From the NCBI GenBank assembly GCA_031213475.1, contig JARUPZ010000003.1, forward strand, positions 8,734,313 through 8,798,312: a DNA stretch of 64,000 nt, given 5' to 3'. Positions 1-64,000 of the stretch are shown piece by piece. The position numbers and the translations under genes are program-made. This DNA is from Nereocystis luetkeana (Eukaryota > Sar > Phaeophyceae > Laminariales > Laminariaceae). The notes beneath the pieces are model-generated. The model made no database searches. It was given only the letters and a program-made list of their open reading frames with translations, and was not told where the DNA came from. The first letter of the stretch is position 1, and every line of letters starts with the position of its first letter.

Positions 1-1081
1 TGCTGCGGTCCCGCACACTCAACACCGATCAACGAGCAATGACCAATGTATTTGACAGCGAGGACTGAAAATGTATGTACATTTTGTACCTTCTTTTTGT
101 TGTTTTTGTGGACAGGGAGAGGCGTCGAACAGGTTGGTTTACAGACGTAAATTCATTTGCTCCATAAGCCCGGGGAGGAATATTTTCGGCCGATCGTCTG
201 TGTATATGTGGCGGTCACCTTGCGCTGCTTCTGGACGCGCATGTCAAACGGAGGCAAGTACCTGCAAAGAGGGTGTAGTTTGGTTGTAGCGACGAGCAGG
301 GAGCCAGTTGGGCGCCTGTCGCTTGCGACGATGAGATAGGAAGATCTCGACCGAGGAGGACCATACAAAACACACTCTAGCCAACACTGAACAATAAATG
401 GCTAGAAGCTGGGTAGCACTCACCTCGACATAGACTCCCCCGGCCGAACCTCGACACGGCTGCGCCAAGTCGGGCACAACAAGCTTAGGGGTTGCACAGG
501 CGAGGACTCCGCCGAACAAGGGGGGAAACCACAGGGGACTGTTGTTCGCGCTCTGCCTGACACCTTCGCATCCTCCTCTTCTTGCGGTTATTTATACCCT
601 TCGAAGGCATGTCGGACAGGGGACTAGATAGAGTCTAGGGCGTATTCAACATGAAAAATCCACGCCATCATGTTAAGTCCTGACAAGGTCATGCAGAACG
701 CAGGAGGCGTAATAGCCATAATATGAACGGGCATTATTACTGCTGTCGATCAGTGATGGCCCTCTTTTTGCGGGCGTGTATCACCTAGACCCGCAGATGC
801 GGTGCATAGGCGCAGGCATGGTCACACCGAGACACCGAGTGGTTGGTAGTAAACATACCGATAGTGGCCGACTACTTATCTACCAGGCATAATATATCCT
901 CAGGCCACCAGGACGAAGAATAATTACGACCGGCTATGGTGTACATCCGCTTGTTGTACAGACAATACGGCCTCGGGCAGTTTGCACCGCGTCAGTATTT
1001 TTGACAGAAGGCAACGGAATCAGGGCGTTTGGTTACAGGACAGAGGCCCTAATACTACTGCCGTACGTGCGATTCACACTA
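1..1081. other. Intergenic, no gene seen
   Basis: Only short overlapping open frames without recognisable domains occur here. I see no splice-consistent exon, repeat array or RNA gene. It ends at the TA target of the Stowaway-like element that starts at 1082. Confidence 0.5.
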
Positions 1082-1186
1082 TTACGCGGAACCATATTAA
1101 ATAGGGCCTATGGTACACATAAAAACCTATATATTTACTTATTTTCGCTAACAATATTTGGCCCTATTTACTATGGTCCCCCCTAA
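1082..1186 (+). mobile_element. Stowaway-like MITE, copy A
   Basis: This is a roughly 105-bp element with terminal inverted repeats related to TTACGGGGGACCATAGTAAA. Four other copies lie at 7781, 13989, 29145 and 38258. The ends are a little decayed (TTACGCGG on the left). The 5' flank is TA, matching the TA duplication that is intact in copies C and E. It encodes nothing. The middle reads straight through the site where copies C and E carry an extra CCAGGTA, so this copy serves as the uninserted reference. Confidence 0.85.
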
Positions 1187-1570
1187 ATAATAGGCGTCCA
1201 AACCTCGGACGAAGAGTCACGCACCCTGCACATCAACAGTCTTCGCGAGCGCAGCTCGAGAGCTATTTGGAGATGATACCTCGTGCGTAGGTCGGATGGT
1301 CCCAAAACGAAGCGTTTCGCAAATTCTGGAGGCGTTGCCCTTGTGGGATGCCCATGGGGGGGGGGAACCAAGAGCTGTGGAACACTCGGGTACCTGGCAC
1401 TGGTCCTGGGCCCGACATCTGATCGTCGCAACATCGAAACAGGCACGAGAAGTGAGCGGCGTAAAGAAGAGGGGTGCCCTATTTTTTCGATGAGACTCGA
1501 TTACATACAGCAGTAGTATCAGGTGAGCTGAGTGCCAATACCTCCGTCGTCTGAAATATGGTCTGACGTG
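1187..1570. other. Intergenic, nothing recognised
   Basis: The stretch contains one exact TACAGCAGTA motif (1506-1515) and a G run near 1358. Open frames across 1283-1516 overlap in three frames without recognisable domains. Confidence 0.45.
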
Positions 1571-1660
1571 CTTTTTTTAGAACTGCAGTCCGGTTTGGGG
1601 GACAAACCACTTAAACTCCAGGTAGTTTGTCCCCAAGACGGGACTGCGGTCCTAAACGGG
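1571..1660 (+). mobile_element. piggyBac-like MITE, copy 1
   Basis: A palindromic element of about 90 bp with arms of the form CCCTTTTAGAACCGCAGTCC facing its complement; the left end is degraded to a T run. It belongs to the family best preserved at 10284-10373, where intact TTAA duplications flank it. A second partial copy follows directly. Confidence 0.75.
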
Positions 1661-1673
1661 TTACCAAAGCGCA

Positions 1674-1737
1674 TTTGGGGGCAAACCACTCAAACTCCAG
1701 GTAGTTTGTCCCCGAAACGGGGATGCGGTCCTACCGA
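1674..1737 (+). mobile_element. piggyBac-like MITE fragment
   Basis: This repeats the inner part of the preceding element (TTTGGGGGCAAACCACT to GGATGCGGTCCTA) and lacks the outer left arm. The two stand head to tail, so either a tandem duplication or a nested insertion produced them. Confidence 0.6.
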
Positions 1738-2039
1738 AACGCATCGAACGGAGAAGATTGTCTGGTACCAGGTACTACAGCAGTGAATTTTAGTATAGCG
1801 CGCGTGCTCGATTGAGCAAAAAAGCTTGGACAATCGAGGACTAGAAACTGTGGGTAGAATATATATGGTGGTCCACCTTCCGAAGGTATTATTCTTGTGG
1901 ATTTATATTAACGAAGCTTACTTGTCAGCGGGGACATAATAAGCTGGGCGACGATGATCCTGGAGATTCAACACGCACCTTGAATCATTCGCCTAGATAG
2001 AGGATAATTTCGGAAGGAGATGGCAGATCGATCGTTCAG

Positions 2040-2540
2040 GAGAGCTTGAAGCGCCGCCGAGGGGGTAGGCGATGCCCCTCCTATTATCGATCACGGTTTG
2101 CACTGCACTCTCGAGAAGGTCCGACGTGCCTACGAAAATATCGCCTAAAGTTAGACCTCTCGGGACTAAAGAGAGGTCAAATCGGCATGCCTCGCCTGCA
2201 CTGCTGGATATATCCCCCAATTTCAATGCAGATAAGAGCGCTGTGTACTGTAGTTGCGCCCTAGATAAGACCATCCAGGATTGGAGAGCGGTCAAATCGG
2301 CATGTCCCCCGTGCTCTAAAAACTCTCGGTACACACCAGGTATTTCCCAATAATGCAGATAAAAAGTGCTGTGTGCTGTAATTGCGTCCTACCAGGTATT
2401 AAGGTAAGGCCATTCAGTATTGGAGAGCGGTCAAGTCCCGCCTGTACGAATCTGTTTCCGATGCTAATTTCCCGATGCAGATGGGAGCGTTGTGTACTGT
2501 AGTTAAGAACGCCTGTTTTGGCTTGTCGTGGGGCGTTCCT
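2040..2540 (+). repeat. Degenerate tandem repeat, about 3 units
   Basis: Blocks beginning GAGnGGTCAAATCGGCATG recur near 2170, 2286 and 2426. Each is followed by a block reading AATGCAGATnnnAGnGCTGTGT. Unit length is about 115-140 bp. The second unit contains TACCAGGTA (2390-2398) where the first has only TA. A 235-residue minus open frame over this region (2316-3023) has no recognisable domain, so I treat the region as noncoding. Confidence 0.55.
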
Positions 2541-5500
2541 AGCTCGGGGTACCCACTGTATACCCTCCCTGCCTGCGACGAACGTTCCCATCGACGAAAA
2601 ATGACGAGCACCGAGAAAGTGATTCGGGTGCCCATTGCCTGGGTGCAGAGAACACATCAAGGGGGCAGACCGTGCGGGGTAGGATGAGGCGCAACTTGAG
2701 TAGTAGACACCAGTGGTAGCCGAGGGAAAAGCTACTGTAGGCGTCGCAATGATTATGCCAGATATGCCGCACGCGCTGTGTATACCCCGGATGATCGCAC
2801 GCCCCCAATCAACACGTTCGGGTCGACCGCCCATGTGTTTTCGTGTCATTCGAGCTACTTGGTGAAAAATGTTGCAGGGTCCTGGGCGCAATGGACGACA
2901 AAAATCGCGCCGCAGGAAAAACAACTGATTCCGGTATTCATTTGCTGTATCATGGTTCCATTGGGGGGGGGTACAGGTGTTACGGTGCAATTGGCCGGTT
3001 GCAGTTGTAGGGGGGACACGCACTAGACCGGGCTATCGGCGACAACCGCCCAAGCTACTGTCGTAAGGCTATTCATGCGTACCTGTTATGGGTAGTGGCT
3101 TAAACTTGTTCGCCTCGAATCAACACTGTATGTTGTTGGGGGGGAAGTTTCCGCTTTCGCCTGGACCGGGCATTTGCCTCTACCTCGACAGGATTACGAA
3201 CGCAGTGCCGCCATACGCATACACATCTCCCCTAGCACAATAGAAAGACGTTGCGTGTGCAACATGAATGAAAATCAATTGCGTTGCGTCTTTCATCGAT
3301 CGAACTGATTGCTGGTGGTGCTGTTCGTTTTACCATCCCAGCACCTACATAGGCGGGACTACTTGAAAGTGCTTGGCTACGTAAAACGACCCACCTGGTA
3401 GCTGTTAGTGCTGCTGCTCTGAGAACTACAAGCGTCTAGACACGAGGAGGATGCACCGCAAAACATCTGTCCGTACGACAAGCCAGACCTCCCTCCTTGC
3501 GCACCCACCCACAACGTCGAAAGGAAGCACTCCCGAACGCACACCCCCCACCCCAGGTTTTGCTATCGTACTTCCCAGAATCCCACCTATCGAGGAGCGC
3601 CTCTTATAACACCCTTTCGGGCCTTTAGAGTGACAAAAATAGATAGAAAACAAAAATACGACATCAACTTCGGCCACAAGAAGCACTCGGGCTGCGTGAT
3701 TTCATCGCCAAAAAATGCCCCGATTAAAGTGCCAGGAGTTGCGCTAGTAACGCAGATACTGCTCCTTTTTCTTACGCGCACACAGAAAGGTTGATACACC
3801 GCACTAGCCGATGCTTTAGGGTCGGAATATCTCCGGGGTCCCAAACGGGCGGAAAATAGTAGCGATGTCCGAGCAGTCTTGATGCATCAATTGGTTTCCG
3901 TTTTCCGGACAACATTGGACGCTCACGAGGACGAACACGACTTTGACCCACCGCTGTGAACGGCACATCGCAAGGGGCGTTCCCACGCGCATTTTGCTTT
4001 ACAAAAAAACTCGTCCAATCAAACAGACAGACGCATGTCAAACGTCCCCCAATGAAACCGACACACTGTCGCGCACAGACGGAGGAATGTTCATTTCAGC
4101 CCTAACGTGTACAGTCGTCAGAACCCCGTCGCGTCCCATTCATCGATTAGTCTTTTCGCGTTATCCACTCCTACGCAAAGCAATTGCTATTACAGTTATC
4201 CCTCCGCCGCCCCGCCGCTCCCTCCGCCGAGCAATCGATCGCCACGTCCTCCACCCCGCCCGGGAGGAGAGTATGTGGTTTCAAAGGATTGAAGCCGCCG
4301 ATACTTCGTATTAATAGGCCTTTGCCCATGCTCGACCGATGCAAAATCACCCCGAAACAAAAAACAAAACGCACCCTCATACCACCAATGCCAAAAAATA
4401 ATCCATCGCCAGCCTCGACTTTCTCTCAAGTCGCGTAAAGAAAACGATAACTATCCGTGTCCTTGCGCGGTGCTCACGCTATCCTAAAGCATGTACCCGT
4501 CTATCCCATCAATCGGCCGGCCTAAATTCTGCCGAGAACAATCGATTTACTTAATAGTTTCACAATGAGTAACCATCCCAGCACGCATGCATGTGACCGG
4601 ACGATGTAAATCTCACACGGGGTTCAAAGCGTGCACCCCGCGAAACAACGAACATCAACGGAAGCACTATCGTCTCTAACACAGCGCACGTGGTGCAGAA
4701 ACAGCGCCTTGCCGTGGAGAAGCAACCTCGGCAGACAACGGGGGTAATTCTCGGGCTATTAGCCCCTCTTGCATTTCTACGGTAAAGCTACCAGCTACTT
4801 GTGATGGCCAACCATTCCCCGCGCGTATCGAACCATCAATGTAACTCCGCTCCGTTGGCGCGGAAGGCGTCAAATCGACTCCGTCCTGATAACCGTGCTT
4901 TTTTTTTGTTGATTATAGCTCGGGCTGGCCCCGCCACCGCGACAGCTGGATTGCAGCCCATTAGGGCTGTCGCCAGCAGGGGCAAACGTCAGAAACAGTG
5001 CGTAGTTCGAGCAAGTACTTATTACAGCCCCGAAATACCACCATTCCAGCCCCACCTCAAGAACCGGCCATCGAGAACATGAAACAGAAGCAAAGGCAGC
5101 ATGGTATCCGCTGATGCAGGTCTCGATGGTCGATATTACTCGGCACAAACACCACGGAAGCAACAAAATCCATTCACTGCCGTTCCAGCCTTCCAAGAAG
5201 AGAGACATGATGCCTGGCTCCCATGGGATGGGCCGAAGCGGCACACTCCGCGCCTAATAAATCGAAACAAACTATCCAAAAAACACATCTACAACGGGTG
5301 CTTTCAGATCACCGGAGCGATTGACCACGGCTCCTAGGCGCTTTCACAGAAGTCCCACGTCTACGCTTGTGTTGCCATCGTAAGGTCCACCATCCCAAGG
5401 CGGAAATCCCCCCCTTCTCCCGCCCCGTCTTACGGCACGGGATAAGGCTGTGTCCCCGCCTCTCCCAAAAGGCAGCCTTCCTGCAAAGCTCGCGCGGCGC

Positions 5501-5758
5501 GTGGTCGGCGCGTTACCCTCTTGCCTTGCTCGCTCCGCTCCGCGATTTCACCACACACTGGGAAACGCAGACATTCTCTTCCACCAGAGGCCAACCTGGA
5601 ACGCGGATGCCTTTCGCCAGAAAAAGCAAGTATTCACCCCCCCCCCCCCCCACCCATGCCCCCGCGCCCGGACCCGACCCCGCCCGCCCGACCAAGCCCG
5701 AGAAGACGGTGGCAGTGCGTGCGAAAACAGAACGCGCACAAGACGCATACCCAAGCCA
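2541..5758. other. Intergenic 3' of the SUN gene
   Basis: About 3.2 kb without a supportable gene. Short frames overlap on both strands and none shows a domain or matched splice sites. A C-rich run at 5637-5652 lies just downstream of the SUN gene stop, in what should be its 3' untranslated region. Confidence 0.45.
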
Positions 5759-8700
5759 TTAGACGACGGGTTCACCGTGAACGCGGAGCCCGTACACACA
5801 CGTCCATTTCCCTCCATGGTTACTCTGCACCTCCAGCGTCACCCACCCCACGGGCGGCGCCAACAGCCGGCTTTCGTCCGACGCCGCGAAAGTCTGCACG
5901 CCGGGAGCGTCCCCTCCCGCCGAGTACTCCACGCCCTCCACCAGCACGTAAGGCCGCGGCTGTGCTGCCACCGAACCTCGGCTGCCACCGCCGCCGCCAA
6001 CGCCGCCAACGCCACCGATGCGGCCAAACCCTGAAGTCGGCGCTGCCGCCGCGGACGGGTCGACGTCCCAGCCAAGGACTCGGAAGGCGCGGGGGGCACT
6101 CTTCGAGGCGGAGGGAGCATAGGCCGTGCGCGCGTGCTCGATAGAGACGTGGGTCACTTTGACGAAGGCCTCGGACGACTTCGCGCCTTCCTCGCCCGCG
6201 TCGAGGTCGGGGTTAGACTCTCCGACAGTCCGACCACTGGCGGGGGCAGGGGGGCGAGCGAGCTTCACCGTCAGCCTTCCCTCTCCGCCCTGGAATGCGA
6301 AGCAGGAGCCCAGCGAGTTAGACGTCGACAGGGCGGCGTCGCCGTCCTCGGCGTAGACTCGCCCTGGCATCCTCAGGAGGTGCAGGACGTAGTCCGCCCA
6401 GGGCAGCATGGTGCTCGCGAGGGTGGGGGACGTGAGCTTGCCCTCCGTCCCGTCGAGGGACATGAGCGGGCCGTAGACGACGGAGGCTCCCGGGATGAGG
6501 GACGCGTAGTCGGGCATTCCGGTTCCGCCCGAGGAGAAGATCTGTTGAGTCCGGAGGGGGGCAAGACAGGGCAAAAGGTGGGGCAAGGGGAAGCAAGGCA
6601 CGGCGCGCAAGGTAAAATAATGCGACGCGACGCAACGTGAAACGGCAGGGCAGGGCAGGGCAGGGCAGGGCAAGGCGAGGCAGGGCAGGGCAGGGCAGGA
6701 AGTGCGCTCGATTCCTTTGCCGGGGGTAAAAGTCGGTCCGGGAAAGCGGAACAGCCTTGGACAAAAACACCGTAGTGCATGCTCATTCCACGACAAAACT
6801 GAACCCTTTCGACAGCCGCGTGGGCAGGGGCGAAAGCAGGGGGGTGCAGGGTCTCGCGGTGGAATTTAGTTGTTCACCTCCACACCGCACAGTACACAGA
6901 ATAGAGTATCGGATCTCGCCCAAACGCAATGTTTTGTTGAAACAAGTTGTCAGTGCCACGGCACGTTCCGGGACAGGAAGGGGGGGGGGCTGTCCCGCGA
7001 CGATAAACCTCTCGTCGCACCTCAACCTCCTGGGCCACAAGCTCTTCCGCCTCACGAGCCGTCTCGAGCGCGCGCAGAGGCGAGGACGGAGACGAGGGTG
7101 TCTCTTCGCCCGCAGAGCCCAAGTTCCGCCAGACCTGCCTTATCTGCTGACGCAGGGCAAAGATAAAGAAACCGTCGAGAACCAAAAAACAAAACAAAAT
7201 AAGGTACGTACACCATAGTGGACGGGTTAAAAAACGACGGAGGCGTCGCGGGAGGGACAGGGGGGGGTGGGGGTGACGGACACGGTGTCGATGTCGTTTG
7301 TGAGCTCCCACGCGGGTAAGGTTACTCGCTACTCGCCACGCACGTCGTCACCGCACGCACTACAGCTATTACGGCAAGACCCGATTTGCAGGCCATCTTG
7401 GGGACTTGACGACAAGGAGGAGCGTGCGGGCAAAAACTGTTTATGTCGGTCACCAGGGGCGGCGTGGGGCGGTCAACAAGCACCGACAGCCGCAAGCACG
7501 AAGCGGCAGAGTCAACGATGAAAAGACGATGTCTTCATGACGCTATTTTTTTCTAACGCACGGTTGCTCGATGCCGGTGGTTTTTTGGCGGCTGCAAGGG
7601 GCGGGCGGACCCCCGTACGCCAGACGAAAACCGTCTACAACTCGCAGCAGGGCACGCTTGGCGCTCACGTGCGACGCAGCGATCAACACCTCCGTGACAC
7701 CGCTACCCTATTCCTGTGCGCAAGCTACCGTCCGTGAGTGTCGGGAGGCTGCCACACAGCAAACGCCACACGTGACGCTATTACGGGGGACCATAGTAAA
7801 TAGGACCTACGGTACACACAAAAAACTATATCTTTCGCTATTTTTACTGACAATATTTGGTCCTATTTACTATGGACCCCCGTAACAGAAATCCATGATA
7901 AAATCAATGCGCGCGGTGGCCGCCGTGTTCTGTTGCTTCCATTGCATTGCCGCCTCCTGCAACGACAACGCCTTTCTTGTATTTTGTTCTTGAAGAAACA
8001 GTCAACGCACCACGCCCAAAATATCAGCCCTACCGCTCGCCGCCCCCCCCCCCCCCCCCCCCCCTCCCACAATCGAAAAGCAAAAAAAAAAAAACGCTCC
8101 CCCAAAGTTGACAATGTCCGCGATTCAAGTCCACCGGGCTTATGGGGGGCAACTAGACGGAACCACCCTACGCTCATTCCAACCTTCATCACACGTATAT
8201 CTCAGTTCAATATTTTTCCTTGGTCATTCCTCACTCAGCATCCATCGTCGTCGACCAAACCACTCACCGTCCATCGTCAACCACTGATCATCGGTCACCA
8301 ACCACCCATCCCATCACACAGCACACAAGGAACGGGCACACGGAAGGCACCCCTGCTCAACTTGGTTATCGTGACATCATTCACCTCATTCGCCACGGCG
8401 GCCTCCACGCGCTGCTGCAAGTCCTCGTCCAAACCCTCGCCGCTAGCCGCGGCCGCCAGCGCTGCCTCCTGCACACGCCGAGCGAGGCGGGCACCATCCT
8501 GCAACGAACACAGCGCATAATACATCACACCAGCACGAGGCACAAAGCCCACGGGGGCGGCGGGACGGGGAGGAAAGCCGAGAGGGCGACAGCGGAAAGG
8601 CCGCGGGAGGGTTAGAAAGTGGGTTCGGGGTGCGGGTGGGGGGTGTACTCGATAGGAGAGATGTACTCGATCTCATGCATGGCCGTAGTCGTATGACCAC

Positions 8701-11700
8701 AGACCCTCGCATCCCTACAATGCCGGGACGGAGCATGTCGGTTTTTCACCGACCAGGCAGACATTTCTTCCACCAAGCGCGAAGCGCCGTGAGGTTTCCG
8801 GCGAGTCGCATGAAGGGTGAGCTGCATCCTACGAAGAACCGCTTGTGAGGCGGACTTGCACATGGATGGCAGCTTCAATAAGTTAATTTAATTTCCGGTG
8901 TAGGCATTTCCAAAGACAGCAATGAGAGGGGGGGGGGGGGGGGGGGGTGAGCGTAACGCAGCCGAACATCGTATCGCTCGCCCCATATAACCTACCAGGT
9001 GAACAAGGGCTCTCGATGTACCGTCTGGCAATCCATAGGAAGGAAGAATTGGAATAAATCAGCACGCCCGGAGAGTTGCCGAGGGACCACAGCAAAACCT
9101 CCGCTACCATTACATGAACGCCTCAAACAAAACCCGACCTTGTTTTCGAGGACAAACGACCTACGGTAGGACTACTGTAGCGTGCTATATTTTATTTGCG
9201 GCAAGTGTTGAAGGGCCAAACTGAGTGTCGAGGGAGGGGGGGGGGCATCTCAGCGGGCGGAGGGGGGTATAGAGAGAAGAGCAAACCACCCAAAATCCAA
9301 AACTCCTTTAGAAAGCATACACTTGGTATAGCACCACACCACGAGCAGCACACCAGGATCATACTGTCGAGGCATTCTCTCTACTGGTTCATGAAATTAA
9401 CTGGGACAAGGCACGAGCAGGGGGGGGGGGGGGGGGGGGGGTCAATACTTCTCCCGTTCCCAAGATAAGGTCTGTACCTCACCCAGAAAACCTTTAGAGA
9501 AAAGCTGTACCCGCCACCCACTGGCTAGTAGTGGGCATGCCAACAAAGCTAGAATGAAGAAGAAATAAAAGAACGGATTGCCAAAGACATTGGCTAGTTC
9601 CCCGGTTGACAAGCTCGGTTACTAGTCCGGTTCTGGGCCCCACACAAACTCCAGCCACCGCACTGTAAGGCCATAGCTTACAAAATCCACGGAGAACAGA
9701 AGAAACAAAAACAAACCAACAACAACAAACAAAACACGCAAAAAAATGAGCAATACCACCACCACCACCAACCACCACCACCACCACCACCACCACCACC
9801 ACCAACAACAACAACACGAAAAACAAACCAAACAAAAAAATCAAGCGAAAAAAAAAAAAAGTCGGGCACGCGCGTCACACCTTTGCGCCCGGCTTGCGCG
9901 CGCTCATCTCGCCGACCCTGTCGACTCCAGCCAAGACGCTCTCCGCGCTGAGGAACGCCTCTTCGAAAGCTCTCGCAAAGTCGGCATCCCACGTCTGCGC
10001 CGCCTCGGCCGCCGCCTGTCGCCGCTCCGCGGAAGAGTGGGAGGAGGATGAGGACGGGGAGGACGAAGACAGTTTCTCGAGGTCTTCCACGGCCGAGTCG
10101 GTCCACTTCTGCCCTTCTTCCACCGCCTCGCTGCAACGGCCAGGTAGGAGAACCAAGATCGCAAAATAAAGGTGGAGGAGGGGGAGGGGGAGAGGGGGGG
10201 GGGGGGGGGGGGGGGCGAGAAGAGAGCGCAGTATCAGTACGAACGCAACACAAAGCGGGTGAGCACGGAATTAGAACGTTTAACCCCTTTAGAACCGCAG
10301 TCCCGTCTGGGGACAAAAATACTTGAAATTTGACTGGTTTTGTCCCCAGAACGGGACTGCGGTTCTAAAAGGGTTAAGGAGGGGGGTTGGTGTGCTTGTA
10401 TCATCCACGGTCGTGGTCGTATGACCATTAGACCCTCGCACCCCTACATTGCTGGGACGGAGCACGTCGGGTCTTCACCGCACCAGGTATAGACAGATAT
10501 CGCTTATACCAAGCGCGGAGCGAAACCTTAGGTGCTCGGCGAGTCGCACGAAGGGCGAGCCGCATCCTGTTAAGAACCGCTTGTAAGGCGGGCTTGCGAT
10601 GGATGACAGCTTAGAAGGAATAGTTGATTTCTTTTTTGGTGTAGCCACTTCCTGAAGGGGTGGGGGGTGGGGTGGCTGTCCATGGGGAGGGAGAAGGTGA
10701 TATGCCTGGTATAAGCGCGCCCGTGCCCACCCAGGCCTGTCTCGACCACACGTCAAGAGCGGAAACACATGGTTGTCTTCTTGAATAGCACATCTACAGA
10801 CCGCGAGGGTACAACCAACAGTATTGGCTTCTCTCAGAGCACGTCGCCCGGCCGCCATGGGTACACGTGAAGAAACCTAAAGATCCCAATCACACACCTC
10901 GTCGCATCGACCAGGGCCTTGAGCGCCTTCTCCATGCCCCGCACCTCGGCCAGCTGAGAGAGCGAAACCGACTCCGACACCTGCGGGTCGTCCGGCAACC
11001 CACGCGAAGCTACGCCTCCCGCCGCCTAGATGACACGATGCATTCACGCATGCACACAGCGCCAACCCAAGCACAACAGAACGAACGAATTATTTAGGAG
11101 ATGAACGAAGGAACGGTCGAACGTATGAACTAAACAGCGCGACGAAAATGTGAGCCATTGGACGGTTGGACGAACGACCTATTGATAGCCGAACGAACGA
11201 ATAAGCGATCAAAGCCATCCCGTAATTGAAAGGACGACCTGCACAATGAAACGACCGAAGGAACGCACGAAACCGTGGAACATGAAGGCAAAACAAAACG
11301 CATGGTTCAATCGAAATGACGTGAGCAAGGAATGCACTCGAATAAGAAACGGTCGAAACACCGAACTGAGCAACGGAAACGGCCGAAGGGCCGAATATAT
11401 TCTTGGAACAAACGGTTCAACGAACGAACTAGACCATGGGATATGCCCCGACAGTGCCCACCGTACCAGCTAGCTGAAAAATCGTCTCCCCAGCGGGGGC
11501 AGAGGCCAACAGCGGAACAAGTTCGTGTGGAAATCATACCTGATCCCGCAGAAGCCCCATCTGGTCATCGAAGGCATGGACGAGGCTCCGTAGGCCCTCA
11601 AGCGCCGCATGGGCGTTCTCGTCCTGCACGTTCAACACAACACACGCACGGTAGGGGTGTGGGTAATTAATGTTTGCGGGTAATTTATGGTTGATATCAA

Positions 11701-12669
11701 CGTCAACTTCGGCCCACCAAACCCAACCATAAAACAAAAGCTTCAACAGAGGTAAAAAAATGCCAATTCAAGATGATGCGACCCTGACGCTTGCGTGCGT
11801 ACATCTGTAGCAGACAACAAGAAAAGACACGATCACGTAGTACGACGTGGTAAGAAGACGGTGTGGCGAACCCCAGAAGTCAAGAGTCGCGGATTGTTCG
11901 GGGCACTGTGACTGCCATGTACAAAAAACCTGCTCCACCTTTGACCGACACGCCTCTCCATAGCAACATAGCAACATAGCAACACGACTAAGGCTGCGCC
12001 ACGGCACGGCACGGCCTGAAACACTAGTGATGACCAACACGACACCCTGCACACCGCAATCGGCCCAAAACAACATTTTTGGAGACCGCGCGCGTTTGAC
12101 CTGACTTCCTGTCCCAAATGCGCAAGAGCTTTCCTCCCCGGTGCCACCTACCGACAGAGATGCCGCGGAGGGCCGGAACAACCATCAACGCCAAGGGGGG
12201 CAGTGCTACACTCACCAACCAGACACACACACAAAAAAAACAAAACACAAAAATGCACCGCCAAAGGTGTTCCAATGCAAACGCAACGCCAACACAGACA
12301 ACCTGCAACATCTTGAACAAAAAAAACAAGAGTAACCCCCCGAGAGAGACCCATCCAGCGCAAAAAACAACGGACCAACTTCCACCACCCCCTCCCGCCC
12401 CCGCCCCTCGCCCCCCCTCGCCGCCCCCCCACCTGCTCTTCCATCCCCGCCAGATGCCGCCCCCGCTCCGCCAGAGCGCCCTCTAGGGATCGGAACGTCT
12501 CGCTCTCCCGCACCAAGGACAGCGCGGCCTCTCGCCGCGTAGCCCCGCCTTGTACCCGCTCGCCGCCGCCCCCGCTGCCACCGCCAACATCACGACGGCC
12601 TGACCCCACCGCGGTCGCCTGAATGAGGAGCATCGAAGAGACGGCAAAGGGGGCCCAGCCGTGCGGCAT
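5759..12669 (-). CDS. SUN-domain protein (7 exons)
   Basis: Predicted nuclear-envelope SUN protein, the inner-membrane half of the LINC bridge. Exons on the minus strand: 12669-12433, 11623-11540, 11025-10898, 10130-9881, 8498-8385, 7146-7009 and 6541-5759. All have GT/AG borders and every codon phase joins, giving about 577 residues. Residues 80-317 are charged and helical, as expected of the coiled-coil stalk. The last exon carries the SUN domain: PDYAS at its start, then CFAFQGGEGRLTVKL, VTHVSIEH, SAPRAFRVLGWD, and SNHGGKWTCVYGLRVHG just before the stop. The ATG at 12669 is provisional. No convincing membrane segment is seen, although SUN proteins need one, so an upstream exon may be missing. 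The domain is certain; the N-terminus is not. Confidence 0.85.
6542..7008 (-). other. SUN gene intron 6, GGCAG repeat
   Basis: The donor is GTTTAT at 7008 and the acceptor is CAACAG at 6542. Inside lies a short GGCAG pentamer array (about 6646-6700). It resembles a degenerate relative of the large pentamer array in the RING gene. Confidence 0.6.
7147..8384 (-). other. SUN gene intron 5
   Basis: Donor GTGAAT at 8384. The acceptor CAG at 7147 is preceded by more than 150 bases without another AG on the gene strand, which supports this acceptor. The intron carries Stowaway-like copy B and a C-rich run at about 8042-8065. A hydrophobic-looking open frame just 5' of the acceptor is T-rich intron sequence rather than a membrane segment. 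Confidence 0.6.
7781..7885 (+). mobile_element. Stowaway-like MITE, copy B
   Basis: A full-length 105-bp copy with near-perfect inverted ends (TTACGGGGGACCATAGTAAA and its complement). TA lies on the left, with CA on the right as a decayed TA. It sits inside SUN intron 5. It has no TACCWGGTA motif, unlike copies C and E. Confidence 0.88.
8499..9880 (-). other. SUN gene intron 4
   Basis: Donor GTGTGACG at 9880, acceptor CGTTGCAG at 8499. Besides the dispersed repeat at 8630-8910 it contains long G runs near 8929-8947 and 9420-9441, and a CAC triplet array at 9757-9802. The histidine-rich open frame over that array is a repeat translation, not a gene. Confidence 0.55.
8630..8910 (+). repeat. 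Unclassified ~270-bp dispersed repeat, copy 1
   Basis: It shares long blocks with 10385-10665 and 16560-16825: GGCCGTAGTCGTATGACCA, then CGGGACGGAGCA, GGCGAGTCGCATGAAGGG, AACCGCTTGTGAGGCGG and GGTGTAGnCA. It follows a G-rich run and a GTACTCGAT motif and is followed by a 23-base G run. No terminal inverted repeats or coding frame are seen. A SINE or noncoding-RNA origin is possible; no polymerase III box is clear. It lies within SUN intron 4. Confidence 0.75.
10284..10373 (+). mobile_element. piggyBac-like MITE, copy 2 (best preserved)
   Basis: A 90-bp palindromic element flanked by TTAA on both sides (10280-10283 and 10374-10377). The arms run CCCCTTTAGAACCGCAGTCC against GGACTGCGGTTCTAAAAGGG. 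TTAA duplication together with CCC ends is the signature of piggyBac-type transposition; assignment to that superfamily is inference because no transposase is present. It lies in SUN intron 3. Confidence 0.85.
10385..10665 (+). repeat. Unclassified ~270-bp dispersed repeat, copy 2
   Basis: Same block order as the copies at 8630 and 16560, beginning near GGTCGTGGTCGTATGACCA and ending near GGTGTAGCCACTTCC. It starts a few bases after the piggyBac-like element and lies in SUN intron 3. A GGAGGGGGG tract precedes it. Confidence 0.75.
11026..12432 (-). other. SUN gene introns 1 and 2
   Basis: Exon 2 (11623-11540) interrupts this stretch. Both introns hold low-complexity sequence. A region near 11090-11420 is dense in GAACGAACGA-like words, and A-rich and C-rich tracts occur at 12226-12260 and 12385-12430. 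No transposon is recognised. Confidence 0.45.
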
Positions 12670-13988
12670 ATGTAGCCAAGCTCGGAGGTGAGAGTGCGTA
12701 CCTTTTCCCGCTGATATGGGTGTGCAGGGGGCGGGCGCGGGGGGGGGTACTTCGCACTCCTTGGATATTGGGGTGGCACGTAGGCCTCTCTCCAGCAGGG
12801 CTCACCAGGTAACGGTAACTCTTAGAAAACAGCAAACGGTACACACGCTAGTGGTGGAGGGGGGGGGTGGGGGGCGTAAGACCTGCTCGAACCCGAGAGA
12901 TGCGGGAACCGAAAAGAGAACACGAGCAAAACGAATCGTACATCCACACGGAGTACAAGGTTTCCCTCCGGGAGGTGCCTAGGGGGGTGGCGCAAGAAAG
13001 AATACTCGTCGTTTGCAATACCTGCACACCTGTCGGTTTAGAACTACAGTAGTAGCTGCGTCCACCCATCATTAATAACGTGAAGAACACACGCATATTG
13101 TTGGTGTCAGACTACGCACATACACCTATTTTTGAGGACAGAATATGTACCGCTGTTTGTGGCGGTAGTGTAGGGTCATTACTACTACTACAATAATATA
13201 AAAGAGGGTATACGGGTAAGTGGATATTGATCCTAAACATGTGACTCGCGGCCATCAATCCAGCGCTTGCGGCGTGACCGTAGGCGCAAAAAAGTCGCGC
13301 GAGGTCGAGGTTTGCGACATGATGCTTTGTGACCGGCTGCGTAAAATCCAGCACATACAACATATATTCCCGCAAAATGAATGTTTCTTGGCGCTCAGGG
13401 TGAAACAAACAGAACATCGAGATGCTGAGAGTACTCGCAGTACATCCTCCTCGCAGTACATATCCCCGAAGTACTGCCAGTGCTTCAAAGTATTCGAGTT
13501 GTCCCCAGCAAAAGTAATTTGCTCCAACTCCCACTCGTCGGACCATCTGTGAGTGATTTGGGCCTGAGAATTGTCGACACGGTGCACTGACGGTCGAAAC
13601 ACACTTACTCCAAGTACCACTGAGCATATTGAGAGTATTTCGGTACTGCGAGTACTCGCAGTATGAACACTATTATTACCGACGGACGAAATACTTACTA
13701 CTGTAAGTATACTTGCAGAACTCGCATCAGTACAGAACCCCGAGATACATGAAGCACTCGCAGTATCTGTGCAGCACAAACCCGAAATACTGCGTGCGCA
13801 CGAAGCATCTACAGCAGTGTTTTCTCGGGCATTCTTTGCTTTGGTCCCAAGTATTGGGAGCAACTGTGGAAGGTTGAGGTTGTGTACGCATGCCACACAT
13901 AAGCGCGCCCAAACTCCGCGGACTTCCACGCGTAAAACACACACAACAACATGTATTGTATCATACCTCGTACGCGTACATATATCTA
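12670..13988. other. Between the SUN gene and MITE copy C
   Basis: Any missing first exon of the SUN gene should lie in or beyond this stretch, but I could not identify one. From 13400 to 13800 the DNA is full of palindrome-like words built on AGTACTCGCAGTA. The long minus frame over it (13255-13944) is compositionally a repeat translation. TACAGTAGTA occurs at 13045-13054. Confidence 0.4.
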
Positions 13989-14106
13989 TTACGGGGAACC
14001 ATAGTAAATAGGACCTACGGTGAACACAAAAATCTACCAGGTAGATATTTATCTTTTGTTAGTATTAATAACAACATTTGGTCCTATTTACTATGGCCCC
14101 CCGTAA
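13989..14106 (+). mobile_element. Stowaway-like MITE, copy C (with CCAGGTA insertion)
   Basis: The ends read TTACGGGGAACCATAG and CTATGGCCCCCCGTAA, with an intact TA duplication on both sides (13987-13988 and 14107-14108). Relative to copies A and B it has seven extra bases, CCAGGTA, directly after a TA (14035-14043). Removing them restores the alignment. Confidence 0.88.
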
Positions 14107-15131
14107 TAGTAGGGCAGAAAAAGCAAGGTGGATGTACTGGTACAAAATAAAAAGGTGAAAATAAAAAAGACGCGAGGATCGTGGGAGTCGAACGCCGGTG
14201 ACGCAAAGATACATGCGTAATCAAGCGCGGGTTCGGTGACCATCTATGCTACAGCAGTACAACTGTAATGGTATGTTTTTTCGTAATCTGAAGCACATTG
14301 TAGGACCGTTTAGAGTAGCTTGTACAAGTACAGCTGCATGTACAGCAGTGTTGCTACTGCTGTAAAATGCCATGCTATAAGATACGGCAGCAGAGGATAC
14401 GCGTACTGCGACAAAAGGAACGTGTACTGCTGTGCTGTTTCAGCTGGTGCTAGGGCCTATCGGTCAGCAGTGTAGAACATACAGCAGTCAGTAACTACTG
14501 GAAGTATTATTGTACGAATGCTGCTGTACACGATGCTCGTACGACCGATTGGTTGTACTGGACTAAACGAATGCAAACGATCCAGGGATGACCCGTACGG
14601 AACAAAATATGCCGGTTACACACAGCAGCAGGTGTGTGCATAGGCCACAATGCCGATGACAAAACATTACTACTGTAGTACTGAGAATGCAGCGCGCATC
14701 TTCCGCATGCGCATAGCATGCTGCCTGCTTCTGTTGTCGGCGCACTGTGCCGAGCACAGCTGGAGCAGTGGCGTTGTTGGACCACACACAGCAATACGCA
14801 GCAGAAGCAGCAGGGAGAGAGGTGATGATGATACAGGTACGCCAGCCTGGGTTTGTACGTAAAAAAAAAATGAAAAACTGGCACGTACCTGGTAAGGCAG
14901 ATGGTGAAATACGGACGACAGGCTCCGACAAACACAACGAGCCACAGCAATACTGCGCATATGGGTGTGTCGCGCACGCACGGCGTGTGGGCGGCAGCGT
15001 TGGAACGAAGGGATCTGTGAGTGTCTGTTGCGTATCTAGTGTGAGGGAAACAGACACATACACCTGGACAACAATCTACCGATACGTACGTACAAAATAA
15101 GGCCTCTCGTGCTGAAACCAAGGAATTCGTC
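14107..15131. other. Intergenic, TA-bounded short motifs
   Basis: No gene is supportable. The stretch is rich in TACAGCAGTA or TACTGCTGTA (14250, 14355), TACTACTGTA (14668) and TACCTGGTA (14886), plus single-mismatch versions. Two long minus frames (14507-15211, 14563-15063) have no domain and overlap the last exon of the next gene out of phase. Confidence 0.45.
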
Positions 15132-18100
15132 TTATCCACTCCCGCCGAAAATAAAACGTCTGAGGGCTTGGCCACGCGCTCCAGAGGGAACGGGTCGTGC
15201 CCCGACCTCAACCAACGTGTCCGGCGGGGCTTTCTGTGTCGGCTACTTGGCGTTTTGCCAAAAAGCGCTCGTGCGAAGAGATATGTTCGAAAAAGTACGA
15301 AAAAATCACAAACATAACTATTAACATTTAAGCGTAAAAATTACCAAAAAAAAAAACAAAACCAACAAAAACTTCGGACATAGCTCACCCGACAGAAACG
15401 CACGCCCAAACAAACGCTGTCGCCTAGCGGCAATGCACGACGCGGCGATGTTTGCAGCGTGGGTATGGTCTCGCCTGGCAGCGGCAGCGGCATTTTTGCA
15501 CCGCAGTAAACTGGGTTTTCAAAAGGGGAAACGCATGCACCGCGGGCCGATCGATCACCGAGCACGGCAGGAAGGGCGCAGAAAAACAAAAGCCGCAGTC
15601 CTCGCGAGGCACAACATTCCCACTGCCTTACTCACCCCCCCTCTCAGTCACTGCACTCGATGGCCCCCTATGCTTTGCACGCTCCGAGGAATTGAGCGCG
15701 CATTCTGGCATCGAGGGCTCTCTACTTTTCCAGCCAACGTGCACCGTGAGCGACTGTTGTTGCTCTCCGCTTGCGCGGCACAGCAGCGAGCCGGCGATTG
15801 AGATAAGTGAGACGCTTTGGCCCTCCCGTTCCACTCCCGATAGAAATGGCAAGGAAACAAACAAGCCGACAACAATCCCAACCACGTGCATGACAAATAC
15901 CGACACAATACAGCAAGCGGTCAACGCTTCCACGCCAAGCCAGTAAGAGTAGCTGCGGCCCATCTACCTCGGGCATTCTTCGGTGGCATATCTTCGTACG
16001 AAAAAAAAAAAACACACACACACAGAGGACATCGTTCGTGGAAATATACCAGCAGCCTAAATGAGAACACGGCGCCGAGAGACAAGGAAAAAGGAACGGA
16101 GAGAGACGAAGAGATGAAGAGATGGCGCAACACTCAACGCCTGAAAAAAAGCGACCACTGCTGTACTACTGCGACTCGACCGTCAAACAAAACAAAAAAA
16201 ATCAAGCCGCCACATGCCATACCACTTCAGGACAATCTATTACAAAAACAGACAGGTCCTACTGCACAAAATATACAACACACCGCCTTCAGCGCCTCCC
16301 AAGAAACCCAGGCGAGCGATCAAGCCTCACCATCAACGTCACCGTCCAGACCACACGCGCCCCGAGCAGCATGAAAAGTAGCAGCAGGCACCTCATCGTT
16401 AGTCTTTGAACCGCAGGCAGGACCACCCTGCATTCCGAAAAATAATTGTCCATGCGGCAGGTGCGACGGACGTAAAGTGATACAACGCTTGGGTGGAGGA
16501 GACAAACGTTATGTGTGCGGAAGGGGGGGGGGGGGGCAGGGAAGGGGGCGGGGGGGGGGATACTCATCATCATCCGTGGCCGGAGTCGTATGACCACAGA
16601 CCCTCGCACCCCTACAATGCCAGGGACGGAGCACGTCGGGTTTTCACCGACCAGGCAGACATTGCTTGCACAAAGCGCGAAGCGCCGTGAGGTGTTGGGC
16701 GAGTCGCATGAAGGGGGACATGCATCCCATCCTACTAATAACCGCTTCTGAGGCGGATTTTCTTGCATATGGATGACAGCGTCAATTATTTGATATATGT
16801 TCTGGTGTGGCCACTTCAAGTGGACGGCCATGGGCTTACTGTGTAACTGCCTCGTGGGTTCCTTACCACATACAAACTACGTGATACGGTCACCCCCCTT
16901 GTGCGGAGTTAAGGTTTTCTCCGCACAAAAAACGATCCAACTTGGCGGCCAGCCGTGGTGACCGCCAAAAAAACGTAAAAAATAAAAGGTACCCTGGTTG
17001 TCTAGCTCACGCGGTGAAAGGCGTATTTTACAGGGTCGTCGTCAACCGACGTCCAAGCAAACCTACATAGATACCACGAATTTAATAAAAGGGGGGCGGG
17101 GGGGGGGGGGGTGGAATAGTGGGATAACGTGAACGGAAGTCGCAGGGATATAGAGCGGCTTACACGGCGCCTGGTACGCCTCCGCGGCCACACGCATGGC
17201 AGCCTCAAGATAACGGACTTAGTAACGCCAACAGGGTGGGCACGCGCGCGCGGGTAGGGGTGGCGATGGCGGCGGGGGGGGTGTGATCCACTACTCTACT
17301 ATATTCCCGCCGGCCTGGTGGATACCGCTGTGATTCGCTAACGGGGACCGCTCTGGCCGAGCAAGCGCGCGGGTGTGTCGCGGACAGCGAGGGGTAAAAA
17401 CCGCGCACGGCATGTGCGATTCGTACGACAGGCAGCTAAAAAAGGCCACCTTACCTCTCTCCCCCTTTCACTTGTCGCCCGTTCGCGTTCGCGCGTGCTT
17501 ATCTGGGAGAAACTATTTGAGGCGTACGCAGTTTGTGCGTATCCGCTCGTCACCCTACCCCCCCCCCCCCCCGTGTTTGGCGCAACTCCTCAACTGCGCG
17601 GCAAAGTGGAAGCGTGGACGACGCCACCATCCCTCCACCACCACTAGACCGACCGCGCCAACCTTGCCCCCCGGCGCCCACCAATCACCACCAACCCCGG
17701 TTCAGCCTCAATCCCAACAAACCCTCAACCACCCCCATATAACACATGACACCCATTGCCCGAAAAAAGAACTGCGCTCACCCGATGTCAATCTCAGGCA
17801 CACAGCCGCCAAGCCTCATCGCCCAAGCCTTCCCTTTCAAGATAGCCGCCCGCCACGGTCGTACGACCCCTGCCGCGTTACCATCGCCACCACCGCTGCC
17901 GCCACCGTCCCCCAATGCCCCATTCGGCGATTCCTCGGCGGAGCCAGTGATGAGCCGAAGAATCGAGGGGGACACGCCGCGGCCAGGAGAATTTGTTTCC
18001 GTTCCGGCGGCAGGCGACGCCTGGGTTGCCACACCGCTCGCACGACTGCTGGCGATCGCCCCCGCCCCTGCCCCCGCCCCCGCCGCTGCCCCTGCGCTCC

Positions 18101-19579
18101 GTCGCCCGCTCACAGCAAGGGGTGCTCGCCCCCCTCGCCCTCGTGAGGCAGATGCTGCTAGCGGTGGCCTCCCGATCCCCGTCAGCGTTCCTCCTCCACT
18201 CACTCCTACAGCTCCCGGGGCAGTGGCAGCGGCAGCAGCAGCAGCAGCGACGGAGGGGGTCGAGTCCTGCGCAAGGGAGTGGCGGCCGTTTGCCACAGGC
18301 TGCCGAGGCGTGCCGTTAGGGGCGCCGTGGGGCGGGATAGCACCCGCAGCGGCACGGGAAATGCTTCCGTCGACTTGCTGGGACCCCGACGGCGCAGGCA
18401 CTGGTGTTGCTGCCGTGGCTGTCGCGGTTGTCGAGTTGCCCGTGCTCTTGCGGCTGCGCTTGCCGGGGGCGGGCTGTAAGGTGTTGGTGGAGGACTCAGC
18501 GTGCTGTCGGCAATAGAGGAGGGAGACAGAGAGGGGGTACATGCATACGGGCAGTTCGCTTAGAGGGAGGAAGAACATAAGTCAACCACTTCGGTTGCAG
18601 GGAGGAAATAATTTCGGCCGGTTCGGGTGGTGGCTCGAGTTGAGAGAGGGCGCAAGAACGGGGCGTCGGTTCCACTGTGGACTTACACAGTACGACTGAC
18701 CGATCGAATCATATCGGACAGGATCGGATAACACGGGACCGAGCCAGCATATCGGCTCGGGTTGGATCTACAGTAGTACCTGGTAGTAGGAGGAGGAAGG
18801 GAGGCGAGTGCGGCCAATAACGTTAGGACGGCGTTCGCAAAATGTATCGAATGCTAAGCCGCAGGGTTCTCGTTTTTTGGGTTGGCAATCGTTATCGGTT
18901 TCTCCATACGAACTTGACCACCGTCGTTCGACGCAAGTAACGGGCGACCGCAAAAGTTTTGATGTTGCGCGTGCGGCCCTCGAAATTTATGACAGCCGGA
19001 AGAGGTAAGAGCACTCTGTAGCATCACCACAAAAAAGAATGATTACTCCTTCGGTAAACAAAAACAAAAATACAGGGAAATCAGGTGTCGATGCAGGACG
19101 CAGTCAACTACTACTAGTAGGCATAAGTTCCAGCGGAAGGCGAAAGGTGTTAGCCACCGTAAGCTCTTGATCATACGCTGTTACCGCTAACAGCCTGGTA
19201 TTGAAGAGACCAAAAAGCATGGCATCTAAATCTGCCGTAGAGAGCGGGCGTACACAGCGGCAGCACCAGGTCATACCCCACAGCAGTAACTTTTGTTGTG
19301 TCGTAAATACGTTCAGTTACAAGCTGGATGTTAAGATTGAACGGGACGAAGCGAGTGTCTGTCCTGTTGGCCGGTGGTTCATTTCAGGCTTTTTCGAGTT
19401 GCCGCACGAAAGACGCAAGTGACATCTTTCTGGGTTCCAGAGCATGTTGCATGTTTTGCATGTTGCGTTTGTCGTGTCGCTCCTCTTCGTTTCGTGCGAG
19501 CGTGCGTGCGTGCGCCCAGCTTTGGGAAACGAGACGCACCGTGCGTCGTGCCCAGCAGTGGAAAAGGCCAAAGGTACAT

Positions 19580-19627
<48 letters not shown>

Positions 19628-21247
19628 CGTAAGAAAGGCGGAAAGGCAGGATATTCTTCCGGTTTCGCGCGAACACGACAACGTCCGTACTGCTTTTTAG
19701 GGCGAGTACGTATCGTGCGTACCAGGTATAACTTATCACGTACGAGTATGAAAAGAGGGATGAACGGAGAGGAAGAGGGAAAGAGGGACGAACTGAAGTA
19801 CGTTGATTCTGTGATACAACAACGAGTACACCGTATACCGCACACCGCATATCGCGTATCAGGTATCACGCCGGTGGCAATAGAGTACCCACACCCTCGG
19901 ACGAATTTCGGCCGGTGATGGTGCTCGACCATGGGGAGGGTGCGAACGCCGAACGATGTGTCTACGGAAATATACCCCTGGTAACTATTAATAAGATACC
20001 ATACGACATCTTCCCATCGCTGCCATATTCATCGTGAACCTCCGTTCCTCCCTTCCCATCCCTCCCGCCTGCCGTAGTTTCGGAGAAAAGTTCTGCACCA
20101 GGTACTGGTATACCGGTATTTCTCTCGGGACAGCACGGCAGTATTCCCACGCCGATACAATCTGGTTAGACCCTCGTGCAATCGCACCCTTCTTGATGAC
20201 TATTCTCTGCTTCTAGCTGATGCTGCCGCTGCTGTGTCGGCTGGGGGGCGTGTCACACCCACGATTCACTTCCGCGATCACCTCGTTCGACAGCACACCT
20301 ACGGTGTCCTGTAATAGAAACCAGGTATATCGAAGCAGAGAAGGCAGGAGCAGCAGAAACTGCAGTAAATAAGTTCGTACCAGGGTATGTAGTATTTGCT
20401 GTACGACACGAGAACTCTTGCTTGCACGAATCCACATCGATCAAATCCCGCGCAATCGCAAGACCTCGCGACAAGAGAGCCTTGCCTCTCGGGAAGTGCT
20501 GCACATCTCTCGAACTGCCAAAATGAAACCAACAGCAGCCGAGTGTAAACCAGACCAGCCACATCAGCGGCAGCAGGCAGCAGGTAGCATCAGCATCACT
20601 TTCAGTTTCGAAGTCGGAGCAATCAGGCGTCGTGCCTGATCCATAAACGACCGGCATACTCTGCCCTATACATATACCAGGTATACCGGTAAAGGTTTGT
20701 GTAGGGCCAGAGTTTGGGACATCGCCGCGAAAGTATTGCTGCTGTGTCCGCAGGGAGAGAGCACCCTGTTTGCACCGACCTCTGCGCCTACGACTACCAC
20801 GAGACCCACCTCGCCGGTGCCACCACCTATCACTGCTGCCGCAGCCGCACTAGCCCTCCTCCTTCCGCCTGTTGACTTCTTCGCCGCTCCAGGCCTCTTG
20901 CTGCTAGGGTTGGCGCCGCCTGCTCTGCCGTTGCCCACATCCTGCTCCTCCTTCTCTCCTCGATCGTCTCCCTTGCTTTCTTCGTCCATGTCCTCCTCTC
21001 CCATGCTTGCGTCGCTGGTTCCCGATTCACGACCCGAGCTCCTCTCGCGCCTGCTTCGTTTAGGCCGAGGGGCGCCATCGTTCTCTGCGTTGTCTTCTTC
21101 CTGGGAGGTGACGCTGCTTGATCTTCCTCGCCGCAGCAGCGGGGCGGAGCCCGGTGCGGCAACAGCCGCAGTGGCAGCACCCGCTACCAGTTTAGTGGCG
21201 GTTCCAGTTGATTCTCGAGAGCGTTTTTGGCTTGTTTTTGGAGGCAT
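15132..21247 (-). CDS. Unrecognised protein with two hydrophobic segments (6 exons)
   Basis: Exons on the minus strand: 21247-20765, 18503-17782, 16427-16331, 15963-15636, 15510-15389 and 15242-15132, stop TAA. All six join in phase, giving about 620 residues. The donor at 15635 is a near-consensus GTGAGTAAG. The ATG at 21247 starts a basic region (MPPKTSQKRSRES), followed by an acidic and serine-rich stretch with basic patches such as KRSRRER. Residues 162-402 are Ala/Gly/Pro/Ser-rich. Residues 415-434 (CLLLLFMLLGARVVWTVTLM) and roughly 440-475 (LTACCIVSVFVMHVVGIVVG and following) are hydrophobic and probably span a membrane. The tail is soluble. I recognise no family. The phase agreement is strong evidence for the model. 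The exon 4 acceptor has a weak pyrimidine tract and is the least certain junction. Confidence 0.7.
15964..17781 (-). other. Introns 2 and 3 of the 620-residue gene
   Basis: Exon 3 (16427-16331) splits this stretch. The 5' intron holds the dispersed repeat at 16560-16825, G runs at 16519-16558 and 17092-17111, and a C run at 17558-17572. The 3' intron has A-rich tracts near 16002-16020. Confidence 0.5.
16560..16825 (+). repeat. Unclassified ~270-bp dispersed repeat, copy 3
   Basis: Runs from GGCCGGAGTCGTATGACCA to GGTGTGGCCACTTC, after a double G run. It keeps the internal blocks GCGCGAAGCGCCGTGAGG, GGCGAGTCGCATGAAGGG and AACCGCTTCTGAGGCGG. It lies in intron 2 of the 620-residue gene. Confidence 0.75.
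18504..20764 (-). other. Intron 1 of the 620-residue gene
   Basis: A 2.26 kb intron, donor GTGCTC at 20764 and acceptor CCGACAG at 18504. It contains a (CAG)n array at 19581-19627 and exact TACCWGGTA motifs at 18777, 19720 and 20675. TACAGTAGTA at 18769 shares its terminal TA with the next motif. Poly-Gln, poly-Ala and poly-Cys frames over the array are translations of the repeat. Confidence 0.55.
19581..19627 (+). repeat. (CAG)n microsatellite
   Basis: About 15 uninterrupted CAG units lie inside intron 1 of the 620-residue gene. The array is flanked on its left by TACATA. Confidence 0.95.
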
Positions 21248-23681
21248 GGCGCTGTGTGGGGATGAGTTTACCGCCTGATTTCCACGTAATCTTTTTCCTT
21301 GCGCACTTGCTCTGTTCCTCTCGCGCAGGCCTCTCGATCCCCGTCTCTACCTACTCCTGCCTTTGTTCCCTCTCTACCGGTGCGGGCCAAACCTGAACAA
21401 AATCTCAAAAACAAAGTCTCCCATTCCCCTAAACAGTAAAGCTTCAATATAGTTGAACTCTCCTTCTTCTTCTTGCAAAGGAAAGAGAAGAGAGAGACAA
21501 GCAGCACATCGTCTTCGACGCTGATACAAGGACACGGAATCATGGAAACCGCACCGAGCGAGACGGTCCCCGTGTACTTCTGTCATGTTTGCATGTGAGT
21601 GTGCCAAACGGCCCCCTTTCGTACCGATTGGCGAGCGCCCCGGGAAACAACCACACCCTTTTTTTTCGTATTTGTATTTTTGGTCCATCATCATCGTCGT
21701 TTTCGTCGAACGCACAAACGCGTGCACAACAGGCGCAGCAGTAGTCTAGAAATAAGGGGGAAAGGCTGATATTGATGCCGCGAGAGAATGCAAGGCTCGA
21801 CTCGTACCTCGCCCCGATTGGGAAGCGGCCGACCCATCGACCCACCCTACCCGATAACGTACCCGGCCTCGAGCTGGAGAGGGGGGCAATTGAACAGATG
21901 TTAGTGGCCCATCGATCGGGGAAACAGATATCATTGCGGCACAAAAAGCAACATACAACTTAAAAGCAGCAGTTTATAAACGACTGCAACATCAAATCGG
22001 CGGCTACGAATGAAAAACGGATACCAGGTATGATATTCGAAGTCAGCACTCGATGTACGAGTACGTACGGCAGCAGCAGCAGTACGAGCACAAGGCACCT
22101 GGCACGCTACGAACCGTTTGCCATCGTACCAGGTGCATAACATACCGAGTCTACGCACGGCTGTATACAGCAGTAAACCTGCTCGGCGGCTGTACGGCAG
22201 CAGGATGTACGTTGCCTGCTGGTTGTATACCTGGGTACCTAAATATCATACCAAGGTACAGTAGTACCTGGTACCTGGTATGTTACGTACCAGTACAAAA
22301 TTGAAAATTGCGATTCGCGATTGGATGATCAAATTGCGATTTGGAATGGTCAGATTTCTCGAGTTTTTCCTTTTTATTTCCTTTCAATTTCAATTTTCTG
22401 TTCGTGACGAAGAACTGGTGCGCACTCGTATGATACTGCTGTACTGCTGTACTGCTGTACGAGTACGCACAAGTTTTGCAACACACGAAGCACGAAGCAC
22501 CGCAGGACGCGGGATACCTTTCCCCGGGCGCGCTCGTATGTTCGCATGTACGTATGTATTATACAGCGTATTGGAAGAAGGCAACGAAGGAGCAGTGGAG
22601 CGCAGACAAACCACCGTCTTGAAGTCTTAACCCGACCTTCCCTCGTCGCGGACGCACGGTTTTGGTGCGCACGCCATTAGTAGATGAGCAGCTGCGGTCG
22701 GGCGATGCATGCATGGACTCTGTACGCCAGGTACATAATGGTGCAGTATACGTATGGCCTCCTAAACTTGGAGAATGTGAGCGTTTTCAGCGTATTCGTA
22801 TCACAGAGACCAGCGTCTTTCCAAAGCTTGGTCTTTGGTCCGTTGTTTCGTTGTTTCGTTGTTTCGTCGTTCCCTCTTTGTTTTCCACGATGTTGCTGGG
22901 TTTCTTGTGGTACGGGTTTACACCTAAAGATATGTTGAGATGACGTGCATTCAAAATATAAACCAAGTTGGTGATTTTCTGCAACAAATACCTTTTATGT
23001 AAAAAAAAAAAAAAAAACACGTGAGCGGAAATTACAAAGGTTTGTCGGAACTTGTAGTACATTCAGTTTTACTTGTATATAATGGCTCGATGTCTTTATT
23101 GCCGGTACTCGATTACTTTGAGAGCCATACGTACAAGTGTCTCGCTACAAAGAGTTCTAAAGGTTGATGGGCTGTGATTCGTGCGCCAGGTCCACGCGTA
23201 CAGCTTTGGAGCACGTAGCATAGGTCGTACGAAGTGCATTTGCCAGCGCGGAGAACGAGCCCCCTCGCAAACAGAAGGATAACGCACATTTTAGATGAGA
23301 GGACTGGCGAGGTTATGATCTTTCCTCTTCACTCCCACCGAGCCCCCGCTGGCTGAGGCCACATGCGCTAGACATGTTTTATGTAGTTTACTGCAAACTT
23401 CTGCAAGTGTTTCTGAACTTTGTTGCCACATCAGGCCACCTTCTACAGTCCAAAGGCCGGTACTGCTGGACGTGTAACTTTCGTATACTGCTGTCCATGT
23501 GTAGCTGGTGCTGTTTTCGCCTCGTCGTCCGAACGGGTTTTATGCGATGGGGGTGAGGAAAGAATGGCGGAGTGATGTGAGGTGCGGGGTAGTGTGGGGT
23601 GAGATATCGAGGAAATGACGTTTATCGTTTCTATGACACAAAGTATCTCAAACGAAAGACCATCTCTTATGGTTCGCCTTA
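21248..23681. other. Promoter-side intergenic region
   Basis: Lies 5' of the 620-residue gene. No other gene is supported. It carries TACCAGGTA (22022), two TACCTGGTA sharing a TA (22265-22280), TACAGTAGTA (22257) sharing a TA with them, TACAGCAGTA (22166), and three TACTGCTGTA in a row each sharing a TA (22434-22459). It holds the densest cluster of these motifs in the window. Confidence 0.5.
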
Positions 23682-25589
23682 GGCCACTTATTATGCAGTC
23701 GGAAACCAAAATTGAAAAAGCCGGCTTCCGATCGGAGACATTTTTTTTTTCATTGTTATGCAGTTGAAAAGGCGCCTTTTCAATCCAATATTGTTCGAGT
23801 ATGGTTTCCGACTGGACCAGACAGTCGAAAAACTGATATATTCGATCCAACTCGCCAGTCGGATTCATGCATCGAAAATGTTAGAAAGCCCCGCCGCATA
23901 CTCGTACGAGTATCACACACCCACGCAACAACACGACATACGACATACGACACGACCCCACTCCACAACACCGGCGACGCTGGCTTGGCTGCCGTCACGT
24001 CTGCTGCTGCTCGGCGCAAGTGAGCGTAATACATCCTTGTATACGCCCGTCAGCAGTACGTGACAGCACCCGATGGCTGCAGTGCGCGGTACCAATGACC
24101 TTTTGCCAACTACCGTGCTGGCTGAAGCTTTGGCGACTCTCGAAGAACCCCAGCGCCGCGATGGCCTCGATGACGAGATGGAGGAGGACGCCCCGCGTGC
24201 GAAGCTCACACGCCTCTTGAGGAAGAAGCGAGACATCGGCATGCATGTGTGGCTGGGGGCAGCTGCTGGAAGATGAAGACCTGTCTGACCCCGCGAGCAT
24301 AACGGCGAAGCAGTTTCGAACCGACTTCCGCCTGCCCTACGTACCCCTTTTTCTTGAAGTTATTAATAGTCAATAGAGTGTTTGCGATAGAGGTAAAAAA
24401 AAAAAAAACTTTACTTGCGCTAAAAAAAGTGAATTCCCTTCCCTTCCTGATTTCGGTGTGTTTGCGAGTAAGGTAAATCAAATCCTGCAGGCGACGCCTC
24501 CGAAAATAAGAAGGGAAGGGGGGAGGTGAGGCAAACGCGCCAAAAAAAAGAACGAAAAACTAAAAAACAGCTTGGGAGTAGCGACGGCGGCCCAGCAGCG
24601 TTTCGGCGGTAGAGTTGACAGCGGTGCCACCACTGCCAGCCCACGACTGCAAGCAGCAGCACAGCAAGCGGCAGCTAGCAAGCGCTAGCCGCAGCTAGAG
24701 GCAGCTTGAGCAACAAAAATAAACAGCGTCAGCACCAGCACCAGCAAGCACCAGCACCAGCCAGCTTCCCTTTTTGGATTGCCTGCTGCTGCTGCTGCTG
24801 CTGCTGCTGCGCTCAGCCTACGCACGCCACAGCGCCGGCGGGCTCCGCTCCGCCGCCACTGTCGCGGCAACTGCTGCCGCCGCCGCTGCTGCTGCTGCTG
24901 CTGCTGCAGTGTGGTGGAATCGAAATGATACACGAGCTGTCGCGCTCTGTGCGAGCACGAGTACGAGTACGAGTGTGATGCGAGTCCTTTTTTGGAACGA
25001 AACATCCTCCACGTAGTCACCAAGTAGGCGAAAGCGTGTACCCTACGTAGCAGCGGCGGCGGCCCGCTGGCACAATCCAACGCCGCTCGTGCGCGCTATA
25101 CTCAAGCTACACCTCTCAAGCCTCTGTGCTCCCAGCGGTTGTCGTGATGCGTACAGCAAGCAGCATGGTGGCATGGAAGATGCTCGGTGTTATGATCCTT
25201 CGAGATTTGAGATGATGCGTTTTGCGTCGGGATAATGCTCGGTGCGTGTAGGCCAATGAGACAGAGAGCCAAAAGTTACCGTAACTTTTGATGAAGTCCT
25301 GACTTCGCTGAAGTACTTTTTCGCGTTTTTTTCAGAAATTTACCTCAAAAAGTTACCTCGGGAGAATGTTTGGAGAAGTAAAAGTAAAAAATAAATAAAT
25401 CGCAAACACTCAAATGTCAATCTATCGAAAGTCATTCACTTACCACAAACGTCACCAGAAAAAACACAAAAACTGCTTATTCGATCCGACGGACGAAAGG
25501 AAGGGTAGCTATTCACAATCCAGTCGGAAAAACATACTATGGAAACCGGCTTTTTCTGTCCTAGTTTCCGACTGCATAAACAATTGACC
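23682..25589 (+). mobile_element. PIF/Harbinger-type element, copy 1 (interrupted)
   Basis: Ends GGCCACTTATTATGCAGTCGG and, on the right, the complement of GGTCAATTGTTTATGCAGTC. TTA lies on both sides (23679-23681 and 25590-25592); TTA-type duplication is typical of PIF/Harbinger. Without the nested insertion at 24378-25411 the element is about 874 bp, nearly the size of copy 2 (877 bp). It encodes only an N-terminal transposase-like piece: MAAVRGTNDLLP from 24073, and in another frame DEDLSDPASITAKQFRTDF near 24270-24350. A non-autonomous derivative, probably immobile. Confidence 0.7.
24378..25411. mobile_element. Nested ~1 kb insertion with 13-bp inverted ends
   Basis: Begins GAGTGTTTGCGAT and ends ATCGCAAACACTC. 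It splits the Harbinger-type element at a point where copy 2 is continuous. GTCAAT occurs on both sides, suggesting a target duplication of 6-8 bp; the exact edges are uncertain by a few bases. Inside are CTG/CAG-type triplet arrays (24784-24811, 24885-24908), CAGCA-rich sequence and a palindrome AAAAGTTACCGTAACTTTT near 25273. No transposase is seen. The duplication length would fit hAT-like insertion, but this is inference. Confidence 0.6.
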
Positions 25590-26670
25590 TTAGGGCCTAT
25601 CTCAACGGGAAAAATTTCGTGATTCTCCGCCAATAGTTTTTCGTTTGAGTTGATTTGCATTCGATTGGTCGAAAAGTAATTCACCAAGCAGGCATTTTGA
25701 CTCTTGATTCGAATAAAACGATAAAAACGAGTTCGAGAAGAAGTCTTTTGGGATTCTTGTTGCTCTTCGTGTTGTTCAATTTGGGGAGTTTGTTCAACTC
25801 GACGTGGCATGTCCCTGAAACCGAAGCGAGCCACGCAAACTTGAGCCGTGTCGTCGACTGCTTCACGGGTAAGATCCACCATTCCCGAGAGACAGGGCTA
25901 CCGGAGCAGCCGCAGCGCGAGGTCGGACAGCCCCTAGCACGGAGTAGAGCATCCGCGTTGCCTCAAAAATTCACAACGCCGTCGCAAACCCAGTTTTTTA
26001 TATTTTGGCCTCACAAACCACGCGAGCACCGACCAGGTCACGACTTCGCTCACACGTTCAATCGCTGTATCAGTGTCGCTGCTGCCTGCGTGGGACTTCG
26101 GGCCTGCGCCAGCCACTCAAGACGTCGCAAGAGCGATAGCCTCTTCGGCAGTGCCGGCTGAAACAATCGGCCGCTGGCCGCGGCGCGCCGGGGAGGACGC
26201 GGGCCGTCGCTCGCCTCGTTGGTTGCCCTCGGGTGTTCGTTGACGCTTGTGCGTTATTCGATAAGTTTTGAATACGCTATTCCTCGATAGAACCCAAAGG
26301 CATATCTCCCACGAAATTCTATTCAAATCAAATCAAGTTAATATTTTCCAATTCGATTATCATGAATAAGGGTTTTCGTCAAGACGGGCCCTTACCATCT
26401 ATCACCCGCCGTCAGCGAATCACGTACCGGTTTCGCCTTGTAATACGACCAAGTTTATTACACGCCGTTAACGACGAGCGATTGGCGGCGGATAATTACC
26501 CGGAATGGCCCGCAAGAGCAGCGAGCGCTGGCTACCAACCGGCAAACGAGCTATTCAGTGAATGCCTCCCTCTCTCCACTTTCCGTGGCCGCCCTCGCGC
26601 TCTCGCTTCCATCCCCCGATCGCTTCACGATGGCGACCTACCCCTTCTCTGATCGACTGCTTTTTCAACG
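25590..26670. other. Intergenic, no gene seen
   Basis: An open frame at 25655-26161 and its antisense partner have no domain. Nothing else is recognised before the foldback units that start at 26671. Confidence 0.4.
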
Positions 26671-26941
26671 AGGGCTGTTTTTTAGGTTTATTTCAGTATT
26701 TTCACGAAATTTCGATATTTGTCGGTTTTTTCCTATCTGTAGCAAAATACCGAAATTTCGGGAAAATACTGAAAAAAAATGAAAAACACTTCCTCGTTAA
26801 AATTGAGGGCTGTTTTTTTAGGTTTATTTCAGTATTTTCACAAAATTTCGGTATTTGTCGGTTTTTTCCTTTATAGGAAAATACCGAACTTTCGGGAAAA
26901 TACTGAAAAAAAAACTGCAAAAACACTCCTCGTTAAGATTG
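26671..26941 (+). repeat. Two tandem foldback units (135 and 136 bp)
   Basis: Units 26671-26805 and 26806-26941 are direct copies. Each folds on itself: TTTCAGTATTTTCncnAAAT faces ATTTCGGGAAAATACTGAAA, enclosing GTCGGTTTTTTCC. The ends ACGAGGGCTGTTTTT and AAAACACTTCCTCGT are also roughly complementary, so each unit may be a small transposon duplicated head to tail. Confidence 0.8.
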
Positions 26942-27390
26942 ACCCCAAGTTACAATAGTTCTACCCAGCATTTGTAGGGGTCGGAAAACGGTCGGCACTG
27001 GTGTTGACGGACGGGCGCTCGGCATCGCGCCGCATACGAGCAAGTCAAATCACACGGCGTCTTTTATTTTGTACCGATGACTTCACTGGTAAAAAAGTGT
27101 GCGTTGGCGGGCGGTAGCACATGTCTCGGTCCTGTTGCTCTCTTCCCTCAGGGCAAAGCCCCGTGGGCTGCTTGCTTATCGGTACGTGACACTTTTTTTC
27201 CGATTTTTTTTCCTTTGTTTCCTTCGATTTTTCTCAATTTGTAGAATGTGTATGCGGTTCTTGTCGTATCAGGTTTTTGATGGCATCACATTGGGTTGTC
27301 TACTCTGATTGCTGCATACCATTAACGATGTGCAGCAGTAGTATCTCTAGCTGTGTTGTGGTGTTGTGACCGCAGCAGTAGAGCTTGTAT
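26942..27390. other. Intergenic, nothing recognised
   Basis: No domain-bearing frame. The sequence is T-rich from 27190 to 27245. Confidence 0.4.
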
Positions 27391-27670
27391 CTCCAAAGGA
27401 TCGAAGAATCGGCACGGATACTGGTTTTGCTGGATGTCGATGGGTAGAAAGAACGGTGTATTGTGAAAAGCGCACCGAACGTGTTGCACGGGGGAATACT
27501 GCTGTGCCAGAATACGGTTATGTAGGGGCATGGGGGAGTAGAGAGGTTGTCATTTAAGAGGCTGTCTCGAGGGAGAAAAATCTTCGTGTGTTTTCACACT
27601 TGACCGTTGTTTCTACCCGTCGACATCCAGCACAACCTGTGTCCGTGCCGGTTCTTCAATCCTAGAAGAG
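27391..27670. repeat. Foldback with ~70-bp arms
   Basis: The left arm, about 27391-27457 (…GGCACGGATACTGG…GCTGGATGTCGATGGGTAG…), is the imperfect reverse complement of 27602-27670 (CTACCCGTCGACATCCAGC…GTCCGTGCCGGTTC…). The loop is about 145 bases. No coding frame crosses it. It is probably a foldback transposon or a transposon pair in inverted orientation. Confidence 0.75.
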
Positions 27671-28564
27671 ACAAAAGTTCCGTCATCACAAAACTACGAA
27701 ATAGATACTACATTGCTATGCAGTGAGCAGAGTAGGCAATGCAATGCTATACCGTCGTGCTGGATACAACAATTACGCCATACACATTCTACAAACAAGA
27801 GAAAAATCGAAAGGAGCAAAGCAAAGCAAGAAACGAGCATGTCTCGGGCCCCAGAAGAAGAGTGGCAAGCAAGACGGATACAAGCAAAGTAGTCCGTGGC
27901 ACCACATGCAAACGGAGGATGACTGCGAACCTAAGGATATGACGTGCAAAGCGAAGCACGAAGAACGGAACGAAAAGCCCCCTCCAGGCAGCCGCAGCAC
28001 TTCGTGGTACGAGTAGCATGGACAGGTTCTACCTACTAGTCGGTCTGGTGCCTTGCTATACTGCCTGCATTCTCCTGCTTTCGTCAGCCGTGCCCCATCC
28101 CCGGAGAGGGTGCGTCAGAAAATGCTAACACGAACGAAACGGGCTCATCATCCACACGCGTCATCCACCCACGAACCAAGCGTTCCTTTCATGAGGGCAG
28201 GAAGGACGACAGATACGTACAAGTAATGAAAAATAATGAAAAATGAAGAATACACTACGAAAAAGAAAAAATACACAATGAAAATCGAATGTACCAAACA
28301 AAATAAGAAATTTCATGTATCCAAGGACGGAAAGTACAAGTCAATAAGCGCGACCGCAACAAGGAAAGTAAGAGAAACATTAGGGTAGCGCGGACAGCAG
28401 AATGTACACAATGGCAAAGCATCGCTCATCAAAGCAGCTCGGTTCTGTCCCGTTTCTACATCGGCCTGCCCTCGAACGCGCGCGGGACTCGCATGGCACT
28501 CCCGGTGTTGTTCAGCGCAACTGCTGTTGCTGTTGCTGTTGCGGTTGCGGTTGCGGTTGCGGTT

Positions 28565-28616
<52 letters not shown>

Positions 28617-29038
28617 TGTTTTGTTTGTTGTTTTCTGTGTCGGCTGGTGACCTTGGTGTGTCATGATTGGTGAAAAATTAAGGGCGTTGCCGGTCCTGGT
28701 TTGTTTTTTTCTCCGGAGATATCTCAATCGGCGGTCGAGGAATCGGCTTCGGCCAGCTCGAAAAGGGGCCCCTATATCCTGATGCGGTGCCCAAGTAGCA
28801 ACTCGCATTCGCTCCTACCGATTTACGCGCACACGATGATGCGGTTGTTAGTCCGACCAGCCACAACAGCAGTCAATAGGATGGCGTGAGCGAGGGAGGG
28901 GAGAGGAGGGGTGGGAGGGTGAATGTCGTTGTGGGGTTATGCCGTGAAGACGATGGCTACTGGCGGGTTTCGCAAGGGTACAGCACGGTTTATCTATCAT
29001 GCTGCTATACTAGTAGGTAGGTGCATACGGGTCCTTAA
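27671..29038. other. Intergenic with triplet and hexamer arrays
   Basis: No gene is supported. It contains a (TGCGGT)n stretch at about 28539-28570 running into (CTG)n at 28580-28611. Cys-rich and Gln-rich frames over this array are repeat translations. Confidence 0.45.
28539..28611 (+). repeat. (GCGGTT)n plus (CTG)n compound microsatellite
   Basis: About five TGCGGT hexamers grade through CTGTTG into roughly ten CTG units. The gradation suggests a single array that has diverged from one side. Confidence 0.9.
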
Positions 29039-29127
29039 CCCTTTTAGAAGCGCAGTCCCGTTTTTGCGACAAGCCAGTCACATTTCAAGTAGTTTGTCCC
29101 CAAAACGGGACAGCGGCTCTAAAGGGG
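29039..29127 (+). mobile_element. piggyBac-like MITE, copy 3
   Basis: CCCTTTTAGAAGCGCAGTCC faces GGGACAGCGGCTCTAAAGGGG. The left flank is TTAA (29035-29038); the right flank TGAG is presumably a decayed TTAA. It lies 17 bp from Stowaway-like copy D. Confidence 0.8.
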
Positions 29128-29144
29128 TGAGTAACTTTGAGTTG

Positions 29145-29258
29145 TTACGGGGGGCCGTAGTAGATGGGATCCAATCTTGTTAGTGACTGTAGTAAAGATA
29201 GGGAAATATACTTGTTTTTGTTTGTACCGTAGATCCTATTGACTATGGCCCACCGTAA
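29145..29258 (-). mobile_element. Stowaway-like MITE, copy D (inverted)
   Basis: Inverted ends TTACGGGGGGCCGTAGTAGA and the complement of TTACGGTGGGCCATAGTCAA. The interior matches the other copies when read on the minus strand. TA follows on the right. It is the most diverged copy. Confidence 0.75.
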
Positions 29259-29479
29259 TATAAACAGTGTGCATTACCAGTATATTGCTTTTAGGAGACG
29301 ATGTATTAATGCATACATACGTACTCTTTTGAAGGGAGGGGTTTGTTTCATGTACGAGGCACACAGTAGTGGTAGGTGGACAACAGGGAAATCAGTTTCT
29401 TTCACGTCATCGCATTTTGGCAGCCTCATTATGTGATAGGTGTTGGTCTAGGTAAACGGCATTGCGCAGTGCCTCTGTC

Positions 29480-29545
29480 ACTCGCACGACGATCAATATG
29501 AATACCTCGTACGACGATCAATATGAATACGAAGTGTTGCTATTT
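29480..29545 (+). repeat. Short direct repeat
   Basis: The 20-base word ACGACGATCAATATGAATAC occurs twice, 27 bases apart. No other structure is visible. Confidence 0.7.
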
Positions 29546-29655
29546 ATAGTTCTCCTTTTACCAACGTCGCTACTATTAATAGTACTCTGCTGTAGTAGGC
29601 CATACTAGGTGTACTAATAGTTGTACTGTTGGTCCCCCACTGGATGCCCTATTTA

Positions 29656-29744
29656 CCCTTTTAATACCGCAGTCCCGTTTTGGGAACAAACTACTTGAAG
29701 TTTGAGTGGATTGTCCCCAAAACGGGACTGCGGTTCTAAAAGGG
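29656..29744 (+). mobile_element. piggyBac-like MITE, copy 4
   Basis: CCCTTTTAATACCGCAGTCC faces GGACTGCGGTTCTAAAAGGG. The flanks are TTTA and TTAA, so one duplication base has changed. Very similar to copy 2. Confidence 0.85.
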
Positions 29745-29862
29745 TTAATAGCTGCACTGAAAACACGGTATCCCAGTCACAGCGACACTTTGTACGAGTA
29801 CGATATGTTGCTACATACCTGGTACATGGCTTTTATTCAAAGACAACTCGTGTACGTGGTAA

Positions 29863-30739
29863 GGCCAATTCTCATGCAGTCGGAAACTAGGATGGGAAAA
29901 GCCGGTTTACGATCGGTTGTTTTTCCGACTGGATTGTGAATAGCTACCCTTCTTGTCGTCGGTCGGATCGAATAAGCAGTTTTTGTGCTTTTTCTGGAGA
30001 CGTTTGATGTAAGTGAATGACTTTCAAGTGATTGACAGTTAATATGCACAACTCCAAGAAAAAAGGGTACGCGGGGCAGGCGGAAGTCGGTTCGAAACTG
30101 CTTCGCCGTAGTGCTCGTTGGGTCAGAGAGGTCTTCATCCTCCAGCAGCTTCGCCCAACCATGCATACATGCTGATGTCTCGCTTCTTCCTCAAACAGCG
30201 TGTGAGCTTCGCACGCGGGGCGTTCTCCTTCATCTCATCCTCGATGCCATCGCGGCGCTGGATTTCTTCGAGAGTCGCCAAACCTTCAGCCAGCGCAGCA
30301 GTTGGCAAAATGTCATTGGTACCGCGCACTGCGGCCATCGGGTGCTGTCACGTGCTGCTGATGGGCGTAGATAAGGGTGTATAACGCTGACTCGCGCCTA
30401 GCAGCAGCAGACGTGACAGCCGCCAAACCCGCGTCTCCGGTGTTGTGGTGTGGGGTGGTGTCGTATCATACTATGTCGTGTTGTTGCGTGGGTGTGTGAT
30501 ACTCGTAACGAGTATGCGGCGGGGCTTTCTAACATCTTCGATGCATGAATCCGACTGGCGAGTTGGATCGAATATATCAGTTGTTTCGACTCTCTGGTCC
30601 AGTTGGATGGATAATCATAATCGAAAAATCTTGGATTGAAAAGGCGCTTTTTCACCTGCGTAAGAATGCCATTTTTTTTTGTCTTCGATTGGAAACCGCA
30701 TTTCTCAATTCTGGTTTTCCGACTGCAGAAGTAGTGGCC
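29863..30739 (-). mobile_element. PIF/Harbinger-type element, copy 2
   Basis: An 877-bp uninterrupted relative of 23682-25589 in opposite orientation. Its ends are GGCCAATTCTCATGCAGTCGG and the complement of GGCCACTACTTCTGCAGTCGG. It carries the same transposase-like N-terminal piece on the minus strand (30338 to about 30050): MAAVRGTNDILP, then in a second frame DEDLSDPTSTTAKQFRTDF. The frame change within the coding remnant is shared by both copies. Flanking triplets (TAA, TCT) do not match. Confidence 0.7.
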
Positions 30740-31050
30740 TCTGTAAGAGCGAACCTAAAAGAGCCTACCAATGACAATCGTGCCTCTTTCAGACAATTCC
30801 TCGACGTTATTTTTCTCGCCGTGCCGTGCCACGCCCTACCACACCCTGCCGCTTGTTACGTCTTGGTCAACAGGAGCCGCGTGGGCGTAACCAAGACGTC
30901 GGCGCAAGAGCTGGAGTGCCTGCGAGTGAGTCCTGACTAAGAATTTAGAGGGGTAGCGAGCACGCTGAAAGGAAGGAAGGACATACAGTAGTATCTCTGA
31001 TATTGGTGCAAGTAATGTTATCTGATACTTCTACCATCGCTGCCACCGCA

Positions 31051-31104
<54 letters not shown>

Positions 31105-31105
31105 A
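31051..31105 (+). repeat. (CTG)n microsatellite
   Basis: About 18 uninterrupted CTG units, preceded by CCGCAG and followed by CTACCACTACCG. Confidence 0.95.
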
Positions 31106-31689
31106 CCACTACCGCTACTCCTATTATAATTTCACGACGAAAACGCTAGGAAAGACGCTCGTAGGCGTTCCCTGTTGCTAGAGTGTCGTTCGAGGCGACT
31201 TGCCGTATACCTCGTGTACAGGAAAGGACCGAAACGTTCAGCCGTAAACTCAAATCGCAAAGTACATGCAGCGCAAACCCCGAAACATGAAGGGATGCGC
31301 GCGGAGGTCATATGCACGAGCGCACACGGCGCGGAACGTTTCAACGCTTGCGCTTATGTTGTTGTCCTCTATACCTGGTGCAGCCGGGGGGGGGGGGGGG
31401 GGGGGGGGGCGGGGGGGGGTCACTGTTTCAAGAGCTATCGCCTGCTTCGTGTGGCTCATGCTGGAATAATGATAGGTGTCCCTTCCTTTTCACGCCTCAA
31501 GCCCCACGGGTGTCAGTCACTACCGTGTGAATCATACGGGCGGAAATATAAGGATTGTTGAGGCATATCGATGAACACCAGGCTGTCCCTGTATTTCCTC
31601 CCAGGTGGTCTGATAGCCCACCCCCTACTTGGGCGAATTTCCGAGCCGAGTCTCCCTCCAAAGCAGGGGGGGGGGGGGGGGGGGGGGGG

Positions 31690-31765
31690 GCGTACTCGAT
31701 AGGAGATGTGCATGTACTCGACCTCAAGCATGGCCGCAGTCGTATGACCATAGGAGGAGGGGGGA
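31690..31765 (+). repeat. Dispersed-repeat fragment after a G run
   Basis: A roughly 24-base G run is followed by CGTACTCGATAGGAGATG and GGCCGCAGTCGTATGACCA, the 5' part of the ~270-bp repeat. The match stops at CCATAGG. Confidence 0.65.
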
Positions 31766-32732
31766 AGGAGGGGAAGGTGGGGTGGGGCACACACAACGGA
31801 GGCGGTGTCTTTGGAAAATGATCCCGGCGAGTTATTTCCAAACATAGATTCGTCGCTCGGCGGTTGCGCCTCTTCCCCGTTGTCGAGGTAGTCGGCTTTG
31901 AAATTCGTGCAACGGGGCGGATGGTATCATGCCTGCTAGAAGGGTAAGGGTAATGCACGGGTGTAGTGTATGTTTTGCGCAGGCGGTGCGGGTGTCGGCG
32001 ACCTCAGAACAGGTGCGAGTGCTCTGACCGCCCGCTGACCCCCTCTCCGGGCTTGCTGACGACACAGTTTTTGGTACTATCCCACATCACAGCTGCTATT
32101 CGTCAGTTAGATTCGTCTTGGCCAGAAGTCGCTGGTATCGTACAGATAGACGTTCCTAAAGGGTCGTCGTCCATACCATCGATGCGAGCGAGCGTTGCCT
32201 GTAGCACCTCCGTCATGTCAACCATGGTGTGCTTGTGGGGGTTTGTGTGTGTGCCACCGCTGTGCGTGCCACCGTTGGCTGTGCCGCCGTTTTTTTGCGC
32301 CTCCGTTTTTGGCGTCACCTGCGGGTATCACGATTGCGTGTGAACATCAACATCGTGTATATCGCCATCATGCATGTCACCGTTGCGTGTGTCGCCGTCA
32401 TGCGTGTCACCGTCGCGTGCGCCACCGGTATGGATGCCACCAATAGTGTGCCGTGCGTTGTTGCGTGCGCCACCGCTTAGTGTTCCCAGCGCGTGTGCCC
32501 CCCCCCCCCCCCCCTACCTGTTTCCCTCATCCACTTACCTGTATCCCCGTCATGTCTTCCTCTCGCCCGCTCTCGCCGCTGATAACTGACCAACCCTCCC
32601 TCCCTCCCTCCCTCCCTCCCTCCCTCCCTCTCCCCGTCCCTCCCTCCCCCCCCTCCCTCCCCCCCCCACCCTCCCTCCCCCCCTCCCTCCCCCCCCACCC
32701 TCCCTCCCTCCCTCCCTCTCTCCCCCTCAAAG

Positions 32733-35700
32733 TGCGCGAACACCTTCGTGGAGGAGCTGGTGGACAGCGTCGTTGCCAGTGAAGCCCTCGGCGGCATCGG
32801 TGGTGGCGGCGGCAACGAGCATCCCTACGGTGACGGTGATGCGGCCAGACGTTCCGCAGGCGGGCCCGGCGCGGCAGATACGCTCCTTGGCGGGGGCGGG
32901 GGCGGGGGCGGGGGCGGGGGCGGGGGCGAAGATGGCGCCTTCAGCTTCCTGCATGCCTTTGGGGTCCGGGAGACGAGCACAGCGCGGTCGAACCCAACGG
33001 GTGCCCGAGCCCGCGGCGGCAGTGGCGGTGGTGGCGGCGGTGGCGGCGGGAATTCCAGGACGGATGCGGGAGAGCGTGCGGGAAGGGGGGGCAGGGGTGA
33101 CGTGAGGCCGGGGGCGTTTCTGTTTGGAGGCAGGGCTGCCGCCGGTGGTGGCGGCAGCGGTGGAAGCGGGGGCGGGAGTAGAACCGGAAGCGACAGGGGA
33201 GGAGACGGAGGCGGGGGCGGGGGAAGCGGTGGAGGCGGTGGAGGAGGAGGGTTGGCTGGGTTTAGCACTCGCGTGCGCCGATATAGACAGGCCTCCAGCG
33301 GCAACAGCAGCAACAACACCAACGGTGACAGCAACAGCGGGCAAGGGTCATCTCGCGCGTCGGGGGGCGCTAGTGGCGTGAGTGGGACCCGCTCTGGAGG
33401 TAGAGGCGGCTCGAGCGGCGCAAGTGGCGCTGCTGCTGCTGGTGGTGCTGCAGGCGGGGGGGGAGGAGGGGCAGGGGCAGGGGGTGGCGGTGGTGGTGGC
33501 GGCATTGGGGGCGGCGCTAGGGGCGCACGAAGAGGACCAGCGGCCGGTTCCACCCCCGCCGACGCGAACCACGCGCAGATTGCTAACAGCGTTGAGCAGC
33601 TGCTGGAGCAGCTGCTCGGGGGAGGTATGATGCCGGGCATGACGGTGGCTGGCGCTCAAGGTCGGCCCTCCGCGAGGGGCGGTGGCGGTGGCGGTGATGG
33701 TGGGGATCGGAGAGGGGGTGGTGAAGGGCAAGCGGGAGGCGGAGATGTAGGGGATGGTGATGGGGCAAGGGCCGGTGGAGGAGGGGCTGCTGGCGGCGGT
33801 GGTGGTCTCGAGGCGGATAACCCTTTCATCGGGTACGTCGATCTATGTGGTTTTGTGTGTTAATATTGATGATTTGTTCGTCTTGTGTGTTGAGGCCTTT
33901 TTGTTTTTGTGTTTTGTTTTTGTCGAGTTCTTGTGTATGTCTTGTGTGTGTTTGGTTCCGTTTAAAGAGAGTTTTCAATTTGCCTTGCCTAGTCTTGGCT
34001 TGCTTTGCCTCGCCTCGCCTTGCCTTGCCTTGCCTTGCCTTGCCTTGCCTTGCCTTGCCTTGCCTTGCCTTGCCTTGCCTTGCCTTGCCTTGCCTTGCCT
34101 TGCCTTGCCTTGCCTTGCCTTGCCTTGCCTTGCCTTGCCTTGCCTTGCCTTGCCTTGCCTTGCCTTGCCTTGCCTTGCCTTGCCTTGCCTTGCCTTGCCT
34201 TGCCTTGCCTTGCCTTGCCTTGCCTTGCCTTGCCTTGCCTTGCCTTGCCTTGCCTTGCCTTGCCTTGCCTTGCCTTGCCTTGCCTTGCCTTGCCTTGCCT
34301 TGCCTTGCCTTGCCTTGCCTTGCCTTGCCTTGCCTTGCCTTGCCTTGCCTTGCCTTGCCTTGCCTTGCCTTGCCTTGCCTTGCCTTGCCTTGCCTTGCCT
34401 TGCCTTGCCTTGCCTTGCCTTGCCTTGCCTTGCCTTGCCTTGCCTTGCCTTGCCTTGCCTTGCCTTGCCTTGCCTTGCCTTGCCTTGCCTTGCCTTGCCT
34501 TGCCTTGCCTTGCCTTGCCTTGCCTTGCCTTGCCTTGCCTTGCCTTGCCTTGCCTTGCCTTGCCTTGCCTTGCCTTGCCTTGCCTTGCCTTGCCTTGCCT
34601 TGCCTTGCCTTGCCTTGTCTTGCCTTGCCTCGCCTTGCCTTGCCTTGCCTTGCCTTGCCTTGCCTTGCCTTGCCTTGCCTTGCCTTGCCTTGCCTAGCCT
34701 AACCTGGCCTCGCCTTATCTCGCTTTGGGTTGCTTCGTCTGGCCTGGCCTTGCACCTGTTTTCTTTGAATCGCATCGCCTCGGCTTGCCTTGCCTTTCCC
34801 TCCCTTGGCTTGCCTCGGCTCGGCTTGGCTTACCTTGCCTTGCTTTGCCTTGCCTTGCCTTGCCTCGTCTTGCGCCTTGCCTCGTCTGGCCTTGCTGCCG
34901 TTCCTTTGCTGCCTTTCCTTGTGTTGCTATGTCTTTCATTTCCTCGCCGTGCCCTGCTTTGCCCCACCTTGGCCTTGCCTTGCCCCGCCTAGCCTTTCGC
35001 ACGGAAAGTGGTTCACGCTTGAGGGTGAAGAAAGGAAACACTAATTCCAAGGGTACCTTTTGTAGAATGCTTGAACCCGGTCCAAAAGCCAAACAGTAGC
35101 CGCGTTGATCCAAGGCCGCCTCCGTTTTATCCTTCCGTCTCTGTGTTCCCCTGTTGAGAGCCGTCGTGCCCTTTTTACAAGTACTGCGACTGCACCTGGC
35201 GCTTTCAGAGGACGAACCACGGTGCTTAGAATGTGCGCGGGCTTGGTGAATGGCTTTTAAAACTCACCTCGATTGGCCACCACTACCACCACCACCACCA
35301 CCACCACCACCAACAGCCACCACCGACTCGTCTGACACCCCACGCCCCCTCCCATCTCTCACCCCTCGCCGGTCCTCGCCCTGCCCCCTCCCCCCCCTCT
35401 CTCTCCCCCTCCCTCCGTCCCTCCCTCCCTCCTTCCCTCCTCCCCTCCTTCCCTCCCTCCCACCCACCCTCCTCCCCCGTGCCAAACACACGCCTTTTTT
35501 TCAGGACCCTGCTCCAGGCGCTGGGAGGGGCGGGACCAGGACACACGGAGATATTCATCGGTCCGAACATTCACCGCTTTCAGGGCGCGGGCGGGGGGGG
35601 GCGCGGCGACGCTGGGGTCGCAGGGGGCGGCGGTGGCGGCGGTGGCGGTGGCGGTGGAGGCATCGGAGCCCTTCTTGGGGGCGCGGGGGGGCTGGGGGTC

Positions 35701-38700
35701 CTCCTCAGGGGTTTCGGGATGCCGGGAGGGATCGGCGGGATGGGGATGGGGCCGGGGGGTAACGTTGGCGACTACGCTTTCGGAGACCTGTCGCACTTGA
35801 TCCAGCAGCTCATGGCGGCTGACACGAACCGGGTGAGGTGTTTGTTCTTGTGTGTATTTGGTGTGTGCGCGATGCCAGCAGTGCGAAGGGTGTGGGGCTA
35901 CGTCGGGGTGTTCGTTTTTTTTTTCCCTCGCGTTTGTTTTCCTGTCTATTCCTTTTAGGGCTGTAGTTCCTTTCTCGGGACAAAAACCGCTCGAGCTCCA
36001 AATAGGTTGTCCCCAAAACGGGACTGCAGCCCTAAGAGGGTTGATGTTCGTTTTGTTAGTAGTTTTCGTTTTTGATTGTTACGCGTCTATTCAGGTGTGT
36101 ATCTGTGTTTTTTGTTAATTTTGGCATTGTTTTTACTTGTTTTTTAGTTGCTACGAGTACACGTGTTATGTATTGTGTGTGTTTTTATAGACGAGTATTC
36201 GTAGAGTATTTTACTTGTCATTTTGAGTACCTTCCCGTGGATGACTGCAATGCCCATACTGCTGCTGCTGCTGCTGAGTTCATTTGGCCTTGCGTGGACT
36301 GATTCATTTTTAGCACTGCGCTGGCTCAGTCGTCAAGTCTTACAAATACAGCAGTACCTCATTTTCGCGCCGTATGTCGCAGTACCAATACCAGGTTATA
36401 GGGTAAGCGTGACGATGTAGTCGCGCAAGTAGTGTGTATACCTGTTACCGGTATGTGGCAACTTGGTATACTTTCCCTCTCCCCTCCCGCCTCGACCTTC
36501 TGAACCCTGCATCAAGGACTAGCGCATGATTTTCTGCCCCCGTGCGGGTGGCTTCGTTACTCCTACCCCTCCTCGTTTTCTTGCTTCCCTTTTCGTTCTG
36601 CCCCCCCCCCCCCCCTCCCCCAGGCGCGAAGGCATATGGTCATACGATTACAGCCATGCATGATATCGAGTGCACCTCCCCGCCTCACCCTCGCCTCACG
36701 GTTGTTGTAATGGTGCCTAATTTAGGTCGTCGCTGTGCGTTTTCGCTCTGCTCCGTCGTCTCTCGTGCCTCCGCGTGCTTTTCGCTTTTCTGTCGCGCGT
36801 TTCCTTATCTCGTGCCTGCGCACTTTTTTTGCCTCGTGTGTCATGCTCGTATTGCGTGCCTGCTTGCCTGCCGAAACTGCCCACCGAAACTGCACTGCGC
36901 TTGATTGGCTGGCTCCCTCAGCACGGCCCGCCACCGGCATCAAAAGAAGTGGTGGAGAACCTTCCAACAATCAAGATTGAGAAGGTGGGAGAGATACACG
37001 GGCATGGGCACGGCGGACATTAAAAACTCGAGTTGTGAAAAATCGGGGGGAGGGGGGGGGAGGAGGGGGGGGGGAGGGGGGGGGTGGGGGGGGGGGGAGG
37101 GAGGGGGGGGGGGGGGGGGGGGGGGGGAGGGGGGGGGGGGGGAGGCGATGGGCGGGGTTGTTGGCGAAGGAGAGGAATCGAGAGCAAATTTCCCTCCGTC
37201 CGTCACCCAGCACACAGGCGCACCTACCTTGTGTTGGGGGGAGGGGGGGGGGAGGGTACTCATTTGTTTCTTGCGTTAGTCATTTGACCATTGACCACGC
37301 GTCCCTTTCGAGGGCTGATTGAAAATGGGGGGGGGGGGGGGGGGGGGGACACTCCACTGAAAGGCCCCTCTCCAGGGCAGAGAATTGCGAAGTGTACGTA
37401 CGAGTATACCTATTTTTTGTTTTGTTGGTTGCTACTGTTCGTGGCCTCTTCATCGCCGATACCTCGTACACCGTCAAAATCCTCGAGCATTTCTACCAGG
37501 AGGGGGTGCACGTTTCCGGAAGTTGTATCTGACGAATGGTTTTGACGGGAGTTATCTTTTGCCGCGTACGTCAAATGGTTACCGTTTGCCTATTTTTTTT
37601 CGGAACCTAGCAAAAAACTCGACGGAGAAATTGGCGCATGAACCCGATCTGGGAAGAAATGTTTTGATCGTTTTGATACGGATAGTACAAACGCTCGTTC
37701 ATCGTCTCGAAGTGAATGGCGGAAAGTGATGGGTTGCTCTCGTCAACGGCCAGCTCCGCGTTGTTTTTGTGTTTCCCAAGGAACGGTGGAATGTCGCGAT
37801 GCTTTGCTGGTCTCGTCCTAAATGGCACATGCGTTGCTGGTTTTAGCCCGTGTTAAGGTTTGTTTTTCCTCGATCGGCATATAACGGCTTACTACCCTGA
37901 TATTGTATCCGATCCCCTTAACCCCCGTCGGTCGTTGGTGTGTGCGTTGTTTTTTTGTTCAGTTCGTTGGATACGTGTTCGAAAAACATTCCGAGTAGCC
38001 GAGAAACAAAAGGGATGTTTTGCTCCGCACGTTCCGTCGTCGACTCTATGGAGACGAAATAGACGACCAGGTGTAAAAACAAAAAATGTTACCTGGTATT
38101 TGTTTGCATCGGACGGCCTGAAGGACAAAAGGCGAAAAGCTTAAAGACTGTCTTGACGCCACCACTGCTGTGCTGTGCGCTGTTTCCCTTCCCTCCCCAA
38201 GCTTCTTTGTCGGCACGGGAAAGCGAGGAAACAATACTCCCTGCTGTTGTCTACCTATTACGGGGGACCATAGCTAATACCTGGTAGGGCCTATGGTATT
38301 CATAAAAACCTACCAGGTATATATATAACCATTTTTACTAACAATATTTGGTCCTATTAACTATGGTCCCCCGTAATAGAGGTCCACGTTTTTTTTGTTT
38401 TGTTTTAGTCCGGTTTTTCCTACGATTACATAGTGGGAGAGGTACTGTAGTGGATTCCTAAACTCGCCCCGCTATTAAGAGCCTTTTTTTCCTTCTGCCA
38501 GAAACAGCTTGATTATGATACTGTTATTTATACATAGACTACCAGATAGTTAACGTGAGACCTTTTTGTTGTTTGTCGTTGTAGTTATATTCGTGTATGA
38601 GCCCGTTTTTTTTCTGTTTGTGTACCGCCGCTGTCCCCGCAATGGTGGCTATCGCAAAAGGGCAACGCGCTGGAGGGGCAGGAGTGCGCCGTATGCAAAG

Positions 38701-39425
38701 ACGACTTCGAGGCGAACGAAACGGCCCGCGAGCTCCCTTGCAAGCACTCCTTCCACGAGCACTGGTGAGCGAATAGCCCTCGGTTACTCCAAGCGTTACT
38801 TTAAGCGTACGGATGGGACGCACGCGTTTACGCAGTTTGTTCTTTGTTATTTGGTTCACGAGCTATCTTGTGTGATGACGTGTGTTATAGGGTATGTTGG
38901 GTTGGGTTGGGTTGGGGTTGTAATGCAACCTGTGCTCCACCATGAGCCCGAAACGCTTGTCACCACCTGTGGGTGGGAATACGCCCATCGGCCGTTTCTT
39001 GTTGTGTTGGCAAAGTTTTTGCGGTTGACCTTCGTTGAGCTCCGTTGTTTCTTTCTGTCCTCGCGTCCGTCGTATATGTGCCGTCTGTTGGTGTTCAGCT
39101 CCGGGCAATCGATTCAAGAGTCGGTCCGGACAGAAGCTCCTGCCTTTTGAACAACGGCGCTGTTGCATCCGCACGCATCGCATCCTCGACCCTCTGCCAA
39201 ACCAGCCCCAGTAACCCTCGGGCGCAAGCCCTCTGACCCCCCCCTCCGCTCATCCCCATCATCACTCATGTCCCCGCGCCCCGCCGCCCCCGTCGATTGC
39301 CGTCAACGTCGATTCTAACTTACGCTATCTTGTTGTTGACAGCATCTTACCGTGGGTGGCGGAGCGCAACACATGCCCCACGTGTCGACACGAGCTGCCG
39401 ATCGAAGACGCCGACAGCGGCGGCA

Positions 39426-39481
<56 letters not shown>

Positions 39482-39838
39482 CGAGCGAGCGAAGGGGCAA
39501 CGGCTGTGGCAGAGGCTGCGGCCGTGGCGGCGACAGCTCCGTCTTCTTCTCAAGGCAGCACCCCGTTGCAGCACTCTCCGCGACGAACGCGCGCCGGAAG
39601 CGCAGGCAGAAACAGCGGCAACGGTGGTACCGGCAACGCCTCAGGAAGCGGCGGCAGCATCAGTGGGAGGGGCGGCAGTGCTAGGAGCGGCAGCAGCGGC
39701 GGGGGCAGCGGCAGCAGCGCAAGTAGCAGCGGCAGAAGCGGTAGCGGCAGAAGCGGCAGGTCCGACGCAGGTGGTAACGGCGGTGGCGCCGGGAGCGGTA
39801 GCGGCCAGGGAGCGGAGGGGTCCGCTGGCGCGCGATGA
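32733..39838 (+). CDS. RING-H2 E3 ubiquitin ligase, RNF126/RNF115-like (5' incomplete)
   Basis: Predicted ubiquitin ligase. Visible exons: 32733-33832, 35505-35832, 36922-36984, 38661-38764 and 39343-39838, stop TGA. Every junction is GT/AG and every phase joins. This gives about 696 residues after the missing N-terminus. The first visible codons read CANTFVEEL, which matches the end of the N-terminal zinc ribbon of BCA2-type ligases. Residues 10-360 are Gly-rich. Then come [29 protein letters not shown] and the [21 protein letters not shown] (last Cys split by an intron), ILPW and CPTCRHELP. The C-terminus is a Gly/Ser repeat tail containing poly-Gly from (GGC)n. The third exon is only 63 bp. 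The linker LPTIK before the RING is characteristic of the RNF126 group. The first exon was not found. Confidence 0.9.
33833..35504 (+). other. RING gene intron with pentamer array
   Basis: Donor GTACGT at 33833, acceptor TTTTTTTCAG at 35504. The intron is filled by the CCTTG array (34005-34700) and its decayed right shoulder (to about 35000). It then has a CAC triplet tract (35280-35312) and a TCCC-rich pyrimidine stretch (35380-35480) before the acceptor. Confidence 0.85.
34005..34700 (+). repeat. (CCTTG)n pentanucleotide array, ~0.7 kb
   Basis: From about 34019 to 34616 the repeat is uninterrupted (about 120 units). A few substitutions (TTGTCT, CCTCG) appear to 34700, then progressively degenerate CCTTG/CTTGG words continue to about 35000. 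The period is 5, so all frames stay open and produce long CLALP and ARQGK frames that are not genes. It lies wholly inside a RING gene intron. Confidence 0.98.
35951..36040 (+). mobile_element. piggyBac-like MITE, copy 5
   Basis: CCTTTTAGGGCTGTAGTTCC faces GGGACTGCAGCCCTAAGAGGG. Right flank TTGA, left flank TATT, both decayed. The arms have co-varied (GGGCTG against CAGCCC), so this may represent a subfamily. It lies in the intron between the second and third visible RING exons. Confidence 0.75.
36041..36921 (+). other. Rest of a RING gene intron
   Basis: Contains TACAGCAGTA at 36347, a C run at 36600-36616, and 36640-36695, a minus-strand fragment of the ~270-bp dispersed repeat (CATATGGTCATACGATTACA). 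The acceptor CTCAG ends at 36921. Confidence 0.5.
36985..38257 (+). other. RING gene intron, poly-G region
   Basis: G-dominated sequence occupies 37047-37143 with few interruptions, and a pure 22-base G run lies at 37327-37348. After a shorter G tract at 37241-37256 the text TACTCATTT…TTAGTCATTTGACCA resembles the start of the dispersed repeat. An antisense frame at 37607-37828 (about 73 residues) is not low-complexity and may be a transposon remnant; I cannot name it. Confidence 0.5.
38258..38376 (+). mobile_element. Stowaway-like MITE, copy E (two motif insertions)
   Basis: Ends TTACGGGGGACCATAGC and CTATGGTCCCCCGTAA with TA on both sides. Two extra 7-bp pieces lie inside. The first is CCTGGTA (motif 38278-38286) within the left arm. 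The second is CCAGGTA (38311-38319) at the same position as in copy C. Excising both restores the length and alignment of copy A. It lies in the intron before the RING exon at 38661. Confidence 0.9.
38765..39342 (+). other. RING gene intron between RING halves
   Basis: Donor GTGAGC at 38765, acceptor TTGTTGTTGACAG at 39342. It splits the codon of the sixth zinc ligand. No repeat element is recognised inside. Confidence 0.7.
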
Positions 39839-42329
39839 CGGGCGGCACACCGGGTGGAATAATGGGCGGCAGACCGAGCGGTGGACCGCGCGGGGCGAGG
39901 CGGTTGAAGCCTCAGCTGTCGACCTCAGCTGTTTGTTGTTGGGAAAGGTCTGTTGATCGGCCGCGTCTTTAGGATAGGAGTATCATGCTTCCCCCCGGCC
40001 AAACAAGGAAAGGTGTGGGACTTAAAAGGAGCAAAGGCATGGGCTCGTGAAGGCAGTGGAAGCGATGCGCCTCGCCACCACCTCGGGATTTCGTTTGGCT
40101 AAAGCGCCCGGTGGGGGGAGGGGGGGGGGGGGCGGGTGGGGTGACGCGTGTGTGAAACCCTGTCGCCTTTGGCCGGTCTATTGTAGGCCTGGGGCGATCG
40201 GCGAAATAGAATAACGACAGGCTTGTTAGCCCTCTTCTTGTGGCGGTGGGTGGAGCGGGGTTGGGCCTGCGAGAAGAGGGGGGGCCATGGAGCGGGCCTC
40301 GCCCCAATTTTTGTTTTGCGTGCAGAGACGTTCCTGCATATACACCGACGATTGAGGTGGTATCGTGATCGGGGGGGGAGGGGGAACCTTGAGTGTTAGG
40401 GGGGCGTCCAGAACCGAAGCGACTAAGCTAAAGTGTAAATGTGACAGAACATGCACTTGTTGCTGCCTTGTTTTCAGGCCATGCGGAGTGAGAGCCCGGC
40501 GCGCTTCTACAAGCGCGGTTCGAACCGCGGCGACGACAGCGGTGGCGATGATGATGATGACGACGAGGTCTTGATCGTGTGGTGGTTCCACCGACATGAA
40601 AATAGTTTGATCCGAAATCGTAACTTGGAAACCTAGGACATATACCTGGTATGCGGTAGCGTTCGACACAGGAAGGGTGTGGGGTGCTCGCTCGGAGGCC
40701 CTTTTCATGACAAAGCGACCACCGCCGCTGCTGCTGCTGCGGTAGGCGGGCAACGGGTCAGGAGGCAGCACTGACTGGCACAGTCAACCATAAAAAGTCG
40801 ACGTACTTGTAGTCGGGCGCTCGGGTGACAGACCGCTCTCCCCACCACCACCACCACCACCACCCCCCCCGCCGCCCTGCTTCCCTCGCTCGCTCCCCGG
40901 CCTCTTCTTTTGTTTTGATCCACGAACCTACACGAGTGTCATACCCCGTACGCGTACGCCTTTCCTTTCTGCGATACAGATACTCTCGCATAAAACCCTC
41001 ATGGGTGCTGGGCACGACCGCGCGCGCGTCTTGAACTTTTTTCTTCGCTCACATCTCTGAACCGAGAGTCTGCGATAAGGGTAGCAAGTCGTGCTAATGT
41101 ATTTATATTATTTTGTCTTGCTTCTATGTATTCATTTTTTGTGCCGTTGAGAAGACCCATCGATGTGTGTGTGTTTTTTTTTTCACGTGGGTGTTGTGTG
41201 GACGGGCCTCTAGGAGAGAGCATGGCGGGACACGTTGGGGAGGGTATTATAGGAGGCGAGGGACGGGGAGGAGCTTCGATAGATCCACACGCCCTTCTGT
41301 TTGAACTGCTGTTTTTGGATCAGTTGAATCGAGCATGTTTTCTATTTTTTGGATCTCCCGCTTCTTACGGTCGTGCCCATTGTACGAGGTGGGCCACGCG
41401 TATTTTTTTTTTCTCGAGGGTATATCGACTGGGCTAGCGACTGCCCCTTTTGTTGGCGACGATCAGTTGGGGTCTTGCGCGCGGTGATGTACTAGGCACC
41501 CTTGTTTCCTTTCGAATGCGTTTATTCTTTTGCTGTGCTTGTGCCGGTTCGTATCTATGACGACTACTGTGCGGCGGGAAGGTGTTGAGGGTTTCGAGTA
41601 GGGGGTGGCGTTTTTTTCGTTGAAGACCGCATGCTGTTCTCGGCATATAACTCAGCAACTACCTACTATAATTCGTATTCATGCGTTTTGTGGTTTTGTT
41701 TTTAACCATGGCCTCCCGGCCGTGAGATGGATGCACTGGACATGACACCCTGTGTATTGTGGTGCGTCGTGCTTGTTTGGCCGTTTTTCGGTTGCAATCA
41801 CAGCAAAAGTTAAGTGGAGGTCGCTGGCGCCGTTTTTACGCCTCGCTTTTCCCGAGGGTGTCAACCTGAGGTCTCTACAAACGGAAACGTTAAAATCTGT
41901 CCTCTACTGCCGAACAGTCAAAAGTAAAAAAGACACTCCCTCAGCTGTGAGATGGAGGATTTCGTCGCAGCTCATGACTGCAAGCTGCGCGTGATACTTC
42001 GATCGCGCACGTTTCGACTTTCTTGGGGTGTGGGTGGGGTGCTGCGTCATCCTGTACATGCGCGTAAAACACAATAAAAAGGGGAAAGCTCATCGCCATC
42101 CCTTTCGATGTTGCAAGCAGCACCTACCAAGAAAGCGGCCACTGCGACTGGAAGCCGGGCTTAGATTCGCCTAATACCCCCGAAGTTTCTGATGTTCTCC
42201 GCGACGGAAACGCCAAATTTGTCCGGCAGCCCGCGTGAAGATCGAAAATCCGTACTTGTGCATCTTTCTATGTTGGGGCGGGTCATCTAAGTCGTCGCTC
42301 ACCAACGTACCTGGTATACCTGCACAGCT
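39839..42329. other. Downstream of the RING gene
   Basis: Mostly no supported gene. One stretch deserves mention: a good acceptor (TTGTTTTCAG at 40482) precedes an open frame reading MRSESPARFYKRGSN and an Asp run, with a stop at about 40636. It could be an alternative last exon of the RING gene or noise. A G run lies at 40114-40131, TACCTGGTA at 40643, and a CAC tract at 40843-40862. Confidence 0.35.
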
Positions 42330-43330
42330 GGCGATGAAACTCGTCACCTGATATGGGATCGCGAAGACTGCGCTCACCCGCAAGTACTACTGTAGATACG
42401 AAGTCTGGCACTGGTGGCGGCGATATTTTGCGATACTGGGACCTACCCTGCCCTGGCGCTTCGCTGGAGACGAGGCTCCTGCCCTGTTTTGGACGCGAGA
42501 AACGTGCGCACACCGACAGGGGTAGCTGCAACTCCTTGCGTAATTGGGGGCTGCGTTACCGAGCTGCCATAGCTCGCCGTGGCTCTGTACTATACCCTGC
42601 AGTGTTGCTGTAGTTAGCGCTTCGCTGGAGACGAGGCTCATAACCTGTTACGGGCGCACGAAAACCGTACACATCGACAGGTAGCTGCAATTCCTGGCGT
42701 ACTGGTTGGTTAGGCTACCGATGTATGACCCGCTGTGGGTCTTCGGTGTACCCTGCACTACTACATTCGACGCTTCGCTAGAGACGATGCTCATGAGCTC
42801 TTAATGTTACACATTCGCAGGAAATTTGCGCACAGGCGCAGGTAGTCGCAAAAGCTAGCGCTGGTGGCCGTAGACTACCGAGCGACCTCGCTGCAGCTCT
42901 CCGATGTACCCTGTCCTTGAAAATCCGCTGGAGACAAGGCTCGCAATCTTTTTGGAAGGCGTTGGCCGTGTCCCCCGTCGCAGGTATCTGGCAGTTCCGA
43001 AGGCTGGAGCTCGTGACGGCTAGACTCCCGAGGTACGTCGTTCCCTCGTTGCTGATCTCCGATACTCCGATGCACTCTGCAGTGCCGGAGACGAGGTTCA
43101 TACCATGTAGTGGGTACGTTAAGCTCAATCATGCACATCCACAAGAGACTCCACAGACTGGCATCGATGATGGTAGTTAGAATACCGAGAACTGGCTCGC
43201 TGTGGCTCTCCGATGCAACCTGCACTAGTTGGAGACGAAACTCACAACCTGCTGTGGATGTATGTGCAAGTATTGCGCACACCCGCAAGTGGCCGCGAAC
43301 GCTTGCGCTGGATGTGCGTTAGCTCGTTGT
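42330..43330. repeat. 150-160 bp degenerate minisatellite
   Basis: The word GGAGACGAGGCTCAT or close variants starts near 42466, 42626, 42776, 42929, 43086 and 43231. Spacings are about 160, 150, 153, 157 and 145. Within units, GCGCACACCGACAGGTAGC-like, GCTACCGAG-like and CTCTCCGATGTACCCTGCA-like blocks recur in the same order. No frame stays open through several units, so it appears noncoding. Confidence 0.8.
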
Positions 43331-44726
43331 GGGACAGCTGTGCAAGAAGGGGACTGATAATAAAAAATGTGGACTTGTGACCAAAGCCGTGGATAGCCAT
43401 GCAGGTCGCGGTACTCCAGGGGGAATAGACAAGGACCTACACAATACATACTAGAATGGGGGGATCGTAAACATGAAGAGAACGACCGAGGTGATCATGC
43501 CATATTCTACTGTACTACTGCAGTAAATCGGAAACCCACGGCCAAAGTGGCGCCCTGCGAATCAATACACGGACTGACCTACAACACTCTCTGTTTGCCT
43601 TTGCTCGTGGGCGTTGAACTTGACGACGAGCAAAGAGTAGTGCGGCGACAAGAGGGTGAGGTGAGGAGCCCTTACGAGACGAAGAGTTTGGATACTTTGC
43701 CTCGCATTCTTTAAACAGGCGACACGCGTGATGATACAACACAGGGGTTGGTCTTTATTACCAAAACACATGTTTTCTGACTGACGGGGCTGCTCAACCA
43801 AGGGGCTGCGGTAGTCAACATCGTTTGAGTACCATTTTCATGGGGGTTTTTTGCTACCAGGGTATTGTATCCAATTATTTCCAACCGTTGGGAAACTCTG
43901 GAAAAAGCGCTCTCCGACAAGGATGAGCCTGGCCAGGTACGTACGTGTATCGTTACATTCTTAACTCTCCTGGGACTCCAGGGGGGAAACTTGACGACAC
44001 AAAAAAACAAAAAAAAATGCAGCGACGGCCAGCGCGTGAAAACAGGGGGGTGATGAACGTTGGTGTCCCCGAGTTGCAAAGCAGGGAGTCGTACGGCACG
44101 GGGCTAAGACGATCCTTCCCGTTCTCTGGACCCTGGCGCCGCTCGTAGACGGTTGACAACAGTAGAGCTTCCATCGTGTTGGGCGTTATCTCGGGGTTGT
44201 TTGTCCGGTTGCACCTTCATCTTGATTCACTCAAAGCCATTTTTTGAATGGGGTACTGAGACCCTCGGGTGGGGAGCCTCGGAAAAATGAGGTGCTACCC
44301 CTAAAAGGCAAGCACGCGTCGCGAAGCCGGCCCGCCGGGGGAGTCCTGGACATTAGATACACACGACGCGACTTGGTTGCATGGTGCGAGCTTAATCGGT
44401 ACTGTCAAAGCCATAAAGTGGGGGTGTAGACAACTAAATTTCCCACGGCAAAATCATAGTCCCTAGAAGTTAAATATCTTGTAGTCATGGGCAACGCAGT
44501 TTATACATTGACAATACCTTTTAAAATCGCTTTGCTAACTCTTGCTTGGTACATAGTACCAGCCATATCTCCGCCTCGACTGAGAATCAGTACCTACCTA
44601 TGTATGCGACGGGAGACAAGACGTCGGGAAAAAGAGTAGGCGGTGGAAGCTACGAACGTAAAGCAATCAGGGGCTGGCCACACAGTGGTGATTGTTTCGT
44701 CTCCGGGTGTCGTCGGCATGGTTATG
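43331..44726. other. Intergenic, nothing recognised
   Basis: Short frames on both strands have no domains. I see no repeats apart from A-rich and G-rich spots. Confidence 0.4.
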
Positions 44727-45741
44727 TTGCAGTGCGTTAGTGGATCACCATGCTTAGAGGATCACATCGGGAAAAATGCGTCGTGGATCACCGGGCTAGT
44801 GGATCACATTTATTTCCAAAAGTGAGTGGTAGATCACCGGGCTATTAATAATAGTGGATGGGCTATTAATTAATAGTGGATCACAATTAAAATCGCAAAT
44901 AAATGAGTGGTGGATCCCCCGCTACCACGGTGCAATAACTCCTCAACTTCACACATACATTGTGATGCTCTATTATCCTGTTTTTCAGCAGTTTTTCTTC
45001 CAGTGTGACCCACTCAGCATGATGGTGTTCGTTTATCTCTGGTACAAAGTCGTACTTCTTGTATCTTTTCCTGATCCGAAATCGCATTTCTTGGTACTTT
45101 TTTCTGGTACGAAGTCGTATGTCATGTACCGGTAATCATTTTCTGGTACGAAATCGTACTTCTTGTACCTTTTTCTGGTACGAAATCGTATTTCGTTGAA
45201 GCTTTTTCTGGTTCGAAATCGTTGTTTTCTAGTTCGTAACGCTGTTTTGCATCAATTTCTCTACTTCTTACTTCTCTGTTTTCCAGCGGTTTTTCTTCCA
45301 GTCAGTGTGATCCACTAAGCATCGTGTTCGTTTATCTCTGGCACGAAATCGTACTTTTTCTTGTATCTTTTTCTGGTACGAAATCGTATTTCTTGTTGCT
45401 TTTTCTATGTATTTCGTACCAGAAAAAGATACAAGAAGTACGATTTCGTACCAGAGATAAGCGAACACCATGCTTAGTGAATCACACTGACTGGGAGAAT
45501 AACTGGTGGGAAACAGGATATTAATAGTGTATCACAATGTACAATCTGTGAAGGGGAGAGGGTTACACCGTGGTAGTAGTGTGGGGGCTCCACCAGTTAT
45601 TTTCGAAATTGTGATCCACTAGCCCGGTGATCCACCCCTTATTTTTGGATTTATTTGTGATCCACTAGCCCGGTAATCCACTACGCATTTTTCCCAATCA
45701 ATGTGATCCTCTAAGCATGGTGATCCACTAACGCACTACAA
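44727..45741. mobile_element. ~1 kb foldback element with ~125-bp arms
   Basis: The left end TTGCAGTGCGTTAGTGGATC is mirrored by the right end (complement of TTGTAGTGCGTTAGTGGATC). The arms continue through GGATCACCATGCTTAGAGG, GGGAAAAATGCGT and CACCGGGCTAGTGGATCAC. The core (about 45030-45480) is a series of palindromic units based on GGTACGAAATCGTA with TTTTTCT spacers. No coding frame or clear target duplication is seen. A non-autonomous DNA transposon or Foldback-class element is likely. Confidence 0.8.
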
Positions 45742-46299
45742 TGTGGGCAATAGTTCCCTCTTGGTTTCGTAAGAACGCCATTCATTGCACATACTTCGAA
45801 GAAACTACCTACTACTGTAGACTTTGCCACAAGCAACCCGCGAAGAAAACGCGGTGGGTAGAAACAAGAGGGAGTTGAAGCGCGAAGGCGATCGAGGTGT
45901 CGGTTTAGTTCCGCTGTGTCTCTGGGTTATCGGTGAAACACGTGTTTCCCGCGTGTCCTCCCCAGAACTTCATGGTGCGTCGCGTTTGGTGCAGGCAACA
46001 TGCCTGCCTGATCATCGAAAGCCCTAATTGTTTGGTCCCGGGAGTGTACGGGTGCAAAGGTCTATGGTCATGCGACTACGGCCATGCATGACATGAGTAC
46101 ACCCCACGGGTCCGTAATATGGAACGAGTCCCGACACCAGCGGGAATGAACTGGGTGCGACAGATACTTGCCACGGGAAAAAACAAACCAGATCATAACG
46201 ACAAACGTTCGGACGGCGAGATGCGAACACAACGCGTTTAGAACGACCAGAGAGCTTAGGGATCTGGACCAAATGTGGGCAAGCTCCATTCCTACTGAA
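45742..46299. other. Intergenic with dispersed-repeat fragment
   Basis: 46025-46110 carries the 5' part of the ~270-bp repeat on the minus strand (GGTCATGCGACTACGGCCAT). TACTACTGTA occurs at 45810. Nothing else is recognised. Confidence 0.5.
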
Positions 46300-46920
46300 C
46301 TATAGCATCTTGTCGGGTCCGTTGACAGGAAACATGTCCACGGGCCGGCTCAAAACGTCCGTGAATAACATGATGTAGCTGTTACCCCTGTGTGTGACCA
46401 GAAGCGGGCGTCCATTTCGAATCTCGCGGCGACGTCGAAGCGCCAGCTGGCGTGTCGAGACGGCCGGCCGGCGCACGGCTAGCCTCATGGACCTTCTGGT
46501 GCTTCTTACTACTTTACAAAACAAGTGGAGAAGGCGTCGTAGGGCGCACCGTATCAAATGCCTATAATCCAAGTAGGATTGTATATTATTTCCCGTGTCG
46601 TGTTCGCGTGTCACGACACCCCTAAAAGAAGCGAGATGAAAGTCGACCAAAATGTTGGTATTTCCCGTCGCCGAAACGCCAGCTCCGATGGTGGCGCACA
46701 TGACGGCTGCACGGCGGAAGCGGGATGATGCGGTGGATATAGCATCTTCCTCGTGGTGCAGGAGGTAAATATCCTCGGGGTAGTCCGTGCCGACGACGGT
46801 AACGGGTCTGGCGAGTAGCTGCAAGGAAAGTGCCCAAGAGCGAATCCCGAATGGTGGAGGTTGGCGAGCCACGAACAGGTCGACATGCGTCCCCGTCAAA
46901 ACGTTATCCAACAAAATCAC
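46300..46920 (-). CDS. Hypothetical open frame, 206 residues
   Basis: An uninterrupted frame from ATG at 46920 to TAG at 46300 without low-complexity composition. It begins MILLDNVLTGTHVDLFVARQ. Residues near 130-170 are Arg-rich. I recognise no domain, signal peptide or membrane segment. A frame this long in two strands of 64 kb is only weakly above chance, so this is a tentative call. Coding or a transposon remnant are both possible. Confidence 0.3.
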   Translation of the reverse strand: MILLDNVLTGTHVDLFVARQPPPFGIRSWALSLQLLARPVTVVGTDYPEDIYLLHHEEDAISTASSRFRRAAVMCATIGAGVSATGNTNILVDFHLASFRGVVTREHDTGNNIQSYLDYRHLIRCALRRLLHLFCKVVRSTRRSMRLAVRRPAVSTRQLALRRRREIRNGRPLLVTHRGNSYIMLFTDVLSRPVDMFPVNGPDKML

Positions 46921-48964
46921 ACCCGCCCGCTGGGTGTTCGTGAAACTCGCAGATAGATGAGCTAGAGGTGGATACCGAACATAGGCATTTATTTGTCATT
47001 GTCGGACTATGAACCTCCCGGTGACGAAGAGGGATACGTAACATGTAAACAGCGTGCAAGAGGCCCACCCAATCTCACGATTTAAATGCAAGTATATACC
47101 CGGTAAGGGTGTCAAGAGTCATGGCAACGGCGCGATATCCCGAAAGCACAGCGCACAAACAACTCGGGAGTCAGAAGCACTATCACCATCATCAAGCGAG
47201 TCCAAGCCTCGCCGACCGGCACTCTGAGAGGTCATTGCAATAGTAGTGTCACATTCACGCGACGAAACGCTCACAGCACTCGAATATTATTGGGCAAAGC
47301 AATTCAAATATATCTCAATAATAAGTGCAAGTCCATCTCGTGCCGATTACCGTAGAAGTCATCTTGTTTTTGCTATTATTATATTGTACCCTTTATGATT
47401 TCCAGCTGAGTTCGTGGGAGGCTTTGCTTTCACCGGCCTCCCCCCCCCCCCCAAGCACCTGCCTTGAAGTTTATCGTGCCATACCATTCAGGTCGTATTC
47501 GGCGTTACGGTATAATATGGATGGGAGGTTTTCCCACCGTACCGCGAACGAAACACCGACCTGAGAAGTTTTGACTTTTCTGGGCCAACTGTGGACATAC
47601 TCTGTGCGGATTTCTTACCTGTGATACTGCCGACGAGGCGTCGAGGGAACGTTTTTTTGCCGCAGCAGTGAAGATAAAAATACGTATTCGGCTGTCTTGC
47701 AGGCCAAACCAGCATACAAGTTGTTGGTGCCTGTACTAGGTTCGTAGGCTTATTCGACCTCATTTAACCTCATTTGTGTTGCTCTCATGTATTTAAATAT
47801 TGTAGGTGCATACGCGAGCGACAAAATAAATACACCCAGGCCTGTTGCTTACAGTACAGTGTGTGTAGATGCCACTCTGTCACAGAAATCCCACCCGGCG
47901 CTCGAACAGATCAAAGACAAAAGTTCACGTTTGTCATAGATAGGGGTTCGTCAGATAGATGCCACCCGACCGCCGGACACCGCATTCGGTGATAAACTGA
48001 TTCGACGCGCGAAAGGCCCATCACACGAGGCGATTTATATCTTCAAATACTGCAGCTATGCAAGCTAATCGGTGTTCCGGCTGCTACGGTAGGTGTACAT
48101 CAGCACTGATGCACACACATCCGATAGATGCGCTTGTTCGTAAATTACTTGGCGCCTCTTATCCCGAGTCATGAGACCAGTGTCATATCCACAGGCTTCC
48201 TAAGGCCTACCTCTGGTCGTGTTTATTTCATGTCCCGAAAACAAGTGATATCCCCATATTGCCGACTCCGCTGAACGGCTATTTCTATTCCGTCAACTGT
48301 GTCCTCGCGTCGAATGCTGCAAAGAGTTCTTGAACGTCGAATGAAAAAGAGGAATCACAACGAAACCTTCCCGTGCGTTAAGCATGCCCTCGCTCGGTAC
48401 ATGCCCTCGATGGTTTCCGGTCAGGTACGTACTTGGTCGTAAGCGCGTGCCGACGACCTTTTGGTCAGCCGTTAAAACCTAGAGCGACAGACCTCGAGCC
48501 TCAGAATGCATCAGGTAAGGTTTCTATAGGGTTTTCCTTCTCATTAAAACAATTATCCCGCCACCCGTATTAGGGAATGTACGACCCAGTGCGACCACAT
48601 ACATACGAGCATTCGGGCGACGAAAGCATAGTGTAGTACGCATTTATTTGTGCGTGCTTTGAGTCCACCGCTGAATCACTGCTTGAAAGCAGACAACCCC
48701 TGCACTGAGATCTAATCATGAATTTGCTTTTTTGGTCCGCGCAGGACGGTGGTGTTGGGGTGCATCCCCTATTTTCCAACGACCGACGTACGTGTAGCAT
48801 GTTCGGTAACACTTCGATATTCACCCGAAATACTGACGACGTCATGCCGAACTGTTCAAAGTACCCAACGCTTACAGCACTGATATTTACGCAGGCAGCA
48901 AAGCCGCGCTACAGGTGTGGGTTGCACTGGAGAGGGCCAATATTGTTCCCCTGGATCGTTCCAG
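46921..48964. other. Intergenic up to the copia element
   Basis: No domain-bearing frames. A C run at 47440-47449 is present. From about 48740 the sequence may include the outer part of the 5' LTR, but similarity to the 3' side is too weak to claim. Confidence 0.4.
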
Positions 48965-49158
48965 CAGCGACGGTTATAAGTTGTAGAGGGTTACTTGTGT
49001 TTTCGCAGGCGTTATCGTGATATTAGCCATGTGCTGATGAGGAGAGTTCGAGCATTCCGATCCGCTCTCTCTCCTCCTCCGTCCTCGGATACAGCGATTA
49101 GAGACAGTCTCATTAGACGACGTTGTAGTCAGGGCATCCAGGCTTGGACTCTACGAAC
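48965..49158 (+). repeat. 5' LTR, alignable part
   Basis: Matches 53853-54046 at about three quarters of positions, ending GGCATCCAGGCTTGGACTCT. The true LTR probably starts further left and ends near 49187, directly before a TGGTACCAGA sequence. That sequence resembles the TGGTATCAGA primer site that copia elements pair with initiator-Met tRNA. Confidence 0.75.
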
Positions 49159-49194
49159 ACATTAGCGACTCGAACGTTTGAGGTCTGGTACCAG

Positions 49195-50830
49195 ATGTCA
49201 AAAATGCCTTTGAAGGGGTCTGCTCAAGAAGAGCACGGTTCTTACCGTGAAGTTCAAGAGCTGAGACGGGAGATCAAGCTGGCGTTGGAGCACGGTCAGT
49301 CGTGGGTGATGAACGGAGAGATGATGGCTGAGTTCACGAAACACAACGGTCGACTGGAGTCCGGCAGCGACGAGGGAAGTCCTGCCGTTGGGCAGATCAC
49401 GCGCGGGAGAGTCACCGCTGCTGTGAGAGAGACCCCTTCTGCCGCTGTAGGCATGGCACGGGATATTCCCACAGAACAAGAGACACATTTGCGTGAGGGC
49501 GCCTCGCGAAATTTGGAAGTAACGGGTCCCGGAGGAACTGCGTTGCCTGCCAAGGTTGGCGCACCGAGGGGCCAGCCAGACAAGCCGGGGAAGGCTGGAG
49601 AATGGGGTGCATACCCCGGTGGCGAGTTGGGTGGTGGGTTTGATTTTTCTGTCTCGCGCCATTTGGCGGTTGACCACACGGCTGCACCATCGTTTAGTGG
49701 GCTGAACCGTGAGTTCAACCCCCGGGCAAGACACGATCGGTATCACGTCAGATGAGTTGGTTTTTGTCTGCCTTCGTGTCGGATCCATCTCATTACATTC
49801 CCGTAGGGGAAATAGACACGGAAACCTCGGCGCTTGTCGCTAGGGAGTTTATCCGCGAAACTGTCCACATGCACAAACTGGCGTGGAATTTCCTGTCGAC
49901 GGCCCCCAAGAGCAAGGGGTATACGAGGATACTGCATAGATAGGTGTACTTCGCCGAGGCAAGCGTGGGACACTCTCCTCTGGTGGTGTGGCCCTTGAAC
50001 GACCGGGGCCAAATCCCATCTCTCTCGACGCCTTAATAGTTTAAAGTTAGCATTGGGAGCAACCCGCTCGAGCAAATGGGTGGAATCGAGGATCTTGCCG
50101 GACAGATGCATGCAGCAAGACAGACTGTCACTGGACAACCACATGCTATACACCATCTTTGTTGAAGCTCTGCCTGCCGAATACGAGGTGGAGGCACGGA
50201 ACCTGGCATCTATCTCCTGACAGCATCGCCGCGATGGCATCATCAAGGCTGTTCGAGAGCAGCCTCGCCGACTTTCTGGAAACAGGAAAAAGGGATCCAA
50301 CGATGGCCACGCCGGCCATGCTATGCTCGACATAGGCGATGGTGGTGGCGGTGGCCACAAGGAGGATGGACTCGGTGGCAGAGAGTAAATCGGACGTCGA
50401 GGACATCACGGAAGAGTCGGCAGAGGCACCAACGAGGGTAGTGGTGGCTCAACTGCGGCTGCCGGTGGCGACGGCAGAAGCACCAGATCCACCAGCGGAA
50501 GTGCCCCTTTGGCAAGTGCTCCATGTGCGGCAAGAAGGGCCATTGGAGGAGCGACTGCACGGCGAATCTATGCTGCCGATGCTAAGGACGGGGGCACTCT
50601 GACGATCCCCGCCCCGCGTAAGCGAAATATCGATGCAGTCGATACAACGGACGGGGGCATGCTGCTGATGTCTGCCCCTCATCGAAGTAAGCGGCTGTCT
50701 TGGCGCTGGCGAGCGAGGTTGGGGTATGGGACGACGACCAAGAACAAGGTACGGTCCAAGCCTGAGCTTTCAAGGCCGAAGAGACAGGCGAGTGCAGTGA
50801 TGGTTCGGGAGAAGGGGAGTCGGCTTGGCA
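49195..50830 (+). pseudogene. copia gag remnant with zinc knuckle
   Basis: An open frame runs from the ATG at 49195 to 49755; a second frame continues after 49752. The nucleocapsid knuckle CSMCGKKGHWRSDC (CX2CX4HX4C) is intact at 50517-50558 but in another frame. Gag packages the element RNA in copia elements. At least two frame changes break it. Confidence 0.75.
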
Positions 50831-53540
50831 GGTAAGAGACCGGGCCTGGGTATGCGATAGTGGTGCATCTACTAAAATGACGCCCTCAGCAAACTGAATG
50901 CTCAATGTTCAAGAATGCAACCTCAAACTACGCATCGCTGATGGATCCACTCGATCGATCAAAGGTTACGGTAACATAGACGTTGTCGTTCGATTCGGAA
51001 ACGGTCTCGTGCAAGTGCTCTTACGAACGTTGCGCACGTGCCGCATCTCCGCTACCACCTATTTTCCCTGCCCACTCTCGTCATAAGCGGCCAAACCCAC
51101 GGGGGTTGTAGTCAAACTCACGTCAGAGCGTTCGATCGTGTTTTTGTTGAGTGGGGCCGCTTACAGCCTTTACGGCGCTACGGAGTCGACTGCAGTAGTC
51201 GAGAAAATGCCTGTTCTGTGCTCGGCCCGGGGCAACTGCCCAACAAGTCTGCGATTAACATCAACAACTTCCCCTGCGCGGCTGGACATTCCAACAAGGC
51301 ACTATTCCGGAAGATCGCGGCACAGCCAAGGTTTGTCCTCGAGGGAGAGCTGCTGGGATGCAGAGCGTGCTTCATGTCGAAGGGTCTTCGCAAGAGCATC
51401 AAGCAATCCACGCACACACGAGCAGATTACAAGCTCGGGAGGGTGTGTGTGGATTTGAGCGGGCCTAAGGTGGTAGAATCTCTCGGGAGGAAGCGATATC
51501 CTTTCATCGTGCGCGACCATTTTTCACGGTATATGTGGGTGTACTTTGTGCGCCACAAGTCGGACACCGCGGAATCGTGCGAGTAGTCCCTCGCGGGTTC
51601 TCGTGCCGTAAGTGGTAATCGTCCGATCTAATGGGGGTGGTTAATTCTGCGAGGGAAAGTTTAGAGACCTGTGTATTGACGACGGCCGACAGCCCCCAAT
51701 TCAACGGAGTAGCAGAGCGCGCGCTAAGTTTGATTGAGACGGCTGCAATAGCGGGTCGAATCCAGGCTCCTATGCTTAGTCCCAGCAAGCAACCCCCGGC
51801 CACTGCGTGCCATTGGGGGAAACGTCCCAATGGGCGTGTGTAACCTTGAACCGCTCGGCAAAGACAGCTAACCCAGAAAGCAAATCACCGCATGCGGTAT
51901 AGCATGGTAGCTACTTTCCCTCAAGCCCGGCTACTCCCAAGACTCAGCACGAGTACTGACGAGGCAACGTACTGTACGAATCATTTGAAATGTCACCTGG
52001 CAACGCGTGCCGCCTGCTCGGCCTGCCCGTACCTGAACAACAGGCGAATGGCTCGCTGTCTACGGAAGGCGAGAAGTCCGAGGCAGACGACGTGAGACCG
52101 CAGGACCGAAGTATTGGTGACAGGAGTTAATTAAATTGACGACGGTCTGGCTCACTTGAAAGACCTCGACTTGACGTGAGGCTTCGATCTGGGCGCGTTT
52201 CTGCGGAAGCGCGCACAGCAGGCACTTGCCGCCGGCGAGGCCACCAGCGAGACAGCGGAGACGATGGATTGGCCTCAAAGGGGTGCGGTTGACGCCATCT
52301 CGATTCCAATAGGGAGAGCCGGAGCGCCTGAGACGCTGGGCTCGTCGTAAGGAGGCGCCGTAGTGTAACATGTCGAAAGATTGTTCTCCGAAACAGATCA
52401 CTGTACGGTCTCAAGCAAAGCGGACGGCAGTGGGCCGGGCTATCGGTAGAGATCGTGGTAGCGTACGGTATGGAGCAATATAGGTATGGCCCGTGTGTGT
52501 TTCGCATGGTTGTAGACGGCAAGGTGGACTGATTAATGTCGTTCATGTGGATGGCATGGTGGTCGCAGGATCGGACAAGGTACGCGGAGACTCCCATGCC
52601 GTACTAGCTACGAATTTCCCGGGTAATATCGGCGAACCGACTTGGTACACTGGTTATGCTTTCAAAATGCGACTGATAATTGGGGGCATTGAAGATTTCG
52701 CAAAATGCGTTTATTGAGAGCATGCTGAATCGTTTTGGCGTTAGCTTATTCTCTGACGTCCCCAATCCCCCCAATCCCCGGTGTGGAACTACTGTAAGTC
52801 CAAGAAAGACGGGCGAACTTGGAGGAGACTGGTCTTACAGGGAGGCTGTGGGCAGCTTGATATGGCCGTCGATCATGACGAGGGCGGACGTCTCGAACGC
52901 TGTGTGTGCTGCGGTACACCACTCCCTCAACTCTACGGAGTCGTACTGGAAGGTAGTTTCGAGGACTATGGCTAACTCCACCAGCACCAGTGCTTTGGGA
53001 TTGACTTTTGTGTCGGCCTCTAGATTCAAATTTTACAGCGTATTGCTGGATTATGATGACAAGTCGAACGATAGGCGCTCGGTATCAGGGATAGTGATTG
53101 CGCTTGGGCGTGCGGCCGTCAATCGGACAAGTAGCACGCAGAGGTGTCTTACGTTTCCCACAGCAGAAGCAGAGTGTGCTTGTTGCCCTGGGTGAAGGGG
53201 TGAAGGAAGCTTCATTTACGGGCGCAGTGTGGTCGGTTTTAATTTGAGAGCTAAGCGGATCATGTGTGTACGGGTTTTCGAGGATAGCCAGTGGGCCATG
53301 GCATTGGCTGAGAACCCTCTTAAGTCTGCTCGGAGAAAGTATATCGACGTGCGCTTTCATTTCGTTAGAAAGCCACTTCGTGCTAAGAAGATCGGCATTC
53401 AGTTCGTAGCTTAGGAAGAGCAGCACGCGGATATTTTGATGAATACTCTTGCTGCGACCCCTTTTATGTATCACCGTGGCCTTCTGTTGAATCTGCCTTT
53501 GGAGGGTGAACAACGGGGTATGAGCATTATTCGATGAGTA
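50831..53540 (+). pseudogene. copia pol remnant (PR-IN-RT-RH)
   Basis: In order: protease WVCDSGAST at 50847; integrase zinc region and core (51038-51586); integrase C-terminal piece QFNGVAERA at about 51700; RT from about 52400 (LYGLKQSGRQW) through HVDGMVVAG; RNase H YREAVGSL at about 52845, RRSVSGIV at about 53070, TAEAEC at about 53162, KYIDVRFHF at about 53340 and QHADIL near 53420. Each lies in a different frame from its neighbour at several points, with in-frame stops. Altered catalytic residues mark it as dead. Confidence 0.85.
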
Positions 53541-53852
53541 CCATGTTTGAGTGATGCGAAGAATAATTTTTCAGTTCGCCACCCTGCGCTACTTTGAGGG
53601 GCGTGGGGGAGTAGGGCACCGCTTGGCATTTTATTTTCTGGCCATGGTCATCGTTCGGAATGTGGCCGTTGTTTCGATCGTATTGATTTGGGGTATACGT
53701 GTTGTACAGAGGGATTTGACCCGGTGGCCGGGTTTCCTCCTGCGGGACTTTCGTTGGCTCTTCTTAGGTCCTACCTAGTATATTTTTTTCAATTTCGCTT
53801 CGCTCTCGTCACTGCTGTGAAGAGCCAGGGACGGTCTTCGTTTGGGTCGTAA

Positions 53853-54046
53853 CAGCGGCGACGGTTACAAGTTGTAGATGGCTACCCATGTCTTCACCGG
53901 CGTTATTATGAATTTCGACGTGTGCCCATGACTCGATTTCGAGCACTCTGCTCCCTCTCTCCTCCTCTGCCTTCTGCTACAACGGCTATCAAGAATCTCA
54001 TCAGACCACGTTGTGGTCAGGGCATCCAGGCTTGGACTCTACGAAC
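53853..54046 (+). repeat. 3' LTR, alignable part
   Basis: Counterpart of 48965-49158. The outer start may be near 53613, just after the purine-rich GAGGGGCGTGGGGGAG, a plausible polypurine tract. The divergence from the 5' LTR indicates an old insertion. Confidence 0.75.
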
Positions 54047-55455
54047 AAACATTTCCCGTGGACGCGACTCGCCAACTGAGAAATTCCCGACTGTTTGTTG
54101 TTGTCGTATCCCATGTGTATTTTTACTAAAAACAACAGTTCTGGTGACCTGTAAGTAGTAGTCTATGAGTCTGTGTATGGCAGGGATTTTCATACATTTA
54201 TTGCAAAATGCAGCCTGTTAGACGGGGTATATGGCCGCCCCAACGAGGAACACTTGAAAAAATAGGTGTTAACCCGTGCCGCAGCATGCATCATTTCCTT
54301 GACGACGCCTACGCATCCCAGCCAACCTAACTGCCCGGCACCTCGACCACGTTAGCTGCCAACTTCCCGCTTCGTTGACGCTTAAAGCTCGACTCGTCTC
54401 GGTCATGATGTGCAACAAGAGCTACCACACTGCCGAACGATCGTGTTGTCTGGGCCGCTTGTGCCTCTGATGAAGGGGGTGGGTGCTCAGGGCTCAACCA
54501 AGAAGCGAAACCTGCAGATCGAGTGTGCACGAAGATTCCACGGGCATTGACTTTGGACGAGAAATAAAATACGCGATCTTACCGACGACTTGCTTTATCT
54601 GACGACCGAAAGGTCGTATCAATAGTCAGAATTACACATCTGACGACCGAAAGGTCGTATCAATAGTCAGAATGTGTGCGGTTGGAGAGCAAGACGACAT
54701 CTGGGAAATAAAAATGCCTCCACCCGCTCTTTTGTTGAGGGATCGTACATGGGCGTTCGAATGTGATCGAGGCCCTTTTGGCATGCAGCGCGTCCTTTCA
54801 AAACCTATCTGTCATCCTGTACACCCGGTTCAGCAGCTCGCTGACACTCGCGCGACAAACATGTAGCTCTCGACCGCTTCGCATTGCTAGCCGGTATGTA
54901 TCGACCCGTCCTATGGTAGAAGTACAGCGGTTGCACCGAATCAGTTCTGACTGGCGGGGGGGGGGGGGGGGGGGGGACGTACTTGACCGAGAAACATACC
55001 AATATCGCTGAAATTCCTTTCATGCTTATATAATATGTTTCGTGGTATACATTCGGCCATGGGGTTGTTTATCTTGACATATATTTTGTCTATTTCCGGG
55101 TGAGACAGAACTTTTCGAATGAGGATGTTCAATAGCAGTAGGAGCTATCCTTACCGCACCACGCGTCTATACATACCACCTCACGAACGTATTCCGTCTC
55201 GGTGCACGCCAGCTATATTTTGCCAGTAGTGCTAATTGTACCGCTACGCGTCGTTTGAATACCCTCACGAAGGGCTTCAACTCGCCTTGCTCTCTATGCT
55301 TGTTCCGGGCTTTCGCGGAACCACGGGCGCGCGTCAGGAGATATCGAGCCTCGAACTCCTGACCCCATCCTTGCAAAGACCCCTTCCTTTTCTGTGTTTG
55401 ATGTTCGCAACAAGTTGCACTGTTTGTCGAGAAAAGGACAACATTTGGGCAGCGT
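54047..55455. other. Intergenic with paired hairpins and a G run
   Basis: Contains the double hairpin repeat (54599-54674) and a long G run at 54955-54976 followed by ACGTACTTGACCGAGA, a likely scrap of the ~270-bp dispersed repeat. No gene is supported. Confidence 0.5.
54599..54674 (+). repeat. Two direct copies of a hairpin word
   Basis: A roughly 34-bp sequence containing ACGACCGAAAGGTCGT occurs twice with an 8-bp spacer and no differences. Each copy can form a 6-bp stem closed by GAAA. Function unknown. Confidence 0.85.
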
Positions 55456-58400
55456 TCACAGGTTTACCAAGATAATTCTATTTACTTTACTGTAGAATTT
55501 CCCGGATGTAAAAGCACGGCCGATCTCGAGAAGGCTGATCCAGTCGTTGTCCGGGAGGCCGACCGTCGTGAGGGTCATAGTTTGTACCCCAACACCCTCG
55601 ATGCCGAGTGCGTTACAGGTCGTTCCTGGGTATGAATCGAAGGCTCTGATGACCTCCCCGTTGATTGCTGCCTGATCGGCGAAACAAGAAATGCACGAAT
55701 TCGGCGAAGAGCGATGTCATATGGATGCCACAGCGATTTTTCCACAATACAAGGCTGTGGGACGTCAAACCTTACCTGGTACGTAAATAGTCACTGGAGT
55801 AAACTATCACAAGCGGAGATGTCCTCTGAAACATTCGTCCTTCTTGGCATATCGCGAAACGTTTGCAGTTGCGAGTACGACAAATGACACATAAACTATC
55901 CAGGAGGAATGGAGCCGTTACGCAGGGGGTACCTGATGATACGGGATCAGAGACATATCGCAAAGGCTTCCAGAACTTCGAACGAAACCCCGGTGGTCAC
56001 TCAGGCATAGTGCCTAAACAATATGTTCTTAATTAAGCTGCTCCAGGGCAACTAGGCGGCAGGGCGGAAGATGATGCCGAACAACTATGTTAACCCTGGG
56101 TGGGAGGAGGACCAAGGTAATTTTCTCCGTTACATTTTCATGTTTCTCCCTCAGAGGGGTCTTGGCGAGTATTGAACCACTCGCAACCAGATGATCGAAA
56201 CCACGCGTCTGGACGCTGCGGACGCTACAGTACAGCTGTAGCACAGGACTGACGATGTTGCTCGTTGCGATCGATCTTTGTCTGTACACGAAATCCCTTC
56301 ACATTGTGGTCAGCAATGGGAACTTGAATCACCACGATCTCGGACTCTCGAGAAAACAATGAGAATACAGGACGCACAGTAAATCACGAAGAGGTTCGTT
56401 TGAAACTGCTTTTGTTTATTCACCTTACTTCTCACCTTTGTTCCTCAATTTTGCATATCACTGCTGTACGCCTCGATGGAAAAAAAGGAACAGACATGCA
56501 AGCAGGTTGGTGACGCATCCGAGTTAAACACAATCCCAAACTTGATGCCTACAACATGATGCCAAGGTCAATGTTGTTTATAGCAACAGTAGCAGGTCGC
56601 CTGTGCCGCCTACCTCTAGAGTGCGCGAGCGTTCGCCTCCCTTCCAAACCGCCACCTGGACGTCCACGATATCCTGAGGGCCTTCAAACGCGAATTCAAT
56701 CTTGCATAGTCTCCCATCGGGCACAATCGTCTGTGTGCTGGACCACCTGGATTCGCTGTCGGACTGATGCCGTCCCGCGACAACGCGGGTGGGTGTACAT
56801 CCGTCCTCTTGACAGCCGACCATGTCGCTGTCTTGGCCGGGGCGCGTGTCGTAGGCGTTGGCTGCCACGCAGATGGTGGTCTTGGTGCCAGCTTGGACAT
56901 AACCATTGATACACGGCGCGCTCGGACCGATGCAATCGTAGCGGCCCTCGACGCACGTCAAATCGGAGGCAAACGTACAGGTGCATTTGCAGCAATCGCC
57001 GCCGTCGTAACCGAACGAATTCAGTCGAAACGTCTATCGTTAGGACTTGTCGAGACCCATGACCGACGGACAGTAAACAAATATGTGTAGATCATCATCG
57101 CGGCAAGTATCAGCACGCTGCACGGGGAGACTGCACAGCTGGGGCTTGTAAGTCTCGGTTTTATCTTCGAACCTTCGTCGTCGATGGACGTCAAAACTAA
57201 AATTCCAGTCTATGGCGGTTGGAACGTACATGCGCGCGACGACGAAAGAATCTCGTCCTCACGAAGACGCTCCGATACCAGCCGTGTCAAGGCGACACAT
57301 CGAGCACCTCAATTGAAGGACCTCAAGAATATTGCAGGTGCATCCCAAAATTGTAGCCTGCGTCTGTGCAAGAGGTGCTAAACGTGAACCATTCGTGTTG
57401 TCAACGAACGGGAGATGCAACGATATTCGACTATACCAGGTACAGGATATATGCACACTACAAACCGTTCAGTACACGACGGGCGCCCTGGCGAGGCGTC
57501 ATGAAAAACGCTGTCGTCAATGCTGGGCAGGGCCGTCTTTAGCACCGCAGACTGAAATACCAGGTGGACACCCGCCTACTCCGCGGAATATTTACCGGCT
57601 GCATTCTACCGTTTTTGTCGTTTTTGATACCCCACGTCGCCATTTCTCTCTCCGGTAAGACCGTCGAGAAACGGGTACGAAAACGCGTTCCTGGACGTAA
57701 CGCGCCGTCGTGACGCGCCATTCTCAACCACGATATCGCCGTCCTACATTGACGAGGGCCAGGGTGCCGTAGATGACATCGCCGCGGGTGGATACCGTGA
57801 CAAGATCGAGAATACATTTTATCGGGTGGAGCCATCATTTACGCGAGAAAGTGAGACTCTCGAGCCCCCCCAACCCAACCGCGGTCATGCCAGATGCAGT
57901 GCCTGTTTTTCGTGGAGCTGGTTGGTGTCATGGCGTTGCCCTACCAAACACGAACTGAACTCGCCCAGACGTTGTCCTGTACCCCGAGAATCCGTGCTTA
58001 GTTTCAGTGGAGAAGCGTGCGCCATTCGTGTCGTTGTGGTAACTTGCAGGTTGGTACCAGCACAGCAAAATGTGAGAGAAGCCAAAAGGATGAACAGTCG
58101 CGTTTGGAGGGAAGGGGCGTGTCATCAGCTTCATTCGCCGAAGATCGTCCGAGAGCCGGAAGCAACTATACGCCTCCGGGTGTTCTTGGCACACGACAGC
58201 ATTCTCGACAAAACATCGAAGGAACCAGCTGGACGACATTGTTTTGAAAATAAACGGAGCATTCGAAAACTGTTGCGCGACGCACCGCATCCCTCGTTGT
58301 TGTTATCCGCGTCGCAGGTTCCGTCTGAGATGGAATTGCCACCGCACAAACTGGTTGTTTCTTCTGTGTCCGAGGAAGGGTGTGTCTCCGGGAGGGCGGG

Positions 58401-60181
58401 GGAGTCACCGTCCCTAGAGTCGTAAAATGTCGGACGAGCGGTCTGATCGTCGTCATCACCGCAAGGGGCCCTTGGGTCAAGGTAGAAGTATCCACCCTTG
58501 GTTTCGTCGCCGAAGGTGAACGCATCGGTCGATACACAGGTGCATTCGCAGCAAGCAGTCGCCTCCGTCGTGAGCTGATACAAGGATTGACAAAAACTCT
58601 GTTTTTTCGAGGATATGAATGACTTTTTTAGGTGTCTGTGGCTGGGGGCTCGACGCTGGATGTACAGGAGTCGCTCAACACACCATGGCAAGTCAGTGAA
58701 TACGAACCATGGACCAAGCTCGGCTCGATCAAATGGGGCTGGTCCGGTGTTCTCGATTAGCGTAGACGCAGCTTGTGCACACCACTGCCCCACTGGAGGT
58801 ACCTGTATCGTATCAAAACCAAACTCAAGGCTAGTGGACAGACGTTTAGTCGAACTCTCGTCGGGCGAATATCCTGAACATGACGCACACTAAGGAGGCA
58901 GGCAGAGCACACAACGAACGCGATGTACCGGAATCCTCTCCGTTGTTCTCCAGGTCACAATCGCCGTCTGCGAAAAAATGGTGAGGCACTCTGAGGTTGT
59001 GGCATATTATCCTGAGGGGTTGGTGGAGTCATCGTCGTTGACGCAAGGGATGGTGGGGTCTTGGCACAGGAACTCACCGCTTTCTCCGCAGGCGTAGTTA
59101 GTTGTCGTTGGTCATACAGGTGCACTGGCAGCGATCCCCGCCGTCGTACCCTGGTAAGCGAGGAAGCCATCAATCCCAGCAGAAAATAGTGGGAGGGCGA
59201 TGCAAACGGAGGAAGCAGAAACACGCATGGTTTTTTGTTTATGGACAACTTTATGTTCCTCTCCGTCCGACACGTGCCACGGATACGGGGGTTGCGCATG
59301 TTTAGCCCAAACAGTTTTCACCGAGGCTTCTCAGCCGAGGAGCTACACCATGCCTGTGGATTGAATCAAACATACTGCGTTAGATACTTAGTCCATAGAT
59401 AGGACACTTTGCCAAGATCGAATGTTGGGGGGAGGTATAGAGTGCTTCGGGCGAGGAGATCAAATACATTCTGTGCTACCCTTACCACCGCAGAAGAACG
59501 CATCGATCGGTCGAACCCACCACTATTAAAAGAAACCCCCAGTTACCAAGTAATTCCCCATGGTCGACAAGGCTCGCTAGATTCCGGTCGGCCTTCAGGG
59601 CACTCTGGAACGAAAATGGGTCTAAGACCACCACGCAACTTGGGCTGGACGTTCTCTGGCCCGTGCGCCTACCGAACGCTGCCTGGGTAGCGCTTACCAA
59701 AGTGCCCAAAGAAATACCGCCCTCGCGAACTGTACTGTAGCCACGAGACGCCTACACCGCCATGTCGTGTATCGCTTGTGAACGTCGTCAGTCTTGCATC
59801 GCTCGTGGGCGGCAGTACTACAACAACGATGCAACCAAGGAAACATAAGCTGTATCCGACTACTCGCTGACGGGCATCAGCTGATCGCTTTTGACGGAAT
59901 ACTGCCAGAATTCGATGGATATTATATCACACGGAGTATAATATTGTGTCCGGTTATGAGGATTGCTGCTTCAGCGTGCTTTCGTTTGAGCACCCCGACT
60001 CAAAACCGTAATCGGCAGTGTTGTTGGGCAAGTCGCAGTTGCCGTCCCCAAGGAATGCAGGGATGCAATCCGTAGACGTGGCAACAGTGCCGACGGTTGA
60101 AGCAGTGACGTAGCCCGACATAAGGTACAGTGTGAAGCTAAGAGCGGCCAAGCGAACTGAAGTACTAGACTGGACCTTCAT
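55456..60181 (-). pseudogene. Secreted LNR / DGGDCC-x-CTC cysteine-rich gene, lesioned
   Basis: The ATG at 60181 (MKVQSSTS) starts a clear signal peptide (LAALSFTLYLMSG). An LNR half (GDGNCDLPNN) ends at donor 60007; exon 59150 continues in phase with GYDGGDRCQCTC. Further pieces are ACGESGEFLCQDP and DGDCDLENN (to 58929), exon 58574-58286 (ACCECTC, LDPRAPCGDDDD, second LNR SDGTCDADNN), exon to 56614 (GYDGGDCCKCTC, then PQDIVDVQVAVWKGGERSR), and last exon 55671-55456 (GLPDNDWISL, stop TGA). The last two exons join in phase. Lesions: 4-bp tandem duplications near 59100 and 58555, TAA at 59007, a lost T at 58973-58978, and no AG where an acceptor is expected at 57012. Pseudogene, several tandem genes, or sequence errors are all possible. 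Probably secreted when intact. Confidence 0.65.
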
Positions 60182-61815
60182 TGGCAGGCCTGGGTTAGAC
60201 GTTGTACAGGTGCTTCGTTCGACTGCTCGCTGACGTGTGTGGCCAGCATGCTTTTCAGAGTTGCAGATGTGTAGGTGTTGGCAGCGCGTGGCACGTTGTA
60301 AAACGAATGGTAGTATGACCGACGAGTTGGGGCACAAATCATTCGACAGAGGCGGCCGCCAGCGTAGGGCCCGCTGGGGGCGCACAATTTAGACACACGT
60401 CAGGTATACGCTTTGTACGTAGTATTCTTAACACTCGCATCTCGCTGCCTCCTTTTACCGCTCTCGTGAGTGCGCGTCAGGCTGGCTTGGTGCGGAAGGG
60501 CATCCAGAGTCCAGACAAACCAAAGTGAGAACACAGGCACAGCATGCAAGAGACTGTAACGATCATTCATTGAGAATCGAAACAGCAGTGTTTTGTACTG
60601 GGTACATATTCTCCTGCATCGTTTGGAGTTTTCGGAGGCGTGTTTTGATCTCGGACACAGAAAAACAGCAAACAGTGCAGCTGAGATGAAGACAGCAGAT
60701 AACACTGATGCGTTGAGTAGCAGAGGGCAAAACGCGACCCAACATTTTTGGATGGTGTGCGTTACACATAACAGCAACAACAGTGGGTGGGTAACACGCA
60801 ATGCCAACTCTTCTTGGAGTAACACATTTGGCATACGACGTATTGTCCCCCGTATTTAAACACCTTCGTATGTATTGGAAAATGTCTCAAAATCCTACTC
60901 CCACCCTCCCCTTAGTGGGGATAGAGATACACGATGACGTGAGATTGTTTTCTTTTTTTTTTTGCTCATCCCATTTATTATCTTCGACCATCTTCTTCTC
61001 TCTCTCTCTTTCCAATTCGTAACTCAGATCCGGGGTCACATAGCAGGATCTTCTCCCCCCTTCCCGCTACGGTACGTGCCTTCATATTTATCGCGAGAAG
61101 ATTTCAGCCTTTTTTTCCCTCGTCGACTCGCTTCGAATTGCGCCTACCCACGAGATATGCCCCATTATCATAGTAGTTCTTTATTTTACGAACGAACATA
61201 TTAACTGAAGCTCAAACCGCGCACGTATTAGATCTGGATAACAACTTCAAACTCCTATTTTTCTGATGCTCATAACCTGGCCCGTTTTGGCATTTATTTT
61301 TGAGACCATATCAAATGTACGAAATCTTTTTTCTAAAAAAGCGAAGCAGTGGCAGTATCGGAAAACGAAAAACTATGTCAGGGGTGCGTCTACTTGTTGC
61401 GTTTAGGAGCCGAGGGCGAAAGGCGATCCAACGTTTTTGAAGGACGTACGTTACAAGTAACGGCAACTCTGAAGTGGGTAACAGGGAGAAAAGTTTTCCC
61501 AGGAACGCTACATCGCTCGCATGAGGTCCGTGATCAATACTGCGAGAAAATAGTAGACTGCGTTACAGGTCCCAGCTCACTCGTGCGAGATTATACCTTT
61601 GCTTGTTCGAGGTATACCAGATGTTTCAGTTTCTGAGCGAAGTTTCAAATCGAACAATTTCAAATCGAACGATTTCAAAATCGGCTTTTTTAGAAAAATA
61701 AACTTGAAGCATCATTCACCTGTTACTGGTAAACAAAGACGCTGACAAGGCATTATTTGCAATTTGGGGCGAGGGCGAGTCGATCCGATCGAAGCGAAAA
61801 AAACTCCCAAAATGC
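60182..61815. other. Intergenic 5' of the LNR gene
   Basis: No gene is supported; the 144-residue minus frame at 60400-60834 lacks a domain. A diverged direct repeat is visible: about 60722-60795 and 61395-61480 share the order GATCCAAC-TTTTTG, CGTTACA-GTAAC and GTGGGTAAC. Confidence 0.4.
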
Positions 61816-61853
61816 AGAGATTTTGGTGCGACTCGATTTGCACCAAAATCTCT
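61816..61853. repeat. Perfect 14-bp stem hairpin
   Basis: AGAGATTTTGGTGC and its exact complement flank a 10-base loop. The next bases outward are not fully paired. No role is apparent. Confidence 0.85.
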
Positions 61854-63616
61854 AGTCGAGCCGATTTAGATAGGTTCGTGTATGAGGATTTCGTCCAACT
61901 TTCATGGCATGTTTCCGCCAGGGCCAACACCCCCGGGGCAATCCAATGATACTAGGGCATTTCCGACGAGGACCACCGAGGCGATGAATCCTTAACCTCA
62001 ACGAGTGAGTGGCGACCGGAACTGCAGCCGCGCCCGGCGGTGATCCCTAGAACAATATCATGCATGGCGGTCGTGAGCCCATATTTTTCAGAAGCTCGAT
62101 CGGCGAGGGCCACGACAACCGAGCGATTGAGCCAAAACACGGGGGGAAAAAATAAAGAATTCGATGTTATCGCCGTCGCTGTCCCTTGCGTGGCGCTTCG
62201 CCCGCCCAGGAGAAGTTGAGACTGGTCGCTTACTATCCTGCATCGCCAACAAAACGCGAACCTGGCGGCGGCGCGCACGCGACGGTGTACGCGCCGTCGC
62301 TATCCTGTGCTCCTCTCGGTGCTTTTTTTGGTCAGCCGGATGGCTCCAGTAAGGTTTGCCTCCAGATATGAACAACGAAGAAAATGTGTACCATGCAGGG
62401 TAACTCGGAAACACGAAGGCAACGCGCTAGCCACATTATTTTTCGTTTCGTTACTGCAGCGCTAGAGTGACACACCGGGGAAGGATCTCTTCCCCGGTCA
62501 GAAGACGGAGGCAGATCACGGTCCCCAACCAAACGTCGAATGAACTTCGCCATTCGAGTTTCATGCGCGCGTTCATGGTTATCTCTCGATCTCCTTTGGA
62601 CCAGCCCAATACGAATGTGCTTCACCTCAGGGGAGTCGACAGCAGTAGGCCGACGTCTACCCACGCCAAGCCCGGAATGTTTACCACCCGGTCAGCCCAT
62701 GAGGAACGCCAACCCCCTAAACCTATAATGTCTAGTACTTTCAGCTGAAAACAGTCCACATCTCACCCCGCTCCTGAAACTTCGGGTCATAGAGCTACCC
62801 CATACTCACCGCTTATCGTTTGAAAATATGGCGCGAGCGGCGAATGAAAAGAAGCAGACATAGCAGACACAAACGAAACGAAGCACAAATACAGAGCGTT
62901 GATTCCGTGCTGCCAAACAAATGTTGAAATATATCGTAGACGTGCGGACTCGCGGGATGGCCGAAGATGGGCACGTCTATCGACTTGCCGTGCAAAGAGA
63001 ATGGGCCATGTCCAACCAACCGACAGACAACCCACACGGCACCAACCCTCGGGTGTTTTACTTTACCCTACCGTATCTATTGCATCTGCTTGCCGTAGAT
63101 TCTCCATATCGGGAGCGATGGCAAGTGGTGCTCATGCGCTCTACTGTATCTCTTGGACTTTGCCTACCGTAGTGATCTACCAGGGTAATCGGGAAAAAAA
63201 GGCACGTGGTGCCCATGTGCTCTACAGTCCCTCCAAACTCGCCCCAATAGGCGACTGGATAGTTTGCCGGGATGGCGAAGAAAGGCATGTCGTCCAAGGC
63301 GTTGACCGATAACCCTACATACGTTCTACACTGCTACCTAGTGGACCCGAGGGAACCGCAACCAAGCCCGCAACGAACCTCTTGGATCTTAGTGCGTAGT
63401 GGCATGTGTAGGGAGCACTCGTATTTTACGCTCCGCGACGACTCCGACAAATTGAACACGAACCGTGCAGTTGTTAGCGTGGAGGAGCGCGCACGCGTCC
63501 AACCAAGACAATGGAATGCCGTCAACAAGATGAGACCACCGTCTCCTCGAGTACAAGACGAGCACCACCCGAAGGCACCTTGAGATATTAACGAAACGGA
63601 TGGCACGAAGACGCGA
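61854..63616. other. Intergenic, nothing recognised
   Basis: Frames up to about 137 residues overlap on both strands without domains. It lies downstream of the transporter gene on the minus strand, so its 3' untranslated region should be near 63616. Confidence 0.4.
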
Positions 63617-63837
63617 TCACAGCACCCCCTCTCCTTGTCCGACGTGATGACCGGTCCTTTTGAGCAGGCCGCAACAAATGCCGTACACAATCAACAGAAG
63701 CGCCGATATCACGACGCAAACGACATAGAGCGCAGATGGCCACAACCCGTCGTCAGGTCCCATAAGTGCGGCTATAAGAGCAGGCATCAGCATATCTCCC
63801 AGCGCACCGCCGATTACCATTTTCGACGAATTCTTAC
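63617..63837 (-). CDS. Last exon of a multi-pass transporter, probably MFS (partial)
   Basis: Acceptor TTCTTCCTCTCAG precedes 63837; the exon runs to TGA at 63617 and encodes about 73 residues. KNSSKMVIGGALGDMLMPAL is followed by a short loop (GPDDGLWPS) and a strong hydrophobic helix (ALYVVCVVISALLLIVYGIC), then a short polar tail. The G-x-x-L-G-[DE]-M-x-x-P pattern before the final helix is what I know from the eleventh helix of sugar-transporter-like MFS proteins. The remaining exons lie to the right of the window. Membrane protein is confident; MFS is likely; the substrate is unknown. Confidence 0.6.
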
Positions 63838-64000
63838 CTGAGAGGAAGAACCCTGCCTCGAACAAGCAGAGGTTTTCGGCCCCACGGGGGCGGTAGGAAC
63901 AAGCGTACGGGGGAAGGCAGGATCATGAGAGCGTGTTGGCATGGTTGCCAGGGGGCTCACAAATATATATTCCGTTCGATATTCGCACGGCATGGAAAAA
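63838..64000 (-). other. Intron start of the transporter gene
   Basis: Presumed intron 5' of the last exon. The pyrimidine tract and AG are visible on the minus strand. The window ends before the next exon. Confidence 0.4.

Follow-up and report, generated by a model that had tools for sequence, protein, structure and literature searches.

The nine-letter word TACCWGGTA, which is spread through this brown-alga DNA, very probably marks the repaired donor site of a Tc1/mariner-type element that targets TA and moves by cut and paste, namely a Stowaway-like MITE of 77-79 bp whose ends read 5'-CCA; a few of the words would be chance occurrences. The window (the whole 64-kb stretch of DNA that was analyzed) holds exactly 18 such words, where the original prediction had at least 18 and every coordinate right, against 0.24 expected (mean of 100 dinucleotide shuffles, none of which reached 18 and whose maximum was 2). 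Because TACCTGGTA is the reverse complement of TACCAGGTA, W denotes strand only. The word is almost palindromic, and its one-base neighbors total 112 vs. 39 expected, a pattern that matches the expectation for decay. The words are listed here without strand, by position in the window:

1766..1774, footprint TACCAGGTA, exact match
2390..2398, footprint TACCAGGTA; a second local repeat copy (2211-2298) lacks the word, with an 11-bp gap
14035..14043, footprint TACCAGGTA within a host MITE, exact match and repeat-copy alignment
14886..14894, footprint TACCTGGTA, exact match
18777..18785, footprint TACCTGGTA, adjoining TACAGTAG, exact match
19720..19728, footprint TACCAGGTA, exact match
20675..20683, footprint TACCAGGTA, followed by minor-class TACCGGTA at 20684
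22022..22030, footprint TACCAGGTA, exact match
22265..22280, double footprint TACCTGGTACCTGGTA, one TA common to both
29816..29824, footprint TACCTGGTA, exact match
38090..38098, footprint TACCTGGTA, exact match
38278..38286, footprint TACCTGGTA in a host MITE, site CCATAGCTAA-TA-GGGCC
38311..38319, footprint TACCAGGTA, sharing its host MITE with the 38278 word, site AAAAACC-TA-TATAT
40643..40651, footprint TACCTGGTA, exact match
42308..42316, footprint TACCTGGTA, exact match
55773..55781, footprint TACCTGGTA, exact match
57434..57442, footprint TACCAGGTA, exact match

The 7 bp are a gain at TA. The host MITE family (TA-CGGGGG(A/G)CCATAG...) is a genuine repeat family, and its copies in the window carry zero, one, or two words, as had been claimed for the Stowaway-like copies:

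1079..1196, host MITE copy without footprint
7778..7895, host MITE copy without footprint
13986..14116, host MITE copy with one footprint (14035)
38255..38386, host MITE copy with two footprints (38278, 38311)

A 6-8-base gap falls at the 38278 word in 15 host-copy alignments (gapless in 0) and at the 38311 word in 17 (gapless in 7), and clean 7-bp gaps at the word were also found in several unrelated repeats. The further claim that deleting the 7 bp restores the alignment each time holds at 38278 and 38311 and fails at 14035 and 2390, where the 7 bp are not the sole difference because the best gaps are 13 bp and 11 bp. In a repeat-copy test, usable copies were available for 23 of 77 TACCWGGTA sites (majority-empty 12, majority-filled 3, other 8) and for 303 of 880 control TA-N5-TA sites (29, 195, and 79, respectively), and empty vs. 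filled sites differed between word and control (Fisher p 4e-8). Copies differ mainly by gain, more than by base substitution, and on this point, as on the genome-wide frequency below, the original prediction stands.

A genome-wide count, which the original prediction offered as a check, gives 182,395 words vs. 1,744 for the reversed word in the 465-Mb genome, ∼105 times the control and so not near expectation; the figure should not be read as the number of independent excisions, because some sites are repeat-internal copies of one event and part of the chromosome DNA is present again in unplaced contigs. This density is roughly one per 2.5 kb, with the minor classes extra. The two motifs with a common TA at 22265-22280 were seen as predicted. 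Genome-wide, 15,917 such doubles were counted vs. 2 in the control. Among 59 listed doubles, 40 have the same orientation and 19 are mixed (p 0.009), and because same-orientation doubles outnumber mixed ones, some may be duplications. Triples also occur, e.g., TA-CCAGGG-TA-CCTGG-TA-CCAGG-TA (locus L050). At one host site, the A and T forms stand at 63:37 among the first 100 listed, which is not 1:1.

The flanks have a symmetric, TA-centered preference reaching 8 bp. In 144 unique flank sides (23 double-like of 170 having been taken out), +1 is T/C, +6 is T at 0.46 vs. 0.26, and A/T reaches 0.75 at +7 and 0.69 at +8; from +9 the composition is close to background. The minor words (CCGG, CCATGG, and CCAGGG/CCCTGG; 46 sides) show a target preference similar to that of the main word, with T at +6 in 25 of 46 and A/T at +7 and +8 in 36 and 35 of 46. 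Two minor classes in the window are:

20378..20387, minor-class word TACCAGGGTA, also at 43855 and 63178, and as TACCCTGGTA at 59147
20111..20118, minor-class word TACCGGTA, also at 20684, 36446, and 45127; short, so that chance copies are also expected

For the class of TACCAGGGTA/TACCCTGGTA, a gain was observed in host MITE copies. At a particular TA in one host MITE, the scars form a graded series of CCGG, CC(A/T)GG, CCATGG, and CCAGGG; the 20 cases read of ∼428 at a single host TA comprise CCGG (9), CCAG (4), CCATGG (2), and one each of CCAAGG, CCCTGG, CCGGG, CCA, and a decayed CCAGG. Such a spectrum would be expected if a CCA...TGG element left two to three bases from each end behind. Both TAs and terminal bases are kept at this host TA, a signature from which, on sequence grounds, excision may be deduced. 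Resident elements were also sought among matches to two patterns: the pattern ATAAAAACCTACCWGGVB has 99 matches (95 CCAGGG and 2 CCTGGG), and 20 of 20 read were short scars, some decayed or compound, while all 27 matches to the TB-form pattern were scars, decayed or compound. One TB-form match (L094) has unrelated sequence shortly after the scar.

Two loci (C26 and C30) hold a 79-bp element that is flanked by TA to the left and right, has inverted repeats, and carries CCA at both ends. The TA target-site duplication is present in both fully read resident copies; the left TA belonged to the search word and the right TA did not. The terminal inverted repeats match at 15/20 and 17/20 positions. 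These elements occupy another TA of the same host MITE family as the scar-spectrum TA, and because they lie in two different host-MITE arms they are most likely separate insertions. Two relatives (C1:1054001-1054077, flanked by TG/TA, and C1:1032867-1032944) have hairpin-forming ends, with terminal inverted repeats of 19/24 and 17/24 and fold z of -2.6 and -3.5. Element length is 77-79 bp, and in the resident copies and the best C1 copies the termini read CCACTCC, CCACTCT, CCAGTCA, and CCAGTCT. A profile search of ∼320 kb returned two clear copies, both of which had gone into building the profile, along with a partial and a weak match. The window contains one further candidate:

31530..31608, possible decayed relative of the 79-bp element, weak (nhmmer E 0.0049; no hairpin signal, z -0.34)

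At host site 1 the element was present in 2 of 18 cases read (of 28). Host site 2 has 554 non-canonical cases; 67 of them were read, and none held the element. A scan of the genome sample returned 0 TA-flanked CCA...TGG inverted-repeat pairs, although it misses changed-TA copies such as C1:1054001. TACCWGGTA words (∼180,000 genome-wide) far outnumber the element copies found in the stretches read. Three other candidates were set aside. A 674-bp inverted-repeat pair starting with CCWGG (C2:2062424-2063097) is a scar inside a repeat, because other array copies lack CCWGG. A 29-bp pair, TACCTGG...CCAGGTA, was a single locus counted twice via overlapping loci. In the large inverted-repeat element at C2:7.92 Mb, each arm has TACCAGGC as part of its ordinary sequence, and two unplaced contigs with this last element are 100% identical chromosome duplicates.

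We infer that most scars derive from this 79-bp family, which an unseen transposase would mobilize. Insertion would duplicate TA to give TA-CCA...TGG-TA, and excision would leave a 3-nt 3' overhang, CCA, on each flank, a stagger suggested by scar lengths only. The terminal A's would then overlap as an A.A mismatch, a presumed step, with the CC stretches filled in, and the repair product would be TA-CC(A/T)GG-TA, the 7-bp gain. CCGG could arise by trimming, CCATGG by full fill-in, and CCAGGG from an element with one CCC end. The CCAGGG class therefore requires an extra assumption, and none of the elements observed has a CCC end. Repeated insertion and excision at one TA would yield the shared-TA doubles and triples. 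The leading guess of the original prediction, that the words are footprints left on excision of a Tc1/mariner-like element that targets TA and has CC...GG ends, is thus supported by the TA gain, symmetric preference, scar spectrum, and CCA...TGG residents, with the refinement that both ends start with CCA and not CCWGG, CC(A/T)GG being the putative joined product.

The same excision mechanism may have had another family as its main source, one with CCA, CCC, or CCWGG ends that is lost or unseen, the 79-bp MITE being one of several users. We consider this possible but rather unlikely: the scarcity of 79-bp relatives in ∼320 kb favors it, and the CCAGGG and CCTGGG matches (95 and 2 of the 99) hint at a second end type, but residents with the predicted ends share their host MITE with scars, which also occur at the TA they occupy, and the inverted-repeat scan of the genome sample, which changed-TA copies escape, yielded no TA-flanked CCA...TGG pair. 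Far less probable is direct micro-insertion, in which TA sites would gain 5 bp plus TA enzymatically and no longer element was ever there. The great excess of scars over residents, the triples, and the absence of the element from the 67 cases at host site 2 would suit it, but the graded CCGG, CC(A/T)GG, and CCATGG series fits remnants of CCA...TGG ends, and an element with such ends is present in the same host; an unknown process adding five bases, the original alternative, is not needed. A selected palindromic protein-binding motif, or tandem duplication/slippage, is scarcely credible despite the near-palindrome and the excess of same-orientation doubles, since copies vary by 7-bp gain more than by substitution and the alignments already contradict it, the 19 mixed-orientation doubles are not a tandem-duplication product, and the one-base neighbors are decay-like.

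For excision of the 79-bp MITE, a transposase was sought by profile. DDE_3 gave 0 matches and DDE_1 gave 28, of which 8 loci were fetched; there, TA-flanked repeat pairs were weak (at most 13/18) and no CCA...TGG pair was found. No transposase with CCA...TGG ends was found by DDE_3 or in the DDE_1 loci fetched; PF01359 had no matches in the controls either, so that its lack of matches carries no information.

The scars resemble Tc1/mariner footprints (Sleeping Beauty, Mos1, Minos, ZB, Passer, Ppmar2, and Osmar5) in having TA on both sides and a few terminal bases between. The portions of the literature cited here describe 3-nt 3' overhangs, and a scar identical to those overhangs, for Sleeping Beauty and mariner transposases (PMC7827188), a six-bp footprint or deletion often left by Minos (PMC3386967), and Tc1/mariner footprints of 2-4 bp (PMC7913693), 0-4 (PMC9976928), and 1-4 (PMC9632168); unlike these, the alga has a dominant core of 5 bp, a single form that is by far the commonest, and ∼182,000 words in one genome. 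For plant Stowaway, the relevant sections of one paper give footprints with 2-4 bp next to one TA and 1-2 bp next to the second, totals of 3-6 bp that include the algal 5 bp, in one gene's intron and not genome-wide (PMC1925063). The algal element is likewise short, with a TA target, folding inverted repeats, and repeated gain/loss at one site (PMC1925063, same sections), and it has the general Stowaway traits (TA target, <500 bp, self-folding), being 77-79 bp with C1 copies that fold. Its ends are about CCACTCYGNCCRGAAATRTAAGGAAC and its host is a brown alga; because these ends differ from the consensus CTCCCTCCRT in those sections (PMC1925063), we call it Stowaway-like and not Stowaway. Among the best matches in the open literature we found no description of scars of this kind in brown algae, which leaves absence unproven; 'footprint' and 'excision' have 0 occurrences in a word search of the main text of PMC12477816. 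The cited footprint literature, in the parts drawn on here, concerns single loci, or plasmid and cell assays.

What stands out is the scale, the one dominant scar, the re-use of TA, and the excess of scars over residents. Such a genome would be a natural record of a transposon family's excision, target choice, and end-joining outcome over evolutionary time, in which 7-bp, frame-shifting changes are spread across a brown-alga genome and counts of resident MITEs overlook most past insertions. The record also allows one to ask directly why scars outnumber resident copies. It is improbable, though conceivable, that the alga removes fresh MITEs almost as a rule, via host-controlled or domesticated, TA-specific germ-line excision machinery, so that scars accumulate and not elements; if true, mass element removal would have a parallel outside the ciliates, with its record kept in an inherited genome. 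Ciliate IES removal takes place in the development of a second nucleus. The algal scars, in contrast, lie in the assembled, inherited genome. Removal of ciliate IESs and Blepharisma MITEs is placed in development in the cited part of PMC9942856.

Three other TA-bounded words were considered. TACGAGTA is enriched (48 vs. 4.6) and is not counted as a gain, because 17 of 24 sites with copies are majority-filled and 0 majority-empty. We take this word to resemble the Minos footprint. TACAGCAGTA occurs 42,001 times genome-wide vs. 955, and the +6/+7 preference is absent in 28 sites, 2 of which have usable copies. TACAGTA is weakly enriched (72 vs. 19).

The TACCWGGTA words, each of which adds CCWGG and one extra TA at an existing TA, are very probably excision footprints of a TA-specific MITE and, as such, ordinary in kind. 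This was the leading guess of the original prediction, a TA-targeting element leaving footprints, and it proves right on four grounds: gain at TA, target preference, scar spectrum, and a resident element. The word is present as an exact match at all 18 window positions first reported for it, where dinucleotide shuffling leads one to expect 0.24. The excess extends to the whole assembly (465,085,209 bases, 1,987 contigs), with 182,395 copies versus 1,744 for a reversed-word control, although genome-wide counts may be slightly inflated because the unplaced contigs C809 and C1099, which are 100% identical to the stretch C2:7916001-7926000 over 8-10 kb, are probable assembly duplicates of chromosome DNA. 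In this assembly the window corresponds to C3:8734313-8798312. Two other 100-kb blocks hold 25 and 23 words. Sequences that differ from the word by one base are overrepresented too (112 versus 39 expected), as old, decaying scars would give.

The flanks of 77 word sites were collapsed to TA and aligned against the remaining sampled sequence; 23 sites had a usable copy spanning the junction and 54 did not. Twelve of the 23 were majority-empty, 3 majority-filled, and 8 other, whereas 303 of 880 control TA-N5-TA words had copies, with 29 majority-empty, 195 majority-filled, and 79 other (empty versus filled, word against control: Fisher p 4e-8). Judged from these alignments, TACCWGGTA is a gain at TA. 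The claim that the gain is 7 bp in aligned copies stands in part: clean 7-bp gaps occur in unrelated repeats, including 38278 and 38311 within one MITE, but the gaps at 14035 (13 bp) and 2390 (11 bp) are longer.

After 23 of 170 flank sides resembling a neighbouring scar were dropped (147 left, 144 unique), position +1 was T or C, C was nearly absent at +2, T was favored at +6 (0.46 versus 0.26), and A/T reached 0.75 at +7 and 0.69 at +8, with composition close to background from +9. The same bias is seen in left and right flanks tallied separately (77 sites, before neighbour-scar removal). An integrating transposase dimer produces a symmetric preference about the TA. Word sites lie in TA-rich DNA (TA content 0.085 versus 0.048), and the preference is common to the minor scar classes too.

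Scars recur at fixed TAs of an abundant Stowaway-like family, here termed the host MITE.

Host MITE copies in the window (TA-CGGGGG(A/G)CCATAG...)
1079-1196
7778-7895
13986-14116
38255-38386

At one host position, ATAAAAACC-TA-TATAT, there are 1,797 TACC cases genome-wide. CCWGG+TA accounts for 1,243 of them (63 A and 37 T in the first 100 listed, hand count), not all independent events, since a multiplying MITE may carry a scar along. A further 99 have CCWGG, then non-T, then non-A (CCAGGG 95, CCTGGG 2, hand count; 20 read), and 27 have CCWGGT followed by non-A; all 27 were read, and most proved to be decayed scars, while four have the longer form CCWGGTGG. From about 428 leftover cases, 20 were read: CCGG 9, CCAG 4, CCATGG 2, and one each of CCAAGG, CCCTGG, CCGGG, CCA, and a decayed CCAGG, the second TA reading CA in two CCGG/CCAG cases. 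CCGG, CC(A/T)GG, and CCATGG fit the retention of two or three bases per end of a CCA...TGG element; to explain the remaining forms, one must invoke trimming, mutation, or a different end. TACCGGTA is in excess genome-wide (25,126 versus 9,325). In one host MITE (L049, C7:5751046-5751563), TA-CTTCGAAG-TA, possibly the scar of another element, comes after a CCAGGG scar, and in a different copy (L080, C1:21794859-21794931), near the end of contig C1, AACCCT repeats take the place of the interior.

A second host TA, CCATAGTTAA-TA-GGACC, has 28 cases of TACCA followed by a non-G base. Eighteen were read. Several show altered host sequence or scars such as CCATGG and CCAAGG (two CCATGG cases are mutually identical), and two, on C26 and C30, contain the same foreign sequence, a resident inverted-repeat element with CCA ends.

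Resident element and its relatives
C26 and C30: 79 bp each, TA both sides, ends CCACTCCGACCC / CCAGTCAGACCC and CCACTCTGAACC / CCAGTCTGACCC
C1:1054001-1054077: relative
C1:1032867-1032944: relative
Near C1:1034658: partial relative (E 2e-6)
Window 31530-31608: perhaps a decayed relative (E 0.0049)

The host sequence past the element is GGACTTGTGGTATAC in one copy and GCACCAAATATTG in the other; these are different arms of the host MITE, so the two insertions are most likely separate. Hairpins were better than shuffles in two of three folded sequences (z -2.6, -3.5); that of window 31530-31608 was no better than shuffles. Resident relatives number three or four in ~320 kb (two of them used in profile construction), compared with 66 scars in 264 kb. 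Either excision greatly outran insertion survival, or another source family has vanished. Searches for DDE_3 and DDE_1 domains tied no transposase to the resident-element ends.

Sleeping Beauty and mariner transposases are described as nicking three bases inside the element, the resulting 3-nt 3' overhangs forming the footprint (PMC7827188). With CCA at both ends, the final bases of the two overhangs would face each other as an A.A mismatch (we infer both overhang length and mismatch step), and fill-in would then yield CC(A/T)GG. Trimming would give CCGG, complete fill-in CCATGG, and an element with one CCC end CCAGGG; none with a CCC end was seen among the elements found. Published footprints are 2-4 bp (PMC7913693), 0-4 (PMC9976928), and 1-4 (PMC9632168) for several Tc1/mariner elements. 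In wheat relatives, however, Stowaway elements leave footprints with 2-4 bp retained at one flank and 1-2 at the opposite one (PMC1925063), so the 5-bp core alone is not beyond the known range.

What is unusual is the number of scars, their uniformity, the scar-to-resident ratio, and the repeated re-use of the same TA. Shared-TA doubles occur 15,917 times genome-wide versus 2 in the control, and a single host MITE (L050) carries the triple TA-CCAGGG-TA-CCTGG-TA-CCAGG-TA. Among the matches listed, 59 plus-strand doubles are oriented AA 23, TT 17, AT 14, and TA 5. Plain tandem duplication cannot be the whole explanation, since 19 pairs are of mixed orientation, while the excess of same-orientation doubles (p 0.009, 59 listed) leaves room for it behind some.

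Another TA-bounded word, TACAGCAGTA, occurs 42,001 times genome-wide versus 955 in its control, and forms a shared-TA triple within the window (22434-22459); across a set of 28 sites it lacks the preference that CCWGG scars show at +6/+7. TACGAGTA/TACTCGTA is found 48 times versus 4.6 expected (window plus C1/C2 blocks), in mostly unrelated flanks; as a gain it was unsupported, since most copies carry the word. By eye, the host-MITE target looks like CTAT-TA-ATAG; CTATTAATA shows strong enrichment of its own (44 versus 0.83).

Other features of the window
5759-6865 (minus strand): fragment of a gene with a SUN (Sad1/UNC) domain, nearest to brown-alga proteins, which identifies the host as a brown alga
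23664-30763: inverted-repeat structure, 7.1 kb, arms about 714 bp, 86% alike
29035-29748: inverted-repeat element, 714 bp, TTAA at ends, TTAACCCTTTTAGAA...CGCAGTCCCG, piggyBac-like in form
33825 to at least 34664: long (AAGGC)n-type repeat array

The best named match to the SUN-domain frame is from Laminaria digitata (81% over 57%).
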